From Saprospiraceae bacterium (GTDB lineage Bacteria; Bacteroidota; Bacteroidia; Chitinophagales; Saprospiraceae), in assembly GCA_958295895.1 (NCBI GenBank), contig CATQHI010000006.1:124001-188000 (forward strand): a stretch of 64,000 bases of DNA. Reading direction: 5' to 3'. Both the position numbers and the translations under genes were made by a program. This document shows positions 1-64,000 of this stretch, in pieces (the stretch's first letter is position 1; each line of letters begins with the position of its first letter). The notes below the pieces were generated by a model. That model worked only from the letters and a program-made list of their open reading frames with translations, had not been told where the DNA came from and did no database searches.

Positions 1-434
1 GTGGTGGCATAGTCACCCACGGGGAAGCTCAGTCCCACGGCGGTGAACACCCGGTGAGTAGCGTTGCGGGTGGGGGATTCTAGGTTCATGTACTTGATCC
101 ATACGGAGGCGTCCTGGAGGCTACCGCGATCCTGGTTAGTGCGCAGGTAGGGCAGGGTGGCGACCAGGGCGGTCTGCTCGCTTAGGCCAGCTTCTAGAAA
201 CAGGCTATAGCTCGTGGTGATGATGTCGCGGTCTTCGGGTACGCCGCCCTCCCCGAAGTAGGTGCTGTAGTGCTCGCGGCTATAGGCCGGTGCTATCGTG
301 AAGCTGCCCTTCTCTACGGGGAAGCCACCGATAGGACCCTGCCCGCGCACTACGCTACCGGCAAGTAGTAGCATGACCAAAGTGCCTGCCCTCCGCACCT
401 GCGTGTAGCGCCCCCTTAGCCCAAGCTTTCTCAT
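1..434 (-). CDS. Secreted, probable outer-membrane protein (N-terminal part)
   Basis: The reading frame runs off the left edge, so only about 144 N-terminal residues are visible. A hydrophobic segment (MLLLAGSVVRGQ) ending in an Ala/Gly-Gln-type site looks like a signal peptide. The first in-frame ATG at 434 puts a basic stretch of about 20 residues before it; the second Met, just before the hydrophobic core, may be the true start. The mature part has alternating polar/hydrophobic strands (GSFTIAPAYSREHYSTYF, TALVATLPYLRT, VFTAVGLSFPVGDYATT), as in outer-membrane beta-barrel or transporter-like proteins. It is divergent from the glycosyltransferase at 477 with only 42 bp between them. No specific function is assigned. 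Confidence 0.6.
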   Translation of the reverse strand, partial: MRKLGLRGRYTQVRRAGTLVMLLLAGSVVRGQGPIGGFPVEKGSFTIAPAYSREHYSTYFGEGGVPEDRDIITTSYSLFLEAGLSEQTALVATLPYLRTNQDRGSLQDASVWIKYMNLESPTRNATHRVFTAVGLSFPVGDYAT

Positions 435-443
435 GGTGTAGCC

Positions 444-451
444 TATCTTTG
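444..451 (+). promoter_or_regulatory. Bacteroidota -7 box for the glycosyltransferase gene
   Basis: TATCTTTG matches the Bacteroidota -7 consensus TAnnTTTG and lies 25 bases before the TTG start at 477. Confidence 0.5.
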
Positions 452-476
452 GCGGCTCATTCTACCCAACCCCCCT

Positions 477-1190
477 TTGAGCGATAGCCTGGTCATTATA
501 CCCACGTACAACGAACGCGAGAACATCGCGCGTATGGTGGATACGGTCTTCGCGCTGCCGCAACCCTTTCACCTGCTGGTGGTCGATGATGGCTCGCCCG
601 ACGGGACGGCCGATCTGGTACGTGAGTTACAACAAAGGTATCCCGACACACTACACCTGCTGGAACGGGCCGGAAAGCTGGGATTGGGCACCGCCTACCT
701 CGATGGCTTCCGCTGGGGACTCAAGCGACCGGAGCAGTACCAGTATTTCTTCGAGATGGATGCCGACTTCAGCCACACCCCAGCCGATCTGATCCGCCTA
801 CGCGCTGCCTGTCACGACGGGCCGGGGGACGTAGCCGTGGGCAGTCGCTACACCCGGGGCGGCAGCGTGAAGAACTGGCCGCTCGACCGCATCATTCTCT
901 CCTACGGGGCAAGCCTCTACACCCGCATGGTAACCTGGATGCCCGTCAAGGATCCCACGGCGGGCTTTATGTGCTACTCCCGCCCGGTACTGGAGGCAAT
1001 GGATTTCAATAAGATCCGCTTCATCGGCTATGCTTTCCAAATCGAAATGAAGTATACGGCCCGTAAGCTGGGCTTCAAGATCGTGGAGGTACCCATCACC
1101 TTTACCGACCGGGTGGCGGGCAAGAGTAAGATGCACAAGTCGATTATTCGGGAGGCGGTGTTTGGGGTGCTGAGTCTCCGGCTGAGATAA
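477..1190 (+). CDS. Polyprenol monophosphate mannose/glucose synthase (GT2 family)
   Basis: A 237-residue GT-A fold enzyme of the dolichyl-phosphate mannose synthase type. It would transfer a hexose from a nucleotide sugar to a polyprenyl phosphate on the cytoplasmic face of the inner membrane, giving a lipid-linked donor for protein or envelope glycosylation. Visible motifs are the N-terminal VIIPTYNERENI, VVDDGSPDGT (nucleotide-sugar binding), FEMDADFSH (DXD-type metal site) and VGSRYTRGG. The length fits the soluble bacterial Dpm1 class without C-terminal membrane helices. The start is TTG; the homology-typical N-terminus (MSDSLVIIPTYNE) begins there and no ATG lies nearby. The gene ends in a repeat-containing terminator shared with the convergent gene. 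Confidence 0.88.
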   Translation: MSDSLVIIPTYNERENIARMVDTVFALPQPFHLLVVDDGSPDGTADLVRELQQRYPDTLHLLERAGKLGLGTAYLDGFRWGLKRPEQYQYFFEMDADFSHTPADLIRLRAACHDGPGDVAVGSRYTRGGSVKNWPLDRIILSYGASLYTRMVTWMPVKDPTAGFMCYSRPVLEAMDFNKIRFIGYAFQIEMKYTARKLGFKIVEVPITFTDRVAGKSKMHKSIIREAVFGVLSLRLR

Positions 1191-1261
1191 CCGTTGGACG
1201 CTTTAAAAGCGTCCAACGGTTCAGCAGCGTCCAACGGTTCAGCAGCGTCCAACGGTTTAGC
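1191..1261. repeat. Palindrome plus three tandem 18-bp repeats between convergent genes
   Basis: A near-perfect inverted repeat (arms 1191-1204 and 1206-1219, CCGTTGGACGCTTT) begins directly after the stop at 1190. Its right arm is the first of three 18-bp tandem copies (AGCGTCCAACGGTTCAGC at 1208, 1226 and 1244). The third copy overlaps the stop codon of the convergent gene (1257-1259). It probably acts as a bidirectional terminator; there is no T-tract. Confidence 0.7.
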
Positions 1262-3044
1262 GCTGCTCCACCAATGCCACCCAGTCCCCCTCCCCCGGCG
1301 GCACCAGGCTTACCACCCCATCACTGGCCACCACCCGCTCCCCCTTATCAATCAACTCGCCGCCCTCCCGCGGATCGTACCAGCGCACGCTAAACTCTCC
1401 CTCCGCCCCGCTCAGATCGAGTTTCGCCGGCTGACCGAAGGGCGTAGCTACGGCGTACACCTCTCCGCGCTTGGCGAAACAGAATTGCTGCTCGCCGGCT
1501 GTCAGCTCGTTGTGGGCGTGCATATCCCAGAAGGGCAGGTGATCGCGGAAGAACTCCCGGGCGTGGGCCGTCCAGCGGTAGGCGCGTTCGCGGGTACGCC
1601 AGTCTTCGAGGTTGAGGTCATTGTTGGGGCTGCGGGCGCCGTAGTACCATTCGGCTCCTGCACCGCCGGCCAGGAGGTTACCCCAGAGGGCCAGGGCGCG
1701 CAGGCTGTCCTGATTGTTGGGTACGGCATCGTCGGGATCGAGGCCACGCCACCAGGGGCCGATCTCGTCGAGGGTGATGATCCAGGGGGCACCGGCCTCG
1801 GCACTCAGGTTTAGCCACTCCGCGGTCACCTCGTTGGTGTTCCAGGGCCAGCCGAGCTGGAGGGAAAGCCCGTCGAGGTCGCCGTCGCCCAGCAGCGGAC
1901 GGTAGATCTCCGCGAAGGCCTCCTCCCCCGGGTGGGTGTGTAGCACCACATAATTTTGGTAGGGGTCGTTGTCGGCAAACCACTCGATCACGGCGCGCTG
2001 CTGGTCGTTGTCCTGGGCGGTCTCGGACCAGTTATTGGGGCCGTTTTCCTCGCCCAGGTTCCAGGTCACGGCGCGGTGGTGGCCGAAGCGGGCCACGAGC
2101 TCGCGGAAGTACAGCCGGCGCTGCGGACCGGTATCGCCCCCATCCAGCAGCGTCTCGTTCTCCGTCTCGTTAAGCACGAAGTGCAACATCATCCCCAGGC
2201 TATCGGCGTGGTCGAAGACAATCTCCCACTGCTCCAGCTTGCTCACGTCGAAGCGGCTGTAGTCATCGTGACTCGTATAGGGCCACACGTCCTTGCCGTC
2301 GCCGTTGATGTTCATGGTCAGGAAGTAGAGGCTGTTCACCCCGGCACCGTGGAGGTAGTTGATGCCGCCGATGAGGCCCTTTCCTTTTCCGTTCCAGGCG
2401 GGGTCGCCGGTGCGGTAATCTGGCAAGTGGGCGGCGTACGCGTGGAGTCCCTCGGCCTTACTCTCCCCGTCGCGGAAGTCGTCACTATGCCGGTACGTCC
2501 CGTCGAAGTCGGCGTAGGCCAGCAGGTTTTCCGGACTGTTGACGCCGGTTTTGATGAAGTAGTCGCCACTTTCCGCCCAGCGCAGGTAGCGGGGGTGATC
2601 GCGGATCAGGCGGCCGGTCTCCCCGGGGTTGGCGGGGCCGGCGTAGAAGCCACCGGTATAGCGCTCCACGACTTTGGTTGCACCGGCGTCCCCGCCCAGG
2701 TAGGCGTTTTTGCCCTCCACGAGCTGACCGGTGTAGCTCCACTCCCCCTCGCGGTCGGGGCGGAAGCGTACCTGCCAGGTACTTCCTTGGGTAGCCCCCG
2801 TGTACCCCGCCCGCCCGTCGGCCGCGTAGAAAGCCGGCACAGTGAGCTGTCGATCCCCATTGGAGAAAGTGACGTCGAGACGGTAGTCGGTGAAGGGGTT
2901 AGTTTCCGCCTGCTCACCGGTCTGGGGGCCGGGGAAGGTCAGGGTCATCTCCTGCCACTTGGCTACCTGGGGTAGGATAGACTCGACGGCGGTGCGGCAG
3001 GTGGTGAGGGCAAGGGCGAGGAGTAGCAGCGGGGGGAAGCGCAC
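1257..3044 (-). CDS. Secreted DUF5060 glycoside-hydrolase-like protein
   Basis: A 595-residue protein. Residues 1-20 form a signal peptide; LALTTC could be a weak lipobox. Residues of about 28-110 form a DUF5060-type beta-sandwich (FTDYRLDVTFSNGDRQLTV, FRPDREGEWSYTG). A TIM-barrel-like region follows, with RYLRWAESGDYFIKTGVNSPENLLAY, MMLHFVLNETEN and WNLGEENG, the last resembling a catalytic acid/base segment. The C-terminal part (about 505-595, VRWYDPREGG, PPGEGDWVALVE) resembles the putative collagen-binding domain that closes many of these proteins. Family members are secreted or surface polysaccharide hydrolases; the substrate cannot be told. It may be co-transcribed with the S9 peptidase upstream (45 bp gap containing a hairpin). 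Confidence 0.75.
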   Translation of the reverse strand: MRFPPLLLLALALTTCRTAVESILPQVAKWQEMTLTFPGPQTGEQAETNPFTDYRLDVTFSNGDRQLTVPAFYAADGRAGYTGATQGSTWQVRFRPDREGEWSYTGQLVEGKNAYLGGDAGATKVVERYTGGFYAGPANPGETGRLIRDHPRYLRWAESGDYFIKTGVNSPENLLAYADFDGTYRHSDDFRDGESKAEGLHAYAAHLPDYRTGDPAWNGKGKGLIGGINYLHGAGVNSLYFLTMNINGDGKDVWPYTSHDDYSRFDVSKLEQWEIVFDHADSLGMMLHFVLNETENETLLDGGDTGPQRRLYFRELVARFGHHRAVTWNLGEENGPNNWSETAQDNDQQRAVIEWFADNDPYQNYVVLHTHPGEEAFAEIYRPLLGDGDLDGLSLQLGWPWNTNEVTAEWLNLSAEAGAPWIITLDEIGPWWRGLDPDDAVPNNQDSLRALALWGNLLAGGAGAEWYYGARSPNNDLNLEDWRTRERAYRWTAHAREFFRDHLPFWDMHAHNELTAGEQQFCFAKRGEVYAVATPFGQPAKLDLSGAEGEFSVRWYDPREGGELIDKGERVVASDGVVSLVPPGEGDWVALVEQR

Positions 3045-3073
3045 TGGGGGTGGTTTCCGGTAAACTTAAGCAA

Positions 3074-3134
3074 ACTCGGCAGACGAGCCTTACCGCTCGC
3101 TCGGGGCGAGCGATAAGGAACTCGGCTGACGAGC
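3074..3134. terminator. Hairpin flanked by 15-bp direct repeats at the end of the S9 gene
   Basis: Arms CCTTAcCGCTCG (3088-3099) and CGAGCGaTAAGG (3107-3118) form a stem. Near-identical 15-mers ACTCGGCnGACGAGC flank it at 3074-3088 and 3120-3134. The hairpin overlaps the last codons and the stop codon (3090-3092) of the S9 peptidase. Confidence 0.5.
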
Positions 3135-5486
3135 GTCCCCGCTCTGGGGGGTACCGTACAACTCCATCCAGCGATGCATTTCCCAGAGCATGTGAAGGAT
3201 GCTTTCCTCGGCGGCGTAGCTGTGGTCTTCGTAGGGCAGCAGGCAGAGGCGAGCGGTCTTGCCGAGGTTATCCAGGGCAGTGAACATGCGCTTGCTCTGC
3301 ACGGGGTAGGTGCCGCTGTTGCTGTCGTCCTCGCCGTGGATGAGCAGCAGGGGGCTATCGATTTTATCGGCGTGCACGAAGGGGCTGAGGCGCACGTAGG
3401 TCTCCGGTACCTGCCAGAAGGTGCGCTCCTCGGCCTGGAAACCGAAGGGGGTGAGGGTACGGTTGAAGGCCCCGCTGCGGGCGATGCCCCCGGCAAACAG
3501 ATCGGTATGGGCCAGGAGGTGGGCGGTCATGAAGGCCCCGTAGCTGTGACCGCCGACGAACACGCGGTCGGGATCGGCCACTCCGCTATCGACCAGTTTG
3601 CGCACCGCGGCCTCGGCGTTCATACGTACCTGCTCGATGAAGGTCTCGTTGGGCTCCTCCTCGCCCTCGCCGACGATGGGCATGGCGAAGTCGTCGAACA
3701 CGGCGTAGCCCGCCGCCAGGAAGGGCAGGGGAGACAGCGGACTGATGCGCCGAAACTGATGGGCACTGCTGGTGACCTGTCCGGCCTTGTCGGCATCCTT
3801 GTACTCCTGGGGGTAGGCCCACATGAGGATGGGCAGGGGGGCATCGACGCCGGCCCGGAAGCCCTCCGGGGTGTGGAGCTCGCCGCTGAGCTGTACGCCG
3901 TCCTCCCGCTCGTAAGCTACGAGCTCGTACTGGGTGTGCTGTAGCTGGGGGTAGGGATGGGGGAAGTTGGTCACCCGAATTTCGGCACCGGTGATGAGGT
4001 GGCGGAGGAAGAAGTTGGGTCGTTCGTTGCTCTGCTCACGGGCCAGCAGGAAGTAGTTCGGATCCTGGTCGAGGAAGAACAGGGGGCGCTCGAAGTAGGG
4101 CGGGGTAGACTCCCAGAGGCGCGTTTTGGCCTTTGTGACCAGGCTCAGCGCATCGACGAAGGGGCGCGGACCGTCGGGGCTATGGCCGTTGCCGACCATG
4201 ATCAGGGTCTCGCCATCATCGCGCGTCAGCAGTACGCTATGGTCGCTGGGCAGGGAGGTAGTGATCACGCTGCCCGGGTCGTTGTAGTTGTCCTCCCAGT
4301 TGTGATCGAAGAGCACTTCCGGCTCCCGGCTCGGATCGTCAGGGTACCACCTTCGGGTGACCTGCCGGCGGGTGGCCCACTCCCAGTCGATGGCGATGGC
4401 CAGGTCGCCGCGCCCCCACCGTAGGGCTCCGAAGCGGAGGGGGAGTTTGATGCTGGGCTGCGGATTGCCGGTGAAGGGGGCCTCCAGGTAGTAGAGTTGT
4501 TCGCGGTAGTCGGCCAGGTTCCGGGGGTCGCCGCCGTCGAGGGCCTCGGTCCAGTAGAGCTGGGCGGGGTGGTCGCTGCGCCAGCTATACCGTCGCGGCT
4601 GTGTGATCACGGCCCCGAAGGCGGGCGGCAGGTGCTCTACGGTGGGCCGCTCGGTAAGCTCGCGTACCACGTAGCCTTCACGGTCAAGCAGTTGCACCTT
4701 ATCGGCAAACTTATCGTAGGGAACATTGAAGCTGAAGGGCTCCACCACGTAGGTGATCACGAAGTATTCGCCGCTGGGGGAATCGCCGAGTCCGGCAATG
4801 ATCCCCGGCTCCGCCCACGCTTTTTCCTCCCCGGTATCCAGGCGATGCATGTATAGCTGTCCGGTGGCGTAGTAGCGGAAGAGCGCCACGTCGTACTCGT
4901 TCTCCAGCAGGTTGGTGTAAGTGCGGTTGGCCCCTTCCTTACCGGAGGAGTCCTGTACGGTGGGTCCGGTGACGGATTTCGTCCGCTCCGGTTTTATCTC
5001 ACCGGCGATGCGGCGCTTGATGAGAAAGCGGTCATTACCGATAAAATCGTAGGGCACCCCACCCAGGCTGTTGTTTATATTGGCCTCCCCTACAGCATAA
5101 CACTCGCGGCTGTTGCGGTTGGCGGTCCAGAGCTGAAGGCCGTGCTCCGTGACCAGACAAAAGGCGACCTGCAGACCATCCGGCGACCAGGTAAAGTAGC
5201 GGTAGCTGCCCTCCTCGGGGAGCCCGATAAAGTGGTGGTCCTCCCCGGTCGAGAGTTGGTGCAGCCGCGGGTCATGGAAGCCGCGCGTCCCGTAGGGGGT
5301 AAAGGTGTCGGGATTGATCTGCCGGCCGGCCAGTTTCACCTTCGGCTCCTTTAGCTCCTCGATGCTGGGGTACATCGGCCGGTCCGCGATCACGATGAAG
5401 TCCGGGTCCGGCCCAAACAGCATCAGCGGATCGGGCTTTAGGTTGACGAGGTCGGCGATAGGCTGGGGGGGGCGTTGGTAGGTCAA
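3090..5486 (-). CDS. Prolyl-oligopeptidase-family (S9) serine peptidase
   Basis: A 798-residue S9 peptidase: an N-terminal beta-propeller region followed by an alpha/beta-hydrolase domain. The nucleophile elbow is GGHSYGAF (Ser near residue 646); the other triad residues are probably Asp in LLLIHGEDDSN (near 722) and His in YEDHSY (near 754). It hydrolyses peptides, possibly in nutrient peptide turnover. The start chosen is TTG at 5486, because no in-frame ATG lies upstream and the family-typical YQRPPQPIADLV begins right there. This start overlaps the TGA of the upstream gene as TTGA, suggesting translational coupling. Many relatives have a signal peptide and none is visible here, so the cell compartment is uncertain. 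Confidence 0.85.
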   Translation of the reverse strand: MTYQRPPQPIADLVNLKPDPLMLFGPDPDFIVIADRPMYPSIEELKEPKVKLAGRQINPDTFTPYGTRGFHDPRLHQLSTGEDHHFIGLPEEGSYRYFTWSPDGLQVAFCLVTEHGLQLWTANRNSRECYAVGEANINNSLGGVPYDFIGNDRFLIKRRIAGEIKPERTKSVTGPTVQDSSGKEGANRTYTNLLENEYDVALFRYYATGQLYMHRLDTGEEKAWAEPGIIAGLGDSPSGEYFVITYVVEPFSFNVPYDKFADKVQLLDREGYVVRELTERPTVEHLPPAFGAVITQPRRYSWRSDHPAQLYWTEALDGGDPRNLADYREQLYYLEAPFTGNPQPSIKLPLRFGALRWGRGDLAIAIDWEWATRRQVTRRWYPDDPSREPEVLFDHNWEDNYNDPGSVITTSLPSDHSVLLTRDDGETLIMVGNGHSPDGPRPFVDALSLVTKAKTRLWESTPPYFERPLFFLDQDPNYFLLAREQSNERPNFFLRHLITGAEIRVTNFPHPYPQLQHTQYELVAYEREDGVQLSGELHTPEGFRAGVDAPLPILMWAYPQEYKDADKAGQVTSSAHQFRRISPLSPLPFLAAGYAVFDDFAMPIVGEGEEEPNETFIEQVRMNAEAAVRKLVDSGVADPDRVFVGGHSYGAFMTAHLLAHTDLFAGGIARSGAFNRTLTPFGFQAEERTFWQVPETYVRLSPFVHADKIDSPLLLIHGEDDSNSGTYPVQSKRMFTALDNLGKTARLCLLPYEDHSYAAEESILHMLWEMHRWMELYGTPQSGDARQPSSLSLAPSER

Positions 5487-5833
5487 TCCTCCTGATCGTA
5501 AGCAGCGTCCTGTGTATCGATGACCATATTGGTGATCGTGTAATCGCCGAATTTTTCGAAGTGGTTGAAGGCCAGGTTAGCGGGCCAGGCCTTATCGTCC
5601 TCGACCCACTCGGAGAGCAGGTTCTCAAGGATGGGCATGAAGTTCTTTTCCAGCCAGTCCTCGACTTCCTCCATCTCATCGAAGTCGGGTAGTAGGTAGA
5701 CGGTCGTCAGGTCGGAGGTATCGTCGAAGTCGATCTCTTCTTCCAGGCTAGCGTCCTCGCGAATGGCCCAGCGGAGTAAGGCTTCGCTCGGAGTGAGGAT
5801 GAGCGCGTAGCGGTTGATGTCGAACAGTTCCAT
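5483..5833 (-). CDS. Small acidic protein of unknown function
   Basis: A 116-residue, strongly acidic protein (EDASLEEEIDFDD, FDEMEEVEDWLEKNF) with no signal peptide or membrane segment. The ATG at 5833 begins MELFDINRYALILTPSEA. Sequence upstream in the same frame is low-complexity Pro/His/Arg and unlikely to be coding. The stop overlaps the TTG start of the S9 peptidase by four bases (TTGA), so the two are probably one operon. No family is recognised; a cytoplasmic role is likely. Confidence 0.65.
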   Translation of the reverse strand: MELFDINRYALILTPSEALLRWAIREDASLEEEIDFDDTSDLTTVYLLPDFDEMEEVEDWLEKNFMPILENLLSEWVEDDKAWPANLAFNHFEKFGDYTITNMVIDTQDAAYDQED

Positions 5834-5897
5834 ATGGGCAGTCTTGTGGGAGTGGTAACGTTTTGGGCGGGGGGGGATGTTTGCGGGATGTGGGGGG

Positions 5898-6692
5898 CTA
5901 CCTACAGGATGTGTTGATGCCCAGCACGTAATTTTGCACCACCTGAATCTGGGGCGCGGCCTGTGCACCGTCAAAGCCGGAAATGGCATCATCCCGCAGC
6001 TCGGTGGCGGCGTAGTCCGTGAGTTGTTTGGCCAGGGGCACGTAGCTCCAGTGCCAGTGTTCCTCCTCGTAGCCGGTGGGGCGGGCGTCTCCCTTGGGGG
6101 TGTAGGGCTGACAGAAGCCGTAGTCGGCGGCGTGGGTGGTTAGCCAGTTGTAGATCTTCTTACCCTCGCCGGCCTCGAAGTAGTCATTGGTCAGCGCATT
6201 GAGGTCAATGTCGGTGCCCCAGTGGTGGCGGCTAGTACCGGGCATGGAGGAGTAGCGCAGGATGGCCCGGGCCCGGTCGGCGGGATCGGGGTACACCTCG
6301 TCGGCCTTTTCGGTGCCCTCCAGTAGCCGTTCACCGCGCCACTTGGCCTCCCATATCTGCTTCTGGCGGGCGAAGTTGCGGGTGGCAGACACGATCACAA
6401 GTTTCACCCCATCGGCATCGGCCGCCGCGTACATCCGCTCGAAGGCCGCGTAGGTATCGCGGTGCAGTAGGTAGGGGTCACCGTCGGTGTAGCGGTCGGC
6501 CACCGGCACAAAGTCGGGGTGCTCGGCGGGGTCGAATTTCCCGGTAATGTAGGCGTAGCTCGGAATAGCGGGGATGCTGTCAACACTGATGGGCGGGGCC
6601 GCAGGTGCAACGGAAGTGGCGGCGGGCGGAGCTGGCGGAACGGGAGCGCCACAGGCCAGTAGCAGCAGTAGGATAGTAGACAGGAAATTCAT
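5898..6692 (-). CDS. M15-family D-alanyl-D-alanine carboxypeptidase (VanY-like) lipoprotein
   Basis: A 264-residue lipoprotein (lipobox LLAC, Cys14) with a Pro/Ala-rich linker and a LAS-type peptidase domain. Zinc and catalytic motifs are SRHHWGTDID (residues 154-163; ligands His156 and Asp163) and EEEHWHW (about 209-215; catalytic Glu211, ligand His214). Family members cleave the terminal D-Ala of peptidoglycan stem peptides in the periplasm. The linker contains VAPAAPP, encoded by a copy of the dispersed 20-bp motif at 6591-6610; the same peptide occurs in the unrelated lipoprotein at 35073-35597. A -7-like box lies 6 bases before the ATG. Confidence 0.88.
   Translation of the reverse strand: MNFLSTILLLLLACGAPVPPAPPAATSVAPAAPPISVDSIPAIPSYAYITGKFDPAEHPDFVPVADRYTDGDPYLLHRDTYAAFERMYAAADADGVKLVIVSATRNFARQKQIWEAKWRGERLLEGTEKADEVYPDPADRARAILRYSSMPGTSRHHWGTDIDLNALTNDYFEAGEGKKIYNWLTTHAADYGFCQPYTPKGDARPTGYEEEHWHWSYVPLAKQLTDYAATELRDDAISGFDGAQAAPQIQVVQNYVLGINTSCR
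6591..6610 (+). repeat. Dispersed 20-bp motif, exact copy
   Basis: Exact match to GGGCGGGGCCGCAGGTGCAA, inside the VanY-like gene on the non-coding strand, where its complement encodes VAPAAPP. Confidence 0.8.
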
Positions 6693-6698
6693 AAGCCG

Positions 6699-6706
6699 CT
6701 AAGGTA
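6699..6706 (-). promoter_or_regulatory. -7-like box 6 bases before ATG (VanY-like gene)
   Basis: TACCTTAG on the minus strand, then six bases, then the ATG at 6692. The position implies a leaderless or near-leaderless mRNA. Confidence 0.45.
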
Positions 6707-6718
6707 GTTGCCGCACAC

Positions 6719-7105
6719 CTACTTCGCTACCACCGCCGAGAGCTTCATGAGAAAGTATACCTCGAAGCCCGTGTATACCAGGTAGAGCCAGAAGAAGGGC
6801 ACGATGAAGAGTTTATTGCCCGGTGCTCCCAGCAGCACGTAGCCCACCACCAGCATACCACACAGCAGCATCTTTACCATCGTCAGCCCCAGGAACACGT
6901 TGCTGAATAGCATCCGGTTCTCCGCACCTGCGCTCCGCCGCCCTAGAAAGAACAAGGCCACGCAGATGAACGCAAAGACCAGTCCCGTGGCGATCGTGAA
7001 GGGCACGGCGTAGTCGATCGCCAGCAGCCAGTGGCACAGGAACGCGCCCAGTGCTGCCAGTCCACTTACGGCCGCCAGTAGCCCGAAGAATCGCGAGGTG
7101 AGCAT
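6719..7105 (-). CDS. Four-helix integral membrane protein, unknown function
   Basis: A 128-residue protein with four hydrophobic helices (about 5-25, 32-53, 66-90 and 98-122) separated by short loops; one loop, GRRSAGAENRM, carries positive charge. The ATG at 7105 begins MLTSRFFGLLAA; the 15 codons upstream in frame are part of a palindromic repeat and are not expected to be translated. The size and topology recall AtpI-like or other small inner-membrane accessory proteins, but no motif fixes a family. Its -7 box TACTTTTG ends 4 bases before the ATG. Confidence 0.6.
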   Translation of the reverse strand: MLTSRFFGLLAAVSGLAALGAFLCHWLLAIDYAVPFTIATGLVFAFICVALFFLGRRSAGAENRMLFSNVFLGLTMVKMLLCGMLVVGYVLLGAPGNKLFIVPFFWLYLVYTGFEVYFLMKLSAVVAK

Positions 7106-7109
7106 TTCA

Positions 7110-7117
7110 CAAAAGTA
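7110..7117 (-). promoter_or_regulatory. -7 box TACTTTTG, 4 bases before ATG
   Basis: Exact TAnnTTTG match on the minus strand. The ATG at 7105 follows after 4 bases, implying a leaderless transcript. Confidence 0.5.
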
Positions 7118-7136
7118 CGATGCGGCTTGCAGCCGC
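7114..7136. repeat. Repeated palindrome (copy 1)
   Basis: GCGGCTTGCAGCCGC (7122-7136) with flank GTAC-GAT. The same palindrome with the same flanking ATCGTAC occurs at 29883-29904. Here it sits just upstream of a -7 box. Confidence 0.5.
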
Positions 7137-7168
7137 GCCGTGCCGCGCAACTTGCAGTTGCGACGGCT

Positions 7169-7351
7169 TCAGTAGTCCGCGTAAACCACTTCGATATACG
7201 CTAACAGATCAGCACACTCCTCGTCCGTTAGATCCGGATAGATGGGCATCACCGTAGGTTTCCAGTCGTTCCAAACCGCGATGGCCCGGGGGTGCCCCTC
7301 CCCAATTAGTTTCTGGCTCTGTCGGATCTAGGTATATAGGTCTTCGCGGGG
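7169..7351 (-). pseudogene. Cytochrome c relic (C-terminal part)
   Basis: The minus strand reads IRQSQKLIGEGHPRAIAVWN, then VMPIYPDLTDEECADLLAYI, then a stop at 7169-7171. This is the C-terminal half of a class I cytochrome c, with the distal heme-ligand Met in VMPIYPDL. A TAG at 7328-7330 interrupts the frame, and no CxxCH heme motif was found upstream before the next gene at 7473. It is read as a decayed fragment. The rest of 7352-7472 shows nothing recognisable. Confidence 0.6.
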
Positions 7352-7472
7352 GTGAGGCCAGCGAAGCCCTACGTGCCTACGGCACTACAGGCTCCGCTGG
7401 GGAGGGCTCCCCTTCCAGGGAAGCTAGAGATCGCGCTGCGTTTCATAGCTACCGTTCCTGAAAGGGGCACTT

Positions 7473-8018
7473 TTACAACCGCCACCCCACCAATATACCC
7501 AGCCGCACATCCGTAGCCATCAGTACCCCAATGGCCCGTTGATAGAGTGCCTGCTCCCCGTCCCCACCACCGAAGGAAACGGCCCGGCCCAGTCCGGCAT
7601 TCAGCTCGAAGACGAAGCCACTCGGAGCCACCCACTTGTGGCCGGCCATGATGCCTAGCGCCGCCCGCCCGCTGGTCACCCGCTCGTCGGTATCGCGGTC
7701 GATGCCGGTGAGCCGCCCAAGCTTACCGTAGCCGCCCACGAAGAAGCGATCCATGCCCTCGCGCGGGGCAAAGTAGTAGCGGTACTCGGGGATGAGGCGA
7801 AGGTTGCGGTAGCTGTACTCGTCCTTATCGTCGAATGAAATTCCTAGCCCGGAGTAGCCCGCCCCGATGGACACTGCCGACTGCGCCCCGAGAGGAAATT
7901 CTGCCGCTAGACCCAGCCCCCCGAAGATGGCCGAGCCGGCATTGAGTTTGGCGTCGACCTGCGCGGTGGCGGTCAGGGAGGCCAGGAAAAGGAAGAGAAT
8001 GGGAAGTAATGTTTTCAT
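7473..8018 (-). CDS. DUF3575-like outer-membrane beta-barrel protein
   Basis: A 181-residue exported protein with a signal peptide (MKTLLPILFLFLASLTATAQ) followed by beta-strands typical of a small outer-membrane barrel (SAVSIGAGYSGLGISF, LRLIPEYRYYFAP, FFVGGYGKLG, FELNAGLGRAVSF), ending in the aromatic terminus GILVGWRL. This resembles the DUF3575 and OmpA-like barrel families of Bacteroidota. A -7 box TACATTTG (8047-8054, minus) lies 28 bases before the start. No specific function is assigned. Confidence 0.7.
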   Translation of the reverse strand: MKTLLPILFLFLASLTATAQVDAKLNAGSAIFGGLGLAAEFPLGAQSAVSIGAGYSGLGISFDDKDEYSYRNLRLIPEYRYYFAPREGMDRFFVGGYGKLGRLTGIDRDTDERVTSGRAALGIMAGHKWVAPSGFVFELNAGLGRAVSFGGGDGEQALYQRAIGVLMATDVRLGILVGWRL

Positions 8019-8216
8019 GGGTGTTGAATTGCTTGGGTTGTAGGTTCAAATGTATTTCCGGTGCTGATCTGAATACGGTTTGTGACTGAGTTTAACCGGA
8101 GATTAGGACGTGCGTTAGCAAGGGGTTAATGTTAGGGCCTCGAAGCGTGCCTTGTGCGCAGCGCTTGGGACCTTTGAGCGTCCGGTCGAATCCCCAACCA
8201 GCAACCCCGAATCACC

Positions 8217-8224
8217 TACCTTCA
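8217..8224 (+). promoter_or_regulatory. -7-like box 4 bases before ATG (helicase)
   Basis: TACCTTCA, then CCCC, then the ATG at 8229. Confidence 0.4.
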
Positions 8225-8228
8225 CCCC

Positions 8229-9521
8229 ATGCCCACCCCCCTCCAGCTCAGCCCGGAATTCAACTACGCCCTGGAGCGGATGGAGGCCGGCCAGCACCTA
8301 TTTATCACCGGGCGGGCCGGCACTGGCAAGTCAACTTTGCTACAGATATTCAAGCGCAGCACCCGCCGCAATGTCGTAGTCCTGGCCCCCACCGGCGTAG
8401 CGGCCCTCAACGTAGGCGGACAGACCATCCACTCCTTCTTCAACTTCCCCCCGCGGCTCCTACAGTCCAAGGACGTGCGCCCCAATCGCCGCAACCGCCG
8501 CCTGTTCATGAACCTCGAAACCCTGGTGATCGACGAGATCAGCATGGTACGCGCCGATGTGATGGAGGCCATCGACTACGCCCTGAAACTCAACCGGGAA
8601 AACGGGGAGCCCTTCGGGGGAGTGCAGTTGATCCTGTTCGGTGATTTGTTTCAGTTGCCACCGGTGGTAAGTAGCCAAACGGAGCGGGAGTTCTTCAGCC
8701 TACGCTACGCCAGCCCCTACTTCTTCAGTGCCGATGCGCTGGACCACATCGACCTGGAGATGATCGAGCTAGAGAAGGTGTACCGCCAGGACAGCCGCCA
8801 CTTCCTACGCCTGCTAGAAAGCATCCGCAACGCTACCGTCGACCGCGAGGAGCTGGCCGACCTCAACGCCCGCTGCCTGCCCGACTTCCAGCCGCCGGAG
8901 GGGGAAAGCTACCTCACCCTGGCCGCCCGTAACGCTACGGTGAGCAAGATCAACGCCACGGCCCTAGCCGAGCTCGATACCCCCGAGCAGCTCTACACGG
9001 CCGAGGTGAAGGGCAACTTCCCCGAAAAGCTCTTCCCCGTACCGCAGCTGCTCAAACTCAAAGTCGGTGCCCAGGTGATGACGCTACGCAACGACCCCGA
9101 CCGCCGCTTCGTCAACGGTACCATCGGCACCATCACCCAGTGCAAGCCGGAGTCGGTCAAGATCGAGATCGTCGAAAACGGTAAGCCCGTAGAGGTGGAG
9201 GTGGAGTACGATGAGTGGGACATCATCCGCTACACCGCCGATACGGCCGACATCCGCAAGATCGCCACCGAGACCCTGGGTACCTACCGTCAGCTACCCG
9301 TGCGCCTGGCCTGGGCGGTTACCATCCACAAATCGCAGGGCAAAACCTTCGATAAGATCATCGTGGACCTGGGCCGCTCGGGAGCCTTCGAGCACGGGCA
9401 GACCTACGTAGCCCTGAGCCGCTGCCGTACCCTGGAAGGAATCGTCCTGCGCCAGCCCCTAGGGCTACGTGACGTGCTGGTGGACCCGGAGGTGGTGCAG
9501 TTTTACGAGGGGCGGCGGTGA
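8229..9521 (+). CDS. Pif1/RecD-like ATP-dependent DNA helicase
   Basis: A 430-residue superfamily 1 helicase of the bacterial Pif1 type. Walker A is GRAGTGKST (28-36), Walker B VIDEISM (about 97-103), motif III FGDLFQLPPV, and the C-terminal UvrD_C_2-like block VTIHKSQGKTFDKIIVDLG then YVALSRCRTLEGIVL. Such enzymes unwind DNA 5' to 3' and act on G-quadruplexes, R-loops or stalled forks. The length is typical of the short bacterial form without accessory domains. The gene stands alone, with a convergent macrodomain gene immediately downstream (4 bp gap). Confidence 0.9.
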   Translation: MPTPLQLSPEFNYALERMEAGQHLFITGRAGTGKSTLLQIFKRSTRRNVVVLAPTGVAALNVGGQTIHSFFNFPPRLLQSKDVRPNRRNRRLFMNLETLVIDEISMVRADVMEAIDYALKLNRENGEPFGGVQLILFGDLFQLPPVVSSQTEREFFSLRYASPYFFSADALDHIDLEMIELEKVYRQDSRHFLRLLESIRNATVDREELADLNARCLPDFQPPEGESYLTLAARNATVSKINATALAELDTPEQLYTAEVKGNFPEKLFPVPQLLKLKVGAQVMTLRNDPDRRFVNGTIGTITQCKPESVKIEIVENGKPVEVEVEYDEWDIIRYTADTADIRKIATETLGTYRQLPVRLAWAVTIHKSQGKTFDKIIVDLGRSGAFEHGQTYVALSRCRTLEGIVLRQPLGLRDVLVDPEVVQFYEGRR

Positions 9522-9525
9522 GGGA

Positions 9526-10029
9526 CTAAAGCAGGGCCTCGTAGATCCGGTAGTTCTCCGCATCGAAGCACACGAAGTATACGTCCCTGATGGACTCAGC
9601 GGTAAAGTCGCGTACCGCCCGTACCGCCACCTCCGCCGCCCGCCGCTTCGGAAAGCCGTATACGCCGGTGCTGATATTCGGAAAAGCAATGGAATGTGCA
9701 CCCTGCTGTTCCGCGAGCGCCAGGGAGTTGAGGTAGCAGTTGCGTAGCAGTTCATCCTCATTTCTATCACCTCCATTCCAGACGGGCCCCACCGTGTGGA
9801 TGACTTGCTTAGCGGGTAGCCGACCGGCGGTGGTGATCACGGCCTCCCCCGTCTTACAGCCGCCCTGCCGTGCGCGTATCTGCCGGCATTCGGCAAGGAT
9901 ATCCGGTCCGCCCGCCCGGTGAATGGCCCCGTCGACGCCCCCACCCCCGAGAAGGCTGGAATTGGCGGCATTGACGATGATATCTACGGTGAGGGTGGTG
10001 ATATCGGTCTGGAGGAGATGAAGCTGCAT
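9526..10029 (-). CDS. Macrodomain ADP-ribose/O-acetyl-ADP-ribose hydrolase
   Basis: A 167-residue single macrodomain of the MacroD/YmdB type. Signature motifs are [21 protein letters not shown] (the ADP-ribose pyrophosphate loop with conserved Asn and Asp), [22 protein letters not shown] and the second loop [22 protein letters not shown]. It would deacetylate O-acetyl-ADP-ribose or remove ADP-ribose from protein or nucleic acid in the cytoplasm. The ATG at 10029 overlaps the TGA of the upstream gene (TGATG), implying coupling; a GTG one codon earlier is an alternative start. Confidence 0.9.
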
Positions 10030-11594
10030 CACACTTGTAGTTTAGCTAGGCGGGCATTCACCTGCGCCACGTTGAATTCTTCCGGATCGTAATCACCACC
10101 CACCCACTCCAGCAGGTCCGCACTATCCTCCTTTTCCGGGTGTTGCAACGCCTCCAGCAGCATATAGTAGCCGCCCACGCCGCCGCAGTCCTCGGGTGGG
10201 CAGGCGCGCTTGCCCTTTATACACTGCACCTGTCTTACATCGGGGCCCCCCACCCCCGATGACGAAGCCCCCTGCTGAGCCGGCAGTACCTTTTCCAGCA
10301 GGATCTCATGCTCCCAGCCGTCGCCGAAGTCGTAGGCGTAGCTGATTTTATGTTTAGGTTTTTGCATCAGGATATTGAGGGTAAGGCCTGCATAATCCTC
10401 AAACTCGCTGTAGGGATCATCATCGGCCGGTCCGTAGGTACCCATGGCCGTCTGGAAGGCGTGCAGGTGGCCGTTGTGCCAGCCCATGGCCTCCTGGATG
10501 ACGTAGTGTAGGTCCGCCAGCTCGATCCCGGCCGGTACAATGAGGCGGCGCCAGATCGGCGGACGAATACCCTGCAGCGTCACCTTGATCTGGTAGCGGC
10601 CCTGGGGGACTTCAAAGTCGGCATCGGTCAGATTTTGACCGGCAAACATACTTGCCATCCCTCCACTCATATCTTCGACCATCCCCTCCCAAAGCTTCAA
10701 TAAGTAAGCGGAGGCGTCCGGAAATTCGGACTCCCCGGCGGGGGGCTGCCAGGTGTGGGGCAACAGACGGCCGGCCTGCATCTCGCCCTGGACGAGGTTG
10801 CTGAGGAAATAGGCGAGCCGGGAGTCCTCGTAGTCGGTCACCTGGTCAAGTAGCAGCAGCCGCTCCAGACTCTGCAGCAGGTAGTAGCGCTCCAGGCGGG
10901 CGGTGTAAACCGTCAGGCACATCCGCTCCAGCGTAAGGTATTCCAGCAGGGACAGGGCGCGGTCACGGGGTAGGTCGACCACCCCGTGGGGGTCGATGGG
11001 CTGTCCCCAGTCCGCCGTGTATTCCACGACGGCCTCGGGGGAGGGCAGTAGCTGCACCTGGAGCGATTGCAAAAGCAGACTGTCTGGGTGCGTATTGATC
11101 AGTTCGTCTACGGTAGCGATGAGTTGTTCGACCTTACCCGACGCAGTGAGCTGCTCGAGGCGTTCGGCTACCTCTTGCGGCAGGTTTTTATGATCGGCCT
11201 CCGGGTCGATACGTAACCCAAGCTCCTTACCGATCTGGCGTAGCGTATCCCGTAGCTGGTCTTCGTCTACGGGTTCAATAGTTAACTCATCCACCAGTTG
11301 CCGGAAGACGGCGGCGTACATAATTTCGTGGGTGGGGTAAGGCGTCTGGCCGCCAATTAGTCCCTCGTCCAGCCCGGCATCTTCGAAGTCCACCACCGCG
11401 TTCCAGAGCGCCAGCAGCAGCTCGTCGTAGGCGGGGTCCAGAGAAGTAGGGGGTTCCAGGTCGGGATCGGTCTCGAGCAGGTCGAAGTAGTCGACGTAGC
11501 TCGTGTAGGCCTGGAGCAGCTGGGTTTGGATAAGATCACTCTGGTCAATCGCGGACTGGCCGGCGGCACGTAGGGTATCGTAGAGGTGTTGCAT
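10029..11594 (-). CDS. PRiA4_ORF3-family protein with long helical N-terminus
   Basis: A 521-residue protein. The C-terminal part (about 330-515) is a plasmid pRiA4b ORF-3-like domain: [41 protein letters not shown], and the Cys-bearing [20 protein letters not shown], which could bind metal. The N-terminal 320 residues are helical and acidic with no recognised family. PRiA4_ORF3 proteins are also found as IS1096 passenger (TnpR) proteins, but no transposon ends are seen here. It is coupled to the macrodomain gene by a TGATG overlap. Function is unknown. Confidence 0.8.
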
Positions 11595-11690
11595 AGGTAG
11601 ATTCTCTAAGGGGGCGGGGTCGCCGGTGCGTTATACGTAGAACTAAGCGGGGGGCCGGTCGTTCACACCCTGAATCGCTGTTGTCCCACA

Positions 11691-11698
11691 TAACTTTG
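11691..11698 (+). promoter_or_regulatory. -7 box TAACTTTG, 3 bases before ATG
   Basis: Exact TAnnTTTG match; the ATG at 11702 follows after 3 bases. Either transcription begins at the start codon (leaderless) or the true start is further in. Confidence 0.5.
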
Positions 11699-11701
11699 TT
11701 C

Positions 11702-12586
11702 ATGCGTACCCACTTCGATGTCCTCATTATTGGCGGCAGCTACGCCGGCCTCTCCGCCGCCATGGTGCTGGGCCGCTCGCTGCGCCATACGCTCATTATC
11801 GACGGCGGCGACCCTTGCAATAAGCGCACCCCCCACGCGCACAATTTCATCACGCAAGACGGGGACCCCCCGCTGGAGATTGCCGCCCGGGCGCGCGAGC
11901 AAGTATTAGCCTATGCGCACGTTAGCAGGATCGAGGATCAGGCGACGGAGCTGAGAGGAGCGGATGGGGCATTTACGGTCAGCACGGCCGCAGGCACCAG
12001 CTATACCGCCAGGAAGGTGGTCTTCGCTACCGGCCTGCACGATGGCCTGCCGGACATTCCCGGCGTACTGGAGTGCTGGGGCAAAACCGTTATCCACTGT
12101 CCCTACTGCCACGGCTACGAGTACCGCAGCGAGCCTACCGGTCTGCTGCTTAATAACGACCACGTCCCCTTCATGACCCGCCTGATCGGTAACCTGACCG
12201 ATGAGCTTACGCTATTTACTAACGGTCCTGCCACCTTCGACGTGGCCGAGATCGAGGCGCGTGGGGTAGGGGTGCTACAGGAGCCGATTAGGGAACTGGA
12301 GCACGATGGGGGCGATCTACGGGCCGTCTGTCTGGCGGATGGTACGGCCGTACCCCTTACTGCCCTCTACCTACACCCCCACCTCAGTCAGAAGTGCCCC
12401 CTGCCGGAAGCCATTGGGTGCACCCTCAATGAAGACGGGTTCCTACAAGTTGACGACTATGGTCTCACCACCGTACCGGGCATCTATGCCGCCGGTGACT
12501 GCACGACCATGCTCCGCTCAGTGGCTTACGCTACCGGCAGCGGCAATAAGGTCGGCGCCATGGTCAATGCCGGCCTACTACTATAG
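11702..12586 (+). CDS. Thioredoxin-reductase-like FAD/NAD(P) oxidoreductase
   Basis: A 294-residue two-dinucleotide-domain flavoprotein. The N-terminal FAD Rossmann motif is FDVLIIGGSYAGLSAAMVLG, the redox motif CPYC occurs in HCPYCHGYEYR (near residue 130), and the C-terminal FAD-binding motif is GIYAAGDC. The NAD(P)-binding part is short and degenerate (GLLLNNDHVPFMTRLI, lacking a clear GxGxxA), so it may be a TrxR-like enzyme with another reductant or partner. The ATG at 11702 was chosen because the FAD motif follows at once. Confidence 0.85.
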   Translation: MRTHFDVLIIGGSYAGLSAAMVLGRSLRHTLIIDGGDPCNKRTPHAHNFITQDGDPPLEIAARAREQVLAYAHVSRIEDQATELRGADGAFTVSTAAGTSYTARKVVFATGLHDGLPDIPGVLECWGKTVIHCPYCHGYEYRSEPTGLLLNNDHVPFMTRLIGNLTDELTLFTNGPATFDVAEIEARGVGVLQEPIRELEHDGGDLRAVCLADGTAVPLTALYLHPHLSQKCPLPEAIGCTLNEDGFLQVDDYGLTTVPGIYAAGDCTTMLRSVAYATGSGNKVGAMVNAGLLL

Positions 12587-12609
12587 TACCGGCCCAGTCC
12601 AGGACAATG

Positions 12610-12649
12610 CTGCCTCCGGCAGCGGCAGCAACATGCAGCCTCCGGCTGC
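12610..12649. terminator. Two adjacent hairpins between convergent genes
   Basis: CTGCC-tcc-GGCAG (12610-12622) and GCAGCC-tcc-GGCTGC (12635-12649) lie between the convergent oxidoreductase and PhoD genes. Both share the CTCCGG loop. Confidence 0.45.
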
Positions 12650-12667
12650 GCTGGAACTACCCCATAC

Positions 12668-14335
12668 TCACAACCCCTCCACCACATAGGGCCACCCCTC
12701 AAACTGCGCCGCTCTCGCCGCCGTCACATCCACCGTCCGCGGCCAGCACTCGAAGGTCACCGTACGCCCCACCGGGTCGAAGCGAATGAAGCCGAAACCC
12801 GCCCCGTGGTCCGGCTGATCGGGATTGGCGTAGGCCAGCATGGTGATAGGGTTATTGAAGCCGTCGCGGTACTCGCCTAGCCAGGGAAGGTCCACCCCCT
12901 CGCGCGCATTCGGCCCGGCCTGCTCGCTGGCCGGCCACCACCAGCGGCTGTAGTAGTTGTTGACGATGGCGGGCACCAAGAAGGCGTAGGGACCGTCGTT
13001 AAAGTCGTCGATACCGTGATGAATTATGGTTGCTAGGTGCTGATCGCCGCCAATGTGGACGGCATTCGCATTTTTGATGAGGCGTAAGGCCTCATTACGC
13101 CCCGTCTGCGGCCAGCCGTTGGAGTCCATATCGGCGTGCAGACGGTTGTCGAGCTGGCCGTGGATATGGGCCCCGTTAGCAAAGCCGGTTTGGGAAAGGA
13201 CTGCCTTCATGGGCTTCACCGCACCTGCGTCCCTGCCCCACTGCTCCAGAAAAGCGAGTTGCCGCTCGCCGAGTAGCTCCAGACCGGCCACGTCGACGCT
13301 CTTTGGGTCGTAATCTGGGTTACGGATGTGATCCGGTCGGGGACCCTGCTGCGGAATCTTGTCTTTAGGACCGGACTTGAACTTACGGTCCTCGATGATG
13401 GCAAAGTCCACCGAGCCCAGGGGGTAGTCCGTGTAGTACACGCCGATACCCTGCTCCACCGGGGTAGGATCGTAGGGGTCGGGGAGGTGGCTGGTCTGGG
13501 CGCGCTCGACCATCTTCACGTAGTCGGGGTCGTAGTAGTACCCACCGTCGTCGCCCTCTACGCGCTCGGCTTTCTTACCGCCCTCGCCCCAGAGGTTGCC
13601 CTGCCCGATGTCGTGGTCGTCGGGGATGCTGACCATGGGCCGGTGGCGAAACACCTCCCGAAACTGCTTACCGAACAGCAGCCAGGCTGCCGTATGCTCC
13701 TTGTGAAAGTACGACTGATCGCCGGCGAAGAATACCAGGTCCGGGTCCAGCGCATTAATGTTGCGCACGTACTCCTCGCGGCCACCGATGTCCTTACTGG
13801 AGTTGCAGCTTAGGGCGGCCATGGTGACCTCCTCGCCCATGGGCGGTACGTGACGGATGGTGCCCCCGAACGTAGCTCCGTTCTCGTGCCGCAGCCGGTA
13901 GGGGGTGTCCTCATTTTCCGGCCAGTCCTCCGCGCGGAACACGGCGTGCCAGCCGATCTCATTCACCTCCTGCTTACCGTATTCCTGCCACGCGCCGTCA
14001 CGCTCGAAGTCCAGGTACACCGTGCGGGACTCGGCGGGGTAGAGGGGGTAGAGCTGGGCGGAGAGCTTCAGTATGCCACCGGCCACGGTGTAAGCTCCGA
14101 AGGCTACGATAGAGTCGCGGCCAATTTTCAGGTTGGTGATGTGGCTGGCATCGCGGGTCCACCAATCGTTGGTGGCCAGTACGTCCAGGCTGTCAAAGGG
14201 GGCACGCTCGTAAATTGCGTCGGGTTGCACGTCGGTCACGTCGGCCTGGGGGGCGCGTGCGCAGGTGCAGAGGTTAAGGAGTAGGGGAATTAATGTGCAA
14301 AAGGATGAATGGGGCGTACGGAGGAGATAGCGCAT
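12668..14335 (-). CDS. PhoD-like alkaline phosphatase/metallophosphodiesterase
   Basis: A 555-residue exported protein (hydrophobic N-terminus with LNLCTC, possibly a lipobox). The metallophosphatase core shows ALSCNSSKDIGGREEYVRNI, PDLVFFAGDQSYFHKEHTA, VSIPDDHDIGQGN (metal-binding DDHD) and HIGGDQHLATIIHHG. This pattern matches the PhoD branch of calcineurin-like phosphoesterases, which release phosphate from phosphodiesters or monoesters in the periplasm. The sulfatase gene lies upstream on the same strand with a 43-bp gap, so the two may form an operon for scavenging from sulfated or phosphorylated substrates (inference). Confidence 0.8.
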   Translation of the reverse strand: MRYLLRTPHSSFCTLIPLLLNLCTCARAPQADVTDVQPDAIYERAPFDSLDVLATNDWWTRDASHITNLKIGRDSIVAFGAYTVAGGILKLSAQLYPLYPAESRTVYLDFERDGAWQEYGKQEVNEIGWHAVFRAEDWPENEDTPYRLRHENGATFGGTIRHVPPMGEEVTMAALSCNSSKDIGGREEYVRNINALDPDLVFFAGDQSYFHKEHTAAWLLFGKQFREVFRHRPMVSIPDDHDIGQGNLWGEGGKKAERVEGDDGGYYYDPDYVKMVERAQTSHLPDPYDPTPVEQGIGVYYTDYPLGSVDFAIIEDRKFKSGPKDKIPQQGPRPDHIRNPDYDPKSVDVAGLELLGERQLAFLEQWGRDAGAVKPMKAVLSQTGFANGAHIHGQLDNRLHADMDSNGWPQTGRNEALRLIKNANAVHIGGDQHLATIIHHGIDDFNDGPYAFLVPAIVNNYYSRWWWPASEQAGPNAREGVDLPWLGEYRDGFNNPITMLAYANPDQPDHGAGFGFIRFDPVGRTVTFECWPRTVDVTAARAAQFEGWPYVVEGL

Positions 14336-14378
14336 GGCAGTGACCTAATGGGTGAAAGGTGATTGGGTTACGGTGCTG

Positions 14379-15998
14379 CTACTCCCCCCGAAACTGCATG
14401 TAGTGCCGGTCCAGCTTCTCCGAATCCTTGTAGTAGGCGCGCATGTCCGTCAGCTCGGACTTGAGCCGGTCGACCACCTCGGCGTACTCCGGATCATCGT
14501 ACACGCTCTGCAACTCCCGCGGATCGGCCTTGCGGTCGTAGAGCTCCCACTCATCTACATCGTCGTAAAAGTGTACCAGCTTATAGTCCTCGGTCACGAT
14601 GCCGTAGTGGCGTTTGACCATGTGCACGGCGGGGTACTCGTAGTAGTGGTAGTAGACGCCGTTGCGGGTCCAGGAGGAGGTGTCGCCGGTCAGCAGCGGC
14701 ATGAGGCTCTCGCCCTGCATATCGTCGGGCTGAGGCAGGCCGGCGGCGGCGAGGAAGGTCTGGGCGAAGTCGAGATTCTGCACCATTTCGGAGCTACTCG
14801 AACCAGGCTCCACCACGCCGGGCCAGCGTACCAGTAGGGGCGTCTTGAAGCTCTCGTCGTAGATGAAGCGCTTATCGAACCAGCCGTGCTCGCCCAGGTA
14901 GAAGCCCTGGTCGGAAGTATAGACCACGATGGTGTTTTCGGCCAGGCCGCTCTCATCGAGGTAGTCCAGCAGGCGGCCTACGTTGTCGTCGACCAGAGAG
15001 ATACAGGCCAGGTAGTCCTGCATGTAGCGTTGGTACTTCCAGCGCATCTTCTCCTCGTCGGTCATGGTGGGCCAGTTTGCCTCGAAGTCGGTCGCGATCT
15101 TATCCAGGGTGGGCTTGTAGGCGGCCTGCTGCTCCGGGGTGGCGCGGTTGTAGGGGCCGTAGAAGCCGTTGTCGTACTGTTCCATGTTCGGCTTCAGCTC
15201 ATCACCCATGGCGGCCTGTACTTCGGGGTACACCTTGCTGTCGTGGCCGTACTGCATGTGGTCCAGCAGATTCATCTCCGCGGTGTGGGCCGCCGTGCCG
15301 CGCCCGCTGTAGTCGTCGAAGAGGGTAGGGGGCTCGGGGAAGGTTTTTTCGTAGTACTCGGCGAAACGCTCCGGCGTGGGCCACCAGGGCCTGTGGGGGG
15401 CCTTGTGCAGGTACATCATCATGAAGGGCTCCTGACCCTGCCCATTTTCCTTGAGCCAGTCGAGCGTCACGTCGGTGATGATCTCGGTGGCGTAGCCTTC
15501 GATGGTAGTATCGCCCCGCGGGGTGATGAAGTCGGGGTTGATGTAGTTACCCTGCCCCGGCAGGATCATAAAGTCGTCCACCCCCTTCGGATTATTCCCG
15601 AAGTGCAGCTTGCCGAACATCGCCGTCCTGTACCCCCCCTGCTGAAACAGCTGCGGAAAGGTGGTCTGCGTCGTATCGAAGGGCATGCGGTTATCGATCT
15701 TTCCGTTGAGGTGGCTGTGCTTGCCAGTTAGGATCACGGCCCGCGAGGGGGCACAGATCGAGTTGGTCACGCAGGCGTTGCTAAACAGCATCCCCTCGTC
15801 AGCCAGCCGGTCGATGTTGGGCGTCTCGATCAGCCGGTCGTCGTAGGCCGAGATGGCTTGGTAGGCGTGGTCGTCCGACATGATGAAGATGATGTTGGGC
15901 GGGCGGTCCTGGTCGGCGGCGGGGCGTTCGGTGGCCGTGGTATTGCCGCAGGCGGTGAGCAGGGCGGCCAGGAGCAGCAGCAGGGGCAGGCGGTGCAT
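14379..15998 (-). CDS. Secreted sulfatase (type I, formylglycine-dependent)
   Basis: A 539-residue lipoprotein sulfatase (lipobox LLTAC). Metal-binding NIIFIMSDDHAYQA and the active-site signature CAPSRAVILTGKH are present. The Cys near residue 82 lies in C-x-P-S-R, so it should be converted to formylglycine by an FGE/anSME enzyme not in this window. Further family motifs are GYRTAMFGKLHFG, PFMMMYLHKAPHRPW and TSDQGFYLGEHGWFDK. The overall shape recalls the polysaccharide or mucin sulfatases that marine Bacteroidota use on sulfated glycans. A -7-like TATCTTTC (16019-16026, minus) lies upstream, and a copy of the 20-bp motif sits just beyond it. Confidence 0.88.
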   Translation of the reverse strand: MHRLPLLLLLAALLTACGNTTATERPAADQDRPPNIIFIMSDDHAYQAISAYDDRLIETPNIDRLADEGMLFSNACVTNSICAPSRAVILTGKHSHLNGKIDNRMPFDTTQTTFPQLFQQGGYRTAMFGKLHFGNNPKGVDDFMILPGQGNYINPDFITPRGDTTIEGYATEIITDVTLDWLKENGQGQEPFMMMYLHKAPHRPWWPTPERFAEYYEKTFPEPPTLFDDYSGRGTAAHTAEMNLLDHMQYGHDSKVYPEVQAAMGDELKPNMEQYDNGFYGPYNRATPEQQAAYKPTLDKIATDFEANWPTMTDEEKMRWKYQRYMQDYLACISLVDDNVGRLLDYLDESGLAENTIVVYTSDQGFYLGEHGWFDKRFIYDESFKTPLLVRWPGVVEPGSSSSEMVQNLDFAQTFLAAAGLPQPDDMQGESLMPLLTGDTSSWTRNGVYYHYYEYPAVHMVKRHYGIVTEDYKLVHFYDDVDEWELYDRKADPRELQSVYDDPEYAEVVDRLKSELTDMRAYYKDSEKLDRHYMQFRGE

Positions 15999-16026
15999 GA
16001 CGATCGGTTGGTTAGGGGGAAAGATA

Positions 16027-16046
16027 CGGCGGGGCCGCGGGTGCGG
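16027..16046 (+). repeat. Dispersed 20-bp motif, degenerate copy
   Basis: CGGCGGGGCCGCGGGTGCGG, 4 mismatches to the consensus; intergenic, between the sulfatase and rloA. Confidence 0.6.
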
Positions 16047-16071
16047 GGGGATGGGTGAATCCCCGACTGAG

Positions 16072-16079
16072 TAACTTTG
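16072..16079 (+). promoter_or_regulatory. -7 box TAACTTTG upstream of rloA
   Basis: Exact TAnnTTTG match 54 bases before the rloA ATG. A second candidate, TATTTTGC (16110-16117), overlaps the palindrome at 16116. Confidence 0.5.
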
Positions 16080-16115
16080 AGGGGCAGCTCAGTTGTCGGT
16101 ATTAGTTCCTATTTT

Positions 16116-16132
16116 GCGTGAAAATTTCACGC
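16116..16132. promoter_or_regulatory. Palindromic operator-like site before rloA
   Basis: GCGTGAAAATTTCACGC is a perfect 8+1+8 palindrome ending one base before the ATG at 16134 and overlapping a -7-like box. It could bind a dimeric repressor or fold into a hairpin that hides the start. Confidence 0.5.
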
Positions 16133-16133
16133 C

Positions 16134-17501
16134 ATGCTGATCCGATTCGTGCTCAACAACTTTCTCTCCTTCGGCCAGGAGAGGGAATTCAACATGCTAC
16201 CCTACGAGCGATACGGTAAGTTGCTCCACCACAAGTATGATCTGGGCGGTGTGGAAGTCCTAAAGTTGGCGGCAATCTACGGAGCTAATGCTGCGGGGAA
16301 ATCAAATTTGATTAAGGGACTAGGCTTTCTTTATGAGATGATTCAACTCGAACAAATTCCTATAAACATCCACGGATGGACATTTGAATTGAACGATGAT
16401 TTAGATAGTCAACCCTTTTCAATAGCTATAGAATTCAAGACGGAAAATCATACCTTCGTCTATGCTGTTAAACTACGCAACGGAACGATTGAAGTTGAAG
16501 AGCTCTATGAATCTGGGTTGGGCAAAGTCAATGACCAACTCATCTACGAAAGAACAACCCGAGCAGAGGGCCATTCAATAAATTTTAAAGAGTCTTTTTA
16601 TGGTTCAGAAAAAAATAAGTTACTACAGGAATTATTGGAAAAAAGCCTTTTAAGAAAAAACAAGCCAGCCCTCAAATTTCTATCTACTTTGGGGGTGAAT
16701 GAATTAAGCGAAATTAACGAAGCGGTTCACTGGTTTGAGCATACGCTGCATATTGTCACTCCAGAACAACCTGCCAGGGCGCTGGCTTATTTTTTTGATC
16801 GTGATGAAAATCTTCTCCTGTTTGCGAATGATGTCATGAAGTCATACGATCTAGGTGTGGACGGAGTGTATGTCGCTAAATCTGGATTGGAAGATTTTTT
16901 CGCCCAAGATGAAACCGGAAAGGTCAGTGAAATAAAGGACCATCTTAGTAAAGCAGGAACGGGTGTAGTAACTATGTCAGACAGTTCTGGAAATGAGTAT
17001 ACATTCATAGAAGAAGAAAGAGGATCAATCAGCGTTCATCAACTGCAAATAGAGCATTCTTCAGCTACGCAGAAATCCAAATTATTTAGTCTTGATCAAG
17101 AATCTGACGGTTCAAAAAGGCTAGCGCATTTTGCGCCTGTTTTCTACGATATCATAAACAAGCCAGTGGTCTATATAATAGATGAGATTGAACGAAGTTT
17201 GCATCCTAGCTTAACAAAGGCGCTCATTCATAAATTTGGCCAGGATGCGCATACTATGGGGCAACTTATTTTCACCACACACGACTCGAACCTCCTTGAT
17301 CAGAGTATACTCCGCCGCGACGAAATATGGTTTGCTGAAAAGGACCAGTCTGGTCAAACGGATCTCTACTCTTTAAGTAAGTTCCGTGAACACCACACCA
17401 TCGATATCCAGAGGGGATACCTCAACGGCCGCTACGGTGGCATTCCTTTTACCGGTAATCTGGAGGCGCTAAACTGGCACGAGTATGATCCTGCTACGTA
17501 G
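16134..17501 (+). CDS. RloA/AbiL-type AAA ATPase (defence)
   Basis: A 455-residue ABC/SMC-like AAA_15/21 ATPase. Walker A is GANAAGKSN (50-58), a signature-like DQESDGSKRL lies near 322-331, Walker B VYIIDEIERSLHP near 347, and a switch His in FTTHDSN near 380. Proteins of this type pair with a TOPRIM-like partner (RloB/AbiLii or AriB) in abortive-infection phage defence. Here a RloB-like gene follows, overlapping by 17 bp. The gene is visibly AT-richer than its neighbours (frequent AAA, TTT and ATA codons), a sign of horizontal acquisition. A palindrome directly before the ATG suggests dedicated regulation. Confidence 0.85.
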   Translation: MLIRFVLNNFLSFGQEREFNMLPYERYGKLLHHKYDLGGVEVLKLAAIYGANAAGKSNLIKGLGFLYEMIQLEQIPINIHGWTFELNDDLDSQPFSIAIEFKTENHTFVYAVKLRNGTIEVEELYESGLGKVNDQLIYERTTRAEGHSINFKESFYGSEKNKLLQELLEKSLLRKNKPALKFLSTLGVNELSEINEAVHWFEHTLHIVTPEQPARALAYFFDRDENLLLFANDVMKSYDLGVDGVYVAKSGLEDFFAQDETGKVSEIKDHLSKAGTGVVTMSDSSGNEYTFIEEERGSISVHQLQIEHSSATQKSKLFSLDQESDGSKRLAHFAPVFYDIINKPVVYIIDEIERSLHPSLTKALIHKFGQDAHTMGQLIFTTHDSNLLDQSILRRDEIWFAEKDQSGQTDLYSLSKFREHHTIDIQRGYLNGRYGGIPFTGNLEALNWHEYDPAT

Positions 17502-18160
17502 AGATCGCGCCTTCAAACGGGAACCCCCTTCGGAAGATGCTAAAAAGTTTGTCATCATCTGCGAGGGAATTGAGCGGGAAGGACGGTACTTTGAATACTT
17601 CCGTGCGCTCGATTCAAGGGTTGATGTGGAGATTGTCCGGCCGCTTCCGGAGCAAGATAACTCACCCATCGGATTATTTTATGCCTTTGAGCTTCTGCAG
17701 CAGCCCACTACAGAGGGCGGCTATCCAAAGGAAGGTACGTGTAGTCGAAGGTGATGAGGTTTGGTTCGTGATCGACACCGATAAATGGGGAGACAAGATC
17801 GACGAGCTTAGGAACGCTGCAAGGGAAAGAGGCTACTCCATTGCCCAGAGTAACCCTTGTTTCGAGGTCTGGCTCTACTATCACTTTTACCACAACAAGC
17901 CTGATTTTGACGGAAAAGCAGGTAGTAAAGCCTGGAAAAACTTTGTCAATCAGGCAGTCCCCGGTGGTTTTGACAGTAGCAAGCATCCCATTTACCTAGG
18001 GGATGCCAATCGGAATGCTGCTTACACCTACGAGACCAACGACCTAGGTGCTCCAGCACTCGCCACGACCCAGCTTTTTGAGTTAGGGGAACGACTCCAT
18101 GGTCTACTCAAACACAAACTAGAGACCGCGCGGCACAAACTACCACCGCTGCCGCACTAA
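17485..18160 (+). pseudogene. RloB-like effector, one frameshift
   Basis: The N-terminal part (17485-17754) reads KKFVIICEGIEREGRYFEYF, the RloB CEGxxxE...YF signature. The C-terminal part continues in another frame (to 18160) with EVWFVIDTDKWG and SNPCFEVWLYYHF, also RloB hallmarks with TOPRIM-like acidic residues. The shift falls at about 17720-17745. Everything else is intact, so this is a recent loss, an assembly error or a recoding site. RloB is the presumed nuclease/toxin half of the RloA-RloB pair; its loss would disarm the system. Confidence 0.75.
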
Positions 18161-18202
18161 CCCCACGCTTAAAAGCGATATCACGCGGGTAGTACTACGC
18201 CG

Positions 18203-18222
18203 CCGCACCCGCGACCCCGCCC
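18203..18222 (-). repeat. Dispersed 20-bp motif, degenerate copy
   Basis: On the minus strand GGGCGGGGTCGCGGGTGCGG (4 mismatches). Intergenic, in the 149 bp between rloB and the next gene, where nothing else was recognised. Confidence 0.6.
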
Positions 18223-18309
18223 GCATCTACCAACTCGCCCCGGCAACCGACCAAGTGGTAAACCCGGCCGGCCGCCTGCCGTGTTACTACTGCACAAGCC
18301 CGCCCCCCC

Positions 18310-18975
18310 ATGATCATCCTCACCATCCTCTCCATCCTGCTCGTAGCCGCCCTGATCTACCTATTCAATCAGTGGAGCAACCATCGCATGCCGAGCAGAA
18401 AACGCCGCGGCCGCGTACTCAGCGAGCTACAACAGGATATGGACCAGTGGACCCCCCAGCTCATCAAGATGGACCGCGAGGAGCTGGACCTCTTCAGCCT
18501 CACCCAGGACAAGCAGGTGGTCAAGACCAGCGGGGCCGGCAAGACCGCGAAGGGAACTTTTACCACCATCTTCAACGAACCGGTGGTCAGCTACAGCTAC
18601 CGCCGCTTCCTGGGCAAGCAGGTCAACGAACTGCTCTACGCCCGCACCGCCGAGCACGACTACGTGTACTGGACCGATAAGGGGAAGACCAAACTCGAGA
18701 TCGATAGCCAGCCCGTCGGCACCCTGGAGGGTAAGCGGCTACTGGGGGAGCGCACCGGTAAGGAACTGGCCCGCATCGCTACTGAGGCCCGTGAGAATTA
18801 CCTGCCCGTAAGCGTCGGGAACCGGGAGGTGGGCGCGCTGACCAATCTACCGGCTACTGCCAGCGACGGACTTAGCCAGCGGGCCTTCGAGTTCATCCCC
18901 GAGGATCTGACGGACAAGGAAGAGCAGCTGCTGCTGAGCCTGGCGGTGCGGGAGCTGGTGGGACGTACGGTTTAG
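18310..18975 (+). CDS. Membrane-anchored protein of unknown function
   Basis: A 221-residue protein with one N-terminal transmembrane helix (IILTILSILLVAALIYLF) followed by a basic stretch (SNHRMPSRKRRGR), consistent with an N-out/C-in anchor. The remaining 190 residues are mixed alpha/beta without a recognised motif (TFTTIFNEPVVSYSYRRFLG, LPVSVGNREVGAL). The C-terminus, LTDKEEQLLLSLAVRELVGRTV, is helical. It is single-gene and followed by the CACAGAG-type repeat that separates it from the convergent icd. Confidence 0.6.
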   Translation: MIILTILSILLVAALIYLFNQWSNHRMPSRKRRGRVLSELQQDMDQWTPQLIKMDREELDLFSLTQDKQVVKTSGAGKTAKGTFTTIFNEPVVSYSYRRFLGKQVNELLYARTAEHDYVYWTDKGKTKLEIDSQPVGTLEGKRLLGERTGKELARIATEARENYLPVSVGNREVGALTNLPATASDGLSQRAFEFIPEDLTDKEEQLLLSLAVRELVGRTV

Positions 18976-18978
18976 ATA

Positions 18979-19075
18979 AACCACAGCGCTACACAAAGTA
19001 GGGCACAGAGTCACACAAAGTATTACAGTAATACTCTGTGGCACTCTGTGCCCCCATCTGTGCGACTCTGTGGTT
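18979..19075. repeat. CACAGAG-type palindromic repeat (copy 1)
   Basis: A long imperfect palindrome starting AACCACAG and ending CTCTGTGGTT, with internal GGCACAGAG / CTCTGTGCC arms and centre CAGTAATAC. It lies between two convergent genes (unknown gene and icd). A related copy with the same centre is at 21622-21695. Confidence 0.7.
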
Positions 19076-19099
19076 AACACCCACGCCGCCAGGCGCACC

Positions 19100-20329
<1,230 letters not shown>

Positions 20330-20378
20330 GTGGTGGGTTGGGTTTACTTGGGTTGTGGCTCCGCCCGGGGGCGGCCGG

Positions 20379-20386
20379 CAAAAATA
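20379..20386 (-). promoter_or_regulatory. -7 box TATTTTTG for icd
   Basis: Exact TAnnTTTG match on the minus strand, 49 bases upstream of the icd ATG. Confidence 0.5.
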
Positions 20387-20398
20387 GGTAAAAGTTGC

Positions 20399-20418
20399 GG
20401 GCGTGGTCGCAGGTGCAA
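20399..20418 (+). repeat. Dispersed 20-bp motif
   Basis: GGGCGTGGTCGCAGGTGCAA, 2 mismatches; in the shared upstream region of icd and the AI-2E transporter gene. Confidence 0.7.
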
Positions 20419-20454
20419 CGAGCACATTTTGCCGACCCGGTTCGTTAGTCGAGT

Positions 20455-21573
20455 ATGTCCATTGTCCGCGTTGCCGCCTGGTTGATCACGATCGCGCTGA
20501 TCCTTGCCCTCATCGTGCTGGGCAAGAGCTACTTGGTGCCCATCGTCGTGGCACTGGTATTCTGGTACCTGGTCAACGCCCTCAACGATCAGTTTCAGAA
20601 CTTGCCCCTCGGAGGCTTTCGGCTACCCAATACGGTTACGCTACTGATGTCACTGGGTTTCATCGTCCTGGGGCTGTACTTCATCTCGGACATGATCGTC
20701 AATACGGTCAACGGCTTCGTGCAGGAGAGCGACGTATACCTGCCCCGGATCGAGCAGCAGATTGCCAACGTGTACGCCCGCCTCAGAATTGACCGGCCTC
20801 CGCCAAGCATCACTCAGCTGCGTATCGGCCAGGAGCTACTCGGTAACCTGGCCCTAGTCTTCGCCGGCGTGACCAGCGCGGCTAAGGGGGTCGCCCTGGT
20901 GCTGTTGTACGTGCTTTTTTTCCTGGTCGAGCAGGGTAGCTTTCCCAGGAAGCTGCGGGTCCTCGGTCTCGATATGCGCAGTAGTACCCGTTTCGCCTTC
21001 GTGCTTCAGGAGATTAACACCGCCATGCGCACCTACCTGGGGGTAAAGACCCTGACCAGCATCGCTACGGCCGTGCTCTGCTTCATCATCTTTCAGGTGA
21101 TCGGACTGGACTATGCCCTGTTCTGGGCGTTTCTGATCTTTCTGTTCAATTACATCCCCACCATCGGCTCCATTACCGCTACGGCCCTGCCCGCCCTGCT
21201 GGCCCTGGTACAGTTCGACACCCTGACCCCCTTCCTGGTGGTCGTGATCGGCGTGACCATCGTGCAGCTGCTCGTCGGCAACATCATCGAGCCCCGCCTC
21301 ATGGGTAGCACCCTCAACATCAGCCCCCTGGTGGTGGTGCTCTCCCTCATCCTCTGGAGTATGCTCTGGGGCATCGTGGGTATGCTCCTGAGCGTACCGA
21401 TCACGGTGGCCATCATCATCATCACCGCCCAGTTTCCGCAGACGCGTGCCGTGGCCATCCTGCTGAGCCGTAACGGGGACGTCAATACGCGGAAGCTGAA
21501 CCGGCCGGGTAGGCGGGAGAGTGAGCGTAAGGAGGAGGTCGCGGGGGTGGAGGATGCTACTACCGTCGTTTAG
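20455..21573 (+). CDS. AI-2E family transporter (PF01594)
   Basis: A 372-residue polytopic inner-membrane protein with about eight hydrophobic segments. The family signature is visible near the C-terminal half: [20 protein letters not shown] (the conserved NYIPTIGS motif), [22 protein letters not shown] and [18 protein letters not shown]. Members include TqsA (AI-2 export) and PerM-type or Na+/H+ antiporter relatives, so the substrate cannot be fixed. The hydrophilic tail ([17 protein letters not shown]) is cytoplasmic. It is divergent from icd and convergent with the AsmA-like gene across a palindromic repeat. Confidence 0.88.
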
Positions 21574-21621
21574 TTCACACACGCTCCGCGGTTTAACTAG
21601 ATAGGGCGCACCATATTGGCC

Positions 21622-21695
21622 AACCACAGAGAACGCAGAGGGCCACAGAGACGTCTTCAGTAATACCTCTGCGATTCTCTGCGTACTCTGTGGTT
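21622..21695. repeat. CACAGAG-type palindromic repeat (copy 2)
   Basis: Begins AACCACAGAGAACGCAGAG and ends CTCTGCGTACTCTGTGGTT, with centre CAGTAATAC as in copy 1. It lies between the convergent AI-2E transporter and AsmA-like genes and is a probable bidirectional terminator. Confidence 0.7.
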
Positions 21696-21727
21696 CAAAA
21701 TAAGGTAGCTTTGCTGCCCCACAACGC

Positions 21728-24259
21728 TCAATCAAGCTCTTTCTGCAAAGCGATATCCGACAGCGCAGAGGACCGCATCCCACTCACCAGTCCCTTCCAG
21801 TACGCATTAAAGAAACTCCGCTCCCGGCTGTGCTCGTGGTACATCTTGCCCTGGCGGAAGTCCTCCCCCCGGTAGTTATCTTTTTTGAGCACAAAGCCCG
21901 AGACCAGCTTCTTGAACCAGCTGCCACCACCCACCAACGTCACGTCTAGATCGTGGTACAGCATAGTCAGTTCGCCGGTCAGCACTTCGTTCTCTAGCTG
22001 GCCCCGGTACTGCATGCCCTCGATGACGCCCGACTCGATGTAGGCGTTGGCCACTACCTCGAACAGCGGATTGATCCCACTCAGATCGTACTGCCCGAAC
22101 TCACCACGGATGCCGTAGTTGCGCCCGCTGCTATCCCGCGCCAGGGCAAACTCGGCGTGCAGCGGGGTAGCGCGCTCGAAGGTGGCATCGAAGGAAAGTT
22201 GGACACTATCCGTAGTACTGAGCTCGGTATCGAGGTTGTCCAGGCGGACCGTGCCGGCGGAGAAGTGGATGGTCTTGGCGTCCAGCACGGTATCGACGAC
22301 CCCGTAGGCGATGTCGGTAGACAGAAGGCGGGCCGCTCGCAACTGGATGCGGGGGCCGATCCGGCGCAGGGCTTCGATGGGCATAAGCTTTTGTTTTGGG
22401 GGGGGGTCCATGGCGATATCCTCGACCACCAGCACCCGAAAGTCGGCGGCGGTGAGGGAGTCCACCGCGACGGTCTCCCCCCGCAGCAGTGCGTCGTGGG
22501 CGATGCCACTGGCCCGCAGCCCGTCAAATTGGAAGTCGAGCCAGGACTTACTCACCTCGTCCCGGAAGGTCTCCGCGGCGGACAACCGATTGCGGCGCTG
22601 GAGGCTATCGAGGGTCAGCAGGCCCAGGCGGCTCGTGTAGGCAATGCGGTCGAAAACGTAGTCGATGGGCTCTTCCTCCCCCAGGATCGTCACCCGGTCG
22701 ACCCGCAGCTTACTTGGCCCCAGGCGGGTGGGTGCGAAGGGGGTGACGATGCCGTACTGGTCGAGGTACACGCCCCGGGCTACGATATTCTCTTTGCCCG
22801 TTTGGCCGCGGCGGCGCAGGGTCCCGTTGGCAAGTTGGGCACGGTTGATCTGCAGTCCCTCAGCGGTGGTTATTTCGCTCAGGGTCAGGGAGGGGGCGGT
22901 GATGGCGTAGCTGCCGCCGTCGCGGTTGTGCACGGTGAGGTCGGCCGTACGGACCTTGGCCGAGCCGGCGCGTACGGGCTCGCCCGCGAGTAGCGCCGAG
23001 CGGTCGATGTCCGACACGTTGAGGCTGGCTACGGTGCCGGTGATCCGATCGCCGGAGATCCGCAGGTCGCTGCCCCCCAGGGTGCGCTCCGCACTGTTGT
23101 AGTCCAACCCGGCCGCGGTGATCGTCTCTGTGCCCGTTTCGACGGTGAGCTCCGGTACCGTGAGGCGGGTAGGTCCTACCGTAGCGGGCTGCAACGGCAC
23201 GGTGAGCTGGCCCTGCTCCAGTACCGCTTGGCTAGCCGCTATGGTCAGGTTTTTTTGGTTGTCAAAGGATAGCCGCTTCCCGTCTAGTTTCAGGCTTTCT
23301 AGTTGTAGACTGTCCCGGTAAGACAGACCAGTCACGACCAGTGCTCCGTCAAGTGCGGCGGTGCCGAAGGGGCCACGGAGGGCCAGATCGACGTCCGGTA
23401 GGGAGAGGGTTCCCAGCTGTAGGGCAGGGGGCGGGGGGGAGGAGGCTTGGGCGGGCTTGTCCCGCTGCGATAGACTTTGCACCCGCGCGCCGCCGCCCAG
23501 CTGTGCGACGGAGATGGAATCCAGGAGGATGACCTCCTGCCGGAGCTGCGCCTCGGTGATACCCACAAGGCGTAGGTCGCGGGCCCATAGGTCGGTCTGT
23601 TGGCCCTGCCGGAAGGACACGTCACCCACCTGGACGGCAGCATACTCCGTGGCGTAGAAAATAGTAGTCGCGGTGAGCTGGGTACTGTCCTGCGGGGCGA
23701 GGTAGGCCACCGTGTCGGCATTCACCCGGAGGCGCTCAATGGCGGCGGACTGTAGGGGGAGCGTGAGGGGTTCCAGGGTGCCGCTGAGGTGGCGGACGTT
23801 GAGTTGTCTGTCCGTCGGTACATCGGTGAGGTCGAGAAAGATGCTATCCAGGTACAGGGCCGAGACGTCCAGGGCAAACTCGGAACTATCCGCCGCGGTC
23901 GCGGGTGCAGCCTGACGGGTAAGGGCAGCTTCTAACCCCCGCAGCCGGACCTCCCGTACGGTGATGGGCTTACCCGTGAGGAGGCTTAGTAGATTGACCC
24001 CGCGGACAGACACGCTGGATAGGGAGCCACGGGCAGCGATAGTATTACGGTCCTGATCGAAGCGAATGCCGGTAGCGGTGAGGCCGATGGGGAAGAAGCC
24101 GTAGCGGTAGTCGCGAATGAATAGGCTGTTGTCGCCCGCATTAGCCCGCGCAATGGCCCCCTCGATGCGCTGACCTACGTACCAGTCTGCCGCAAAATAC
24201 AACAGCAGGGGAAGGAGCAGCAGCAGGTACCACCAGCGAAAACGAAACGTACCGGTCAT
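21728..24259 (-). CDS. AsmA/YhdP-like membrane-anchored protein
   Basis: An 843-residue protein with one N-terminal membrane helix (WWYLLLLLPLLLYFAADWYV) followed by a very long periplasmic repeat-rich beta region with recurring 'domain/function' strands (LSSVSVRGVNLLSLL, VREVRLRGLEAAL, LGTLSLPDVDLALRG, LTVPELTVETGTETITAAGL). It ends with segments typical of AsmA/TamB-like lipid-transfer beta-taco proteins (GQYDLSGINPLFEVVANAYIESGVIEGMQYRGQLENEVLTG). This suggests a role in moving phospholipid between membranes or in envelope assembly. The assignment rests on architecture; no single signature is decisive. Confidence 0.6.
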   Translation of the reverse strand: MTGTFRFRWWYLLLLLPLLLYFAADWYVGQRIEGAIARANAGDNSLFIRDYRYGFFPIGLTATGIRFDQDRNTIAARGSLSSVSVRGVNLLSLLTGKPITVREVRLRGLEAALTRQAAPATAADSSEFALDVSALYLDSIFLDLTDVPTDRQLNVRHLSGTLEPLTLPLQSAAIERLRVNADTVAYLAPQDSTQLTATTIFYATEYAAVQVGDVSFRQGQQTDLWARDLRLVGITEAQLRQEVILLDSISVAQLGGGARVQSLSQRDKPAQASSPPPPALQLGTLSLPDVDLALRGPFGTAALDGALVVTGLSYRDSLQLESLKLDGKRLSFDNQKNLTIAASQAVLEQGQLTVPLQPATVGPTRLTVPELTVETGTETITAAGLDYNSAERTLGGSDLRISGDRITGTVASLNVSDIDRSALLAGEPVRAGSAKVRTADLTVHNRDGGSYAITAPSLTLSEITTAEGLQINRAQLANGTLRRRGQTGKENIVARGVYLDQYGIVTPFAPTRLGPSKLRVDRVTILGEEEPIDYVFDRIAYTSRLGLLTLDSLQRRNRLSAAETFRDEVSKSWLDFQFDGLRASGIAHDALLRGETVAVDSLTAADFRVLVVEDIAMDPPPKQKLMPIEALRRIGPRIQLRAARLLSTDIAYGVVDTVLDAKTIHFSAGTVRLDNLDTELSTTDSVQLSFDATFERATPLHAEFALARDSSGRNYGIRGEFGQYDLSGINPLFEVVANAYIESGVIEGMQYRGQLENEVLTGELTMLYHDLDVTLVGGGSWFKKLVSGFVLKKDNYRGEDFRQGKMYHEHSRERSFFNAYWKGLVSGMRSSALSDIALQKELD

Positions 24260-24380
24260 GTAGACAGGGGGAACGGTGGGGCGGGGGGATTGTGTATAAA
24301 AGCCTGGGGCAACGTGGAATGTTTGTTAGCCCCACCGCGTCTAAGCCAACAAATTGTTTGATACTATTCCCGACGTTTCG

Positions 24381-24388
24381 TATGTTTG
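24381..24388 (+). promoter_or_regulatory. -7 box TATGTTTG for parE
   Basis: Exact TAnnTTTG match 22 bases before the ATG at 24411. It supports that ATG over an in-frame start 57 bases further up. Confidence 0.55.
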
Positions 24389-24410
24389 CCAGCCGAGACA
24401 GCAGCAGTAC

Positions 24411-26261
24411 ATGGCACAAAGCACCTATACCGAAGATAACATCCGCTCCCTCGACTGGAAGGAGCACATTCGCATGCGACCGGGCATGTACATCGGTAAG
24501 CTCGGCGACGGGTCGAGCCCCGACGATGGCATTTACATCCTACTCAAGGAGGTGATCGACAACTCCATTGACGAGTACGTCATGGGCCACGGCCGGCAGA
24601 TCGACGTGACGATTGAGGACGGTACGGTAAAGGTGCGCGATTACGGCCGCGGTATCCCGCTCGGTAAGGTGGTCGACGTGGTCTCCAAGATCAACACCGG
24701 CGGCAAGTACGATAGTAAGGCCTTTAAGAAGGCGGTGGGACTGAACGGGGTGGGTCTGAAGGCGACCAACGCGCTGTCGGACGACTTTCGGGTCTACGCC
24801 GTGCGCGAGGGGAAGCTCAAGCAGGCCGACTTTGCGGAGGGCAACCTGGTCAGGGACCACAAGCCCACGACGACGAAGGAGGACAATGGCACCTACGTCA
24901 GCTTCGTGCCCGATAGCTCGATCTTCAAGAAGTACCGCTTCCGCAGCGACTTCGTCGAGAACCAGCTCTGGAACTACGCCTACCTGAACGCCGGACTCAA
25001 GATCAACTTCAACGGAAAAACCCTGGTGTCGAAGAACGGCCTGCGCGACCTGCTGGAGCGCAAGACCAACGTGGAGCAACTGCGCTACGACATCATCCAT
25101 TTGAAGGGCGACGATATCGAGATCGCCCTCACCCACGGTAGCGCTTACGGCGAGACCTACTTCAGCTTCGTCAACGGACAGTTCACCACCCAGGGCGGTA
25201 CTCACCTGAATGCCTTCCGCCAGGCGCTGGTCGAGACCGTGCAGAAACACTACGGTAAGAACTACGACCGCAAGGATATCCTGGCTAGCGTTATCGCCGC
25301 CGTTGCCATCAAGGTAGAGGAGCCGGTCTTTGAGTCGCAGACTAAAACCAAGCTTGGCAGCACCGATATGGGCCCCAAGGGACCCACCGTACAGACCTTC
25401 CTGCGCAACTTCCTGACCGAAGCGCTGGACAATTTCCTGCATAAGAACCCCACCATTGCCCAGTCGCTCGAAAAGCGCATCAAGCAATCGGAACGGGAGC
25501 GTAAGGAGATCGCCGGCATCAAAAAGCTGGCCAACCAGCGGGCCAAAAAGGCCAATCTGCACAACAAGAAGCTGCGCGACTGCCGCGTCCACTTCGGCGA
25601 TACGAAGGGTAAGGAGGAGGAGGTACGTCTGGACACTACCATCTTCATCACCGAGGGCGACTCGGCCAGTGGGTCCATCACCGTGGCCCGCGATGTGCAG
25701 ACCCAGGCGGTGTTCTCCCTACGTGGAAAGCCCCTCAACTGCTACGGCCTCACCAAGAAGGTCGTCTACGAAAACGAGGAGTTCAACCTTCTCCAGCACG
25801 CCCTTAACATCGAGGACGACGTCGACGAGATCCGCTACAACCGCGTGGTCATCGCCACCGACGCCGACGTCGACGGTATGCACATCCGGCTGCTACTGCT
25901 GACCTTCTTCCTCCAGTTCTTCCCCGACATGGTCGCCAAGGGCCACCTCTACATCCTCGAAACCCCCCTTTTCCGCGTGCGCGATAAGCAGAAGACTTAC
26001 TACTGCTACAGCGAGCAGGAAAAGCAGGAGGCCATCGAGAAGCTACGCGGTAAGGCCGAGATCACCCGCTTCAAGGGCCTCGGTGAGATCAGCCCCGGCG
26101 AGTTCAAGGACTTCATCGGCGAGGACATCCGCCTGGAGCCCGTCGTCATGGCCGATAACACCAACATCGAGGACCTGCTGAGCTACTATATGGGGAAGAA
26201 TACGCCGGTGCGGCAGAACTTTATTATTGATAATCTGCGGGTGGAGCGGGACGAAGAGTAG
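24411..26261 (+). CDS. parE: DNA topoisomerase IV subunit B
   Basis: A 616-residue type IIA topoisomerase ATPase subunit. The GHKL ATPase part shows [24 protein letters not shown] (ATP/Mg2+ Asn), [11 protein letters not shown] and [14 protein letters not shown]. The TOPRIM part shows [10 protein letters not shown] (near 414) and [20 protein letters not shown] (DxD metal site near 483), and the tail holds [41 protein letters not shown] is typical of Bacteroidota ParE rather than GyrB. It relaxes and decatenates DNA with ParC. parC does not follow; the next gene is the convergent UspA, so the usual parE-parC pairing is broken here. Confidence 0.93.
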
Positions 26262-26268
26262 GAATAGA

Positions 26269-26296
26269 CGCCTTCGGCTGTTAGACGCCGAAGGCG
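26269..26296. terminator. Bidirectional terminator hairpin
   Basis: Arms CGCCTTCGGC (26269-26278) and GCCGAAGGCG (26287-26296) with an 8-base loop, between convergent parE and uspA. Confidence 0.65.
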
Positions 26297-26298
26297 AT

Positions 26299-27120
26299 CT
26301 ACTCCAAATGGAGAATCAGTACCGGAATCGAAGGATGCAACACCATCTGCTTAGTAGCACTCCGGTGAAACAACCGCTCCCAGAACCCCCGCTCCTGGGT
26401 CACCATCACCGCGAGCTGTACGGGATTCTGCTGGAGGTAATCGACCAGGCCCTGCTGTACGGTATCGGCGGTGACCTCGATGATCTCGAAAGCGAACTCG
26501 GGGTCGGGGTTGTTAAACAGGGGGGCGAAGAGTTTTTCGCGCTCGCGGCGGTGCTCGCTGTCGTCTTCGTTGACGTGCACGAAGTGGATGCGGGCGCGGA
26601 AGAGCTCGTTGAAGTCCATGAGCTGGAGCACGGCGCGGCGGCTAAGGGAAAGACTGCTGCTGGCGTAGAGGATGTGACGGTAATCGCTGAACTCGGCACC
26701 CTTGGGTACCAGCAGTACGGGGCAGGCGCTACGCTGGGCCACCGTGGAGGAGATGCTGCCGAAGACCTCCTCGAGCACGTCGGCCGAGCCGGTAGCGCCG
26801 AGCACGACCAGGTCGGTAGTGGCGCTTTCCTCTACGATCTTATCGGCGGGAAAGCCGAGGACGAGCTCGCTACGGCGGCGTACCGTAGCGGGGGCGGGGT
26901 GGAGCTGAAGAAACTCCCCAAGGGCAGCCTCACGGGCGTCCATGAGCTCGCCAACGGGGGTGGCCAGGGCGGCCGTATCGCCGCTGGCGGCCTGGGGGGT
27001 GAAGACGTGAATGACCCGGACCTCGCGTGCGCCTACGGACGAAGCCAGGGCCTCGGCGTACCGCAGGGCGGCAGCCGATCCTTTGCTGAAATCGACGGGA
27101 ACAAGGACTCGTTGGATCAT
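26299..27120 (-). CDS. Tandem-domain universal stress protein (UspA family)
   Basis: A 273-residue protein with two Usp folds. Domain 1 (about 1-143) has the start VLVPVDFSKGSAAALRYAE and an ATP-binding-like end VLGATGSADVLEEVFGSISSTVAQRSACPVLLVP (G-2x-G-9x-G(S/T) pattern). Domain 2 (about 148-273) ends in MVTQERGFWERLFHRSATKQMVLHPSIPVLIL, where the glycine pattern is lost, so only the first half probably binds nucleotide. Double-Usp proteins are common in Bacteroidota and act in stress survival. A -7-like TATCTTCG (27142-27149, minus) lies 21 bases upstream. Confidence 0.88.
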   Translation of the reverse strand: MIQRVLVPVDFSKGSAAALRYAEALASSVGAREVRVIHVFTPQAASGDTAALATPVGELMDAREAALGEFLQLHPAPATVRRRSELVLGFPADKIVEESATTDLVVLGATGSADVLEEVFGSISSTVAQRSACPVLLVPKGAEFSDYRHILYASSSLSLSRRAVLQLMDFNELFRARIHFVHVNEDDSEHRREREKLFAPLFNNPDPEFAFEIIEVTADTVQQGLVDYLQQNPVQLAVMVTQERGFWERLFHRSATKQMVLHPSIPVLILHLE

Positions 27121-27206
27121 AGTGTGGCGCTAGTAGGGCGGCGAAGATACACGACCGGGCCGACCTTTCGCGCTATTCGCCCGTTAGAACAGTCAACCAC
27201 AGGGGT

Positions 27207-28397
27207 ATGAGTCGTCAGTGTTGGTACGGAAGGGACAAGCAACCCGTCGCGCACAGGAGGGGCACTGCTATAAGTATCGACAACTACTCCGACTGGCAAA
27301 TTCGCCGCCTGAACACCAGCGAGCATCTCCTGCCGCGGCGACCCGACGACTGGTGGCTACAACCGGATACCCTAGCCTTTCTCCAGCGCTATCCGCAGGG
27401 GATGACTACCCGGGCGTTCGAACTGACCCACGCGCCGAGCGGACGCTGTTTACTACTTACCGCCCAGGATTTATACTTCGATGCCGCAGCACAATTCAGC
27501 GAAACGGCGAAGGGAGAGACCAGTAGTTGGGACTTTCGCCGGCGGCTGCTGCGGTCCCTCCGCAGTAAGGTGCTCGTGCTCGGACAACTGCTGATCTCGG
27601 GAGACTACGGCCAGGACGGGCTAAACCTGCTGAACCCGAAAGAAGCCGCGCAATTACTACCGGCGGTAGCCGATACCCTGCTGCGGCGGGGTAGGGGGTA
27701 CCGGGCGGTACTGCTGAAGGACCTTTACTCCACTGACTCCCCCCATACTGCTGCACTACTCCGCAAACCCTTTACACTACTCCCCACTGACCCCTGTATG
27801 CTACTGCCCCTCCGGTGGCCGGATCTCGAGGCCTATGCAGCCGATCTGAGCAGTAAGTACCGCGTCCGCTACCGGCGGGCCCGGACCAAGCTGGCGGGCA
27901 TCCAGCGGCGCAGCCTCCCGGCCCGGGAGGTGACCGAACGGCTCGACCGCCTCTACGCCCTCTACCGCATCACCAGCCGGGGGGCCGCCGTCAACCTCAC
28001 CGGGTTGACACCGGATTACTTTCGCTGGCTCGGACGGCGCGCTAGGGTCCACGGTTACTTCGATCCGGCGGGTGAACTCATCGGCTTCACCACCGCGCTG
28101 GCTAACGGCCCGGTATACCAGGCGCACTACCTGGGTCTGGAGGAACGCTATAAACGCTCGCACCACCTCTACCATAATATGCTTTTCGACCTGCTGGGCG
28201 ATGCGCTGGCCGGCGACTTCACCACCCTAGATTACGGCCGCACGGCCCTGGAAATAAAGAGCTCGGTAGGTGCCGTACCGCATTCCTACGCCACCCTCCT
28301 GCGGCTGTGCTCCCCGCTGCTCAACCCCGTGGTGCCCTTTTTCGTGCCGGCCGTTTTTACCGCCCCGCAGTGGCAGCAGCGCCACCCCTTTCGGTAG
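27207..28397 (+). CDS. GNAT/FemAB-like acyltransferase (DUF482/PF13480 type)
   Basis: A 396-residue cytoplasmic protein. The C-terminal half resembles the FemAB/GNAT acyltransferases annotated as 'peptidoglycan or polysaccharide biosynthesis': YRVRYRRARTKLAGI, RLYALYRITSRGAAVNLTGLTPDYFRWLGRR, GELIGFTTALANGPVYQAHYLGLEERYKRSHHLYHNMLFDL and LDYGRTALEIKSSVGA. This fold transfers an amino-acyl or acyl group. The N-terminal 45 residues are weakly conserved, so a later start is possible. No neighbouring pathway genes help to identify the substrate. Confidence 0.65.
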   Translation: MSRQCWYGRDKQPVAHRRGTAISIDNYSDWQIRRLNTSEHLLPRRPDDWWLQPDTLAFLQRYPQGMTTRAFELTHAPSGRCLLLTAQDLYFDAAAQFSETAKGETSSWDFRRRLLRSLRSKVLVLGQLLISGDYGQDGLNLLNPKEAAQLLPAVADTLLRRGRGYRAVLLKDLYSTDSPHTAALLRKPFTLLPTDPCMLLPLRWPDLEAYAADLSSKYRVRYRRARTKLAGIQRRSLPAREVTERLDRLYALYRITSRGAAVNLTGLTPDYFRWLGRRARVHGYFDPAGELIGFTTALANGPVYQAHYLGLEERYKRSHHLYHNMLFDLLGDALAGDFTTLDYGRTALEIKSSVGAVPHSYATLLRLCSPLLNPVVPFFVPAVFTAPQWQQRHPFR

Positions 28398-28583
28398 AAT
28401 ATTGTTAGGGTTAAATCTGTGTCATCTCAGTGCACAGCGACCAACCCCGGGTGCGATCGGACAGTTCTATGGGTGCCACGGCAAGCGGAAAATTTAGCTT
28501 CTGGAAAGCTTGCCCGTAAGACAATTTATCCCTATTTTTCTCGTCGTCAGTACGAGCCGATCCCGTAAAACCTAAGTCACCCG

Positions 28584-28814
28584 ATGAGCACCAGAAAACA
28601 GCTGAAGTACAAGTACCTCAAGACCAAGATGGCGCTTAGTCAGACTGTGCAACAGCTATTGGAGATCAACCGGAAGCGCCGGTTCTTCCGCGAAGATCCC
28701 GAGCGGGAGAACGCACTGAACGAGGAGGTCCGGGTGTTGAATGCCACGGCCGAGATTCAGGCCCGTACCCTCCGAAGCTACCAGGAAAGTATCCGTGCCC
28801 TCGAGCGTGCCTAG
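28584..28814 (+). CDS. Small helical protein, unknown
   Basis: A 76-residue highly charged protein predicted to be all helix with coiled-coil character (KYLKTKMALSQTVQQLLEIN, NATAEIQARTLRSYQESIRA). No membrane segment or cysteine. The ATG follows a TATTTTTC box in the 186-bp upstream gap, where nothing else was recognised. It is upstream of trpS with a 45-bp gap. The reading frame and start look real but no family is known to me. Confidence 0.5.
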   Translation: MSTRKQLKYKYLKTKMALSQTVQQLLEINRKRRFFREDPERENALNEEVRVLNATAEIQARTLRSYQESIRALERA

Positions 28815-28846
28815 GTAATTCCTGCCGGGGTAGGGCGGCTTTGTTC

Positions 28847-28854
28847 TACCTTCG
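28847..28854 (+). promoter_or_regulatory. -7-like box 5 bases before ATG (trpS)
   Basis: TACCTTCG, then CCGCC, then the ATG at 28860. Confidence 0.45.
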
Positions 28855-28859
28855 CCGCC

Positions 28860-29879
28860 ATGAGCACCGACGCCGCCGCCCCCCCCGCCCGCGCCACCAT
28901 CCTCTCCGGCATTCAGCCCACCGGCAAGCTGCACTTCGGCCGCTACTTCGGCGCCGTCGAAAACTGGAAGCGGCTGCAAGAAGATTACGACTGCCTCTAC
29001 ATGGTGGCCAATTACCACGCCATGTCGATGCCCTTTCAGGCCAAAAAACTGGCGGAAAACAGCTGGGAAATCTGTTTTCATCTCCTGGCCTGTGGCATTA
29101 AGGCCGAAAACCTGTTTATCCAGAGCCTCATCCCCGAGCACACCGAGCTGGCCTGGATTCTCAACTGCTTCACTAGCTACGGCCAGCTCGGCCGCATGAC
29201 CCAGTTCAAGGACAAGAGCGCCCAGAGCGAGGAGTTCATCTCCGCCGGGCTGTTCACCTATCCCGCCCTCCAGGCCGCCGACATCCTCATCTACAAGGCC
29301 GGTGTCGTGCCCGTAGGTAAGGACCAGGAGCAGCACCTGGAGCTCACCCGCGACATCGCCCAGCGCTTCAACAACTTCGCCGGCCAGGACTTTTTCCCCA
29401 TCCCCGAAGCCCTCTATACTGCCGTTCCCAAAGTGATGAGCACCGCCGACCCCAGCCGCAAGATGAGCGCCAGCCAGGGTGATAAGCACAACATCGACGT
29501 CTTTGCCGACGAGGCCCGCATCCGCAAGCAGGTCCGCTCCGCTGTCACCGATACGGGAGCCACCGACGCAGCCGGGGCCGCAGGTGCCATGTCGGATGGC
29601 GTGGCCAACCTATTCAGCCTCCTGAGCGCCGCCGGCCAGGTCGGGGCCTATGCCTCCCTGATGCAAGACTACGAATCCGGCACGCTCCGCTACGCCGACC
29701 TCAAGGACGCCGTCGCCGACGGACTCGTCAGTATCTCCACCGAGCTACGGGCCCGCTACCAGGAGCTGAAGAAAGACCGCAGGGCGGTCAAGAACCAGAT
29801 CAAGGAGAGTAGCTTCGAGATTCGGAAGCGGGCGCAGACTACGGTGCGGGAGGTGAAGCAGATTTGCGGCCTGGCGTAA
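28860..29879 (+). CDS. trpS: Tryptophanyl-tRNA synthetase
   Basis: A 339-residue class I synthetase that charges tRNA-Trp. The HIGH-equivalent is GIQPTGKLHFGRYFGA (near 18-33), the KMSKS-equivalent KMSASQGDK (near 201-209), and other marks are DYDCLYMVANYHAM, MTQFKDKS, YPALQAADILIYKA and VPVGKDQEQHLELTRDIA. A Gly/Ala-rich stretch TGATDAAGAAGAMSDG just after the KMSAS region is encoded partly by a copy of the dispersed 20-bp motif (29570-29589); this loop normally varies, so activity should be intact. A palindrome follows the stop codon. Confidence 0.95.
   Translation: MSTDAAAPPARATILSGIQPTGKLHFGRYFGAVENWKRLQEDYDCLYMVANYHAMSMPFQAKKLAENSWEICFHLLACGIKAENLFIQSLIPEHTELAWILNCFTSYGQLGRMTQFKDKSAQSEEFISAGLFTYPALQAADILIYKAGVVPVGKDQEQHLELTRDIAQRFNNFAGQDFFPIPEALYTAVPKVMSTADPSRKMSASQGDKHNIDVFADEARIRKQVRSAVTDTGATDAAGAAGAMSDGVANLFSLLSAAGQVGAYASLMQDYESGTLRYADLKDAVADGLVSISTELRARYQELKKDRRAVKNQIKESSFEIRKRAQTTVREVKQICGLA
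29570..29589 (+). repeat. Dispersed 20-bp motif inside trpS
   Basis: AGCCGGGGCCGCAGGTGCCA, with core GGGGCCGCAGGTGC intact. In frame it encodes part of AGAAGAM. Confidence 0.65.
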
Positions 29880-29882
29880 GAA

Positions 29883-29904
29883 GCGGCTTGCAGCCGCATC
29901 GTAC
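29883..29904. repeat. Repeated palindrome (copy 2)
   Basis: GCGGCTTGCAGCCGC followed by ATCGTAC, as at 7114-7136. It lies between convergent trpS and gntP and is probably a terminator. Confidence 0.5.
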
Positions 29905-29907
29905 CCC

Positions 29908-31218
29908 CTACACCACCAGACTAAGCCCCAGGCAACCCAGCAGCCCGATCACGCTCACCACCGTCTCCATCACCGTCCAACTCCGCAGCGTCTGCGTCAC
30001 CGTCAGGCCGAAGTACTCCTTGAAGAGCCAGAAGCCCGTATCGTTGACGTGGCTACAGGTCAGGCTACCCGCGCCGACGGCCAGTACCAGCAGTTCCGGA
30101 GCCACCGTGCCTCCGGAGGCCAGCGGCAGTACGATGCCGGCCGCCGTGATGGCCGCCACCGTCGCCGAGCCTAGGGTAATACGCAGCGCCGCGGCAATGA
30201 GCCAGGCAATAATGAGAGGGTGAGCGTTAAAGCCCTCAAGGGTAGTCACGATGTACGTACTTGTGCCGCTATCCACTAGCACCTGCTTAAAGGCCCCGCC
30301 GCCGGCAATGATGAGCAGTACGGCCGCCATCGGGGCCAATTGAGTGCCTACCCGACCCATGAGGTTACCGACCGATTGACCGGTCTGCCGGCCCAACACG
30401 ACCATGGCTACGATTACACCAAGGAGGAGGGCCACCGTGGCATCCCCGACGAGCAGGAGCCAGGGCACTACACCAGCTAGGTCACTGACCGACCGTAGTA
30501 CGGCGATCCCCGCCAGCAGCAGCACCGGTAATAAGGCGCACAGTACGCTACTGGTAAAGGAGGGGAGGTGGGTGGGGGTCTCCGCCTCGTCAAGTACCGC
30601 CGCGCCGGTTGTTTGCGGCATACCCCGCAGCGTCTGGGCGAAGAGCGGACCGGCAATGACCACCGAGGGTACGGCCAGGATCAGCCCGTACAGTAAGGTT
30701 TTTCCCAGATCCGCTCCGAAGGTACCCGCAATAAGTACCGGCGCCGGGTGGGGGGGAAGAAAGCCGTGGGTTACGGAAAGCGAGGCTACGGAGGCAACGG
30801 CGACCATCGCCAGGGGCAGCCCCGTTTTTTTCGCCGTGGCAAAAATGATGGGAGCCATCATTACAAAGGCCACCGAATAGAAGAGTGGAATACCGATGAG
30901 AAAACCCACCAGACAGAGGCCCCACACCACCGAGCTACCGCGGTGCCGACCGAGCAGCTTATCGGTGATTACCTGCGCCGCGCCGGTCTCGGCAATTACA
31001 CCCCCAAGGGCTGCCCCCAGTCCGAGGATCAGCGCTAGATCGCCCAGCGTACCCCCCACGCCCGAGGTGACGGAGCTGATGGTGGCCTCGGCCGTCATGC
31101 CCAACCCAAGCCCCGCGCCGATCGCCACCAGCACCAGGGCGATGAAGGGGTGCCACTTGAGAAAAACGATCAGAGTGAGTAGGGCTACTACGGCCAGGAA
31201 GGTGATGAGCAGGGGCAT
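29908..31218 (-). CDS. Gluconate:H+ symporter, GntP family
   Basis: A 436-residue transporter with about 12-14 hydrophobic helices. Typical GntP motifs are LVAIGAGLGLGM, GVGGTLGDLALILGLGAALGGVIAETGAAQVI, GLPLAMVAVASVASLSVTHGFLPPHPAPV (the conserved T-HGF-PPHPAP block) and LVLAVGAGSLTCSHVNDTGFWLFKEYFGL (conserved VNDxGFW). It imports gluconate or a related sugar acid with protons. No gluconate kinase is seen nearby, so the substrate is open. A -7-like TATCTTCC sits 3 bases before the ATG. Confidence 0.92.
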   Translation of the reverse strand: MPLLITFLAVVALLTLIVFLKWHPFIALVLVAIGAGLGLGMTAEATISSVTSGVGGTLGDLALILGLGAALGGVIAETGAAQVITDKLLGRHRGSSVVWGLCLVGFLIGIPLFYSVAFVMMAPIIFATAKKTGLPLAMVAVASVASLSVTHGFLPPHPAPVLIAGTFGADLGKTLLYGLILAVPSVVIAGPLFAQTLRGMPQTTGAAVLDEAETPTHLPSFTSSVLCALLPVLLLAGIAVLRSVSDLAGVVPWLLLVGDATVALLLGVIVAMVVLGRQTGQSVGNLMGRVGTQLAPMAAVLLIIAGGGAFKQVLVDSGTSTYIVTTLEGFNAHPLIIAWLIAAALRITLGSATVAAITAAGIVLPLASGGTVAPELLVLAVGAGSLTCSHVNDTGFWLFKEYFGLTVTQTLRSWTVMETVVSVIGLLGCLGLSLVV

Positions 31219-31221
31219 GGG

Positions 31222-31229
31222 GGAAGATA
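31222..31229 (-). promoter_or_regulatory. -7-like box 3 bases before ATG (gntP-type gene)
   Basis: TATCTTCC on the minus strand, then CCC, then the ATG at 31218. Confidence 0.4.
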
Positions 31230-31254
31230 GGCCTCTCTACTCGTCTGACGAAGG

Positions 31255-31479
31255 CTACGCGTTGTTCCCGTCGCTCATATCCACCGAGAACGTAATCTTC
31301 ACGTTCACGCGGTACATACCCACCTTGCCGTTCTCGACGGTGACAGACTGCTCACGCACGTAGGCGCTCTGAATGTTGCGTACGCTCTTGCTGGTTTCGG
31401 AAACGGCGCTCTGGACGGCCTCCTCGAAGCTGTTAGAGCTTTCGGCGAGGACCTCGATGACTTTCATTACACTGGCCAT
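31255..31479 (-). CDS. Dodecin-family flavin-binding protein
   Basis: A 74-residue protein with the dodecin pattern: VMKVIEVLAESSNSFEEAVQSAVSETSKSVRNIQSAYV (beta-alpha) then two strands VTVENGKVGMYRVNVKITFSVD. Dodecins assemble as hollow dodecamers that store flavins or other cofactors in the cytoplasm. The residue stacking on the flavin is Trp in archaeal forms; here the equivalent position in NIQSAYVREQS has no Trp, so ligand binding may differ. Start ATG 31479 (MASVMKV) or 31467. Confidence 0.88.
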   Translation of the reverse strand: MASVMKVIEVLAESSNSFEEAVQSAVSETSKSVRNIQSAYVREQSVTVENGKVGMYRVNVKITFSVDMSDGNNA

Positions 31480-31500
31480 GGTAGACTAAAATTAATTGGG

Positions 31501-33555
31501 TTAGTTAGTAAAAAGACCCAGCAGCACCAGACTGGCACCGCGGGCACGTTCTACTTCCAAGCGCAGCCGGTAGGGGCCAGGTTCGGTCACTTCGTAGTCT
31601 AACATGGGGTACGCGTCCCCCTCGCGGTCGACGCGTAGTATTTCGGGCGAGTCACCGGCCAGGTATAGGTCGATGTCCTGCACGGATTCCGGACCGGTGG
31701 CGGCGAAGAAATAGCGCCCCGTCCCGAGCCGGAGGTTTTCTACGGTGGCCCCCTCTCCCTCCTCGAGGAGGTAACCGAAGACACACCAGCTGTCCGGCCC
31801 GCCACGGAAGGTCCTGGCACCGCCCGCCGCCCGCACTGCACCCGCGGCCGCGCCAAATTGCTGGCTGACCTCGCGAAAGGCCGCATCGGGTAGCGATACG
31901 CCGAACGAGCGCAGCATACCCAGTGCCACCAGTGCCGTCGCGGAGTCACCACTCACGTAGTGGAGTTGGATGGTAAAGGTGGCCGCCGTGTCGACGGTGA
32001 GCTCCACGATGGGCGTCTGGTCGGACTCGGTATCCGCGCCCACGATCGCGCCGCTCGCGTCACGTACCAGGAGGTCAAGATCGGTGGTGCCGGGCGCGGC
32101 GGAGGCAATAAAGATGTACTTGCGGGCCACCCGGAGCTGTACCTCCAGGCTCACGGTCTTGCTACGCTCCAGCTGCGTGGCGGCCAGACACAGCCCCGGT
32201 CGCCAGTCGGTACCCGAAACGGCGACCATGAGGTTACACTTGGCGTAGAGGCCGTCGAGGGTCTCGTTGAGGCGATCGGCACTGGACCAGGACTGGGCCG
32301 ACACCGGTAGAGCAAAGAGCAGAAATAAGAGTAAGCGCAGAAGGAGGTCGGTGGTGCGGCGGGCGGCTCCGGCATTGGCGGTCAGGTAATCATGCTGGGC
32401 CTGCTGCGCCGCGGCGTAGGCAGCCGGGTCACGGAGCTCCTGCAGCCGCTCGCTTAGCTCCCCAGCACTCCCGACCGAGAAGGCCCCGCCCCGCGCCACA
32501 GCCGCCCGCGCTTCGGGAAACTTCGCGTAGCGCGGGCCGAACAGCCCCGGCAGGCCGTAGCTCATCGGCTCCAGGGTATTGTGCAGGCCGGAGCCGTACC
32601 CGCCGCCGATGAAGGCCACCGTACCGTAGCGGTAGGCCCGGCTGAGGATGCCGATGGTGTCGAGCAGCATGACACGTTTGCCCCGCGGCGTACCTGTATA
32701 CCGCTCGGCGTCAAACTGCTGCTGCCAGGCAATGAGTTGCTGCTCGTCGAGCTGGTGGGGGGCCAGAACCAGTCGCCACTCCGCCGGTTGGGCCGACCAG
32801 GCTCCGGTGATGACCTCCACGTCCTGCGGCCAGACGGAGCCGGCCAGCAGGGTAGGGTGGCCGGCGGTGAAGTCGGCGAGGCGCTGATCGGCGAAGGGCT
32901 GCGCGGCGAGGGCGCGGGTGCGGTCGATGCGAGGATCACCGGTCACCGTCACCCGGTCGATGCCGATGCCTGCCAGCAACTTGCGGTCTTCCTCGGTTTG
33001 TACCAGCAGATGGTCGAAGACGTGTAGCATCCGTCGGTAGAAGCCGCCGTAGGGCCGAAAGAATAATTGCCCGGGGCGGAAGCTGCCGGCAATGAGGAAG
33101 GTGGGCACCCCGGCAGCCCGCAGGCTGTGAAGGTGATAGTACCAGAACTCGTACTTGACGAATACCGCCAGGCGGGGGCGGAGTAGCTCGATCCAGGCAG
33201 CTGCTCTACGGGGCGTATCGGTAGGCAGGTAAGTGACCACCTCCGCCAGTTCCGTACCCCGGCACCGCTCGTAGCCGCTGGGGCTAAAGAAGGTAAGCAC
33301 CACCGCCCAGCCGGGCCGGGCGATGCGCAGCGCTTCGAGTACCGGGCGGCCCTGCTCGAACTCCCCCAGGCTGGCGGCGTGCAGCCACAGGATGGGCCGC
33401 CCAGCAGCATGAAGGGCCTCGATACGGTCGCTTACGTCCTGCTCCCGGCCGGTAACCCACCTAGCGGCTTGCACACTACCCAGTCGGGCGGCGGCGGCGA
33501 TGCCCAGGTGGTAGGCGCCCGTGCCGACGCGGTAGACCAGCTCCGCCGCACTCAA
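31501..33555 (-). CDS. waaA: Kdo transferase (WaaA) fused to a secreted-type domain
   Basis: A 684-residue protein. Residues 1 to about 400 are a full WaaA/KdtA: LWLHAASLGEFEQGRPVLEAL, VKYEFWYYHLHSLRAAGVPTFLI, VTGDPRIDR, VLAPHQLDE and FIGGGYGSGLHNTLEPMSYGLPGLFGPRY. It adds Kdo from CMP-Kdo to lipid A precursor at the inner membrane. At about 403-423 a typical signal peptide appears inside the protein (LLLRLLLFLLFALPVSAQ), followed by 260 residues of beta-sandwich, PPC-like repeats (LDLLVRDASG, YFFAATGPESVQDIDLYLAG). No in-frame ATG lies at the junction, so this is either a true fusion or two genes joined by a lost stop. The start is TTG, overlapping the upstream TGA as TTGA. Confidence 0.8.
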   Translation of the reverse strand: MSAAELVYRVGTGAYHLGIAAAARLGSVQAARWVTGREQDVSDRIEALHAAGRPILWLHAASLGEFEQGRPVLEALRIARPGWAVVLTFFSPSGYERCRGTELAEVVTYLPTDTPRRAAAWIELLRPRLAVFVKYEFWYYHLHSLRAAGVPTFLIAGSFRPGQLFFRPYGGFYRRMLHVFDHLLVQTEEDRKLLAGIGIDRVTVTGDPRIDRTRALAAQPFADQRLADFTAGHPTLLAGSVWPQDVEVITGAWSAQPAEWRLVLAPHQLDEQQLIAWQQQFDAERYTGTPRGKRVMLLDTIGILSRAYRYGTVAFIGGGYGSGLHNTLEPMSYGLPGLFGPRYAKFPEARAAVARGGAFSVGSAGELSERLQELRDPAAYAAAQQAQHDYLTANAGAARRTTDLLLRLLLFLLFALPVSAQSWSSADRLNETLDGLYAKCNLMVAVSGTDWRPGLCLAATQLERSKTVSLEVQLRVARKYIFIASAAPGTTDLDLLVRDASGAIVGADTESDQTPIVELTVDTAATFTIQLHYVSGDSATALVALGMLRSFGVSLPDAAFREVSQQFGAAAGAVRAAGGARTFRGGPDSWCVFGYLLEEGEGATVENLRLGTGRYFFAATGPESVQDIDLYLAGDSPEILRVDREGDAYPMLDYEVTEPGPYRLRLEVERARGASLVLLGLFTN

Positions 33556-34358
33556 CCCAGCAGCTTTTCGCGCTGTAGGCGGTACTCGCGGGGGGTGAGG
33601 ATGCCGGCGTCGTGCAGCTCCCGCAGCTGGGTGATTTGCTCGAGCAGGTTAGGGGGCACGGCGGGTTCCTCCTCGTAGGCTTGCTCCCGGGCGGGTTCGT
33701 GACTGGGTTGCAGCTCGACGAGGTTCAGCTGGCGGTAGTTGTTGGCGCGAAAGCGGGCGTAGGCCGGACTGGTACGCAGCTCCCGCAGGGCGGGGTGGCT
33801 CTCGATCCGTTCCGGCTTGGGTAGCTTATGGGTGACCGCTACCTCCAGGGCCCGTAGAGCCTGAGGGTACTGACCCAGTAGGGCGTAGCAGCAGGCCAGG
33901 TTAAAGTGTACGACCGGATCGGTGGGGGCCTGCTCCGTAGCTTCCTGGAAGGCCTCCGTAGCCAGGTCGTAGTCGCCGGAGCGATAGTACTTGACGCCCT
34001 CGGCTTTGAGCTGATCGAGAGTAGGGCGGCGGGCGGCGGACTGCCGTTTCCAGGAGGGATGATCCAGGGAGGAGAGCACGTAGCCCGGGGCGGCCAGGGC
34101 CTGGGGGTCGTACTTCGCCGCCCAACGCTCGTAGGGCGTGGCCCAGAAGATCAGCGCGGTGATGAGGGGGGCCAGGATGAATCCGACCAGAATAAAGGGC
34201 AGCGGCATCTCCGGACCCTCCTCGGCCAGTAGGGCGATGGTACCCCAGAAGCCCACGAACTGCGCTGCACCGCGCCACCACTGCCCGAGGTAAAAACGGT
34301 GGACACCAAACACCCCCAGAAAGAAGGCAAAGAAGCCGGCCAGGTCTTTTTTCAACAT
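33552..34358 (-). CDS. TM2-domain protein with TPR-like and SHOCT-like regions
   Basis: A 268-residue protein. The N-terminal TM2 domain (about 5-75) has LAGFFAFFLGVFGVHRFYLGQWWRG and a second helix pair. A central TPR-like pair (about 125-185) reads VKYYRSGDYDLATEAFQEATEQAPTDPVVHFNLACCYALLGQYPQALRALEVA. The C-terminal about 30 residues (LLEQITQLRELHDAGILTPREYRLQREKLLG) match the SHOCT short helical motif. The ATG at 34358 was chosen because the TM2 domain starts there and a -7 box (TAGCTTTG, 34386-34393, minus) lies 27 bases upstream. The stop overlaps the WaaA TTG start. Likely a membrane-linked scaffold; function unknown. Confidence 0.8.
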   Translation of the reverse strand: MLKKDLAGFFAFFLGVFGVHRFYLGQWWRGAAQFVGFWGTIALLAEEGPEMPLPFILVGFILAPLITALIFWATPYERWAAKYDPQALAAPGYVLSSLDHPSWKRQSAARRPTLDQLKAEGVKYYRSGDYDLATEAFQEATEQAPTDPVVHFNLACCYALLGQYPQALRALEVAVTHKLPKPERIESHPALRELRTSPAYARFRANNYRQLNLVELQPSHEPAREQAYEEEPAVPPNLLEQITQLRELHDAGILTPREYRLQREKLLG

Positions 34359-34385
34359 GCGCGGAGGAAGCAGAAAGGGTAGTAG

Positions 34386-34393
34386 CAAAGCTA
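34386..34393 (-). promoter_or_regulatory. -7 box TAGCTTTG for the TM2 gene operon
   Basis: Exact TAnnTTTG match on the minus strand, 27 bases before the ATG at 34358. Confidence 0.5.
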
Positions 34394-34417
34394 ACGCCCA
34401 AACCCCGGAGCGAGTTG

Positions 34418-34999
34418 CTACAGGCGGCGGCGCTTACGGCTGCTGCGCTCGTTAAATTCTACGATGATGGCGTGCAGGTCGCGGTAGCGGTAGCCCTTGC
34501 TGCCGATTTTCTTAGCCAGGCCCGGACTGGCCTCGGCCAGAAAATCCCGCAGGTTACGCTTGTAGCCACTGCGCGGTACGGCCAGGAATTCTCCCTGCCC
34601 GTACTCCAGGTAGTACTCCGGCGGCGGCACGGTGAAGAGTCGCAGCATGCTATCGTCCACCCAGCGCCCCCCGCCCCTTGGTAGCCGGAACAGACTGATG
34701 GACTTACCCCGCACCTCCTCCTGCAAAAAGTACCACATGCCCTCGTGCTGCCGGCTTACGAAGCGCATCGATTCGCCCTGATAATTGAAGCCGAAGCCAC
34801 TGACCAGAAAGGGGTGAATATGGTACTCGTCCCCGAAGTCGTTGGTGAAGGTGATGATGTTACCCCCCGGCGCGTACTGTAGCACGTTGAGGTAGCCCGT
34901 GAGCTGAAAGCCGTCCTTGGTAAGCAGAAAACCCCGGTACGATTCAGCGGAGACCAGGGCGGTGAACAGGACAAAAAACAGGAGGTAGCAGTACCGCAT
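34418..34999 (-). CDS. Exported protein of unknown function
   Basis: A 193-residue protein with a signal peptide (MRYCYLLFFVLFTALVSAES). The mature part reads like a beta-rich small protein (YRGFLLTKDGFQLTGYLNVL, NIITFTNDFGDEYHIHPFLVSGFGFNY) and ends with a strongly basic tail (NERSSRKRRRL). Bacteroidota have many uncharacterised exported proteins of this kind, sometimes responding to metals or envelope stress. The ATG at 34999 was chosen for the signal peptide. No partner is evident. Confidence 0.6.
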   Translation of the reverse strand: MRYCYLLFFVLFTALVSAESYRGFLLTKDGFQLTGYLNVLQYAPGGNIITFTNDFGDEYHIHPFLVSGFGFNYQGESMRFVSRQHEGMWYFLQEEVRGKSISLFRLPRGGGRWVDDSMLRLFTVPPPEYYLEYGQGEFLAVPRSGYKRNLRDFLAEASPGLAKKIGSKGYRYRDLHAIIVEFNERSSRKRRRL

Positions 35000-35072
35000 C
35001 GTTCGCAAATTATGCCTCCCAAAATACCACAATAAGTCGGCTGTTCAGCAAATTCCCGACCGGAAAAGTCGG

Positions 35073-35597
35073 CTATCCGCCAAGGAGCGGCCGCACCGCC
35101 TCGCGTACATCCGGCAGCGTACGGAAATTGCGCCGGTACACGTACCGCAGCGCGTTGCGGTAGATAAAGGTGGTAGGCAGAGTGCCATCCCAGTGCTCAT
35201 CCAGCGCAGTTTTCCACTCCTGCCGCTCGTCGGTCAGCACCGCGTTAGGCAGCCCCACCTGCTGCCGGACCAGGTAGTCCGGAATGCGCGCGATGGCCGC
35301 CGTATCCGTGTCCAGGCTCACTAAGATTACCCGCAGGGGGGCGTCACGCTCTTCCTCTGCCAGCTCCTGCAACAGCGGCAGTTCCTCCAGACAGGGCTTA
35401 CACCAGGTGGCCCAGAAGTTGATCAGGTAGGTGGTGTCGTTATGTTGGCGGAAGAGGTCGGCCAGCTCGTTGTAATCAGTGTACACTCTGGGCGGGGCCG
35501 CGGGTGCAACGAGGGTGGAAACGGGGGCGGCGGGCGGGGTGGGGGTGTCGCAGCCTGCTAGTGCTAGTAAAGCGAATAGTGCTCCAATGGTACGCAT
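35073..35597 (-). CDS. TlpA/ResA-like thioredoxin-fold lipoprotein
   Basis: A 174-residue lipoprotein (lipobox LAGC, Cys16) with a Pro-rich linker and a thioredoxin fold. The active site is WATWCKPCLEE (redox WCKPC), with the cis-Pro region at GTLPTTFIYR. It would reduce or exchange disulfides in periplasmic proteins, for example during cytochrome maturation or envelope protein folding. The linker VAPAAPP is encoded by a copy of the dispersed 20-bp motif (35490-35509), as in the VanY-like lipoprotein. Confidence 0.9.
   Translation of the reverse strand: MRTIGALFALLALAGCDTPTPPAAPVSTLVAPAAPPRVYTDYNELADLFRQHNDTTYLINFWATWCKPCLEELPLLQELAEEERDAPLRVILVSLDTDTAAIARIPDYLVRQQVGLPNAVLTDERQEWKTALDEHWDGTLPTTFIYRNALRYVYRRNFRTLPDVREAVRPLLGG
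35490..35509 (+). repeat. Dispersed 20-bp motif
   Basis: GGGCGGGGCCGCGGGTGCAA, 1 mismatch; inside the TlpA-like gene on its non-coding strand. Confidence 0.75.
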
Positions 35598-35644
35598 AGT
35601 GAGTAAACGGCTGGGAGCGGTTTTGGGGTTCTGTAGCGGCGACT

Positions 35645-36307
35645 TTAGTCGCTAAGCTGCGGCAGCGGCCAGTATTCTGGTACTGGTGCTATTACCTCAA
35701 CCTCCTCCCCCTGCGGATCGGGAAAGGCCAGCGAATAAGCATGCAGCGCGATGACGTTATCCCGTACCGGCCGCATATTTCCGTAAGCTAGGTCTCCCAC
35801 GATGGGTGCGCCCACCGTAGCTAGCTGCACCCGCAGCTGGTGGAACCGCCCCGTCACCGGCCGCAGCTCGTATTCGTACAGCCCCCCGGCCTCCCGGAGT
35901 AGCCGGTAGCTTAGCCGGGCCTCCTGTCCGCCGGGTACCGGACGGGTACTAGCAAAGGCCTTTTTCCGGTCCGGTGTACGGCCCAGGTAGTGGACTAGTT
36001 CGCCCTCGGCGGCGGGCAGGGGCTTGTCCGTGACCGCCCGGTAGACCTTCCGCGTCCTGCGGGCGGCAAAGGCCTCGTTGAGCTTGACCAGGGTAGCTTT
36101 CTTACGCGCCAGCAGCAGCGCTCCACTTACGGGCCGGTCGAGCCGGTGCACGATGCCGACGTAGCCAGCCTTTTTAGCCCCCTCCCGCGTCCACTGCAGC
36201 TGCGCGCGCGCCTCCACCGTATCGTACTGAAAGTGCCGCTCGGTGGCGATACCGGCGGGTTTATTGATGACGGCCCAGCCCGGGCCCTCGCGGAGGATGT
36301 CTAGCAT
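35645..36307 (-). CDS. RluA-family RNA pseudouridine synthase
   Basis: A 220-residue enzyme with the catalytic signature GIVHRLDRPVSGALLLARK (catalytic Asp in HRLD) and other family blocks: WAVINKPAGI near the start and ITGRFHQLRVQLATVGAPIVGDLAYG near the end. No S4 domain. It isomerises uridine in rRNA or tRNA. The ATG at 36307 is preferred over a long upstream in-frame extension, which is low-complexity and overlaps the divergent gene. A -7-like TACCTTGC stands 5 bases before it. Confidence 0.9.
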   Translation of the reverse strand: MLDILREGPGWAVINKPAGIATERHFQYDTVEARAQLQWTREGAKKAGYVGIVHRLDRPVSGALLLARKKATLVKLNEAFAARRTRKVYRAVTDKPLPAAEGELVHYLGRTPDRKKAFASTRPVPGGQEARLSYRLLREAGGLYEYELRPVTGRFHQLRVQLATVGAPIVGDLAYGNMRPVRDNVIALHAYSLAFPDPQGEEVEVIAPVPEYWPLPQLSD

Positions 36308-36312
36308 GGGCG

Positions 36313-36320
36313 GCAAGGTA
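36313..36320 (-). promoter_or_regulatory. -7-like box 5 bases before ATG (rluA-type gene)
   Basis: TACCTTGC on the minus strand, then CGCCC, then the ATG at 36307. Confidence 0.45.
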
Positions 36321-36436
36321 CGTAGGCTTATCAGGGATGATAAAATAGTGGGGTTTGTGGCGGCTAGGTAGGCCGGATTAGGTGTTCTACTGCTACGACG
36401 CCGGTGCACCGTTGCAAGACGCCAAATTCTGCTACC

Positions 36437-36994
36437 ATGAGTCTGCTCAATATCCACGTGGCTAACCGCGTGAACGTCGATCCGCCCCTGTCCGCCAACC
36501 CCCTCTACCGGGCCGCCTTTCGCCTCGGGCTGGTCACCGCGTTGATCATCGCGGCCATCAATCTGGCCATCATCTACCTGACCGACGGCACGGCCCTGGA
36601 GTGGCCCCACATGTTCATCTTTGCCGTACTGTTCGGTTGTATCAATTGGGGGATGCAGTCGCACCGTAGTTGGATTACCGCCGATACCGAGGCCCAGGAC
36701 CGAGTGGTCTTCGGCATGGTCTCGGCCGGTACCGCTGCCCTAGGACTGATGGTCATCAACGGCGGTCTGGCGCTAATCAGCTATAATTTAGTGGTGAGTG
36801 AGACCTTCGCCCCCATCGATGATCTACTGGAGTTCGCGATGAGTTCTATGGCCCTTTTCCTGGGCTGTATCGTCTTCGGCCTCATCAGTTCCATCGTACT
36901 CAACTTCCGCTACGGCGGCAAGGACAAGGAGCCGGTGATGCCCAGGGATCGGTCAGGCTTTGACGATCCGCTCGAGCGCCAGGGGAAGCTGTAG
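36437..36994 (+). CDS. Four-helix membrane protein (DUF4199-like?)
   Basis: A 185-residue protein with four membrane helices (about 28-50, 57-75, 95-118 and 135-160) and a hydrophilic C-terminus. The pattern of an N-terminal short soluble arm, paired helices and the motif NWGMQSHRS between helices 2 and 3 recalls DUF4199 proteins of Bacteroidota, but this is tentative. The last 42 bp overlap the 3' end of the convergent mprF gene. The ATG at 36437 was chosen since upstream residues look non-coding. Confidence 0.55.
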   Translation: MSLLNIHVANRVNVDPPLSANPLYRAAFRLGLVTALIIAAINLAIIYLTDGTALEWPHMFIFAVLFGCINWGMQSHRSWITADTEAQDRVVFGMVSAGTAALGLMVINGGLALISYNLVVSETFAPIDDLLEFAMSSMALFLGCIVFGLISSIVLNFRYGGKDKEPVMPRDRSGFDDPLERQGKL

Positions 36995-38974
36995 TAGATC
37001 CAGGGGGGCGGAATAGGCCAGGTACATCATCTCCCAGCTGGGGTCGAACTTTTCCTTGAAGTGGCGTAGGCTCCGGTAGTGCGCAAAACCGCGCATGCGC
37101 TCGTAGGCTAGCTTTACGGCCCGCTCCTGGGCAGTGCGCGGTTCCTCGATGCCGGACAGGGGCACCATGCCTAGGTTGCAACGCGTCATGCCCACCTCCC
37201 GAAAGTGGTCGAAAACCTGGCAGAAGAGAAAGTCCATAGTGCCGTTGGGCGCGTCCGGCAACTTGCGCATCAGCTCAAAGGCGCCCTCGCCATCCACGCC
37301 GGAGGGGATGACGTTGAGGAAGGCCACCACCTTACCCTCGGCACTTTCCACACGGAGGATCGTCTGCTCCGCCAGCTCCCTCTCGTCGAATACGCCCTGG
37401 GAAAAGATGAGCTCCCGCCCGCCGCCTATATCGCCTAGCCACGCGTCACTCACCGCCCGCAGCTGCTGCAGAAAGGACGGCCGCTGTGGCGGGGTAGTGG
37501 TCCGTAGCACGTAACCCTGTTTGGTCAGTTTGTTGATGGAGTTGCGCAGTTCCTTGCGGGCCGCCCCCTGTAGCGACCAGTGCGTCAGGTCCACGGTGGC
37601 CTCCTCCCCGATGGGGAAGAGCAGTTTGCCCAGGGAGGTGTACACCAGTTGCTGCGAGGCCGCCAGCCGGTAGTAGCCGGTGCGCAGGTTGTGCCCCCGG
37701 GCGAAGTCGTCGAAGGCCCGGATGAGATCGTTACGGTCCTCCGCCGCGCACACCGGCCCCTCAATGGCCACTGCGTAACCCAGCGCGACCCGGTAGGCCA
37801 CAAAGCCCCGGTCGTCGGGGGCAAACCAGAGCAGCTTGTCGCGGTAGGTTTTGAAGTAGTCCAGGCTGCTGCTGCCGTGGGCCTGCACCAGACTACGGAC
37901 TTCGCTCAGTCCATCAGCCGAGGTGGGGGGCGCGTACGCAGCTGCACCGCTCCGGAGGAAGTAGTCGCCGCGGGTGAGCACCAGGCTCAGCATCGTCAGC
38001 CCGGCCAGACTCGCCTCTTCCCAGTCGATCCCCTTGGTCAGGTAGCCGAGTAGGGGAACGCCGCTCAGCAGCAGGGTCGCCCACCACGCCCGCCGGTACC
38101 CCCGCAGCAGGTAGTACGACAGCAGTAACATGGCGGTGCCCGCCGCCAGTACCAGCCAGGTGGAGGTGGCGATGGCTGCGACGGGCAGTAGCTCCCGTAG
38201 TAGGAGCAACCGCCGGGGCAGTGCCGGGGTGAGAGCCGACCAGATACTTACCGCCCCCAGGATCAACAGCAACACCGTAGGCCACACCCGCCACAGCAGC
38301 AGGTCGCGCCGCGCTACCAGGGCCAGCAGTCCCAGTAGCAGCACCGACCAGAATTCGAAGAAGCGGAACAGTAGCGCAATGCTCAGCCCCAGCACCGCCC
38401 CGAAACCAAACTGGCTCAGGGCGAACACCAGCGCTACCTCGATCGCCCCGATACCCCGGAGGAAGGGGGAACTCATGAGTAGCAGCAAGACAATGCCGTA
38501 GCCCACCACCGCTAGCTCCACACTCGGGGAGCTCCCCAGGGCCGCGGTGGCGATGTAGAGGTGAGCAATGCCGATGAGCACGGTCGTCACGCCGATGCCC
38601 ACCACGTACACGGCCGAGAGCCCCTGCCGCAGAAAAATTCAGCTACCCGCCGGCAGGCCCACCAGTACCGCCGTCAGGATGGAGCAAAAGGAAAATAGCG
38701 CGGAGGCGAGGTATATCTGCTCCCGGGCCACCCCGTCGCGGCGCTGCACCTCCTGATTGAAGAACGCCAGGTTGGTCAGGGGGCCCGCCGGCAGGAACAC
38801 ACTGATGAGGTTGCGCTTCAGGAAGAGTAGGGTACAGGTACTGAGACGTACCTCCCGGCCCACGGCGCGAAAACTGATGCGGTACATGTACCCCTGCACT
38901 ACCACAAAAGCCAGCACCAGCGCGCCGCCGCCCGCTATCCAGACCGGATCGGCCGCCGCCAGGGCTTCGCTCAC
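36953..38974 (-). pseudogene. mprF: MprF-like lysyl-phosphatidylglycerol synthase/flippase, in-frame stop
   Basis: Residues 1-111 (from a GTG at 38974) read as the membrane flippase part (GYMYRISFRAVG, FLPAGPLTNLAFFNQEVQRRDG). A TGA at 38639-38641 interrupts it, after which the same frame continues with LRQGLSAVYVVGIGVTTVLI and more membrane helices, then a full DUF2156 synthase domain (FVAYRVALGYAVAIEGPVCA, NSINKLTKQGYVL, MDFLFCQVFDHFREVGMTRCNLGM). The N-terminus also lacks the first helices expected of MprF. It would add Lys or another amino acid to phosphatidylglycerol to resist cationic peptides. It is a nonsense mutant, a readthrough gene or a sequence error; translation could restart at a GTG near 38611. 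Confidence 0.75.
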
Positions 38975-38977
38975 CCG

Positions 38978-39422
38978 GCCCAGCTCCTCCCGCTCGCCCT
39001 TTACGCCCTGCTGTTTGGCATCGTCTTTACCGAGTCGGCCTTCTTTCCGCTGGGCCCCTTCCTGCCGGGGGATGGGCTGCTGTTGACCACCGGACTACTG
39101 CTCGGTACCGGACAGGTACGGGCCCTTACCGCGGCGGCCTGTCTGGTAGCCGGTGCGTTTTTGGGCAACTGGGTAGAGTACCGGCTGGGCCGCCACGTTG
39201 GGCCGGAGCTCTTCGACCGCTGGCGGTGGCTGCGGCGGGAGCACTACGAAAAAACCCAGCTGTTTTACGGCAAGTACGGGGACTGGGCCGTGGTGCTCTC
39301 CCGCTTTCTCCCCCTGGTGCGGGCCCTCATCCCTTTTGTAGCGGGTATCTCGGGCATGTCCGGGGGCCGCTTTCAGCGCTTCAGTCTGCTCGGCGTACTG
39401 CTCTGGGTGGCCTTCGGACCAA
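38978..39422 (+). pseudogene. DedA-family membrane protein, truncated at both ends
   Basis: An open frame reads LLPLALYALLFGIVFTESAFF then PLGPFLPGDGLLLTTGLLLG, WVEYRLGRHVG, EKTQLFYGKYGDWAVVLSRFLPLVRALIPFVAGISGMS and LGVLLWVAF: the DedA/SNARE-associated core. No ATG, GTG or TTG precedes the first conserved block in frame (the first is a TTG at 39083, inside it), and after LLWVAF the family's last two helices are missing; the frame runs into the end of the convergent VIT1 gene. It abuts the truncated start of mprF, so a rearrangement breakpoint near 38975 is likely. Confidence 0.65.
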
Positions 39423-39434
39423 CAAAGCGGTTGG

Positions 39435-40125
39435 CTAAAGCCCCTGAACTCCGAAAAGGTACCCCACCAGGGCCGTACCGGCCATGGCCGCCGTGCCCCA
39501 GAGGCAGATGCGCGCTACGCCGACCCAGATGGGCGCCCCCCCCCGTGCGGGCGGCGAGGGCCCCCAGAAGGACCAGGGCGAGGAGGGTGATCCCGTACTG
39601 CACCGGGACCATGCCGCGTAGGGGACCTACCGCCGCCACCAGTACCGGCAGGGCCGCCCCGGCCAGGAACGACAGGCCGGAGGCTAGGGCCGCCCGGGTC
39701 GGTTGCGCCTGGGTGATCTTGCTGATGCCCAGCTCGTCACGGGCGTGGGCGGTGAGGGGGTCGTGAGCGGTCAGGGCGGCGGCCACCTGCCGGGCCAGTT
39801 CGTCGGATAAACCCCGCGCCCGGTAGATGCCGGCCAGTTCCCGCTCCTCCTCGCGGGGGTGATCGGCTAGCTCGCGGGCTTCCCGGTCCAGGTCGGCCCG
39901 CTCCAGGTCGGACTGGGAGCTGACCGAGATATATTCCCCGGCGGCCATAGACAGGGCCCCGGCCACGGTGGCGGCCAGGGCGGCCAGCAGGATGGGCTCG
40001 CGGCTAGTAGTGGCCGCGGCTACGCCGATCACGATACTGGCTACCGAAATAATGCCATCGTTGGCCCCCAGTACCGCGGCGCGCAGCCAGTTGCTGCGGT
40101 TGACGTAGTGTTCCTCTTCGTGCAT
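39435..40125 (-). pseudogene. VIT1/CCC1-family metal transporter, frameshift in a G9 tract
   Basis: From the ATG at 40125 the frame gives a VIT1-type protein: RAAVLGANDGIISVASIVIGVAAA, GALSMAAGEYISVSSQSD (conserved AAGEYVSV block), a soluble metal-binding-like segment and later helices to LLGALAARTGG. At a run of nine C on the plus strand (39536-39544) the frame is lost; skipping one base restores ICLWGTAAMAGTALVGYLFG, the expected last helix, and a stop at 39435-39437. The homopolymer makes phase variation or sequencing error equally possible. Family members export or store Fe2+/Mn2+. The -7-like TACCTTGG lies 5 bases before the ATG. Confidence 0.75.
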
Positions 40126-40130
40126 GGCGA

Positions 40131-40138
40131 CCAAGGTA
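40131..40138 (-). promoter_or_regulatory. -7-like box 5 bases before ATG (VIT1 gene)
   Basis: TACCTTGG on the minus strand, then TCGCC, then the ATG at 40125. Confidence 0.45.
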
Positions 40139-40179
40139 CGCCGCACTCCACGGCGTAACACTATCTTACGCCGACCGCG

Positions 40180-40773
40180 ATGACGCCCTCCTCACCTCCC
40201 ACCGCCCCACCCGCCGCCGCCGCCGGCCTGACCGATCGCGAGTTGGTGGTAGCCATCCTACAGGGGCGGCGCGACTACCTCAATGAGCTTTACCGCAGGT
40301 ACCAGGATCGGGTGTACTACAAGTGTCTCGGGATGGTGAAGCAGGCCAGCCTGGCGCAGGACCTGGCCCACGATGTATTCATCAAGGTCTTTACCAATCT
40401 ACACAAGTACCAGGGCAAGGCCGACCTCTCGTTCTGGATCTACGCCATCACCTACAACCACTGCGTGACCCACCTCAAGCGGGCCAAGCGGCTGCGCTTC
40501 GACCGCCTCGATGAGACCCTGGACCCCGCCGACGGGGGGCAGGACGAACTAAATGAGAAACTGCTCCAGGACCTACGCCTCGAGCAGCTCGACCGCCTGA
40601 TCAAGGAACTGCGGCCGGAGGAGGAGGTGCTGCTGATTCTCAAGTACCAGGAGGCGATGAGCATCAAACAGATCGCGGCCATCCTACAGCTCTCGGAGAG
40701 TGCCGTAAAGATGCGGCTCAAACGCTCGCGCGAGCGACTTGCTATACTACTCAACGGACTGTCCAATGGTTGA
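40180..40773 (+). CDS. RNA polymerase ECF-type sigma factor
   Basis: A 197-residue sigma-70 family protein. Region 2 (about 20-95) shows LNELYRRYQDRVYYKCLGMV, AQDLAHDVFIKVFTNLHKYQG and LSFWIYAITYNHCVTHLKRAKRLR; region 4 (about 140-192) shows LRPEEEVLLILKYQEAMSIKQIAAILQLSESAVKMRLKRSRERL (helix-turn-helix). The N-terminal 17 residues are Pro/Ala-rich. It heads a three-gene run with tight overlaps: the next ATG lies within its last codons. No classical anti-sigma factor with a zinc or membrane domain follows, so the small protein at 40766 may regulate it (inference). TATCTTAC lies 10 bases before its ATG. Confidence 0.9.
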   Translation: MTPSSPPTAPPAAAAGLTDRELVVAILQGRRDYLNELYRRYQDRVYYKCLGMVKQASLAQDLAHDVFIKVFTNLHKYQGKADLSFWIYAITYNHCVTHLKRAKRLRFDRLDETLDPADGGQDELNEKLLQDLRLEQLDRLIKELRPEEEVLLILKYQEAMSIKQIAAILQLSESAVKMRLKRSRERLAILLNGLSNG

Positions 40774-41011
40774 ACCCACCACCATGGAGCTACTGCTGCA
40801 GGCCCGGATGCAACAACTAGCCGACGAGCGCCGCGCCGCCACCCCGCCCCCGCCGGAGCTACGGCAGGAGGTATTCCGCACCCTCGACCTGATCGACACC
40901 ATCGGCGAGATCGGCTCCCTCTTTACCGGCACCCTGCTGGGCACGGCGGCTGAATTCATCGACCTGCTCGAAGACCCCGAGGGCACCCACCAACCCCCCC
41001 CCACCGAATGA
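40766..41011 (+). CDS. Small protein between sigma factor and MscS channel
   Basis: An 81-residue protein with no recognised family. It has a helical N-terminus (ELLLQARMQQLADERRA), a Pro-rich hinge (TPPPPE), a segment with moderate hydrophobicity (LIDTIGEIGSLFTGTLLGTAAEFIDLL) and an acidic tail. The ATG at 40766 overlaps the end of the sigma gene, and its TGA overlaps the ATG of the channel gene (ATGA), so all three are translationally coupled. Position suggests an accessory or anti-sigma-like role; the sequence alone does not prove it. Confidence 0.6.
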   Translation: MVEPTTMELLLQARMQQLADERRAATPPPPELRQEVFRTLDLIDTIGEIGSLFTGTLLGTAAEFIDLLEDPEGTHQPPPTE

Positions 41012-41847
41012 ATGAAGACACCGGATACGCCTACTTATTCCTGGAGAGCCTAGAGGGCATGGCCCGCACCGTACTCTCGGTGGTGCCGCGGGTACTCGCT
41101 GCCCTGGTCATTCTGGCCCTGGGCTGGCTCATCGCGCGGCTGATCAGTCGGGGCGTGGCGCGGCTACTCCAGGCGGCTGGGTTTGACCGTGTGGCCGGGC
41201 GGGTGGGAGCCACGCAGTTACTCAATCGGGCCAACGTTCAGCTACGTCCCTCCACGCTCCTGGGTCGCTTTATCTACTACGTACTTCTGTTGGTGGTCAT
41301 CATCACGGCCGCCGATACGGTGGGTTGGACGGCGGTAAGTACCGAGATCTCCAAGCTCCTCGGCTACCTGCCTCGGTTGCTTTCGGCGCTGGTGTTTTTT
41401 GTAGTGGGCTCCTACATCGCTTCCTTTATCCGCGACCTACTGCGGGGGGCGGCCGGTAGCCTGGGCATTTCGGCCGGGCGCATCATCAGTTCGGTAGTGT
41501 ACTACCTACTCATGCTCATCATCACGCTCACGGCCCTGGAGCAGGGTGGGGTGGACACCAGCATCATCACCTCCAATCTGCTGGTCATCGTGGGCTCCGT
41601 GACCCTGGCCGGGGCCATCGCCTACGGACTGGCGAGCCGTGACGTGCTCACTAATATCCTGGCCGGCTTCTTCACCCGCCGGGCGGTCCGCGTAGGTCAG
41701 CTCATCGAGGTCGACGGGCAGCGGGGCCGGGTGATCAGCATGTCGGGGCTCTCGGTCACGCTACAGGTATCGCCCACCGAGCGGCTCATTCTGCCCAGTC
41801 AGCTCCTCATCACCCATCCCATCCGCGTTATCGAGGACGCTGATTAG
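41008..41847 (+). CDS. Small-conductance mechanosensitive channel (MscS-like)
   Basis: A 279-residue inner-membrane channel protein with four or five helices. An N-terminal conserved-TM-helix region (VVPRVLAALVILALGWLIARLISRGVARLLQ) is repeated in the middle (LLGYLPRLLSALVFFVVGSYIASFIRDLLR), the pattern of the TM_helix/'MscS, CmpX-type' family. It ends with the pore-lining-like VGSVTLAGAIAYGLASRDVLTNILAGFFTRRAVRVGQLIEV and a short beta domain. It would release solutes on osmotic downshock. Translationally coupled to the small protein upstream (ATGA). Confidence 0.85.
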   Translation: MNEDTGYAYLFLESLEGMARTVLSVVPRVLAALVILALGWLIARLISRGVARLLQAAGFDRVAGRVGATQLLNRANVQLRPSTLLGRFIYYVLLLVVIITAADTVGWTAVSTEISKLLGYLPRLLSALVFFVVGSYIASFIRDLLRGAAGSLGISAGRIISSVVYYLLMLIITLTALEQGGVDTSIITSNLLVIVGSVTLAGAIAYGLASRDVLTNILAGFFTRRAVRVGQLIEVDGQRGRVISMSGLSVTLQVSPTERLILPSQLLITHPIRVIEDAD

Positions 41848-41879
41848 CGTGCTCCAGACCGAAGGCCAGGCCGGGCAGC

Positions 41880-42330
41880 TCCCGGTTAACTCGGAGGTGT
41901 AGCGGTGTACGGTCTGCTCCACTACGAAGTAATGTAGTAAGGACGGGTCTTCGAAGATCAGCGCTGCGTACCAGGAAAGGCCGACTAGCAGAAACACCAG
42001 CACACCAACAGCGTGCCGTCCGATCGTCTGCCACCAACTGTTGGGCGGATACAGCAAATAATACGTGGGCAGTAGTCCGCCGATGCGGTAGACCAGCCAC
42101 AGTTGGGCCAGCAGGGCGACCAGGGGGAAACCCCGAAGAGCCGGTAGGCCAGGGCTGTAATCGCGTAGGTAAGCGGTGGCTTACGGTAATGCCGGAGGCC
42201 GGTAAAGGTGGGGTGCAGGTAGTCACCGCTCAGGTGCGAGCCTGGAGATCAGTAGGCGGGAGACGTAGTGGCCGGCACGGTGGGTAATTGTCGGGGTGCG
42301 GTGGTGCCACTTAGGTAGCGGGGTATTCAT
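41880..42330 (-). pseudogene. GT39 (ArnT/PMT-like) glycosyltransferase relic
   Basis: From an ATG at 42330 the minus strand gives a short basic start ending at a TGA, then in other frames the family blocks GDYLHPTFTGLRHYRKPPL, TYAITALAYRLFGVSP and, after another shift, LVFLLVGLSWYAALIFEDPS then LLHYFVVEQTVHRYTSE. These are the first-loop HP...KPPL motif and the later WYxA...YFVVEQ helix of ArnT-like membrane glycosyltransferases, with several hundred residues missing between them. It is an old relic. The stretch 42331-42454 shows nothing recognisable. Confidence 0.65.
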
Positions 42331-42454
42331 GGTTTTCGCGGGGGCTTCCGCGACGTTCATCTGCCGATCTTCGCTACGCTACACCGGACCGGTGCTATCT
42401 GTCCTGTACGCTCGCAGTGTTCATACACAAGTCGGAGAAAAGGGGAGGGAAGAC

Positions 42455-43228
42455 TTACGACCGTAGCTGCTCGGTCACGCCACGATGAAGGGTGATTACG
42501 GAATACGCCACGAGACTAGCCAGCACGAGGAAGAGTACCGCAGAGGAACCGATCGTGCCCAGATTGAGCCCCCCCGCCCCGGTGGGCTTGGTAAGTAGGT
42601 CACCAAAGGTGGCGCCAAAGGGTCGGGTCAGTACGAAGGCCACCCAGAACAGGAGCACACGTGATAGGCCAGTTAGGTAGTACAATCCCGCCACCACGGC
42701 AATACCCGACCCAATCAATACTGCGCCCCCCATAAAGCCCAACCCGGAATCGTCGGCCAAGAAATCACCAAGCGCCGTCCCCAAAGTATTGGAGATCAAA
42801 ATGGTGACCCAGTAGAACAGTTCCGGACGAAAGGTGCGAATGTTACTCACGGAAAGCGAACCTTCCGATCGGTACCAGATGACCAGCGAGGTAAGCAGCA
42901 GTACAACCAGTATCATCGCTCCGGTGGCATAACCAAGACCCAGGGTGCGGTCCATGTAATCGGAGATGGTCGTGCCGGCGGTACTGGTAGTAAGAATCAC
43001 TGACCAGTACAGCACCGGGTGGTACGCCCGCGCCCGTAGCTGAGCAACGAGCGTAACCACGAACGCCCCGATGAGGATCAGCGAGCTTAGCCCGTAGCCC
43101 ACCCCTAGGGTCATGGAAAGAAGATCGCCGGCCGTCTCCCCCAGCGTAGTGGCGCAGATCTTCATGATCCAAAAGACCAGGGTGACCGCAGCCACCTTGC
43201 GGGGCGTGGAGGAGGATGCGCTGAGCAT
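42455..43228 (-). CDS. COG4705-type membrane protein with four internal repeats
   Basis: A 257-residue protein with about eight helices. A motif recurs four times at regular spacing: TTLGETAGDLLSMTLGVGYG, TTISDYMDRTLGLGYATG, NTLGTALGDFLADDSGLGFM and RPFGATFGDLLTKPTGAGG. Each gives T-x-G-x-x-x-x-D followed by a LG(x)G(Y) turn, so the protein is built from four helix-pair repeats. This matches COG4705 membrane-anchored proteins, whose function is unknown and which often sit beside two-component systems; here a histidine kinase and regulator lie upstream on the same strand (66-bp gap). Confidence 0.8.
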   Translation of the reverse strand: MLSASSSTPRKVAAVTLVFWIMKICATTLGETAGDLLSMTLGVGYGLSSLILIGAFVVTLVAQLRARAYHPVLYWSVILTTSTAGTTISDYMDRTLGLGYATGAMILVVLLLTSLVIWYRSEGSLSVSNIRTFRPELFYWVTILISNTLGTALGDFLADDSGLGFMGGAVLIGSGIAVVAGLYYLTGLSRVLLFWVAFVLTRPFGATFGDLLTKPTGAGGLNLGTIGSSAVLFLVLASLVAYSVITLHRGVTEQLRS

Positions 43229-43293
43229 GACTTAGAGGTTAAGAACGGTACGCACGAAAGTTAGGAGACAGGTTAGGCCGGCAAAGCTGCCGG

Positions 43294-44607
43294 TCAACTT
43301 TGGAGATTTCCTGGATTCAGCCACCGCGTAGCAAGGGCGTCATTTCTGACATCAAAGGAAAGCGTGACCTCATGCCACTGCCCCCGGTTTTCGTAAGCGA
43401 TGTCGTAACCGTACCGCTTACAGATCTCCCCGACGATCGACAGCCCCAGACCCAGCGACTGGTTATCCGCGTCCCCCTTGCCAAATCGTTCGAAGAGCCG
43501 TTCCGTACCATTTTCTGCCAGAGGCAACCCGGTGTTACCCACGGTCAGTGTGCGATTTTGCAACGTGAGGCTCACCCGCCCGCCGGCCACGTTATGCTTG
43601 ATCGCGTTGCTCAGCAGGTTATTGAGCAGCACGTCCAGCAGTACGGGGTGGGCGCGGACGCAGGTGCCGCGCAAATCGGATTCGAGCAGCAGCCCTTTTT
43701 GCTCCAGCATCACTTCGAGTTGCCCGAGTTTGTCCCGCAGCAGGGGGCCCAGCTCAATGTCCGCAAGCTGCTCGTACTGATCGTTGTCGATGCGGGTGAG
43801 CAGCAGCAGGGCCTGGTTCAGCTTTTTGAGTCGGTCGAGGGCCTCGCTGAGGTGTTGGAGATGGGCGAAGTCAGTCTCACTGCGGTCGGCCGATTGCAGC
43901 ATCAGATCGACCTGGTTGCGCATGATGGCCAGCGGCGTTTGCAGCTCGTGGCTGGCGTTGTCGGTAAACTGGCGCAGGGAGTGGTAGTCGCGGCGGAGCT
44001 TCTCGGTCATGCTCCGTAGGGCGGTGTTCAGCCGCTCGAATTCCTCGATATCGCTGGGGGGGAATACCGGCACCGTCTTGCGCTTCACGTCAAAACGTTG
44101 CACCTGCGTCAGCGCCCCAAAGAAGGGTTGCCAGAGCCGCAGGGAGAGGTAGCGGTTGAGCACGTAGATACCGAGCAGGAAAAGACCGAAGAAGGCCATA
44201 CTTACCCCGAATAGGACGACGATGAGGTCCTCGCTTTCCACCTTGAGCCGGGAGACGGTGATGCGGTAGGGCTGGCCGTTGATCTCCCGGTCGTAGACCA
44301 CTCTGCGGTAGGGCTCCATCTCCCCCTCGATGGGCTCGAAGAAGACCGTATCGGAAAAGGTGAAGGAGCCGGTGACCCGCTCGATCGGTGCGGTCGTGAT
44401 GACGGCGTCAAGTTGGTAAAAGGTGTCGGGCACCGCCGGAAGCTGGGCCAGGTAAGCATCGAGCCGCACGCTGGCGTCGGCGACCTGGTCGTCCAGCTCC
44501 TCATCGATGATGTAGCGCAGCCCGGTGAAGAGCAGCAGGCCGGTAAGCAGAAAGGCGACCGCCGAAAAGGCGAGGTAGTAGCGGGAGGTGCGCTGGAGTA
44601 GCTTCAT
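43294..44607 (-). CDS. Sensor histidine kinase
   Basis: A 437-residue two-helix membrane kinase. Helix 1 is at about 12-33, a periplasmic sensor domain of about 110 residues follows, and helix 2 is at about 150-172. Then come a HAMP-like linker, the H-box NASHELQTPLAIMRNQVDL (phospho-acceptor His near 218), the N-box LLNNLLSNAIKHN, and the G-box region ERFGKGDADNQSLGLGLSIVGEIC. It phosphorylates the response regulator encoded immediately upstream (ATGA overlap; start ATG 44607). Two copies of the dispersed motif fall inside the gene (43650-43669 and 44098-44118). Confidence 0.92.
   Translation of the reverse strand: MKLLQRTSRYYLAFSAVAFLLTGLLLFTGLRYIIDEELDDQVADASVRLDAYLAQLPAVPDTFYQLDAVITTAPIERVTGSFTFSDTVFFEPIEGEMEPYRRVVYDREINGQPYRITVSRLKVESEDLIVVLFGVSMAFFGLFLLGIYVLNRYLSLRLWQPFFGALTQVQRFDVKRKTVPVFPPSDIEEFERLNTALRSMTEKLRRDYHSLRQFTDNASHELQTPLAIMRNQVDLMLQSADRSETDFAHLQHLSEALDRLKKLNQALLLLTRIDNDQYEQLADIELGPLLRDKLGQLEVMLEQKGLLLESDLRGTCVRAHPVLLDVLLNNLLSNAIKHNVAGGRVSLTLQNRTLTVGNTGLPLAENGTERLFERFGKGDADNQSLGLGLSIVGEICKRYGYDIAYENRGQWHEVTLSFDVRNDALATRWLNPGNLQS
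43650..43669 (+). repeat. Dispersed 20-bp motif in the kinase gene
   Basis: GGGCGCGGACGCAGGTGCCG (4 mismatches) on the non-coding strand. A second, weaker copy lies at 44098-44118. Confidence 0.5.
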
Positions 44608-45281
44608 ACCGCCGCCCACTTATAGCCCAGTCCGTAGACCGACTGGATGTAGTCCCGAGCGCCCGCGCCGGTAAGTTTCTTCCGCAGGTTCTTGATGTGA
44701 CTGTAGACGAAATCGATGGAGTCGAGCAGGTCGGCCTGGTCGCCGCTGAGGTGCTCGGCCACGGCCTCCTTAGTGAGCACCCGGTTAGGATTGGCCAGGA
44801 AGTAAAGCAGTAGGTCGTACTCCGAGCGGGTCAATCTGACGGGGCGGTCGGCTACGGTAACCTCGTGCTCGCCGGGCCGCACCCGGATCTCGCGGTAGTG
44901 TACTTCCTGACTGCCCCCGAACTGATTGCGGCGCACGAGGGCCTTGATGCGGGCGTTGAGCTCGGCCAGGTGGAAGGGTTTGGGCAGGTAGTCGTCGCTG
45001 CCGAGCTCGAGCCCGCTGATGCGGTCGTCGATGCTATCCTTAGCCGAAATGATGATGATGCCGGCCCGCTGGTGGTCGGCCTTCAGCTTGCGGATGATCT
45101 CCAGTCCGCTACCGCCGGGTAGGGTGATGTCGACCAGGATGCAGTCGTAATCGTACAACCCGGTCTTGTCCCAGGCCTCGTCGAAGTCGGCGGCTAGTTC
45201 GCAGAGGTTACCTTCTGCTTCCAGGTACGTTCGGATGCTTTCGGCCAGCACTCGCTCGTCTTCGATGATGAGGATTTTCAT
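44604..45281 (-). CDS. OmpR/PhoB-family response regulator
   Basis: A 225-residue protein: a receiver domain (about 1-118) with the acidic pocket IIEDE and phospho-acceptor Asp51 in CILVDITLPGGSG, the conserved Lys in DDYLPKPFHLAEL, and a C-terminal winged helix (about 128-222) with LTRSEYDLLLYFLANPNRVLTKEAVAEHL and VYSHIKNLRKKL...YIQSVYGLGYKW. It is the partner of the kinase that follows. Targets may include the neighbouring COG4705 and PAP2 genes (inference from position). Confidence 0.93.
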   Translation of the reverse strand: MKILIIEDERVLAESIRTYLEAEGNLCELAADFDEAWDKTGLYDYDCILVDITLPGGSGLEIIRKLKADHQRAGIIIISAKDSIDDRISGLELGSDDYLPKPFHLAELNARIKALVRRNQFGGSQEVHYREIRVRPGEHEVTVADRPVRLTRSEYDLLLYFLANPNRVLTKEAVAEHLSGDQADLLDSIDFVYSHIKNLRKKLTGAGARDYIQSVYGLGYKWAAV

Positions 45282-45290
45282 GCTTTTGGG

Positions 45291-46094
45291 TCAAAATCGG
45301 TAAGAAAGGTAAAGGCCCGAGCCCATCGGGGCAACGCTAAGCCCCCCCCGTGCCCGGGCCGGGCGGCGGTGCAGCGCGGGCACCGTGTACCCGATGGCGG
45401 TGCCTAGCACGTAGCCGGCCAGGACGTCGGTAGGGAAATGCTCCCCGGCGCGGATGCGTAGGTAGCCGGTCACGGCGGGTAGGCCGGCGGCGACCGTCCA
45501 CACGTAGGGGCGTAACTTGCTGCGCGGGTAGTAGTCCGCAAAGGCGCGGCCGAAAAAAATGGCGGCTGCTGCCGTGTTGCTAGTGTGGGCCGAGGGGAAC
45601 GATTTTTGGTCGTAGGCCTCCACTACCGTGGCGGGATCGAGGTTGTCCGGGTACAAGTACGGCCGGGGCCGCTGTACGGAGCCCTTGATGATGTCGGTCA
45701 CCCCCTGGTTGATGAGCATTGTCTCGGCCAGGAGGATCGCCAATTTACCTGCGTCCTGGCGGCTGTCCCGGTCGAAGAGTAGTAGGCCGGGTAGGGCGAG
45801 TGAGCCGTAGGCGAGTAGGTTGGAGGCGGTCTTGGCGGTCGCCGAGTTGTAGGATATCGCGCCACGGTCGAAGGCGGAAACGCGAGGTAGCCGTAGCTCG
45901 GCCAGCGGGACGTCCTCGATCTGTCGGTCGATCAGGTAGCCGGTACCAACCGCTGCCGCGCCGCCCACCCCGTAGAACAGATCGCGTTTCCAGGAGAGGT
46001 GATAGGGCCCACCGGCAGGGGACTGCCCGAATAGGCCTACCGTGAGAGCAAGGAAAAGGAGGAATAGGCTCCACCGGATCAGTAATGCACGCAT
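45291..46094 (-). CDS. PAP2-family phosphatase (exported)
   Basis: A 267-residue protein with a signal peptide (SLFLLFLALTVGLFGQSP) and the three PAP2 motifs: KGSVQRPRPY (KxxxxxxRP), SFPSAHTSNTAA (PSxH form, with Ala in place of Gly) and YLRIRAGEHFPTDVLAG (SRxxxxxHxxxD form, with the leading Ser replaced). Catalytic His residues and both Arg are kept. It dephosphorylates lipid phosphates such as undecaprenyl pyrophosphate or phosphatidic acid at the outer face. It sits 9 bp upstream of the two-component genes on the same strand, so it may belong to the operon. Confidence 0.88.
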   Translation of the reverse strand: MRALLIRWSLFLLFLALTVGLFGQSPAGGPYHLSWKRDLFYGVGGAAAVGTGYLIDRQIEDVPLAELRLPRVSAFDRGAISYNSATAKTASNLLAYGSLALPGLLLFDRDSRQDAGKLAILLAETMLINQGVTDIIKGSVQRPRPYLYPDNLDPATVVEAYDQKSFPSAHTSNTAAAAIFFGRAFADYYPRSKLRPYVWTVAAGLPAVTGYLRIRAGEHFPTDVLAGYVLGTAIGYTVPALHRRPARARGGLSVAPMGSGLYLSYRF

Positions 46095-46136
46095 AATGAG
46101 TCAATCAGCTAGGTGTCGAAATAAGCCGCTACCACA

Positions 46137-46145
46137 GCATACGGT
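46137..46145 (+). repeat. Target-site duplication of the IS4-like element (left)
   Basis: GCATACGGT, repeated at 47531-47539 on the other side of the element. Confidence 0.85.
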
Positions 46146-47530
46146 CAGCAGTTCTCACTATCGGTCAGATGAGCCTGACGCAGTACAGGTCGATGAGCTG
46201 ATCGTGCAGAGCGTCCATGGACTGGACGGGCACGACCCGGAAGACCGCACGGGTGGCGTCCCATAACTTGACGCGCGTTTTGAGTTTAGTGAGCAGGGCC
46301 CAAAACTTGCGGTTGGCAGCCTGCTGGAGTTGGTCGACCCAGAAGGCAAGCAGCATCACGTAGGCCATGACCGTGCAGAGATGCTGCTGGCCGTGACCGT
46401 AATTATGTTCAAAGTGATAGCCCTGGTTTTTGAGCGTGTTGAACGTCTCGTTTTCGATCTTCCAGCGCGCGCGCCCCACGGCCAATAACTCCGCTACGTT
46501 GTCGGGGCTCAGCTCCAGGTTGGTGATGAAGGTGAAGGTCGTCTCCTTACCCTTAGCGTCGCGGATAATGGCGTAGAGCATGTTGACCGCCACCTCAGCG
46601 TTGGTGGCGTTCAGCTCCAGCCCATTAGCGTAGCCTATTGCATAGTCCTCCCCGGCCTTCGTCTTCCACTCCTGCCAGGGGACCTGGTACTGGCTATCCA
46701 GTTCATCGAACTGGGTAAACAGGTGGGCGTGGCCCTTGTCCTTGACGCCGATGAGGTAGCGCCAGTGTGCGTTTTGGCCGATGCGTTGGACCACCGGGGC
46801 ACAGGCGTAGAGCGCATCGAGCACGAAGATGGTCGCCAGTTCGGGGTGGGTCGCCTCGAAGTTAGCCAGCAGCCGGTGCACGGCCGTACGCTCACAGTCG
46901 TTTTTGACCTCTCCGTCCTGCTGCGTCATCGGCTCGTGGTCCCAGGGCAGCACCTCGGCCAGTCCGGGTTTGACCATGACCGCACTCAGCATGGCATGGT
47001 AGTTGGACACACTCCCGTCGCGGTGACGCCGCTGTAGACAACGCGGGCAGGAGACCTGCTTGGAGCAAAAGTGCTCCACCCCGTCCACGCTGACGGCCAC
47101 GTAGTCCTCGTAGACGTGGTAGCGCTGGAGGAGTCCGCTTGCCTTGACGTGCTCGGCCAGGTGAGCAAAGCCGGCGCGCAGAGCGGCCGGGTCTAGCCCA
47201 TCGAGCAGCTTACGCAGGCCGTTATCGCTGGGGATACGACCGATTTTGTAGACCGTGCTCAGGTTGTGATCTTCGGCCTGGGACATCGTACGGAACTGAA
47301 ACAGGGAGGGTATCTTGAGCGAGTAGATGGCAAAGGCAGCCTTGAGCGCATCCAGCAGCGCATAGCTGGCGTTGAAGGCTCTGCCGTCATCTAGGGAGCG
47401 GAAAAAGGGGACGATCAATTGGTTGTAGAGGTGGTCGAAGCTGAGCTGTTCGCTGAGCGGAGACGTATCGGGGCCGGCCATAAACAAAAGTAGCAACCCT
47501 GGCTAAGATGACCGATAGTGAGAACTGCTG
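46146..47530. mobile_element. Complete IS4-superfamily insertion sequence (1385 bp)
   Basis: Perfect 22-bp terminal inverted repeats (46146-46167 and 47509-47530, core GTTCTCACTATCGGTCA) enclose one transposase gene. A 9-bp direct duplication (GCATACGGT) flanks it, so the insertion is recent and the ends are exact. The insertion lies upstream of the PAP2 gene in what was probably intergenic DNA; no split gene could be recognised from the two flanks. Confidence 0.9.
46165..47481 (-). CDS. IS4-superfamily DDE transposase
   Basis: A 438-residue transposase. DDE candidates are Asp in AVSVDGVEHFC, Asp in FVLDALYAC and Glu in ARWKIENETFNTLKNQGYHFEHNYGHG, the last being the typical C-terminal R...E...K block of IS4/ISNCY relatives. 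An internal CPRCLQRRH pair could bind zinc. The ATG at 47481 is preferred to a TTG five codons upstream. The stop codon (46165-46167) lies inside the terminal inverted repeat. The gene appears intact, so the element may be active. Confidence 0.88.
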   Translation of the reverse strand: MAGPDTSPLSEQLSFDHLYNQLIVPFFRSLDDGRAFNASYALLDALKAAFAIYSLKIPSLFQFRTMSQAEDHNLSTVYKIGRIPSDNGLRKLLDGLDPAALRAGFAHLAEHVKASGLLQRYHVYEDYVAVSVDGVEHFCSKQVSCPRCLQRRHRDGSVSNYHAMLSAVMVKPGLAEVLPWDHEPMTQQDGEVKNDCERTAVHRLLANFEATHPELATIFVLDALYACAPVVQRIGQNAHWRYLIGVKDKGHAHLFTQFDELDSQYQVPWQEWKTKAGEDYAIGYANGLELNATNAEVAVNMLYAIIRDAKGKETTFTFITNLELSPDNVAELLAVGRARWKIENETFNTLKNQGYHFEHNYGHGQQHLCTVMAYVMLLAFWVDQLQQAANRKFWALLTKLKTRVKLWDATRAVFRVVPVQSMDALHDQLIDLYCVRLI

Positions 47531-47687
47531 GCATACGGTAGAACACTACAACCAGTAGGACGCCGAACAGCACCACCGACCGTACCCAGATGGAAGTGCT
47601 TTACCCTGGAGGGCCTGGCTCATGTAGTGTGCCGTGCCGCTAAGGTAGGTAGTGAATTTTGGAGGAATTCTGCTGAAAAGCCGGTAC

Positions 47688-48060
47688 TTATTCCCGCAGG
47701 ATCAACGCCTGGTAGGCCGCCAGCCTTACGGTGGAATAATTACCGACCAATACCTTCGGTCGTGCGCCGGAGGTGATTGACCATTACGTCCGTTATCGGT
47801 TTAGTGTCACGCTCGTGCATACCGGCCAGCATTCGGTCGAAGTCGGCCATCGTGCCAAAACCGCTTACGATGTCGTGGTAGTTCGAGTTGTTGTAGCCGT
47901 TGGCTTCTTTTTACCACTCCGAGTTCACACTGGTGAGCGGCGGGTAAGGGGTGGTTTCGGGGGCGGGGCCGCCCCGACTAGGTGCGGGACTAACTGATGC
48001 GTCGCAGGTGCAGTGGAGGAAGAGTAAGGCAAAAAGGCAGGTTGGGATAGGGGGGCGCAT
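47688..48060 (-). pseudogene. GH13 alpha-glucosidase relic with large internal deletions
   Basis: Read on the minus strand, an ATG at 48060 starts a lipoprotein-like leader (LFALLFLHCTCDAS), then VNSEW-stop-KEA, which equals the WWKEA start of oligo-1,6-glucosidases. This jumps directly to NGYNNSNYHDIVSGFGTMAD and FDRMLAGMHERD, then ITDVMVNHL (conserved region I), and finally to VLVGNYSTVRLAAYQALILRE and a stop (47688-47690), the family's C-terminus. Over 80% of a normal 550-residue enzyme is gone, but both ends remain. A motif-like stretch lies at 47961-48013. 47540-47687 shows nothing recognisable. Confidence 0.7.
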
Positions 48061-48083
48061 GGGGTGTAGATAGGGTGGGTATA

Positions 48084-48527
48084 CTACCTCAGTAGGTGAT
48101 GTTTAACCATACTGTCAATAGGTGCCTCATCCGATAGGCTCCATCCATTTTTCTTAAGTAGTGCGTGGGCCGCGGTGTTTCCGTCCTCCACGAAAGCGAT
48201 CCAGTTGCTGCTGAAGACATCGGTAGGCTCGTAGACCAGTGATCGCAACGCAGCGGAGCCTACTCCCCGCCGGAATAACTTAGGGCAAATGGCTAAGTTA
48301 GTAATTGCTGCAGCAGGGTGGCCGGCCTGAGGAAGCACGATGCCCGCTACGGCTATCAGCCGATTTTGCTGGGTGAAGGCATACTCTACACCACCGGTAT
48401 CGGTAAGAATGTAATCGAGCCAGTCCTGGTCGATGTCCCCAAGCCATTTGGAGACTTCCGGGTACTGGAACCAGGATTGATACTCGGAAAAATCAGCACG
48501 TCTGAATCTTCGCCTGGTCAGTCGCAT
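48084..48527 (-). CDS. GNAT N-acetyltransferase
   Basis: A 147-residue acetyl-CoA-dependent acetyltransferase. The core reads LIAVAGIVLPQAGHPAAAITNLAICPKLFRRGVGSAALRSLV, with the motif A Arg/Gln-x-x-Gly-x-Gly/Ala equivalent at RRGVGSAAL, and motif B IAFVEDGNTAAHALLKKNGW. The substrate is unknown. Its first codons overlap the upstream kinase-like gene by 10 bp, suggesting co-transcription. Confidence 0.8.
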   Translation of the reverse strand: MRLTRRRFRRADFSEYQSWFQYPEVSKWLGDIDQDWLDYILTDTGGVEYAFTQQNRLIAVAGIVLPQAGHPAAAITNLAICPKLFRRGVGSAALRSLVYEPTDVFSSNWIAFVEDGNTAAHALLKKNGWSLSDEAPIDSMVKHHLLR

Positions 48528-49060
48528 GCGCAGTCATTGTTCGTACCAACACGCTGTTTCACGCTTCTCAGAAAACCCTCAACCCCTGCATTGCTATTTA
48601 GTATAATTACCTCCTTATCGGGGGGTAAGGCCCGTAGACGCTGCAAAATTTTTGGCTTTCTACTCCGGTTGTAGTGGTATATGTATTGCAGGAAGTGCCA
48701 GTCAAATCGCTCCCTGCACCCTTGCGCCATGTCAGTTCTAGTTCTACCGTAGCCGCGCAGCGTACGTAGGAGGACGCGGTACAGACACCGCCACCTGGAA
48801 CGGTCCAGGAAAATGACGGTATTCGCTCTGGCCATACGGACGTCGAACGTGCCTCCGTAATTACCATCCATGATCCACCGCTCCTGCGCCGCTAGTTGAA
48901 TGACCCGCCGCTCCCACTCCTGCTTTTCGCAGGGTACCCAACCGGCCCGGTAGTACTGGCGATCCAGGTGGATCAGTTCCAGCCCGGTGATGTCGTGCAG
49001 GGCCGTTGCCAGGGTGGTTTTCCCGGCGCCGCTACATCCGATTGTGAGTACCCTTTGCAT
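48518..49060 (-). CDS. P-loop nucleoside-kinase-like ATPase (FlaR/topology-modulation type)
   Basis: A 180-residue protein with Walker A GCSGAGKTTL (8-17) and the adenylate-kinase-like block LIHLDRQYYRAGWVPCEKQEWERRV, followed by WIMDGNYGGTFDVRMARANTVIFLDRSRWRCLYRVLLR. This is the pattern of proteins annotated as DNA topology modulation protein FlaR-related or 'AAA family ATPase'. It is probably a small-molecule or nucleotide kinase; the true substrate is not known. It overlaps the GNAT gene by 10 bp. Confidence 0.8.
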   Translation of the reverse strand: MQRVLTIGCSGAGKTTLATALHDITGLELIHLDRQYYRAGWVPCEKQEWERRVIQLAAQERWIMDGNYGGTFDVRMARANTVIFLDRSRWRCLYRVLLRTLRGYGRTRTDMAQGCRERFDWHFLQYIYHYNRSRKPKILQRLRALPPDKEVIILNSNAGVEGFLRSVKQRVGTNNDCACD

Positions 49061-49542
49061 TGATTCGCTTTGAGCCGATAAGTTAAATTACAACAGGTTT
49101 CGAGCGGACCGCCGGAATTCGTTCACCCCACATTCTCCGCCCTTCACCACAAAGCTTTGCACCGGCGTACCCGCCCGCTGTGGTACCTACGAGCGGCGGT
49201 TTCTGGAGCGGTTCGTGGGCTAGTAACTTCAGTTCACCACTATAAACCGCCCGTTCACCACAAGCCGGGCCCCCGCGCCCGAGCTTGCTTTCCTTTTGAT
49301 CGGTCATTCCAGTCGCCGAGCTTCACTTGGCCGGGGAGGTAGTTAGTACAGTCTGCCCTGAACAACGGAGTCTGGTCACTAGCAGGTTTGACGGCACCTA
49401 GGCTAGGCAGTCTGCTGAGTAGGCGTTACAGCGCGGTACGCTAGTTCGGGGCGGGGCCGCAGGTGCAATGTAGATGGAGAAAGGTGACGAACAATGTGAT
49501 TGAATTTCCCATTATTCAGAAAATTTCCTAATTCTCTACCCC
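49061..49542. other. Intergenic region, 480 bp, no gene recognised
   Basis: No conserved reading frame was recognised on either strand. It contains an exact copy of the dispersed 20-bp motif (49449-49468) and two imperfect repeats of CCGCCC-GTTCACCAC-type sequence (49130-49160 and 49230-49262). TAATTCTC lies just before the ADH gene. Confidence 0.4.
49449..49468 (+). repeat. Dispersed 20-bp motif, exact copy
   Basis: Exact GGGCGGGGCCGCAGGTGCAA in intergenic DNA; identical to 6591-6610. Confidence 0.8.
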
Positions 49543-50667
49543 ATGAAAGTACTCGGCTACGGTACCCCCTCGACAAGCGACCTACTTGTTCCCCTCTCCT
49601 TTGAACGCGAAGACTTGCGCGACGGAGAAGTCTCCCTCAACGTAACGTACTGCGGCGTCTGCCACTCGGACGTCCACCAGGTGCACGACGACTGGGATAA
49701 CTCCCTCTACCCCTGCGTACCCGGCCATGAGATCGTGGGTGAGGTCACGGCCGTCGGAGATGGCGTCACGAAGTTTAAAATTGGCGACCTGATCGGCGTC
49801 GGCTGCATGGTCAATAGCTGCCAGGAGTGCGACTACTGCAGGGAGGGCTACGAAAACTACTGCCAGGGCCCGAAGAGCTGTACGCTGACCTACAACGGCC
49901 CCAAAAAACCGGACGGTAGCAATACCTACGGCGGCTACTCCACCCACATGGTTGTGCGCGAAGAATTCGGTGTCACCGTCCCGGACACTATCGACCCCAA
50001 GTACGTCGGCCCCATCATGTGCGCGGCTACGACGGTGTACGCGCCAATGCTGCACTGGAAACTGGAGCAGGGGCAGACGCTTGGCGTCCTCGGCGTCGGT
50101 GGCCTGGGGCACATGGCCGTGCAGCTGGGTAAGGCACTGGGCGCCCGTGTGGTGGCCTTTACCGGCCACGCCGACAAGCAGCAGGCCATCCGGGACCTGG
50201 GGGCTGATCGGGTGATCATCCATACTGACGAGGAGCAGATGAAATCGGTCGAAAAAAGCATCGACCTGCTCATCGACACGGTCCCCTATCCCCACGAACT
50301 CGACAAACTGCTGCCGGTGATGAAAACCGACACGACGATCGTGGTGGTTGGCAACTTCATCGAGTTCCCAAAATTCGTACCGGGGCCGATGGTCTTCGAA
50401 CGCATCCAGATCGCCGGCTCCCTGATCGGCGGGGTAAAGGAAACTCAGGAGGTGCTCAACCTCTGTGCCGAGCGCGACATCAAACCGGAGATCAAAATCA
50501 TCGATATCGAGGAGATCAACGACGTATTCGAGTTGCTGCGTAGAAATTCAGATCATGAGTTTCGCCACGTGATCGATATGGCCTCGCTGCACGAGCGGGC
50601 GGGGCAGTTAACGTCCGAGGCTAAGCAAGTAAAGACACCGGTGCGGGGCGAGGTAGTAGGTCGATGA
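49543..50667 (+). CDS. Zinc-dependent alcohol dehydrogenase (cinnamyl-alcohol type)
   Basis: A 374-residue MDR-family dehydrogenase. Catalytic zinc ligands are Cys40 (YCGVCHSDV) and His62 (PGHEIVG); structural zinc ligands are in CQECDYCREGYENYC (Cys93, 96, 99, 107). The Rossmann block is LGVLGVGGLGHMAVQLGKALG. It interconverts alcohols and aldehydes with NAD(P)H; the family (YahK/AdhC-like) prefers aromatic or medium-chain aldehydes. The protein has a C-terminal extension of about 25 residues beyond the usual end. It is monocistronic, with its own upstream region. Confidence 0.92.
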   Translation: MKVLGYGTPSTSDLLVPLSFEREDLRDGEVSLNVTYCGVCHSDVHQVHDDWDNSLYPCVPGHEIVGEVTAVGDGVTKFKIGDLIGVGCMVNSCQECDYCREGYENYCQGPKSCTLTYNGPKKPDGSNTYGGYSTHMVVREEFGVTVPDTIDPKYVGPIMCAATTVYAPMLHWKLEQGQTLGVLGVGGLGHMAVQLGKALGARVVAFTGHADKQQAIRDLGADRVIIHTDEEQMKSVEKSIDLLIDTVPYPHELDKLLPVMKTDTTIVVVGNFIEFPKFVPGPMVFERIQIAGSLIGGVKETQEVLNLCAERDIKPEIKIIDIEEINDVFELLRRNSDHEFRHVIDMASLHERAGQLTSEAKQVKTPVRGEVVGR

Positions 50668-50712
50668 GTCGATAGCAGGGGTAAATAGTAGCTTTACGCA
50701 TATCTCTACCGT

Positions 50713-52212
50713 ATGCGTCCGCTACTATTTTTGCTCTGTTTCACCGTTCTGAGTGCCGCCCTAAGTGCCCAGGCCCCCAAACCCCGCACCGTCATCACCA
50801 CCGACGGCGAGGTCGACGACGTGGACTCTTTCGTCCGCCTGCTGCTATACGCCAACGAGATGAACATTGTCGGGCTGATCTACAGCAGTTCCATGTGGCA
50901 CTACCGGGGCGACGGCAAGGGCACGACCATGACCTCGGCCATGCCCATGACCCGCGAGCTGTACGGCGAACGCACCGACCTGCGCTGGCCGGGTACGGAG
51001 TGGATGCAGGAGTTGATCGCGGCCTACGGCGAGGTCCACCCCGTGCTTTCCACCCACGCGGAGGGCTACCCCACGGCGGATGAGTTGCTGCAACTGGTGC
51101 GGGTGGGCAACATCGACTTCGAGGGCGCAATGGACTTTGACACCGAGGGCTCCAATTTCATCCGCGAGCTGCTGCTCGATAACGATACCAGTACGGTCTA
51201 CCTACAGGCCTGGGGCGGCACCAATACCATCGCTCGCGCCCTGAAGTCATTCGAGGATACCTACGGGGGCACGCCCGTCTGGGAGAAACTCTATGCCGGG
51301 ATAAGTAAGAAGACCGTCATCTACATGATCTCGGAGCAGGATGCCACCTACCGCGATTACATTGCCACCGCCTGGCCAGATATTTCTGTGCGCTACAACC
51401 ACGGCCAGTTTGCCGCACTGGCCTATCCCTGGCATCGGGAGGTGCCGGAGCCGATGCAGTACTGGCTGGAGGGGCGGTTCATGGGCAAGCGCATCATTCA
51501 GGATCGGGGCCCGTTGCTGGCTAGCTACTACAGCTACGGCGACGGGCAGCAGCTGGCGGGCGATCCGGAGCATATTCACGGGGATTCTACGCGGCTAGAC
51601 AGTGCGAAATGGGGCAGCTTCCAACCCTACGACTTTATTTCGGAGGGGGACTCGCCGGCCTTTCTTTACCTGGTTGACGTGGGCCTGCGCAGTCTGGAGC
51701 ATCCGAATTGGGGCGGCTGGGGCGGGCGGCTCGTAGCTTCCGACAGTGTGGTCGGCCGGTGGCAGGATGATGGGGAGGCCGCGGACTACAACCCCTTCAC
51801 CCGCCGCCGCGAGAACGCCTACGCTCAGACCCGGTGGATCCCCGCCCTGCAGCGCGACTTTGCGGCCCGGGCGGACTGGTGCGTGAGACCCTACGCAGAG
51901 GCGAACCACCCACCGACGGTAGCGATAGATGGTGCCCCCTCGCGCACGGTGAGCCCGGGAGAGCGACTAAGGCTGCGGGTGAATGCCACCGATCCGGACG
52001 GTCAGGCGCTTTCCTACCACTGGTTTCAGTACGGCGAGGCGGATACGTATCCGGGGGAGGCCTTGGTGTACCTAGAGGGCCCCGAGCTGCGGGTCGAGGT
52101 GCCCTGGGATATGGAGCCGGGGCAAACCCTGCACTTCATCGCGGAGGTAACGGATGCAGGAGTGCCGGCGCTGACTCGGTATGCACGGGTGGTATTGACG
52201 GCTAAACCGTAA
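50713..52212 (+). CDS. Secreted DUF1593 nucleoside-hydrolase-like protein
   Basis: A 499-residue exported protein (signal peptide MRPLLFLLCFTVLSAALSAQ). The DUF1593 domain (about 24-330) begins PRTVITTDGEVDDVDSFVRLLLYANEMNIVGLIYSSSMWH, an Asp-rich motif like the Ca2+ site of nucleoside hydrolases, and later shows YLQAWGGTNTIARAL. The C-terminal domain (about 400-499) is an Ig-like sandwich (SPGERLRLRVNATDPDGQALSYHW) as in Sde182-type carbohydrate-binding proteins. It may act on plant or algal polysaccharide; the reaction is not established for the family. A -7-like TAGCTTTA lies about 20 bases upstream. Confidence 0.88.
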   Translation: MRPLLFLLCFTVLSAALSAQAPKPRTVITTDGEVDDVDSFVRLLLYANEMNIVGLIYSSSMWHYRGDGKGTTMTSAMPMTRELYGERTDLRWPGTEWMQELIAAYGEVHPVLSTHAEGYPTADELLQLVRVGNIDFEGAMDFDTEGSNFIRELLLDNDTSTVYLQAWGGTNTIARALKSFEDTYGGTPVWEKLYAGISKKTVIYMISEQDATYRDYIATAWPDISVRYNHGQFAALAYPWHREVPEPMQYWLEGRFMGKRIIQDRGPLLASYYSYGDGQQLAGDPEHIHGDSTRLDSAKWGSFQPYDFISEGDSPAFLYLVDVGLRSLEHPNWGGWGGRLVASDSVVGRWQDDGEAADYNPFTRRRENAYAQTRWIPALQRDFAARADWCVRPYAEANHPPTVAIDGAPSRTVSPGERLRLRVNATDPDGQALSYHWFQYGEADTYPGEALVYLEGPELRVEVPWDMEPGQTLHFIAEVTDAGVPALTRYARVVLTAKP

Positions 52213-52584
52213 AGCCTCGCTCCTACAGTTCCGAAGTAGCAAAGAACTGCTGGTACCATACCGATAGGAGTCTACGTAGGCCGAGTGTAAACAGCGCGAG
52301 GATTACTAACAAACCACTCATCAGGACTAGTTCATTTCTGTCCCGGAAGCGAGCTTCGTGGTAACAATATATGCTACCCGTATCTAGTCAACAGTGACTA
52401 CAGCTAGCTACCTGAGCGCGGAGGGCAACGGCAATCGTTCCGGTCACTACGGAGCTTACCCCCCGGGACGGCCTTGGCGAAAGGACTCTGGCGCCAGCAC
52501 CCGAAAGCCATACCGCCCCGCCCCGAGGGTAAACGTAAGCCGGTCACCCTGCTGCTGCCCGGTCACGGCCCTTCCCGATTGGTC

Positions 52585-52604
52585 TTGCACCTGCGACCCC
52601 GCCC
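52585..52604 (-). repeat. Dispersed 20-bp motif in the GH78 gene
   Basis: GGGCGGGGTCGCAGGTGCAA on the minus (coding) strand, 1 mismatch. Confidence 0.75.
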
Positions 52605-53135
52605 CCGTTTTAAGGGCTACCGTTGCCGTCGTGTTAGGGGGGATCAGGAAGGAGTAGTCGGTGCCGGTCTCCGTGATCTCCCAGCCGCTCTCGATGCGTC
52701 CGTAAGCGGAGTTGTAGTGGCCGCGGGCGAAGGTCATCTCTCCGGTCGGGTCCGGAGTGGGAGCCAGGATGAACCGCTTGAAGCCCGGGGCGGTGGAGTC
52801 GCGCTGGATACCCAGCGAGCGCTCGTACATCCAGGCGGCGACGGCGCCAAAGGAGTAGTGATTGAAGGAATTCATGCTATTGTTGCCCCCGAAGCCCTCG
52901 GCCTCCGTGTAGGAATTGAGCCGCTCCCAGATGGTGGTCGCGCCGTTCTTGACCGGGTAGAGCCAGGAGGGGTAGGTCTCCTGCTGTAGGAGACGGTAGG
53001 CCAGGTCGTCGCGGCCCGTCGCGCTCAGGGCCTCCGAGATCGCCGCCGTACCGATAAAACCGGTCATGAGACTGTAGGGAGGGCGTGGGGTACCGCTGTC
53101 GTCGGTATTTTCCCGTTCGACGGTAGCGGCCAGTC

Positions 53136-53155
53136 GGGCGGGGACGCGGGTGCGG
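53136..53155 (+). repeat. Dispersed 20-bp motif in the GH78 gene (second copy)
   Basis: GGGCGGGGACGCGGGTGCGG, 4 mismatches, on the non-coding strand. Confidence 0.6.
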
Positions 53156-56155
53156 TGAAGGGTGTCGACCATGCCCAGTGCCAGGGGGACGGCGTAGCTG
53201 GCCTGGGTGTCCATGGGTTTTCCCCGCAGGCTGGTGTCGATGGTCACGCCCGTGGAAAAATTAAAGCGGAGGCCCTGGTCGAGGGTATAGCCGCTAGCGG
53301 GGTCGAGGTAGCGTGCAGCGAATTGCCGGCGGAACTGCGCGTACTGCCCTTCGTAGTCCGCGGCCAAGTCGTTTTCCCCGAGCGCCCGGGCGGTTTGTCC
53401 CAGGATGTCCAGGTCATAGCCGTAGTAGGCCGCCCAGAGCAGGGAGTTGTCGTTGCGGTCGTTTTCGGGGCTGAGCCAGTCGCCGAGCGGGCCCTCCATC
53501 AGCAGCCCGTCCTCGAAGCGGGTACCCAGGAAGCTCACGTAGCGCTGCATGGCCGGAAAGTGAGCGCGCAGGGCGGCGAGGTCACCGAACTGCCGGTAGT
53601 TTTCCCAGGGTACGATCACCCCGGCGCTGCCCCAGATGGTACCGCCGAAGCCATTGCCCACCGGGGCTACGTCGGTGAAGCGCCCGTCCTCCGACTGCAT
53701 ATCGCGGATGGCCAGCGCGTGGCGGTTGAGAAAGAGGTTGATGTCCGCCAGCCAAGTGGCCGCCCGGCTGAAGACGTTGATGTCCCCGTTCCAACCCATG
53801 CGCTCATTGCGGGCCGGGGTGTCGGTAGGAATGGAGAGGAAGTTACCGCGCAGCGACCAGGTGATGTTGCGCCACAGCTGGTTGACCAGCGGGTTGGAGG
53901 TCTCGTAGCTACTGGCCAGCTCCTGCACGGAGCTCAGTACTACCCCCTTCACCGCCTCGCGCGGCCGCGCCCCCCGCGTACCGGCGAGCTCGACGTAGCG
54001 GTAGCCGTGGAAGGTAAAGCGGGGCTGGATGACCTCCCGGGCGGCACCCTTGGTGACGTAGATATCCTGCACGAGGGCGGCGCGGAAGTTTTCCAGCATG
54101 AGGGTATTTTCCTTGCCGGCGTAGGCGTCGAGGGGTGGGTAAAGCACCTCGGCGAAGCGCAGGGTAATGGTATCGCCCGGCGGTGGACTATCCAGGGTGA
54201 TCTGGGGCACGCCGACCATGTTCTGGCCCATGTCGTAGAGGTAAACGCCGGGGCGCACCTCCCCGACGGACCGCGCGGTGAGGGTATCGACCGCGGTGAC
54301 GGGGCGGCCGAGCTGACTGCGCAGATCCCAGTCATCGTAAGCGAGGGAACCGGGGCGTCCGATAAGATCGGTGAAGGAGCCGGTGACCGCGGTACCGTCC
54401 AGGGGGACCCGGCGGGCGGGCTGCCAGGCGGTGTCGTCGAAGCCCGGTTCGGCCCAGCCGGAAATGGCCGCCTCGCGCCGGGCGTCGTAGACCTCTCCCT
54501 GGAAGAAGCTGCCGTAGCGGAGCGGTCCGTCGGTGAAGAGCTTCCAGTCGCGGTCGTTGGAGGTGATGAGCTGCTCGCTGCCGTCGACGTAGGTGACGAT
54601 GAGCTGGGCGAGCAGGCTCTGCCGGTCGCCGAAGTAATTCCAGTTTTCGCCCTTGAAGGTGATATTACCGCTCCACCAGCCCTCGCTGAGCCAGGCTCCG
54701 AGGGCGTTGCCGCCCGCCCGCAGTTGGTCGGTCACGTCGTAGGTCTGGTAGAAGTGGGTCTTGTTGTACTGGGTCAGGCCAGGGTCGAAGTAGTCTGCCC
54801 CGATGCGCTGCCCATTCAGGTACACTTCGTAGATGCCGCGGGCGGTAACGTAGAGGCGTGCCCTGGCGATGGGTCGGTCTGCGGTGGTAAACTCGGTGCG
54901 CAGCAGCGGGGCGGCATGGCGGCTGGGGTCGGCAAGCCGGAGTTGACGGTGGGGTTGGGTGATAAACTGGGTGTCGGGCAGGGTAGCCAGTACGTTACCT
55001 GGCTGGCGGTAATTGCGGATGGCAACCTCAGAAAAGCCGGCTGCCTCACCGGCTTCCACGAGGTAGCCGACGTCGGCCACCATCGGGGCGGAGATAAAAT
55101 CGCCCCCGTTGCCGTAGGGTTGAGGTTCATCGGTTCGGGGTTGAGCCGGTGTTCGGGGCCGCTCCCGTCCAGGTAAATATTGCCCTGCCCGAAGACCAGT
55201 TCGAGGGTGAAGCGGTGGGCAGCGTAGCGATTGCCGGTGTTGATGAGGCTGTCGGGGATGGGGTAGGAGCGTAGGGGCCGGTCGGCCCGGTCCGTCGGAG
55301 CGTAGCCGACGCGGTAGACCTGCAGCTGGGCCGGCTGCCCCTCGTCGAGCCCAGTGACATCGAGGACGAGGGCGAGGTAGCTTTCGTCCCGCGCATTCTT
55401 GACGGCCAGGAGATTCTTGTTCTTATCCAGCAGGCGGGGATCGTTGCCTCCGAAAAGAAAAGCGGCACGGTCACTGTCCGGCGCGAGCGTGAGGGTGTAA
55501 TCAATGCGGAAGACCGAGAGGTAGGGGCTATAGAGGACCAGGTCCTCCGCACCGCCGCCAATCCACTGGGCATCGTTCCACTGGGTTTGGCTGTATCCGT
55601 CCAGTGTCAGGGCGGTTTCGAAGCGGGAGGCTCCGGTGGCGGTGGAGCCGTCCTCGGCCCAGAGGGTCACGCTCCAGTCGTAGCGGGTACGTGGCTGCAG
55701 GGGGGTGCCGGCGTAGGGGATATTGAGGGCGGTTTCGGCCGTGACCTTGCCGGAATCCCAGACCGGCTCGCCCGCCTCGTCGGTCACCGTGATTTGGTAG
55801 GCGGTCTGGTGGGCATTCTGGCGGTCGGCTACGGTGGTCATGCGCCAGCGGAAACGGGGGGTGGTGGTTTCCACGGCGAGGGGCTGGGGGAGGTACTCGG
55901 TCCGGAGGTCGGTCACGCCGGTCTGCGCGTGAAGGAGTGGCAGAAAAGCTGGGAGGAACAGACCGAGCAGGAGGCTTAGCGCAAGGCGGGAACGAAACGA
56001 CATAGTGGATCGATTTACGCTTAAGGATACGGAACTATGCGGCAGGCGGGCGGCGTACGCTACACGGAGCCCAGCGAGTCCAGGGCTGGATGCACATATC
56101 CCGCACCCCGGCCACCGCGGGCAGTAGCGTAGTTATACCGCCCGGCCGATACCCC

Positions 56156-56163
56156 TATCTTGC
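56156..56163 (+). promoter_or_regulatory. -7-like box 4 bases before ATG (AAA/nuclease gene)
   Basis: TATCTTGC, then ACCC, then the ATG at 56168. Confidence 0.4.
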
Positions 56164-56167
56164 ACCC

Positions 56168-57699
56168 ATGCTCAAGTACCCCATCGGCATTCAGGACTTC
56201 CGTACCCTCCGCGAGGGGGGCTACGCCTACGTGGATAAGACGGAGCACATCCACCGGCTGCTGACCACGGGTAAATACTACTTCTTCAGTCGGCCGCGCC
56301 GCTTCGGCAAATCGCTGACGGTGGCCACCATGAACGAGCTGTACAGTGGCAGCCGCGAGCTCTTCGACGGGCTATGGGTGCAGGACCACTGGGATTTTGA
56401 GGCGATGCGGCGACCGGTACTGTGGCTTAAACTGGCGCGCCTCGATTATCGTGAAAAGGGGCTTTCTAAAGCGCTACTCGACGAGTTGCATCGTATAGCT
56501 CGAACTTACGATCTCACGCTTACGGAGGGCACGTTAAAGGAAACTTTTGACGGGATGCTACGCCGCCTTGCCAATCAGCACGGACGGGTAGTGCTGCTGG
56601 TCGACGAGTACGATAGCCCATCATCGACTACCTCGATGACCTGCCGCAGGCGGAGGCCAACCGCGAAGTGCTGAAGAACTTCTATTCCGTAATCAAAGAT
56701 AGCGATCCCTTTCTAGAATTGGTATTCATCACCGGAGTGAGCGCCTTCAGCAAGGTCAGCATCTTTTCCGACCTCAACCATTTAAACAACATTTCGCTAT
56801 CGCCGCTAACCAACACACTGGTTGGAATCACCGAGGCGGAGCTAGAAACATACTTTGAGCCCGCGCTAGCGTCGGTCAACCGGACGCAAATGCGGCGCTG
56901 GTATAATGGCTACTCCTGGACGGGGGAGCAAACGGTATACAACCCCTTCTCTCTACTCTGTTTTCTGTCCGATGGGCAGTACCGCAACTACTGGTTCGAG
57001 ACCGGCACCCCCACCTTTTTGGTCAAAGCGCTGCGTGACCGGCAACTTTACCCCCCTGCACGATATCGAGCTCACGCAGCAGGATCTGACGTCGTTCGAG
57101 TTGGGTCAGTTACCGGCCCTACTCCCTGCTGTTCCAGACGGGCTATTTGACCATCACCGAGTCCGAGCCGGCTATCAGCTACTATAAACTCGATTTTCCC
57201 AACCTGGAGGTCAAACAATCGCTGGAAGAGATGTTCGCTGGGTGCCTACGCCAGTGAGGAGGCGGGCAATCCCCGTAGCCGCGTCCTGGCGATTTACCGA
57301 GCGCTCCAACGCAAGGAGATTGACAAGGTCGTCGAGGCCATTAACGCCGTATTGAGCGGCGTCCCGTATGATCTCTGGCAACGCGGTGACGAGCGTACCT
57401 TCCATACCCTGGTGCATTTGCTCTTCAGTTTACTGGTGCATTTGCTCTTCAGTTTACTGGGGGTCATCGTTCAGTCCGAAGTCCACACCGCCCGCGGCCG
57501 CTGCGATGCCCTGGTGCTCGTCGATGACTACGTCTACGCCTTTGAGTTCAAGATAAATGCTACCGCTCAGGCTGCCCTGGACCAGATCGCGGCCCGTGGC
57601 TACCTGGCTCCCTACGCCGATGACCCGCGGGAAAAGGTGGCGGTGGGGATCAGTTTTGACAGCGAGAGTAGACAGATCGGAGCCTGGGCTGAGGTGTGA
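56168..57699 (+). pseudogene. AAA-ATPase-like / PD-(D/E)XK nuclease protein, several frameshifts
   Basis: The 5' part reads YPIGIQDFRTLREGGYAYVDKTEHI and FFSRPRRFGKSLTVATMNEL (Walker A-like, PF09820), with VVLLVDEYDSP (Walker B). At about 56620 the frame shifts to IIDYLDDLPQAEANREVLKNFYSVIKDSD. Further shifts fall near 57050 (a run of six C), 57120 and 57235, and the last frame gives the PD-(D/E)XK tail: ARGRCDALVLVDDYVYAFEFKI. A 24-bp tandem duplication (about 57409-57456) repeats LVHLLFSL. These proteins are widespread, recombinogenic and of unknown function in Bacteroidota. At least four lesions make it a true pseudogene. Confidence 0.8.
57409..57456 (+). repeat. 24-bp tandem duplication
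   Basis: Two adjacent copies of a 24-mer (core CATTTGCTCTTCAGTTTACT), giving LVHLLFSL twice in the decayed nuclease gene. Confidence 0.7.
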
Positions 57700-58098
57700 G
57701 GAAGTCTTGCGCCTCTGATAGTTCCGATAGCTATCGGGGGGGGCGCCATGCGATGAGATGGGCGGGGACGCAGGTGCGAAGAGGGCTAATTTTGCCGTGC
57801 AGGTAAAATACGCTTGCTGGATTGCGATAAGTAACTGTAGCGCAGGGAACTATTACCTGGGCATGAAACGGCCGGATGTCGTTTTGCTTAATTGGTTGGA
57901 TTACAGGGAAATAGGCGATTTTGGCAGGTTGTACTTTTGCAGGAAGTAGAACCTAGTAACGTGGGCAGGTGCGCAGGCCGCCTTCCCGCAAACAATGATA
58001 CGAAGAAGTCAACTATTAATAACCTGTAAATGCTCAGCTAGCTATAAAAACATGGCCGGGCGGCTTGTCGAACCTGCGGTGTTCTGCGCTTTCTTTTC
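57700..58098. other. Intergenic region before IS66, no gene recognised
   Basis: It holds a perfect palindrome CCGATAGCTATCGG (57724-57737) followed by a G run, a dispersed-motif copy (57760-57779) and two orphan -7 boxes, TAATTTTG (57787-57794) and TACTTTTG (57932-57939), with no recognisable gene after them. A 63-codon open frame (57758-57949) has no homology signal and overlaps the motif copy. Confidence 0.4.
57760..57779 (+). repeat. Dispersed 20-bp motif
   Basis: GGGCGGGGACGCAGGTGCGA, 2 mismatches; intergenic. Confidence 0.7.
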
Positions 58099-58129
58099 GT
58101 AAGCATCCGAGCAACCCCGTATGGCTAGT

Positions 58130-59702
58130 CTACACGTTAGCCTTCCAGCGCCCCGGTAGCAACTCCTCGATGCGGTTGATGGGGTGCTGACCGATCCGCA
58201 ACAAGATGTCATGCAGCCACTCGCGCTCATTGACGCCCGCCTCGCGGCAACTGCCGAAGAAGGAGTACATCATGGCCGCCCGGCCAGCCCCCTGCCGCGA
58301 GCCAGCGAACAGATAGTTCTTGCGCCCTAGGGCCAGGGGGCGGATCTTGTTCTCGATCAGGTTGTTATCGATCTCGATGCGCCCGTCGTCCAGGTAAGCC
58401 CCGAGCCGTGGCAGATGGTTGTGGGCGTAGCTGAGCGCCTTACCGATGCCCCCCTTACTCAAGTTAGTTCGCCGCTGCTCGCCTACCCACTCCAGCAGGG
58501 CCGTATAAGCCGGACGGGCGTAGCGCTGGCGCAACTGCCTACGCCGCTCGGGCCCCAGCTCGTAGCGACGGCAGAGATCCTCGCTGCGGTAGAGATACTG
58601 GATGGCGCCGAGGGCCATTTCGGCTAGCTCCCGGTGATTGGAGCGAGCGTCGAAGAACTTACGCCGGATATGGGCCAGACAGCTGACCAGCACTACCCCG
58701 GGGTGGGCCTTCATGAAGCTGGTATAGGCTGAGTAGCCGTCGCTCTGTAAGATGCCCCCGAAGGAGTCTAGCGTCTCGTGTAAAATGTTTGCTCCCCGTC
58801 CCGGGCGGTAGGTAAAGAGCACCCCGCCGGCCACCGGATTGCGGAACACCCACATGTAGCCCAGGTGTACCTTGCGCGACTTAGGCGGATGGCGGTGACT
58901 CTTGTTCTTGGTCTGCTCCCCTCCCCGTTCCAGGACGGTAATGCGCGACTCGTCGCCCTGCAGATAGTCGGTGTCGAGCACCTGCCGTTGTAGGGCGGCG
59001 TAGAGGGGTTCGAGCAGTGTGCAGGTGGCAGCAGGGCCAATCGCCTAGAGTGGAGGAGGGGATGTCCCAGTCGAAGTCCCGCCTGAACATGGCGCGCTGA
59101 CGGTACAGCGGCAAGTGGTCGATGAACTTAGCGATGGCCAGCTGGGTCAGTAGCCCCGCTCCGGCGATGGCCTTGGGGAGCACCTGGTCCGGGGCGGCAG
59201 CCTGGACCACCGCGCTTACTTCTTCGTCCGGTACTTCTTCGTCCCGGCCTTCTTCATGCTGATCCACTTTGACCGTAGGTCGCACATAGCGGGGCCGCAC
59301 GTACTCGATCACCTCTAGCTTACCCGGGGTGTAGTCGACCTTACGCGTCACGTCCTGGCCGATCTCGATCAGACCGTCGGTGTCTTCAGCCGGTTCGACG
59401 CGCAGCCGACGCACCGGTAGATGCTCGGGCAGCGGGGTGCGCCCGGGGTGGGGCTTAGCCTTGGTCTTACGTCGTTCGTAGCTGATGCGCTCCTTGGCTG
59501 GCTCGGCCGGTTGTTCGGGGTCTGCTTGCGGCGGCCACAGGGTTATCTGCTCGGCCGCCGCCGTCGCTGGCACGAAGCGCTCGGACTTTACCCCGAAGAT
59601 CAGTCCCTTAAGCTCAGCTAGCTCATGACGTAGGGCGTCGATCTGCCCCTGTTTTTGACGTATTGCCGCCTCATATTCTGCCCGGGAAACGGTGGCTTCC
59701 AT
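58130..59702 (-). pseudogene. tnpC: IS66 transposase TnpC, frameshifted
   Basis: The N-terminal part (from the ATG at 59702) has the coiled coil and IS66 zinc-finger-type region (ELKGLIFGVKSERFVP, VRPRYVRPTVKVDQ) and the block LTQLAIAKFIDHLPLYRQRAMFRRDFDWDIPSSTLGDW. The frame is lost at about 59036-59041. The C-terminal part then gives LDTDYLQGDESRITVLE (first Asp), VFRNPVAGGVLFTY, LQSDGYSAYTS (second Asp), CLAHIRRKFFDA and IEIDNNLIENKIRPLALGRKNYLFAGS (Glu). Catalytic residues are all kept. Confidence 0.85.
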
Positions 59703-59734
59703 ATGCGACAAAAATACGAAAAGCGCCCCGTAAA

Positions 59735-60108
59735 TCAGGCCGCCCGGCTATATCTTTTGCGCCGTTTCACGGATTTAATTTCGATACCCTCCAGCAGTAA
59801 CTGGATGTCCGTCCAGCTCATCTCCAGGCGCTCGCCCTCCCCGGCCGGTAGCTCAAAAGTGCCCCGTTCCAGCACTTTGTACCAGACCACGACCGCCGCA
59901 GGCAGCAGCGTAGCTAACCCGGTGCGGTCCCAGACCAGCAATTTGATGCGGTCGCGGCGGCGGTTGAGGAAGATTAGAACACATCACCACTTAGGAGTTC
60001 GTGGTCGATGTGCTGGCGTACCAGACCACTAAGCCCATTGAAGCCTTTTCGCATATCGGTGATACCACGGTACAAAAAGTAGCGCTGACGGCTAGAAAAG
60101 CTAAGCAT
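59735..60108 (-). pseudogene. tnpB: IS66 accessory protein TnpB, frameshifted
   Basis: From the ATG at 60108: FSSRQRYFLYRGITDMRKGF then NGLSGLVRQHIDHELLSGDVF and a stop; two extra bases (TA) break DVF-IFLNRRRDRIKLLVWDR. The rest, LLVWDRTGLATLLPAAVVVW and YKVLERGTFELPAGEGERLEM, follows in another frame. This is the IS66 Orf2 pattern. The start overlaps the end of tnpA by 8 bp. Confidence 0.85.
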
Positions 60109-60439
60109 CGCCGCCGGAGCAGAGTTCGCGGCTGAGCCGGATGAGGTCTGCCAGTAGCCAGTTCGTCAGCTCCAGGCGAGCGCCGCCGGGCAGGTGTACC
60201 GTTGTGCCGCAAGTGATCTCCTCCTCCGACGCTGCCGCCACCAAGGATGGAGTGACTAAGCGAGTAAAGCCCCCCGGTGCCGACACCGTTTGCTTACCGG
60301 CAGCGTACTTTGCGCGCCAGGCGTAAAAAGTACCGGTATTGATACCGTGGGACCGGCAGAACTCAGCGATGGACGCTCCACCGCTACTTTGCTCGGCCAG
60401 CAGGTGCTTAATTTGTTCGGGTGATCTACGGCGGCGCAT
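60101..60439 (-). CDS. tnpA: IS66 protein TnpA (Orf1)
   Basis: A 112-residue protein with an IS66 Orf1/HTH_Tnp_1-like helix-turn-helix (SPEQIKHLLAEQSSGGASIAEFCRSHGINTGTFYAWRAKY) and a basic N-terminus. It would aid transposase action within the IS66 element. The reading frame is intact, unlike tnpB and tnpC. Confidence 0.88.
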   Translation of the reverse strand: MRRRRSPEQIKHLLAEQSSGGASIAEFCRSHGINTGTFYAWRAKYAAGKQTVSAPGGFTRLVTPSLVAAASEEEITCGTTVHLPGGARLELTNWLLADLIRLSRELCSGGDA

Positions 60440-60520
60440 CTAGTCAATTTTGCTGGCCGCAAAGTTCAAGCCGCATGTCTAAACCGACAAGATGGGGTTG
60501 CTCGGATGCTTACTTCTTTT

Positions 60521-61627
60521 CTATATCATAGTTGATCTGATATAAGCTTCTTTGAGGAACTCATGTGCTGAACCTACGCCAGTTTCTAGACATTCAAGTA
60601 GCTCAGATGTATTAATATCTATAATCAATCGTTTATTTCGTGAATCTCTAATTCTTTCCTGATGAAATCCTTCAGTATATCCAGATGAGCTAATGAAAAT
60701 TCCCACATTAGCTCTAGATCCTCTATTTTCTAATTTACGCGAAAAGGAAACGTATTCATTTTTATCCACCTTCTGTGTTTTCCAGTTTTTACATTCTACT
60801 AGAATGAATTGGCTTTCTTTATTCCAAGGTGAATTATCACTTTCGTTGAAGATAACTAAGTCGATTTCTTCATTATTAGTACGAACTCTTTCTCTGACAT
60901 GGAATCCCTCTATCCTTTGCATAAAAAATGCAACGAGTTCTTCTAATGACTTTCCCTTCTCATCATTAGTTCGTGCAAACTTGTAATTTGATAATAGGTA
61001 AGGAAGAGTTAAGTCACTAAAATCTGCAACTCGTTCTAAATACTTTTTCCTAGTTAAAGACATGTATCCTTGAAAAAGATCCAGATTACGAATTACATCT
61101 TTGAAAGCATTAATTACTAGGTCAACCAATGTTCGAAGAGATAAATCTCCAGTATGTTCATCGTATTTAAAGACAAGGATTTCTATATGTCTGTCTACGA
61201 ACGATCTATACTTTTCGTCATGTTCATCCTCTACATCGTTTTCTAAGGCAATTAATTTGAAATCTATCTCATCGTTAAAATATTTATGAACAGAGAAGCG
61301 ATATTCTCCATCAAACGATTTTAACATGAACTGCCTTACAAAGTAATCCAACGCATCATTCATTGTAAGATGAGGGAATGAATTATGTGTTTGCCATCGC
61401 TCAACTTCCCAATGCACCTGTATTAAGGAACTCGGCTTATTATTAAAGTTATTGTACGTGAACTCAAGGCTACAATATCGATTCTCATGAATTTCTTCGC
61501 CCTCATCCGTAGTAAACATCCAATTTTCAGGATAATCCTTAAAGTATTTATCCGTAAGTTCCTCTAAATAGAAAAAATCCCAGTCAGGCGGTGGCTTCTC
61601 ATAGATATCATCTTCGTTTTCAGTCAT
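60521..61627 (-). CDS. Mrr-like restriction endonuclease (PD-(D/E)XK)
   Basis: A 368-residue protein. The C-terminal third (about 224-350) is an Mrr_cat nuclease: EKGKSLEELVAFFMQRIEG (Glu230), EEIDLVIFN (Asp256), FILVECKNWK (Glu278-Cys-Lys280) and VGIFISSSGYTEG. The N-terminal 220 residues are acidic and helical with no recognised family and could sense a target or partner. Mrr-like enzymes cut foreign, often modified DNA. Composition is strongly AT-rich, unlike most of the window, which points to horizontal transfer. The IS66 target duplication overlaps its last base. The upstream gene (60-bp gap) may form an operon with it. Confidence 0.75.
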   Translation of the reverse strand: MTENEDDIYEKPPPDWDFFYLEELTDKYFKDYPENWMFTTDEGEEIHENRYCSLEFTYNNFNNKPSSLIQVHWEVERWQTHNSFPHLTMNDALDYFVRQFMLKSFDGEYRFSVHKYFNDEIDFKLIALENDVEDEHDEKYRSFVDRHIEILVFKYDEHTGDLSLRTLVDLVINAFKDVIRNLDLFQGYMSLTRKKYLERVADFSDLTLPYLLSNYKFARTNDEKGKSLEELVAFFMQRIEGFHVRERVRTNNEEIDLVIFNESDNSPWNKESQFILVECKNWKTQKVDKNEYVSFSRKLENRGSRANVGIFISSSGYTEGFHQERIRDSRNKRLIIDINTSELLECLETGVGSAHEFLKEAYIRSTMI

Positions 61628-61687
61628 TACACAATCTATTTTTATTGTATATTTTTCGTATTACTTCGTTTTAGCGTGCATATTGTA

Positions 61688-62686
61688 TTAATAATTTCTA
61701 TATTTTTCAACGGCAAGATCTTTACGATTATCTCTTAACGATTTTAGTTTCAAAACATAAGCTATGATTTCTTTCTGATTATCTTCAATGTCTTTCAAAA
61801 GTGGGCGTATAGGATCTTCATCAAATATCCCTTTACTTATAATTTGACTAAACTCCAGGCTTTTATCTACGATTTCTCTAGGTGTAGAACCCAGTTCGAT
61901 TCCTCTCTGTGCAAGTACATCTTTCGTATATACAACCAACATCATAACTGTCGACATTATTCGAATAACTGGGTGAGGGTGAGTATGCTCTTCGAAGTAA
62001 ATTGGCATCCCCCGTCCATTGAAACTTAGCATATAAATTAGAATGGAATAACATACATAAACCATCATGAATTCGATAGCTTTCTTGTCGTATTCCCCAT
62101 TAAAGACCCTATCTCCATACATAAATAGATGATTGCAGATGTACATAGTACTGAATTCATCAGCGTCTAGTTCTAATATATGTCTTTCAATATTAAATTT
62201 ACCTTGATTGGTTATTACTTCATTAAGATTGTTTATTAGTGAATCACTTTTCTGTACTAGATGTCCCATTTCATGATAAAATGTAAAGTGCATTGAAATT
62301 TGATACATGATTAGCTCTAGAGGGTTATCTAAGAGCTTGGCTTTGGACTCGTGCCCAAGTGTAGCTATAGCTCCATCACAATTTAATTTTTCTAAAAAGG
62401 TAACAAAAAGAAAGTTCATCAGTCCCATATGAAAACACAGGACGAAATGACCTTTATTTTTACCCGCAAATGCGTTCGATGAGTAATCAGACTTATAAAA
62501 TAGCGTAGATGGATCGATGGAATACCTTTCTTTTGCTTTATTTAGATTAGTCTGATAGAAGAAATAGTTATTGTCGTATTCGTCACTAAACTTAGCGTCG
62601 TCGTAATTAAATACTATGTTACCAGAAATTATTTCTAAATCCACTATCTTTTGCACCTGTTCTAAGTACTGATCTATATGACTCAT
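61688..62686 (-). CDS. HExxH zinc-peptidase-like protein (M48/Lit-like)
   Basis: A 332-residue AT-rich gene. A gluzincin-type metallopeptidase signature is visible: HEMGH at 138-142 and, about 30 residues later, ELDADEF (172-178), which fits the third zinc ligand plus Asp of M48 and Lit-like enzymes; EEHTHPHPVIRI (232-243) resembles the conserved His/Arg helix of that group. Two hydrophobic stretches (about 82-98 and 207-222) may be membrane or core helices. Lit is a phage-exclusion protease, so a defence role with the adjacent Mrr-like nuclease is plausible but unproven. The ATG at 62686 is the only convincing start. Confidence 0.6.
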   Translation of the reverse strand: MSHIDQYLEQVQKIVDLEIISGNIVFNYDDAKFSDEYDNNYFFYQTNLNKAKERYSIDPSTLFYKSDYSSNAFAGKNKGHFVLCFHMGLMNFLFVTFLEKLNCDGAIATLGHESKAKLLDNPLELIMYQISMHFTFYHEMGHLVQKSDSLINNLNEVITNQGKFNIERHILELDADEFSTMYICNHLFMYGDRVFNGEYDKKAIEFMMVYVCYSILIYMLSFNGRGMPIYFEEHTHPHPVIRIMSTVMMLVVYTKDVLAQRGIELGSTPREIVDKSLEFSQIISKGIFDEDPIRPLLKDIEDNQKEIIAYVLKLKSLRDNRKDLAVEKYRNY

Positions 62687-63587
62687 AAATTATTTATTTG
62701 AGTAGAACATCATCAAACGCGATCTACAGGCTCAAATTAACATAAAAACATGATTCGCGTTTTTTACCTGCGCAGAACATGCGGGTTCACGCATTGCGTG
62801 TATTCCCGCCCTGGGTGCGCAATTATTGCATGTAACCAACAAGATCCTACTGGTTACACGCAACTCGCCAGCGATTTTTTCCACACTGCGCTTTTGCCCC
62901 GGTTGACGTGAAGCTACCGTATGCTGTTGGTTACACGCAACTCGATCAAAAGCAGGACCCCGTAGCACGTTTGCTACAGCTGACGTAAAACTACCATATT
63001 TTGAGGGTTATGCGCAACTTCTCAGGTTCTGCCTTGCCGCGGATCGGTTGTACTTGCTCAACTCGCGCCGCGTAAAATACCATCCCACTTAACCAAAATT
63101 ACTCGCGCTAAGGCAGGTGCCCTTGAGGCACTTGCGCCCAACATTACGGCACACACACTGCGCATACAAGCCTTTAGACACACTGCGGATAGCCTACCAA
63201 AGATAGCGCATACCCGTCAGTTGATGCCCTACTTACCCTCTTTGAGGTTGAAACACTATCGCCCTAACTGTTGCACCTCCTACTGCTGATCTAGCCGAAA
63301 AGCCACTAATCAGGCCTCTGGTCTACCCCACCTGCAACACTACTACTGTATGGTCGGAGCACGGGTAATGAACCGCCAGTCATAAAAGCGGATGCTCCCT
63401 TGTTGGGTCCGCAGAGGCAAGGGAATCGCTCAATTTGCCCGGCACCTGCGCTCCGCCGCCCGGGTAGTTAACCTCACAGAGAACATCCGCTTTCAGAACG
63501 CCTACCTACTACCCACCCTCTCTAGATACCCCGTATGGATGATAGCGCTTACATTGGGTACTAACAAGAACGAAAAAATCAACACCG
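62687..63587. other. Long gene-free region with degenerate repeats
   Basis: About 900 bp without a recognised gene on either strand. It contains the 77-bp periodic repeat (62791-63021), a variant of the dispersed motif (63440-63461, minus), GCACCTGCGCTCCGCCGCCC shared with 6922-6943, and an inverted repeat GTAACCA/TGGTTAC near 62832-62857. Composition returns gradually to GC-rich towards the right. Confidence 0.5.
62791..63021 (+). repeat. Degenerate 77-bp tandem repeat, three units
   Basis: The 17-mer TGGTTACACGCAACTCG occurs at 62851-62867 and 62928-62944, and a variant GGTTATGCGCAACT sits near 63006, all 77 bp apart. TGACGTnAAnCTACC recurs at 62904 and 62981 with the same spacing. About 31 of 43 bases match between units 2 and 3; the remaining ~34 bp of each unit are less alike. 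Confidence 0.6.
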
Positions 63588-64000
63588 ATGAGACACCTTC
63601 TTTTCTGCTGCCTCCTGCTCTGCACCGCCATAGCCTGCAACACCACCAAACCCACCGCCGCCACGGACGATGGTTGGGTCTCCCTCTTCGACGGCAAGAG
63701 CCTGGACGGATGGAAAGCCAGCGAGAACCCCGCCACCTTCTCCGTAGAAGATGGCAGCATTGTGGTGCACGGACCCCGGGCCCACCTCTTTTACGAAGGC
63801 CCGGTGATGGACCACGACTTTAAAGATTTCGAGTTCAAAGCCCAGGTGATGACGACCCCGGGCTCCAACTCGGGCATCTTCATCCACACCGCCTACCAGG
63901 AAGAGGGCTGGCCGGCAAAGGGGTACGAGGTGCAGGTGAATAACTCTCAGTCGGACTGGCGGCGCACCGGCAGCGTGTATTCTTTCGATGATGTACGGGA
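63588..64000 (+). CDS. DUF1080 (3-keto-disaccharide hydrolase-like) lipoprotein, N-terminal part
   Basis: The first 137 codons of a lipoprotein (leader MRHLLFCCLLLCTAIAC, lipobox-like AIAC). The mature part starts DDGWVSLFDGKSLDGWKASE, then FSVEDGSIVVHGPRAHLFYE, DFEFKAQVMTTPGSNSGIFIH and KGYEVQVNN, the DUF1080 (LamG-like, PF06439) pattern. Such proteins are secreted or surface hydrolases of 3-keto-glycosides or related sugars. The gene continues past the right edge. Confidence 0.88.
   Translation, partial: MRHLLFCCLLLCTAIACNTTKPTAATDDGWVSLFDGKSLDGWKASENPATFSVEDGSIVVHGPRAHLFYEGPVMDHDFKDFEFKAQVMTTPGSNSGIFIHTAYQEEGWPAKGYEVQVNNSQSDWRRTGSVYSFDDVR

What the first reader, a model, noticed from the sequence alone, without database searches (positions are those of the whole stretch)
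6591..57779. A dispersed 20-bp GC-rich motif, about 19 copies in 64 kb
GGGCGGGGCCGCAGGTGCAA occurs exactly at 6591 and 49449, with one mismatch at 35490 and 52585(-), and with 2-4 mismatches at 16027, 18203(-), 20399, 29570, 43650, 53136 and 57760. More degenerate relatives keep the CGC(A/G)GGTGC core: 393(-), 6922(-), 13219(-), 14251, 23891, 31836(-), 44098(-), 47999, 63440(-). Two exact 20-mers alone are not expected by chance in 64 kb. Copies lie in unrelated genes, in several reading frames and both orientations, and between genes, so the signal acts at DNA level. It could be an uptake sequence, a recombination or segregation signal, a methylase or nucleoid-protein site, or a tiny mobile repeat.
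Basis: seen in the sequence. Interest (0 to 1): 0.82.

Follow-up and report, generated by a model that had tools for sequence, protein, structure and literature searches.

The report
Genus-wide strand-spaced DNA signal in Neolewinella
Marine Neolewinella bacteria and some phages carry many copies of a 20-letter DNA signal whose copies on the same strand keep kilobases apart, a pattern absent from the two known signals we tested, which suggests an unknown system that reads DNA one strand at a time.

Summary
The motif is real. The window has 10 copies at up to 3 mismatches (0.01 expected); the genome has 792 against 4 for the reversed pattern. The genome belongs to Neolewinella. Of 21 genus genomes, 20 carry form A, form B or both; the other (G011) carries an unrelated motif, C. 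In 117 sampled genomes of other genera of the family it has 0-3 matches. G001 and G007 carry B almost only, at a few sites where relatives carry A. Fixed positions diverge 5-11%, flanks 21-24%. Copies arise mostly by substitution. New is strand-specific exclusion: same-orientation pairs within 2 kb number 31 against 109 expected, opposite ones 137; orientation alternates in 297 of 407 steps, permuted 205 +- 10. A genome with true DUS does not show this beyond 300 bp, and E. coli Chi clusters instead. PilT-type pilus ATPases were not found. Phage contigs carry the motif at host density. Best reading: a strand-polar self-DNA signal read by a moving DNA-processing machine (Chi-like in action). 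Main rival: a strand-read uptake sequence. The reader protein is unknown.

The parts
6591..6610 (+). form A copy, exact
   Evidence: in the 5' part of a VanY-type carboxypeptidase gene, antisense to it
49449..49468 (+). form A copy, exact, between divergent genes
35490..35509 (+). form A copy, 1 mismatch, at the 5' end of an AhpC/TSA-type gene
52585..52604 (-). form A copy, 1 mismatch, in an alpha-L-rhamnosidase gene
20399..20418 (+). form A copy, 2 mismatches, at the start of an Iso_dh open frame
   Evidence: my gene caller puts it just upstream
57760..57779 (+). form A copy, 2 mismatches, intergenic
29570..29589 (+). form A copy, 3 mismatches, in a class I (Trp/Tyr) tRNA synthetase gene
44098..44117 (-). 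form A copy, 3 mismatches, in a histidine kinase gene
11612..11631 (+). weak form A copy, 4 mismatches
13219..13238 (-). weak form A copy, 4 mismatches
14251..14270 (+). weak form A copy, 4 mismatches
16027..16046 (+). weak form A copy, 4 mismatches
18203..18222 (-). weak form A copy, 4 mismatches
23891..23910 (+). weak form A copy by weight matrix only
31836..31855 (-). weak form A copy, 4 mismatches
43650..43669 (+). weak form A copy, 4 mismatches
53136..53155 (+). weak form A copy, 4 mismatches
6924..6943 (-). form B copy (GGGCGGCGGAGCGCAGGTGC on the minus strand)
   Evidence: repeat family D3; B dialect defined
23479..23498 (-). form B copy
   Evidence: repeat family D3
38914..38933 (-). 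form B copy
   Evidence: repeat family D3
63442..63461 (-). form B copy inside the low-GC end of the window
   Evidence: repeat family D3

Best explanation
The motif is a cis-acting self-DNA signal read in one orientation by a machine that moves along or processes DNA strand by strand, much as Chi is read by a helicase-nuclease. One copy per strand every few kb is enough. A second copy on the same strand within about 2-3 kb is redundant and decays, while copies on the other strand serve traffic in the other direction and are independent. Host and phage DNA that carry the signal are treated as self (spared or recombined); newly arrived DNA that lacks it is not. Shown here: abundance, genus restriction, dialects, retention at orthologous sites, same-strand exclusion, and presence in phages.
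For: Same-strand exclusion: within 1, 2 and 3 kb, 10, 31 and 62 same-orientation pairs against 55, 109 and 163 expected, versus 76, 137 and 183 opposite pairs. It is seen in each of four genomes (G000 14 versus 59.5 within 2 kb, G009 11 versus 30.7, G007 6 versus 14.1, G001 0 versus 4.9), again with A in G013 and with the unrelated motif C in G011. On contig C1 of G000, not used for the model, 24 of 32 steps alternate (capped listing, counted). Gene orientation does not explain it (155 of 213 alternations, 106 +- 7 expected from gene strands). DUS and E. coli Chi controls lack it. Phage record G441 carries 8 copies in 38.7 kb; it encodes a tape measure protein, a relative encodes terminase, head maturation protease, endolysin and tail fibre, and related contigs repeat the same sites. 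PilT-family ATPases give no match in 21 of 21 Neolewinella, so pilus-based uptake is unlikely. Fixed positions are conserved about two- to fourfold over flanks.
Against: No reader is identified. Known Chi sites are 5-8 bp (recalled), whereas here about 26-29 bits are conserved against about 13.6 needed to find the sites. E. coli Chi itself clusters on one strand instead of repelling, and Chi is usually strand-biased along the replichore (recalled), which this is not in the stretches read. Fast dialect turnover and restriction to one genus are more typical of uptake sequences. In G013 the depletion ends at 2 kb (10 versus 9.9 at 2-3 kb). In G000 convergent pairs exceed divergent ones within 1 kb (27 versus 17; 18 versus 3 with the A core alone), which the simple model does not predict.
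Confidence: 0.42

Rival explanations
1. It is an uptake sequence in the sense of DUS/USS, but read on the single strand that enters the cell: DNA carrying it is preferentially taken up and recombined, so it spreads by molecular drive. Top- and bottom-strand entry are independent, so only same-strand copies on one fragment are redundant.
For: Dialects and in-place turnover. Intergenic enrichment: 61 of 132 copies between genes although genes cover 83-88% of the sequence. Near-equal orientation use. Conserved information twice what is needed. DprA in 20 of 21 genus genomes, the miss being a 55%-complete one, and ComEC in G000. One accessory block at C3:230-302 kb without copies.
Against: No PilT-family ATPase found in any of 21 genomes. 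A genome with true DUS shows no same-strand exclusion beyond 300 bp. A phage carries it at host density.
Confidence: 0.29
2. The motif is a break, nick or recombination hot spot. Close direct repeats delete the DNA between them and are purged, while inverted pairs are tolerated, which gives the same spacing rule as a side effect.
For: Depletion is limited to direct orientation and falls off with distance. GCG...CGC inverted arms followed by GG occur in both forms (read by eye).
Against: Repeats of about 20 imperfect bases recombine rarely over 1-3 kb (recalled), and the deletions would usually remove needed genes. It does not explain the regular tiling of each strand (CV 0.40-0.63 in G009, G007 and G001).
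Confidence: 0.1
3. A tiny mobile repeat of REP type moved by a Y1 transposase.
For: Y1 transposase genes occur in 20 of 21 genus genomes. One G009 copy sits in a clear insertion relative to G000, and 10 of 27 G000 copies align with gaps in the 20-mer.
Against: G018 has no Y1 match but 737 A copies. Aligned copies are mostly ungapped: 17 of 27 and 16 of 19, and with the core 36 of 39 and 34 of 38. A is replaced by B at some orthologous positions. Half the copies lie inside genes. No hairpin-centred palindrome.
Confidence: 0.06
4. Binding site of a nucleoid or loop-forming protein that is orientation-sensitive, or of a DNA modification enzyme.
For: Strand-specific spacing would suit an oriented barrier. 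Methylation was not testable here.
Against: I know of no bacterial protein with such sites (recalled). The information content far exceeds need. It does not obviously explain presence in a phage.
Confidence: 0.09

Closest known systems
DNA uptake sequences (DUS) of Neisseriaceae and uptake signal sequences (USS) of Pasteurellaceae
   Same: Many copies, both orientations, in and between genes, species dialects, weak flanking positions, retention at orthologous sites, one accessory block without copies.
   Different: No PilT-family ATPase found. 18-20 bp core. Lower density (about 1 per 3.5-5.5 kb in sampled stretches). Same-strand exclusion, absent beyond 300 bp from a real DUS genome and not mentioned in the literature passages I saw (PMC1939737). 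Present in a phage.
Chi sites of RecBCD/AddAB
   Same: Oriented, dispersed, G-rich signal at a similar density. Form A contains GCNGGTG, close to E. coli Chi GCTGGTGG (Chi sequence recalled).
   Different: Far longer, genus-restricted, with regular spacing on each strand; E. coli Chi clusters on one strand. Reader unknown.
REP/RAYT repeats
   Same: Short dispersed repeats with lineage-specific versions.
   Different: Not palindromic, half inside genes, mostly no insertions, not tied to a Y1 transposase.
KOPS / architecture-imparting sequences
   Same: Oriented short motifs along the chromosome.
   Different: No strand bias along the sampled stretches, and much longer.

Membership tests
DUS/USS uptake sequence | strong over-representation in own genome and close relatives | tested here: met
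DUS/USS uptake sequence | lineage dialects | tested here: met
DUS/USS uptake sequence | type IV pilus machinery with a pilin receptor | tested here: not met
   TIGR01420 (PilT family) gives no match at E<=0.001 in 21 of 21 Neolewinella, while 13 of 14 control genomes ring; pilins and secretins were not searched
DUS/USS uptake sequence | competence genes dprA and comEC | tested here: met
   dprA in 20 of 21 Neolewinella; comEC checked in G000 only
DUS/USS uptake sequence | motif raises DNA uptake | not testable with these tools
   needs cells
Chi site | orientation-dependent action | tested here: inconclusive
   same-strand exclusion implies orientation matters; action not measured
Chi site | short (5-8 bp) and recognised by RecBCD/AddAB | tested here: not met
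   length: 14 fixed positions over 18 bp plus flanks; recognition not testable, and RecBCD/AddAB genes were not searched
Chi site | strand bias along replichores | tested here: not met
   near-equal orientation in two 400-kb stretches: 58/47 and 28/28
REP element | palindromic hairpin, mostly intergenic, RAYT partner | tested here: not met
   66 of 132 copies in genes; G018 lacks a Y1 transposase match
KOPS-like segregation signal | skewed orientation toward dif | tested here: not met
   (sampled contigs only)
DNA methylation site | modified base at the motif | not testable with these tools
   no kinetics data

The most novel reading that the evidence does not exclude
Neolewinella has a previously undescribed self-DNA licensing system in which each DNA strand must carry its own oriented 18-20 bp signal every few kb. 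The signal changes dialect between species in place together with an unknown reader, and phages of these bacteria adopt it, perhaps with the same spacing rule.
Probability: 0.45. Interest if true: 0.93.

Novelty: new variant of a known kind. Interest (0 to 1): 0.85.

Why it matters
The dispersed self-DNA signals I know of are DUS/USS in two proteobacterial families, and Chi. Another one, in Bacteroidota without detected type IV pilus motors, with dialects, a strand-specific spacing rule and use by phages, would point to an unknown reader and open the question of how cells count signals per strand. It makes a concrete search possible: find the protein whose variation tracks dialects A, B and C, and test whether phages use the signal to pass as self.

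Tried and rejected
Larger mobile element: flanks beyond about 35 bp carry almost no information, so the unit is the motif itself. tRNA genes or Rfam RNAs: none in the window. Gene-orientation artefact for the alternation: rejected. Coding for a peptide: copies lie in all six frame/strand combinations. Motif-poor genus members: G001 and G007 turned out to carry form B, and G011 carries C. G021, another genus, shows only local palindromic arrays and no dispersed motif in 240 kb. A first tree was built from wrongly oriented loci and was replaced. That A and B exclude each other on the same strand is only suggestive: within 3 kb 11 same versus 21 opposite A-B pairs in G000 and G009, and B alone in G000 does not alternate. 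At 1 mismatch the B pattern is not specific in G000 and G009 (17 versus 13 and 18 versus 10 in controls), so only B sites of G007 and G001 (64 versus 4, 30 versus 4) carry weight in the lift-over. Motif C alternates in 22 of 32 steps (p 0.05), 16 of 26 or 16 of 23 by other patterns (p 0.33, 0.09). G442 and G448 may include host sequence; eight of the nine viral pairs within 3 kb lie in G442, G448 or G446, whose phage nature I did not establish. The conserved-site test used core matches lying wholly inside blastn alignments of at least 150 bp; other copies were dropped. Literature: full-text searches showed me no description of such a motif in Lewinella/Neolewinella or Bacteroidota in the held library; the three papers that hold the word Neolewinella were not opened. 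Of papers I saw search listings, and passages of PMC1939737, PMC12616744 and PMC5217627, nothing more.
Full report
Observation. At up to 3 mismatches the window has 10 copies against 0.01 expected. The whole genome (G000, 4.77 Mb, 35 contigs; the window is contig C6:124001-188000) has 422 forward and 370 reverse copies, against 4 for the reversed pattern; the capped listing is filled by about a hundred exact copies. In 864 kb of this genome (and the window) the consensus is GGGCGGGGnCGCaGGTGCaa, with positions 9 and 13 least fixed, and weaker flanks: A at -7, -6, -3, -2, G at +22, T at +27, G at +29, purines to about +35. Conserved information is 26 bits in the core and 29 bits with flanks, where about 13.6 bits would suffice to single out the sites.

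Organism and range. Relatives found by a protein are named Neolewinella and Lewinella; contig lengths tie G009 to N. maritima, G007 to N. xylanilytica and G001 to Lewinella sp. IMCC34191, all listed as the same genus as G000. With the core pattern GGGCGNNGNCGCNGGTGC (form A), the 21 genus genomes hold from 2 to 1019 exact matches, reversed control 0-14. Of 120 genomes drawn from the family, G000 included, only the three Neolewinella (G000, G017, G002) have more than 3 matches; the other 117 have 0-3.

Dialects. G001, G007 and G011 looked motif-poor. A search for over-represented words showed another form, B, in G001 and G007, about GGGCGsCGGaGCGCaGGwaaaa with T-rich flank. Genome counts A/B: G000 637/90, G009 392/58, G006 1019/44, G013 729/4, G012 209/256, G004 90/174, G007 18/764, G001 2/713, G011 2/1. 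Thus 20 of 21 carry A, B or both. G013 has its own A dialect, GGGCGCTGCCGCAGGTGC. G011 has an unrelated motif, C, about CRYTGCTACTTTGNWAGYCA: 24 exact cores in 120 kb against 1 in the control. A single-protein tree puts G001 and G007 together inside a clade of mixed A/B species, with G011 on a long branch.

Substitution in place, mostly not insertion. In blastn alignments of G000 and G009 (80% identity), 17 of 27 G000 copies and 16 of 19 G009 copies have no gap in the 20-mer (random windows: 8% gapped; several gapped cases are poorly aligned linkers, and one G009 copy is a clear insertion). Using the core, 36 of 39 and 34 of 38 are ungapped. Of 40 G000 A sites that lift to G009, 26 carry A at the same place (random 0.0003); of 27 G007 B sites that lift to G001, 20 carry B. 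Of 11 G000 A sites that lift to G007, 3 carry B there, and of 10 that lift to G001, 2 do (random 0.0007-0.0017); these cross-dialect counts are small. Fixed positions diverge 5-11% against 21-24% in flanks and 32-52% at free positions; between dialects (G000 to G007 or G001) fixed positions are not conserved, 32-33% against 28-29% in flanks. In a UvrD/PD-(D/E)XK helicase-nuclease the motif sits in a variable linker, and several relatives carry it in their own version, some with two inverted copies; others lack it.

Gene context. By my own simple gene caller, genes cover 83-88% of the sequence, but of 132 copies 66 lie in genes, 61 between genes and 5 across gene edges. Several exact copies lie in what read by eye as signal-peptide starts. 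A 72-kb accessory block (C3:230-302 kb, with a type I restriction gene judged by eye, not searched) has no copy at up to 3 mismatches. Other accessory regions were not tested.

Strand rule. Successive copies alternate in orientation: G000 155 of 213 steps, G009 74 of 110, G007 45 of 57 (A and B together), G001 23 of 27; in all 297 of 407, permuted mean 205, sd 9.9, largest of 5000 permutations 242. On contig C1 of G000, not used to build the model, 24 of 32 steps alternate (capped listing). Gene strands predict 106 +- 7 for G000, not 155. Cause: same-orientation pairs are missing at short range (0-1 kb 10 versus 54.7 expected, 0-2 kb 31 versus 109, 0-3 kb 62 versus 163), while opposite pairs are not (76, 137, 183). 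Each of the four genomes shows it. Convergent and divergent pairs are alike beyond 1 kb; within 1 kb G000 has more convergent ones (27 versus 17; 18 versus 3 with the A core alone). G013 repeats the rule within 2 kb (2 versus 19.9), but not at 2-3 kb (10 versus 9.9); motif C in G011 repeats it at 100-3000 bp (2 versus 13.1), though 2 same-strand pairs lie under 100 bp. Each strand is tiled evenly in G009, G007 and G001 (CV 0.40-0.63), less so in G000 (0.96-1.19).

Controls. A genome with true DUS was found by pattern among 398 genomes of another phylum (G149, 848+836 copies). In 100 kb of it same-strand pairs are close to expectation beyond 300 bp and depleted below; its successive copies also alternate (67 of 109 exact 10-mers; 93 of 129 with one mismatch in the 12-mer), but tight inverted pairs under 100 bp (24 and 38) supply much of that. 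E. coli Chi in 350 kb clusters on the same strand (up to 3.9-fold) and alternates in 23 of 79 steps. So the rule is not a general property of DUS or Chi, as far as one genome each can show.

Machinery. No PilT-family ATPase match in 21 of 21 Neolewinella (13 of 14 control genomes ring). DprA in 20 of 21, the miss being a 55%-complete genome. ComEC is present in G000 and itself carries an exact copy. Y1 transposases occur in 20 of 21 but not in G018, which has 737 A copies.

Phages. Many are single hits. Eight records were searched whole: G441 (38.7 kb) has 8 copies, G442 (44.6 kb) 9, G448 (30.9 kb) 7, the other five 2-3 each; reversed controls 0, 3 and 1 for the first three, 0 for the rest. 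L276, part of G441, encodes a tape measure protein; L241, 94% identical to another part of G441 (L285), encodes terminase large subunit, head maturation protease, endolysin and tail fibre. Related contigs, about 90-100% identical, carry the motif at the same sites. Within 3 kb the eight records have 1 same-strand and 8 opposite pairs (p 0.04), but only one of these pairs is in G441. These records were chosen because they carry the motif, and their host is inferred from the motif.

Mechanism. An orientation-blind uptake signal should space all copies alike. A signal that initiates packaging or transfer to one side should treat convergent and divergent pairs differently over its whole range. Neither is seen. 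Independent tiling of each strand fits a signal recognised in one orientation by a processive machine, or on single strands. Because a phage carries it at host density and pilus motors were not found, I favour an intracellular, Chi-like self signal (0.42) over a strand-read uptake sequence (0.29).

Novelty. Full-text searches showed no report of it in the held library. DUS and USS are described for Neisseriaceae and Pasteurellaceae (PMC12616744, passages), with no orientation bias and orientation-independent uptake (PMC1939737, passages). I class this as a new variant of dispersed genome signals; the strand rule may prove a new kind.

Noticed in passing
window 46146-47530: Insertion-sequence-like element: 30-bp inverted ends (90%) around a 443-aa DDE_Tnp_1 transposase.
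   Followed up: partly
window 58099-60513: IS66-type element whose transposase matches are spread over two overlapping open frames, with 46-bp imperfect inverted ends; described only.
   Followed up: partly
window 60001-64000: Low-GC (43%) end with an Mrr_cat restriction endonuclease (60521-61627), no form A copy and one form B copy: probably a recent arrival.
   Followed up: partly
window 57409-57456 and 1198-1261: Exact 24-bp tandem duplication, and an 18-bp tandem repeat.
   Followed up: no
L127-L146 (G009), L147-L158 (G007), L188-L207 (G013): Other over-represented dispersed words: TAATCCGTGTTTA in G009, TAGTCTTTTAGGG in G007, GACTACAGACT and TTAGATTTTAG in G013; nature unknown.
   Followed up: no
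L176-L187 (G021): Local arrays of a palindrome CCCACGACT..AGTCGTGGG in a related genus.
   Followed up: no
L085 and L091-L093, linker of the UvrD/PD-(D/E)XK gene: The linker is greatly lengthened in some species and in some carries two inverted motif copies, as if the motif collects in a tolerant protein segment.
   Followed up: partly
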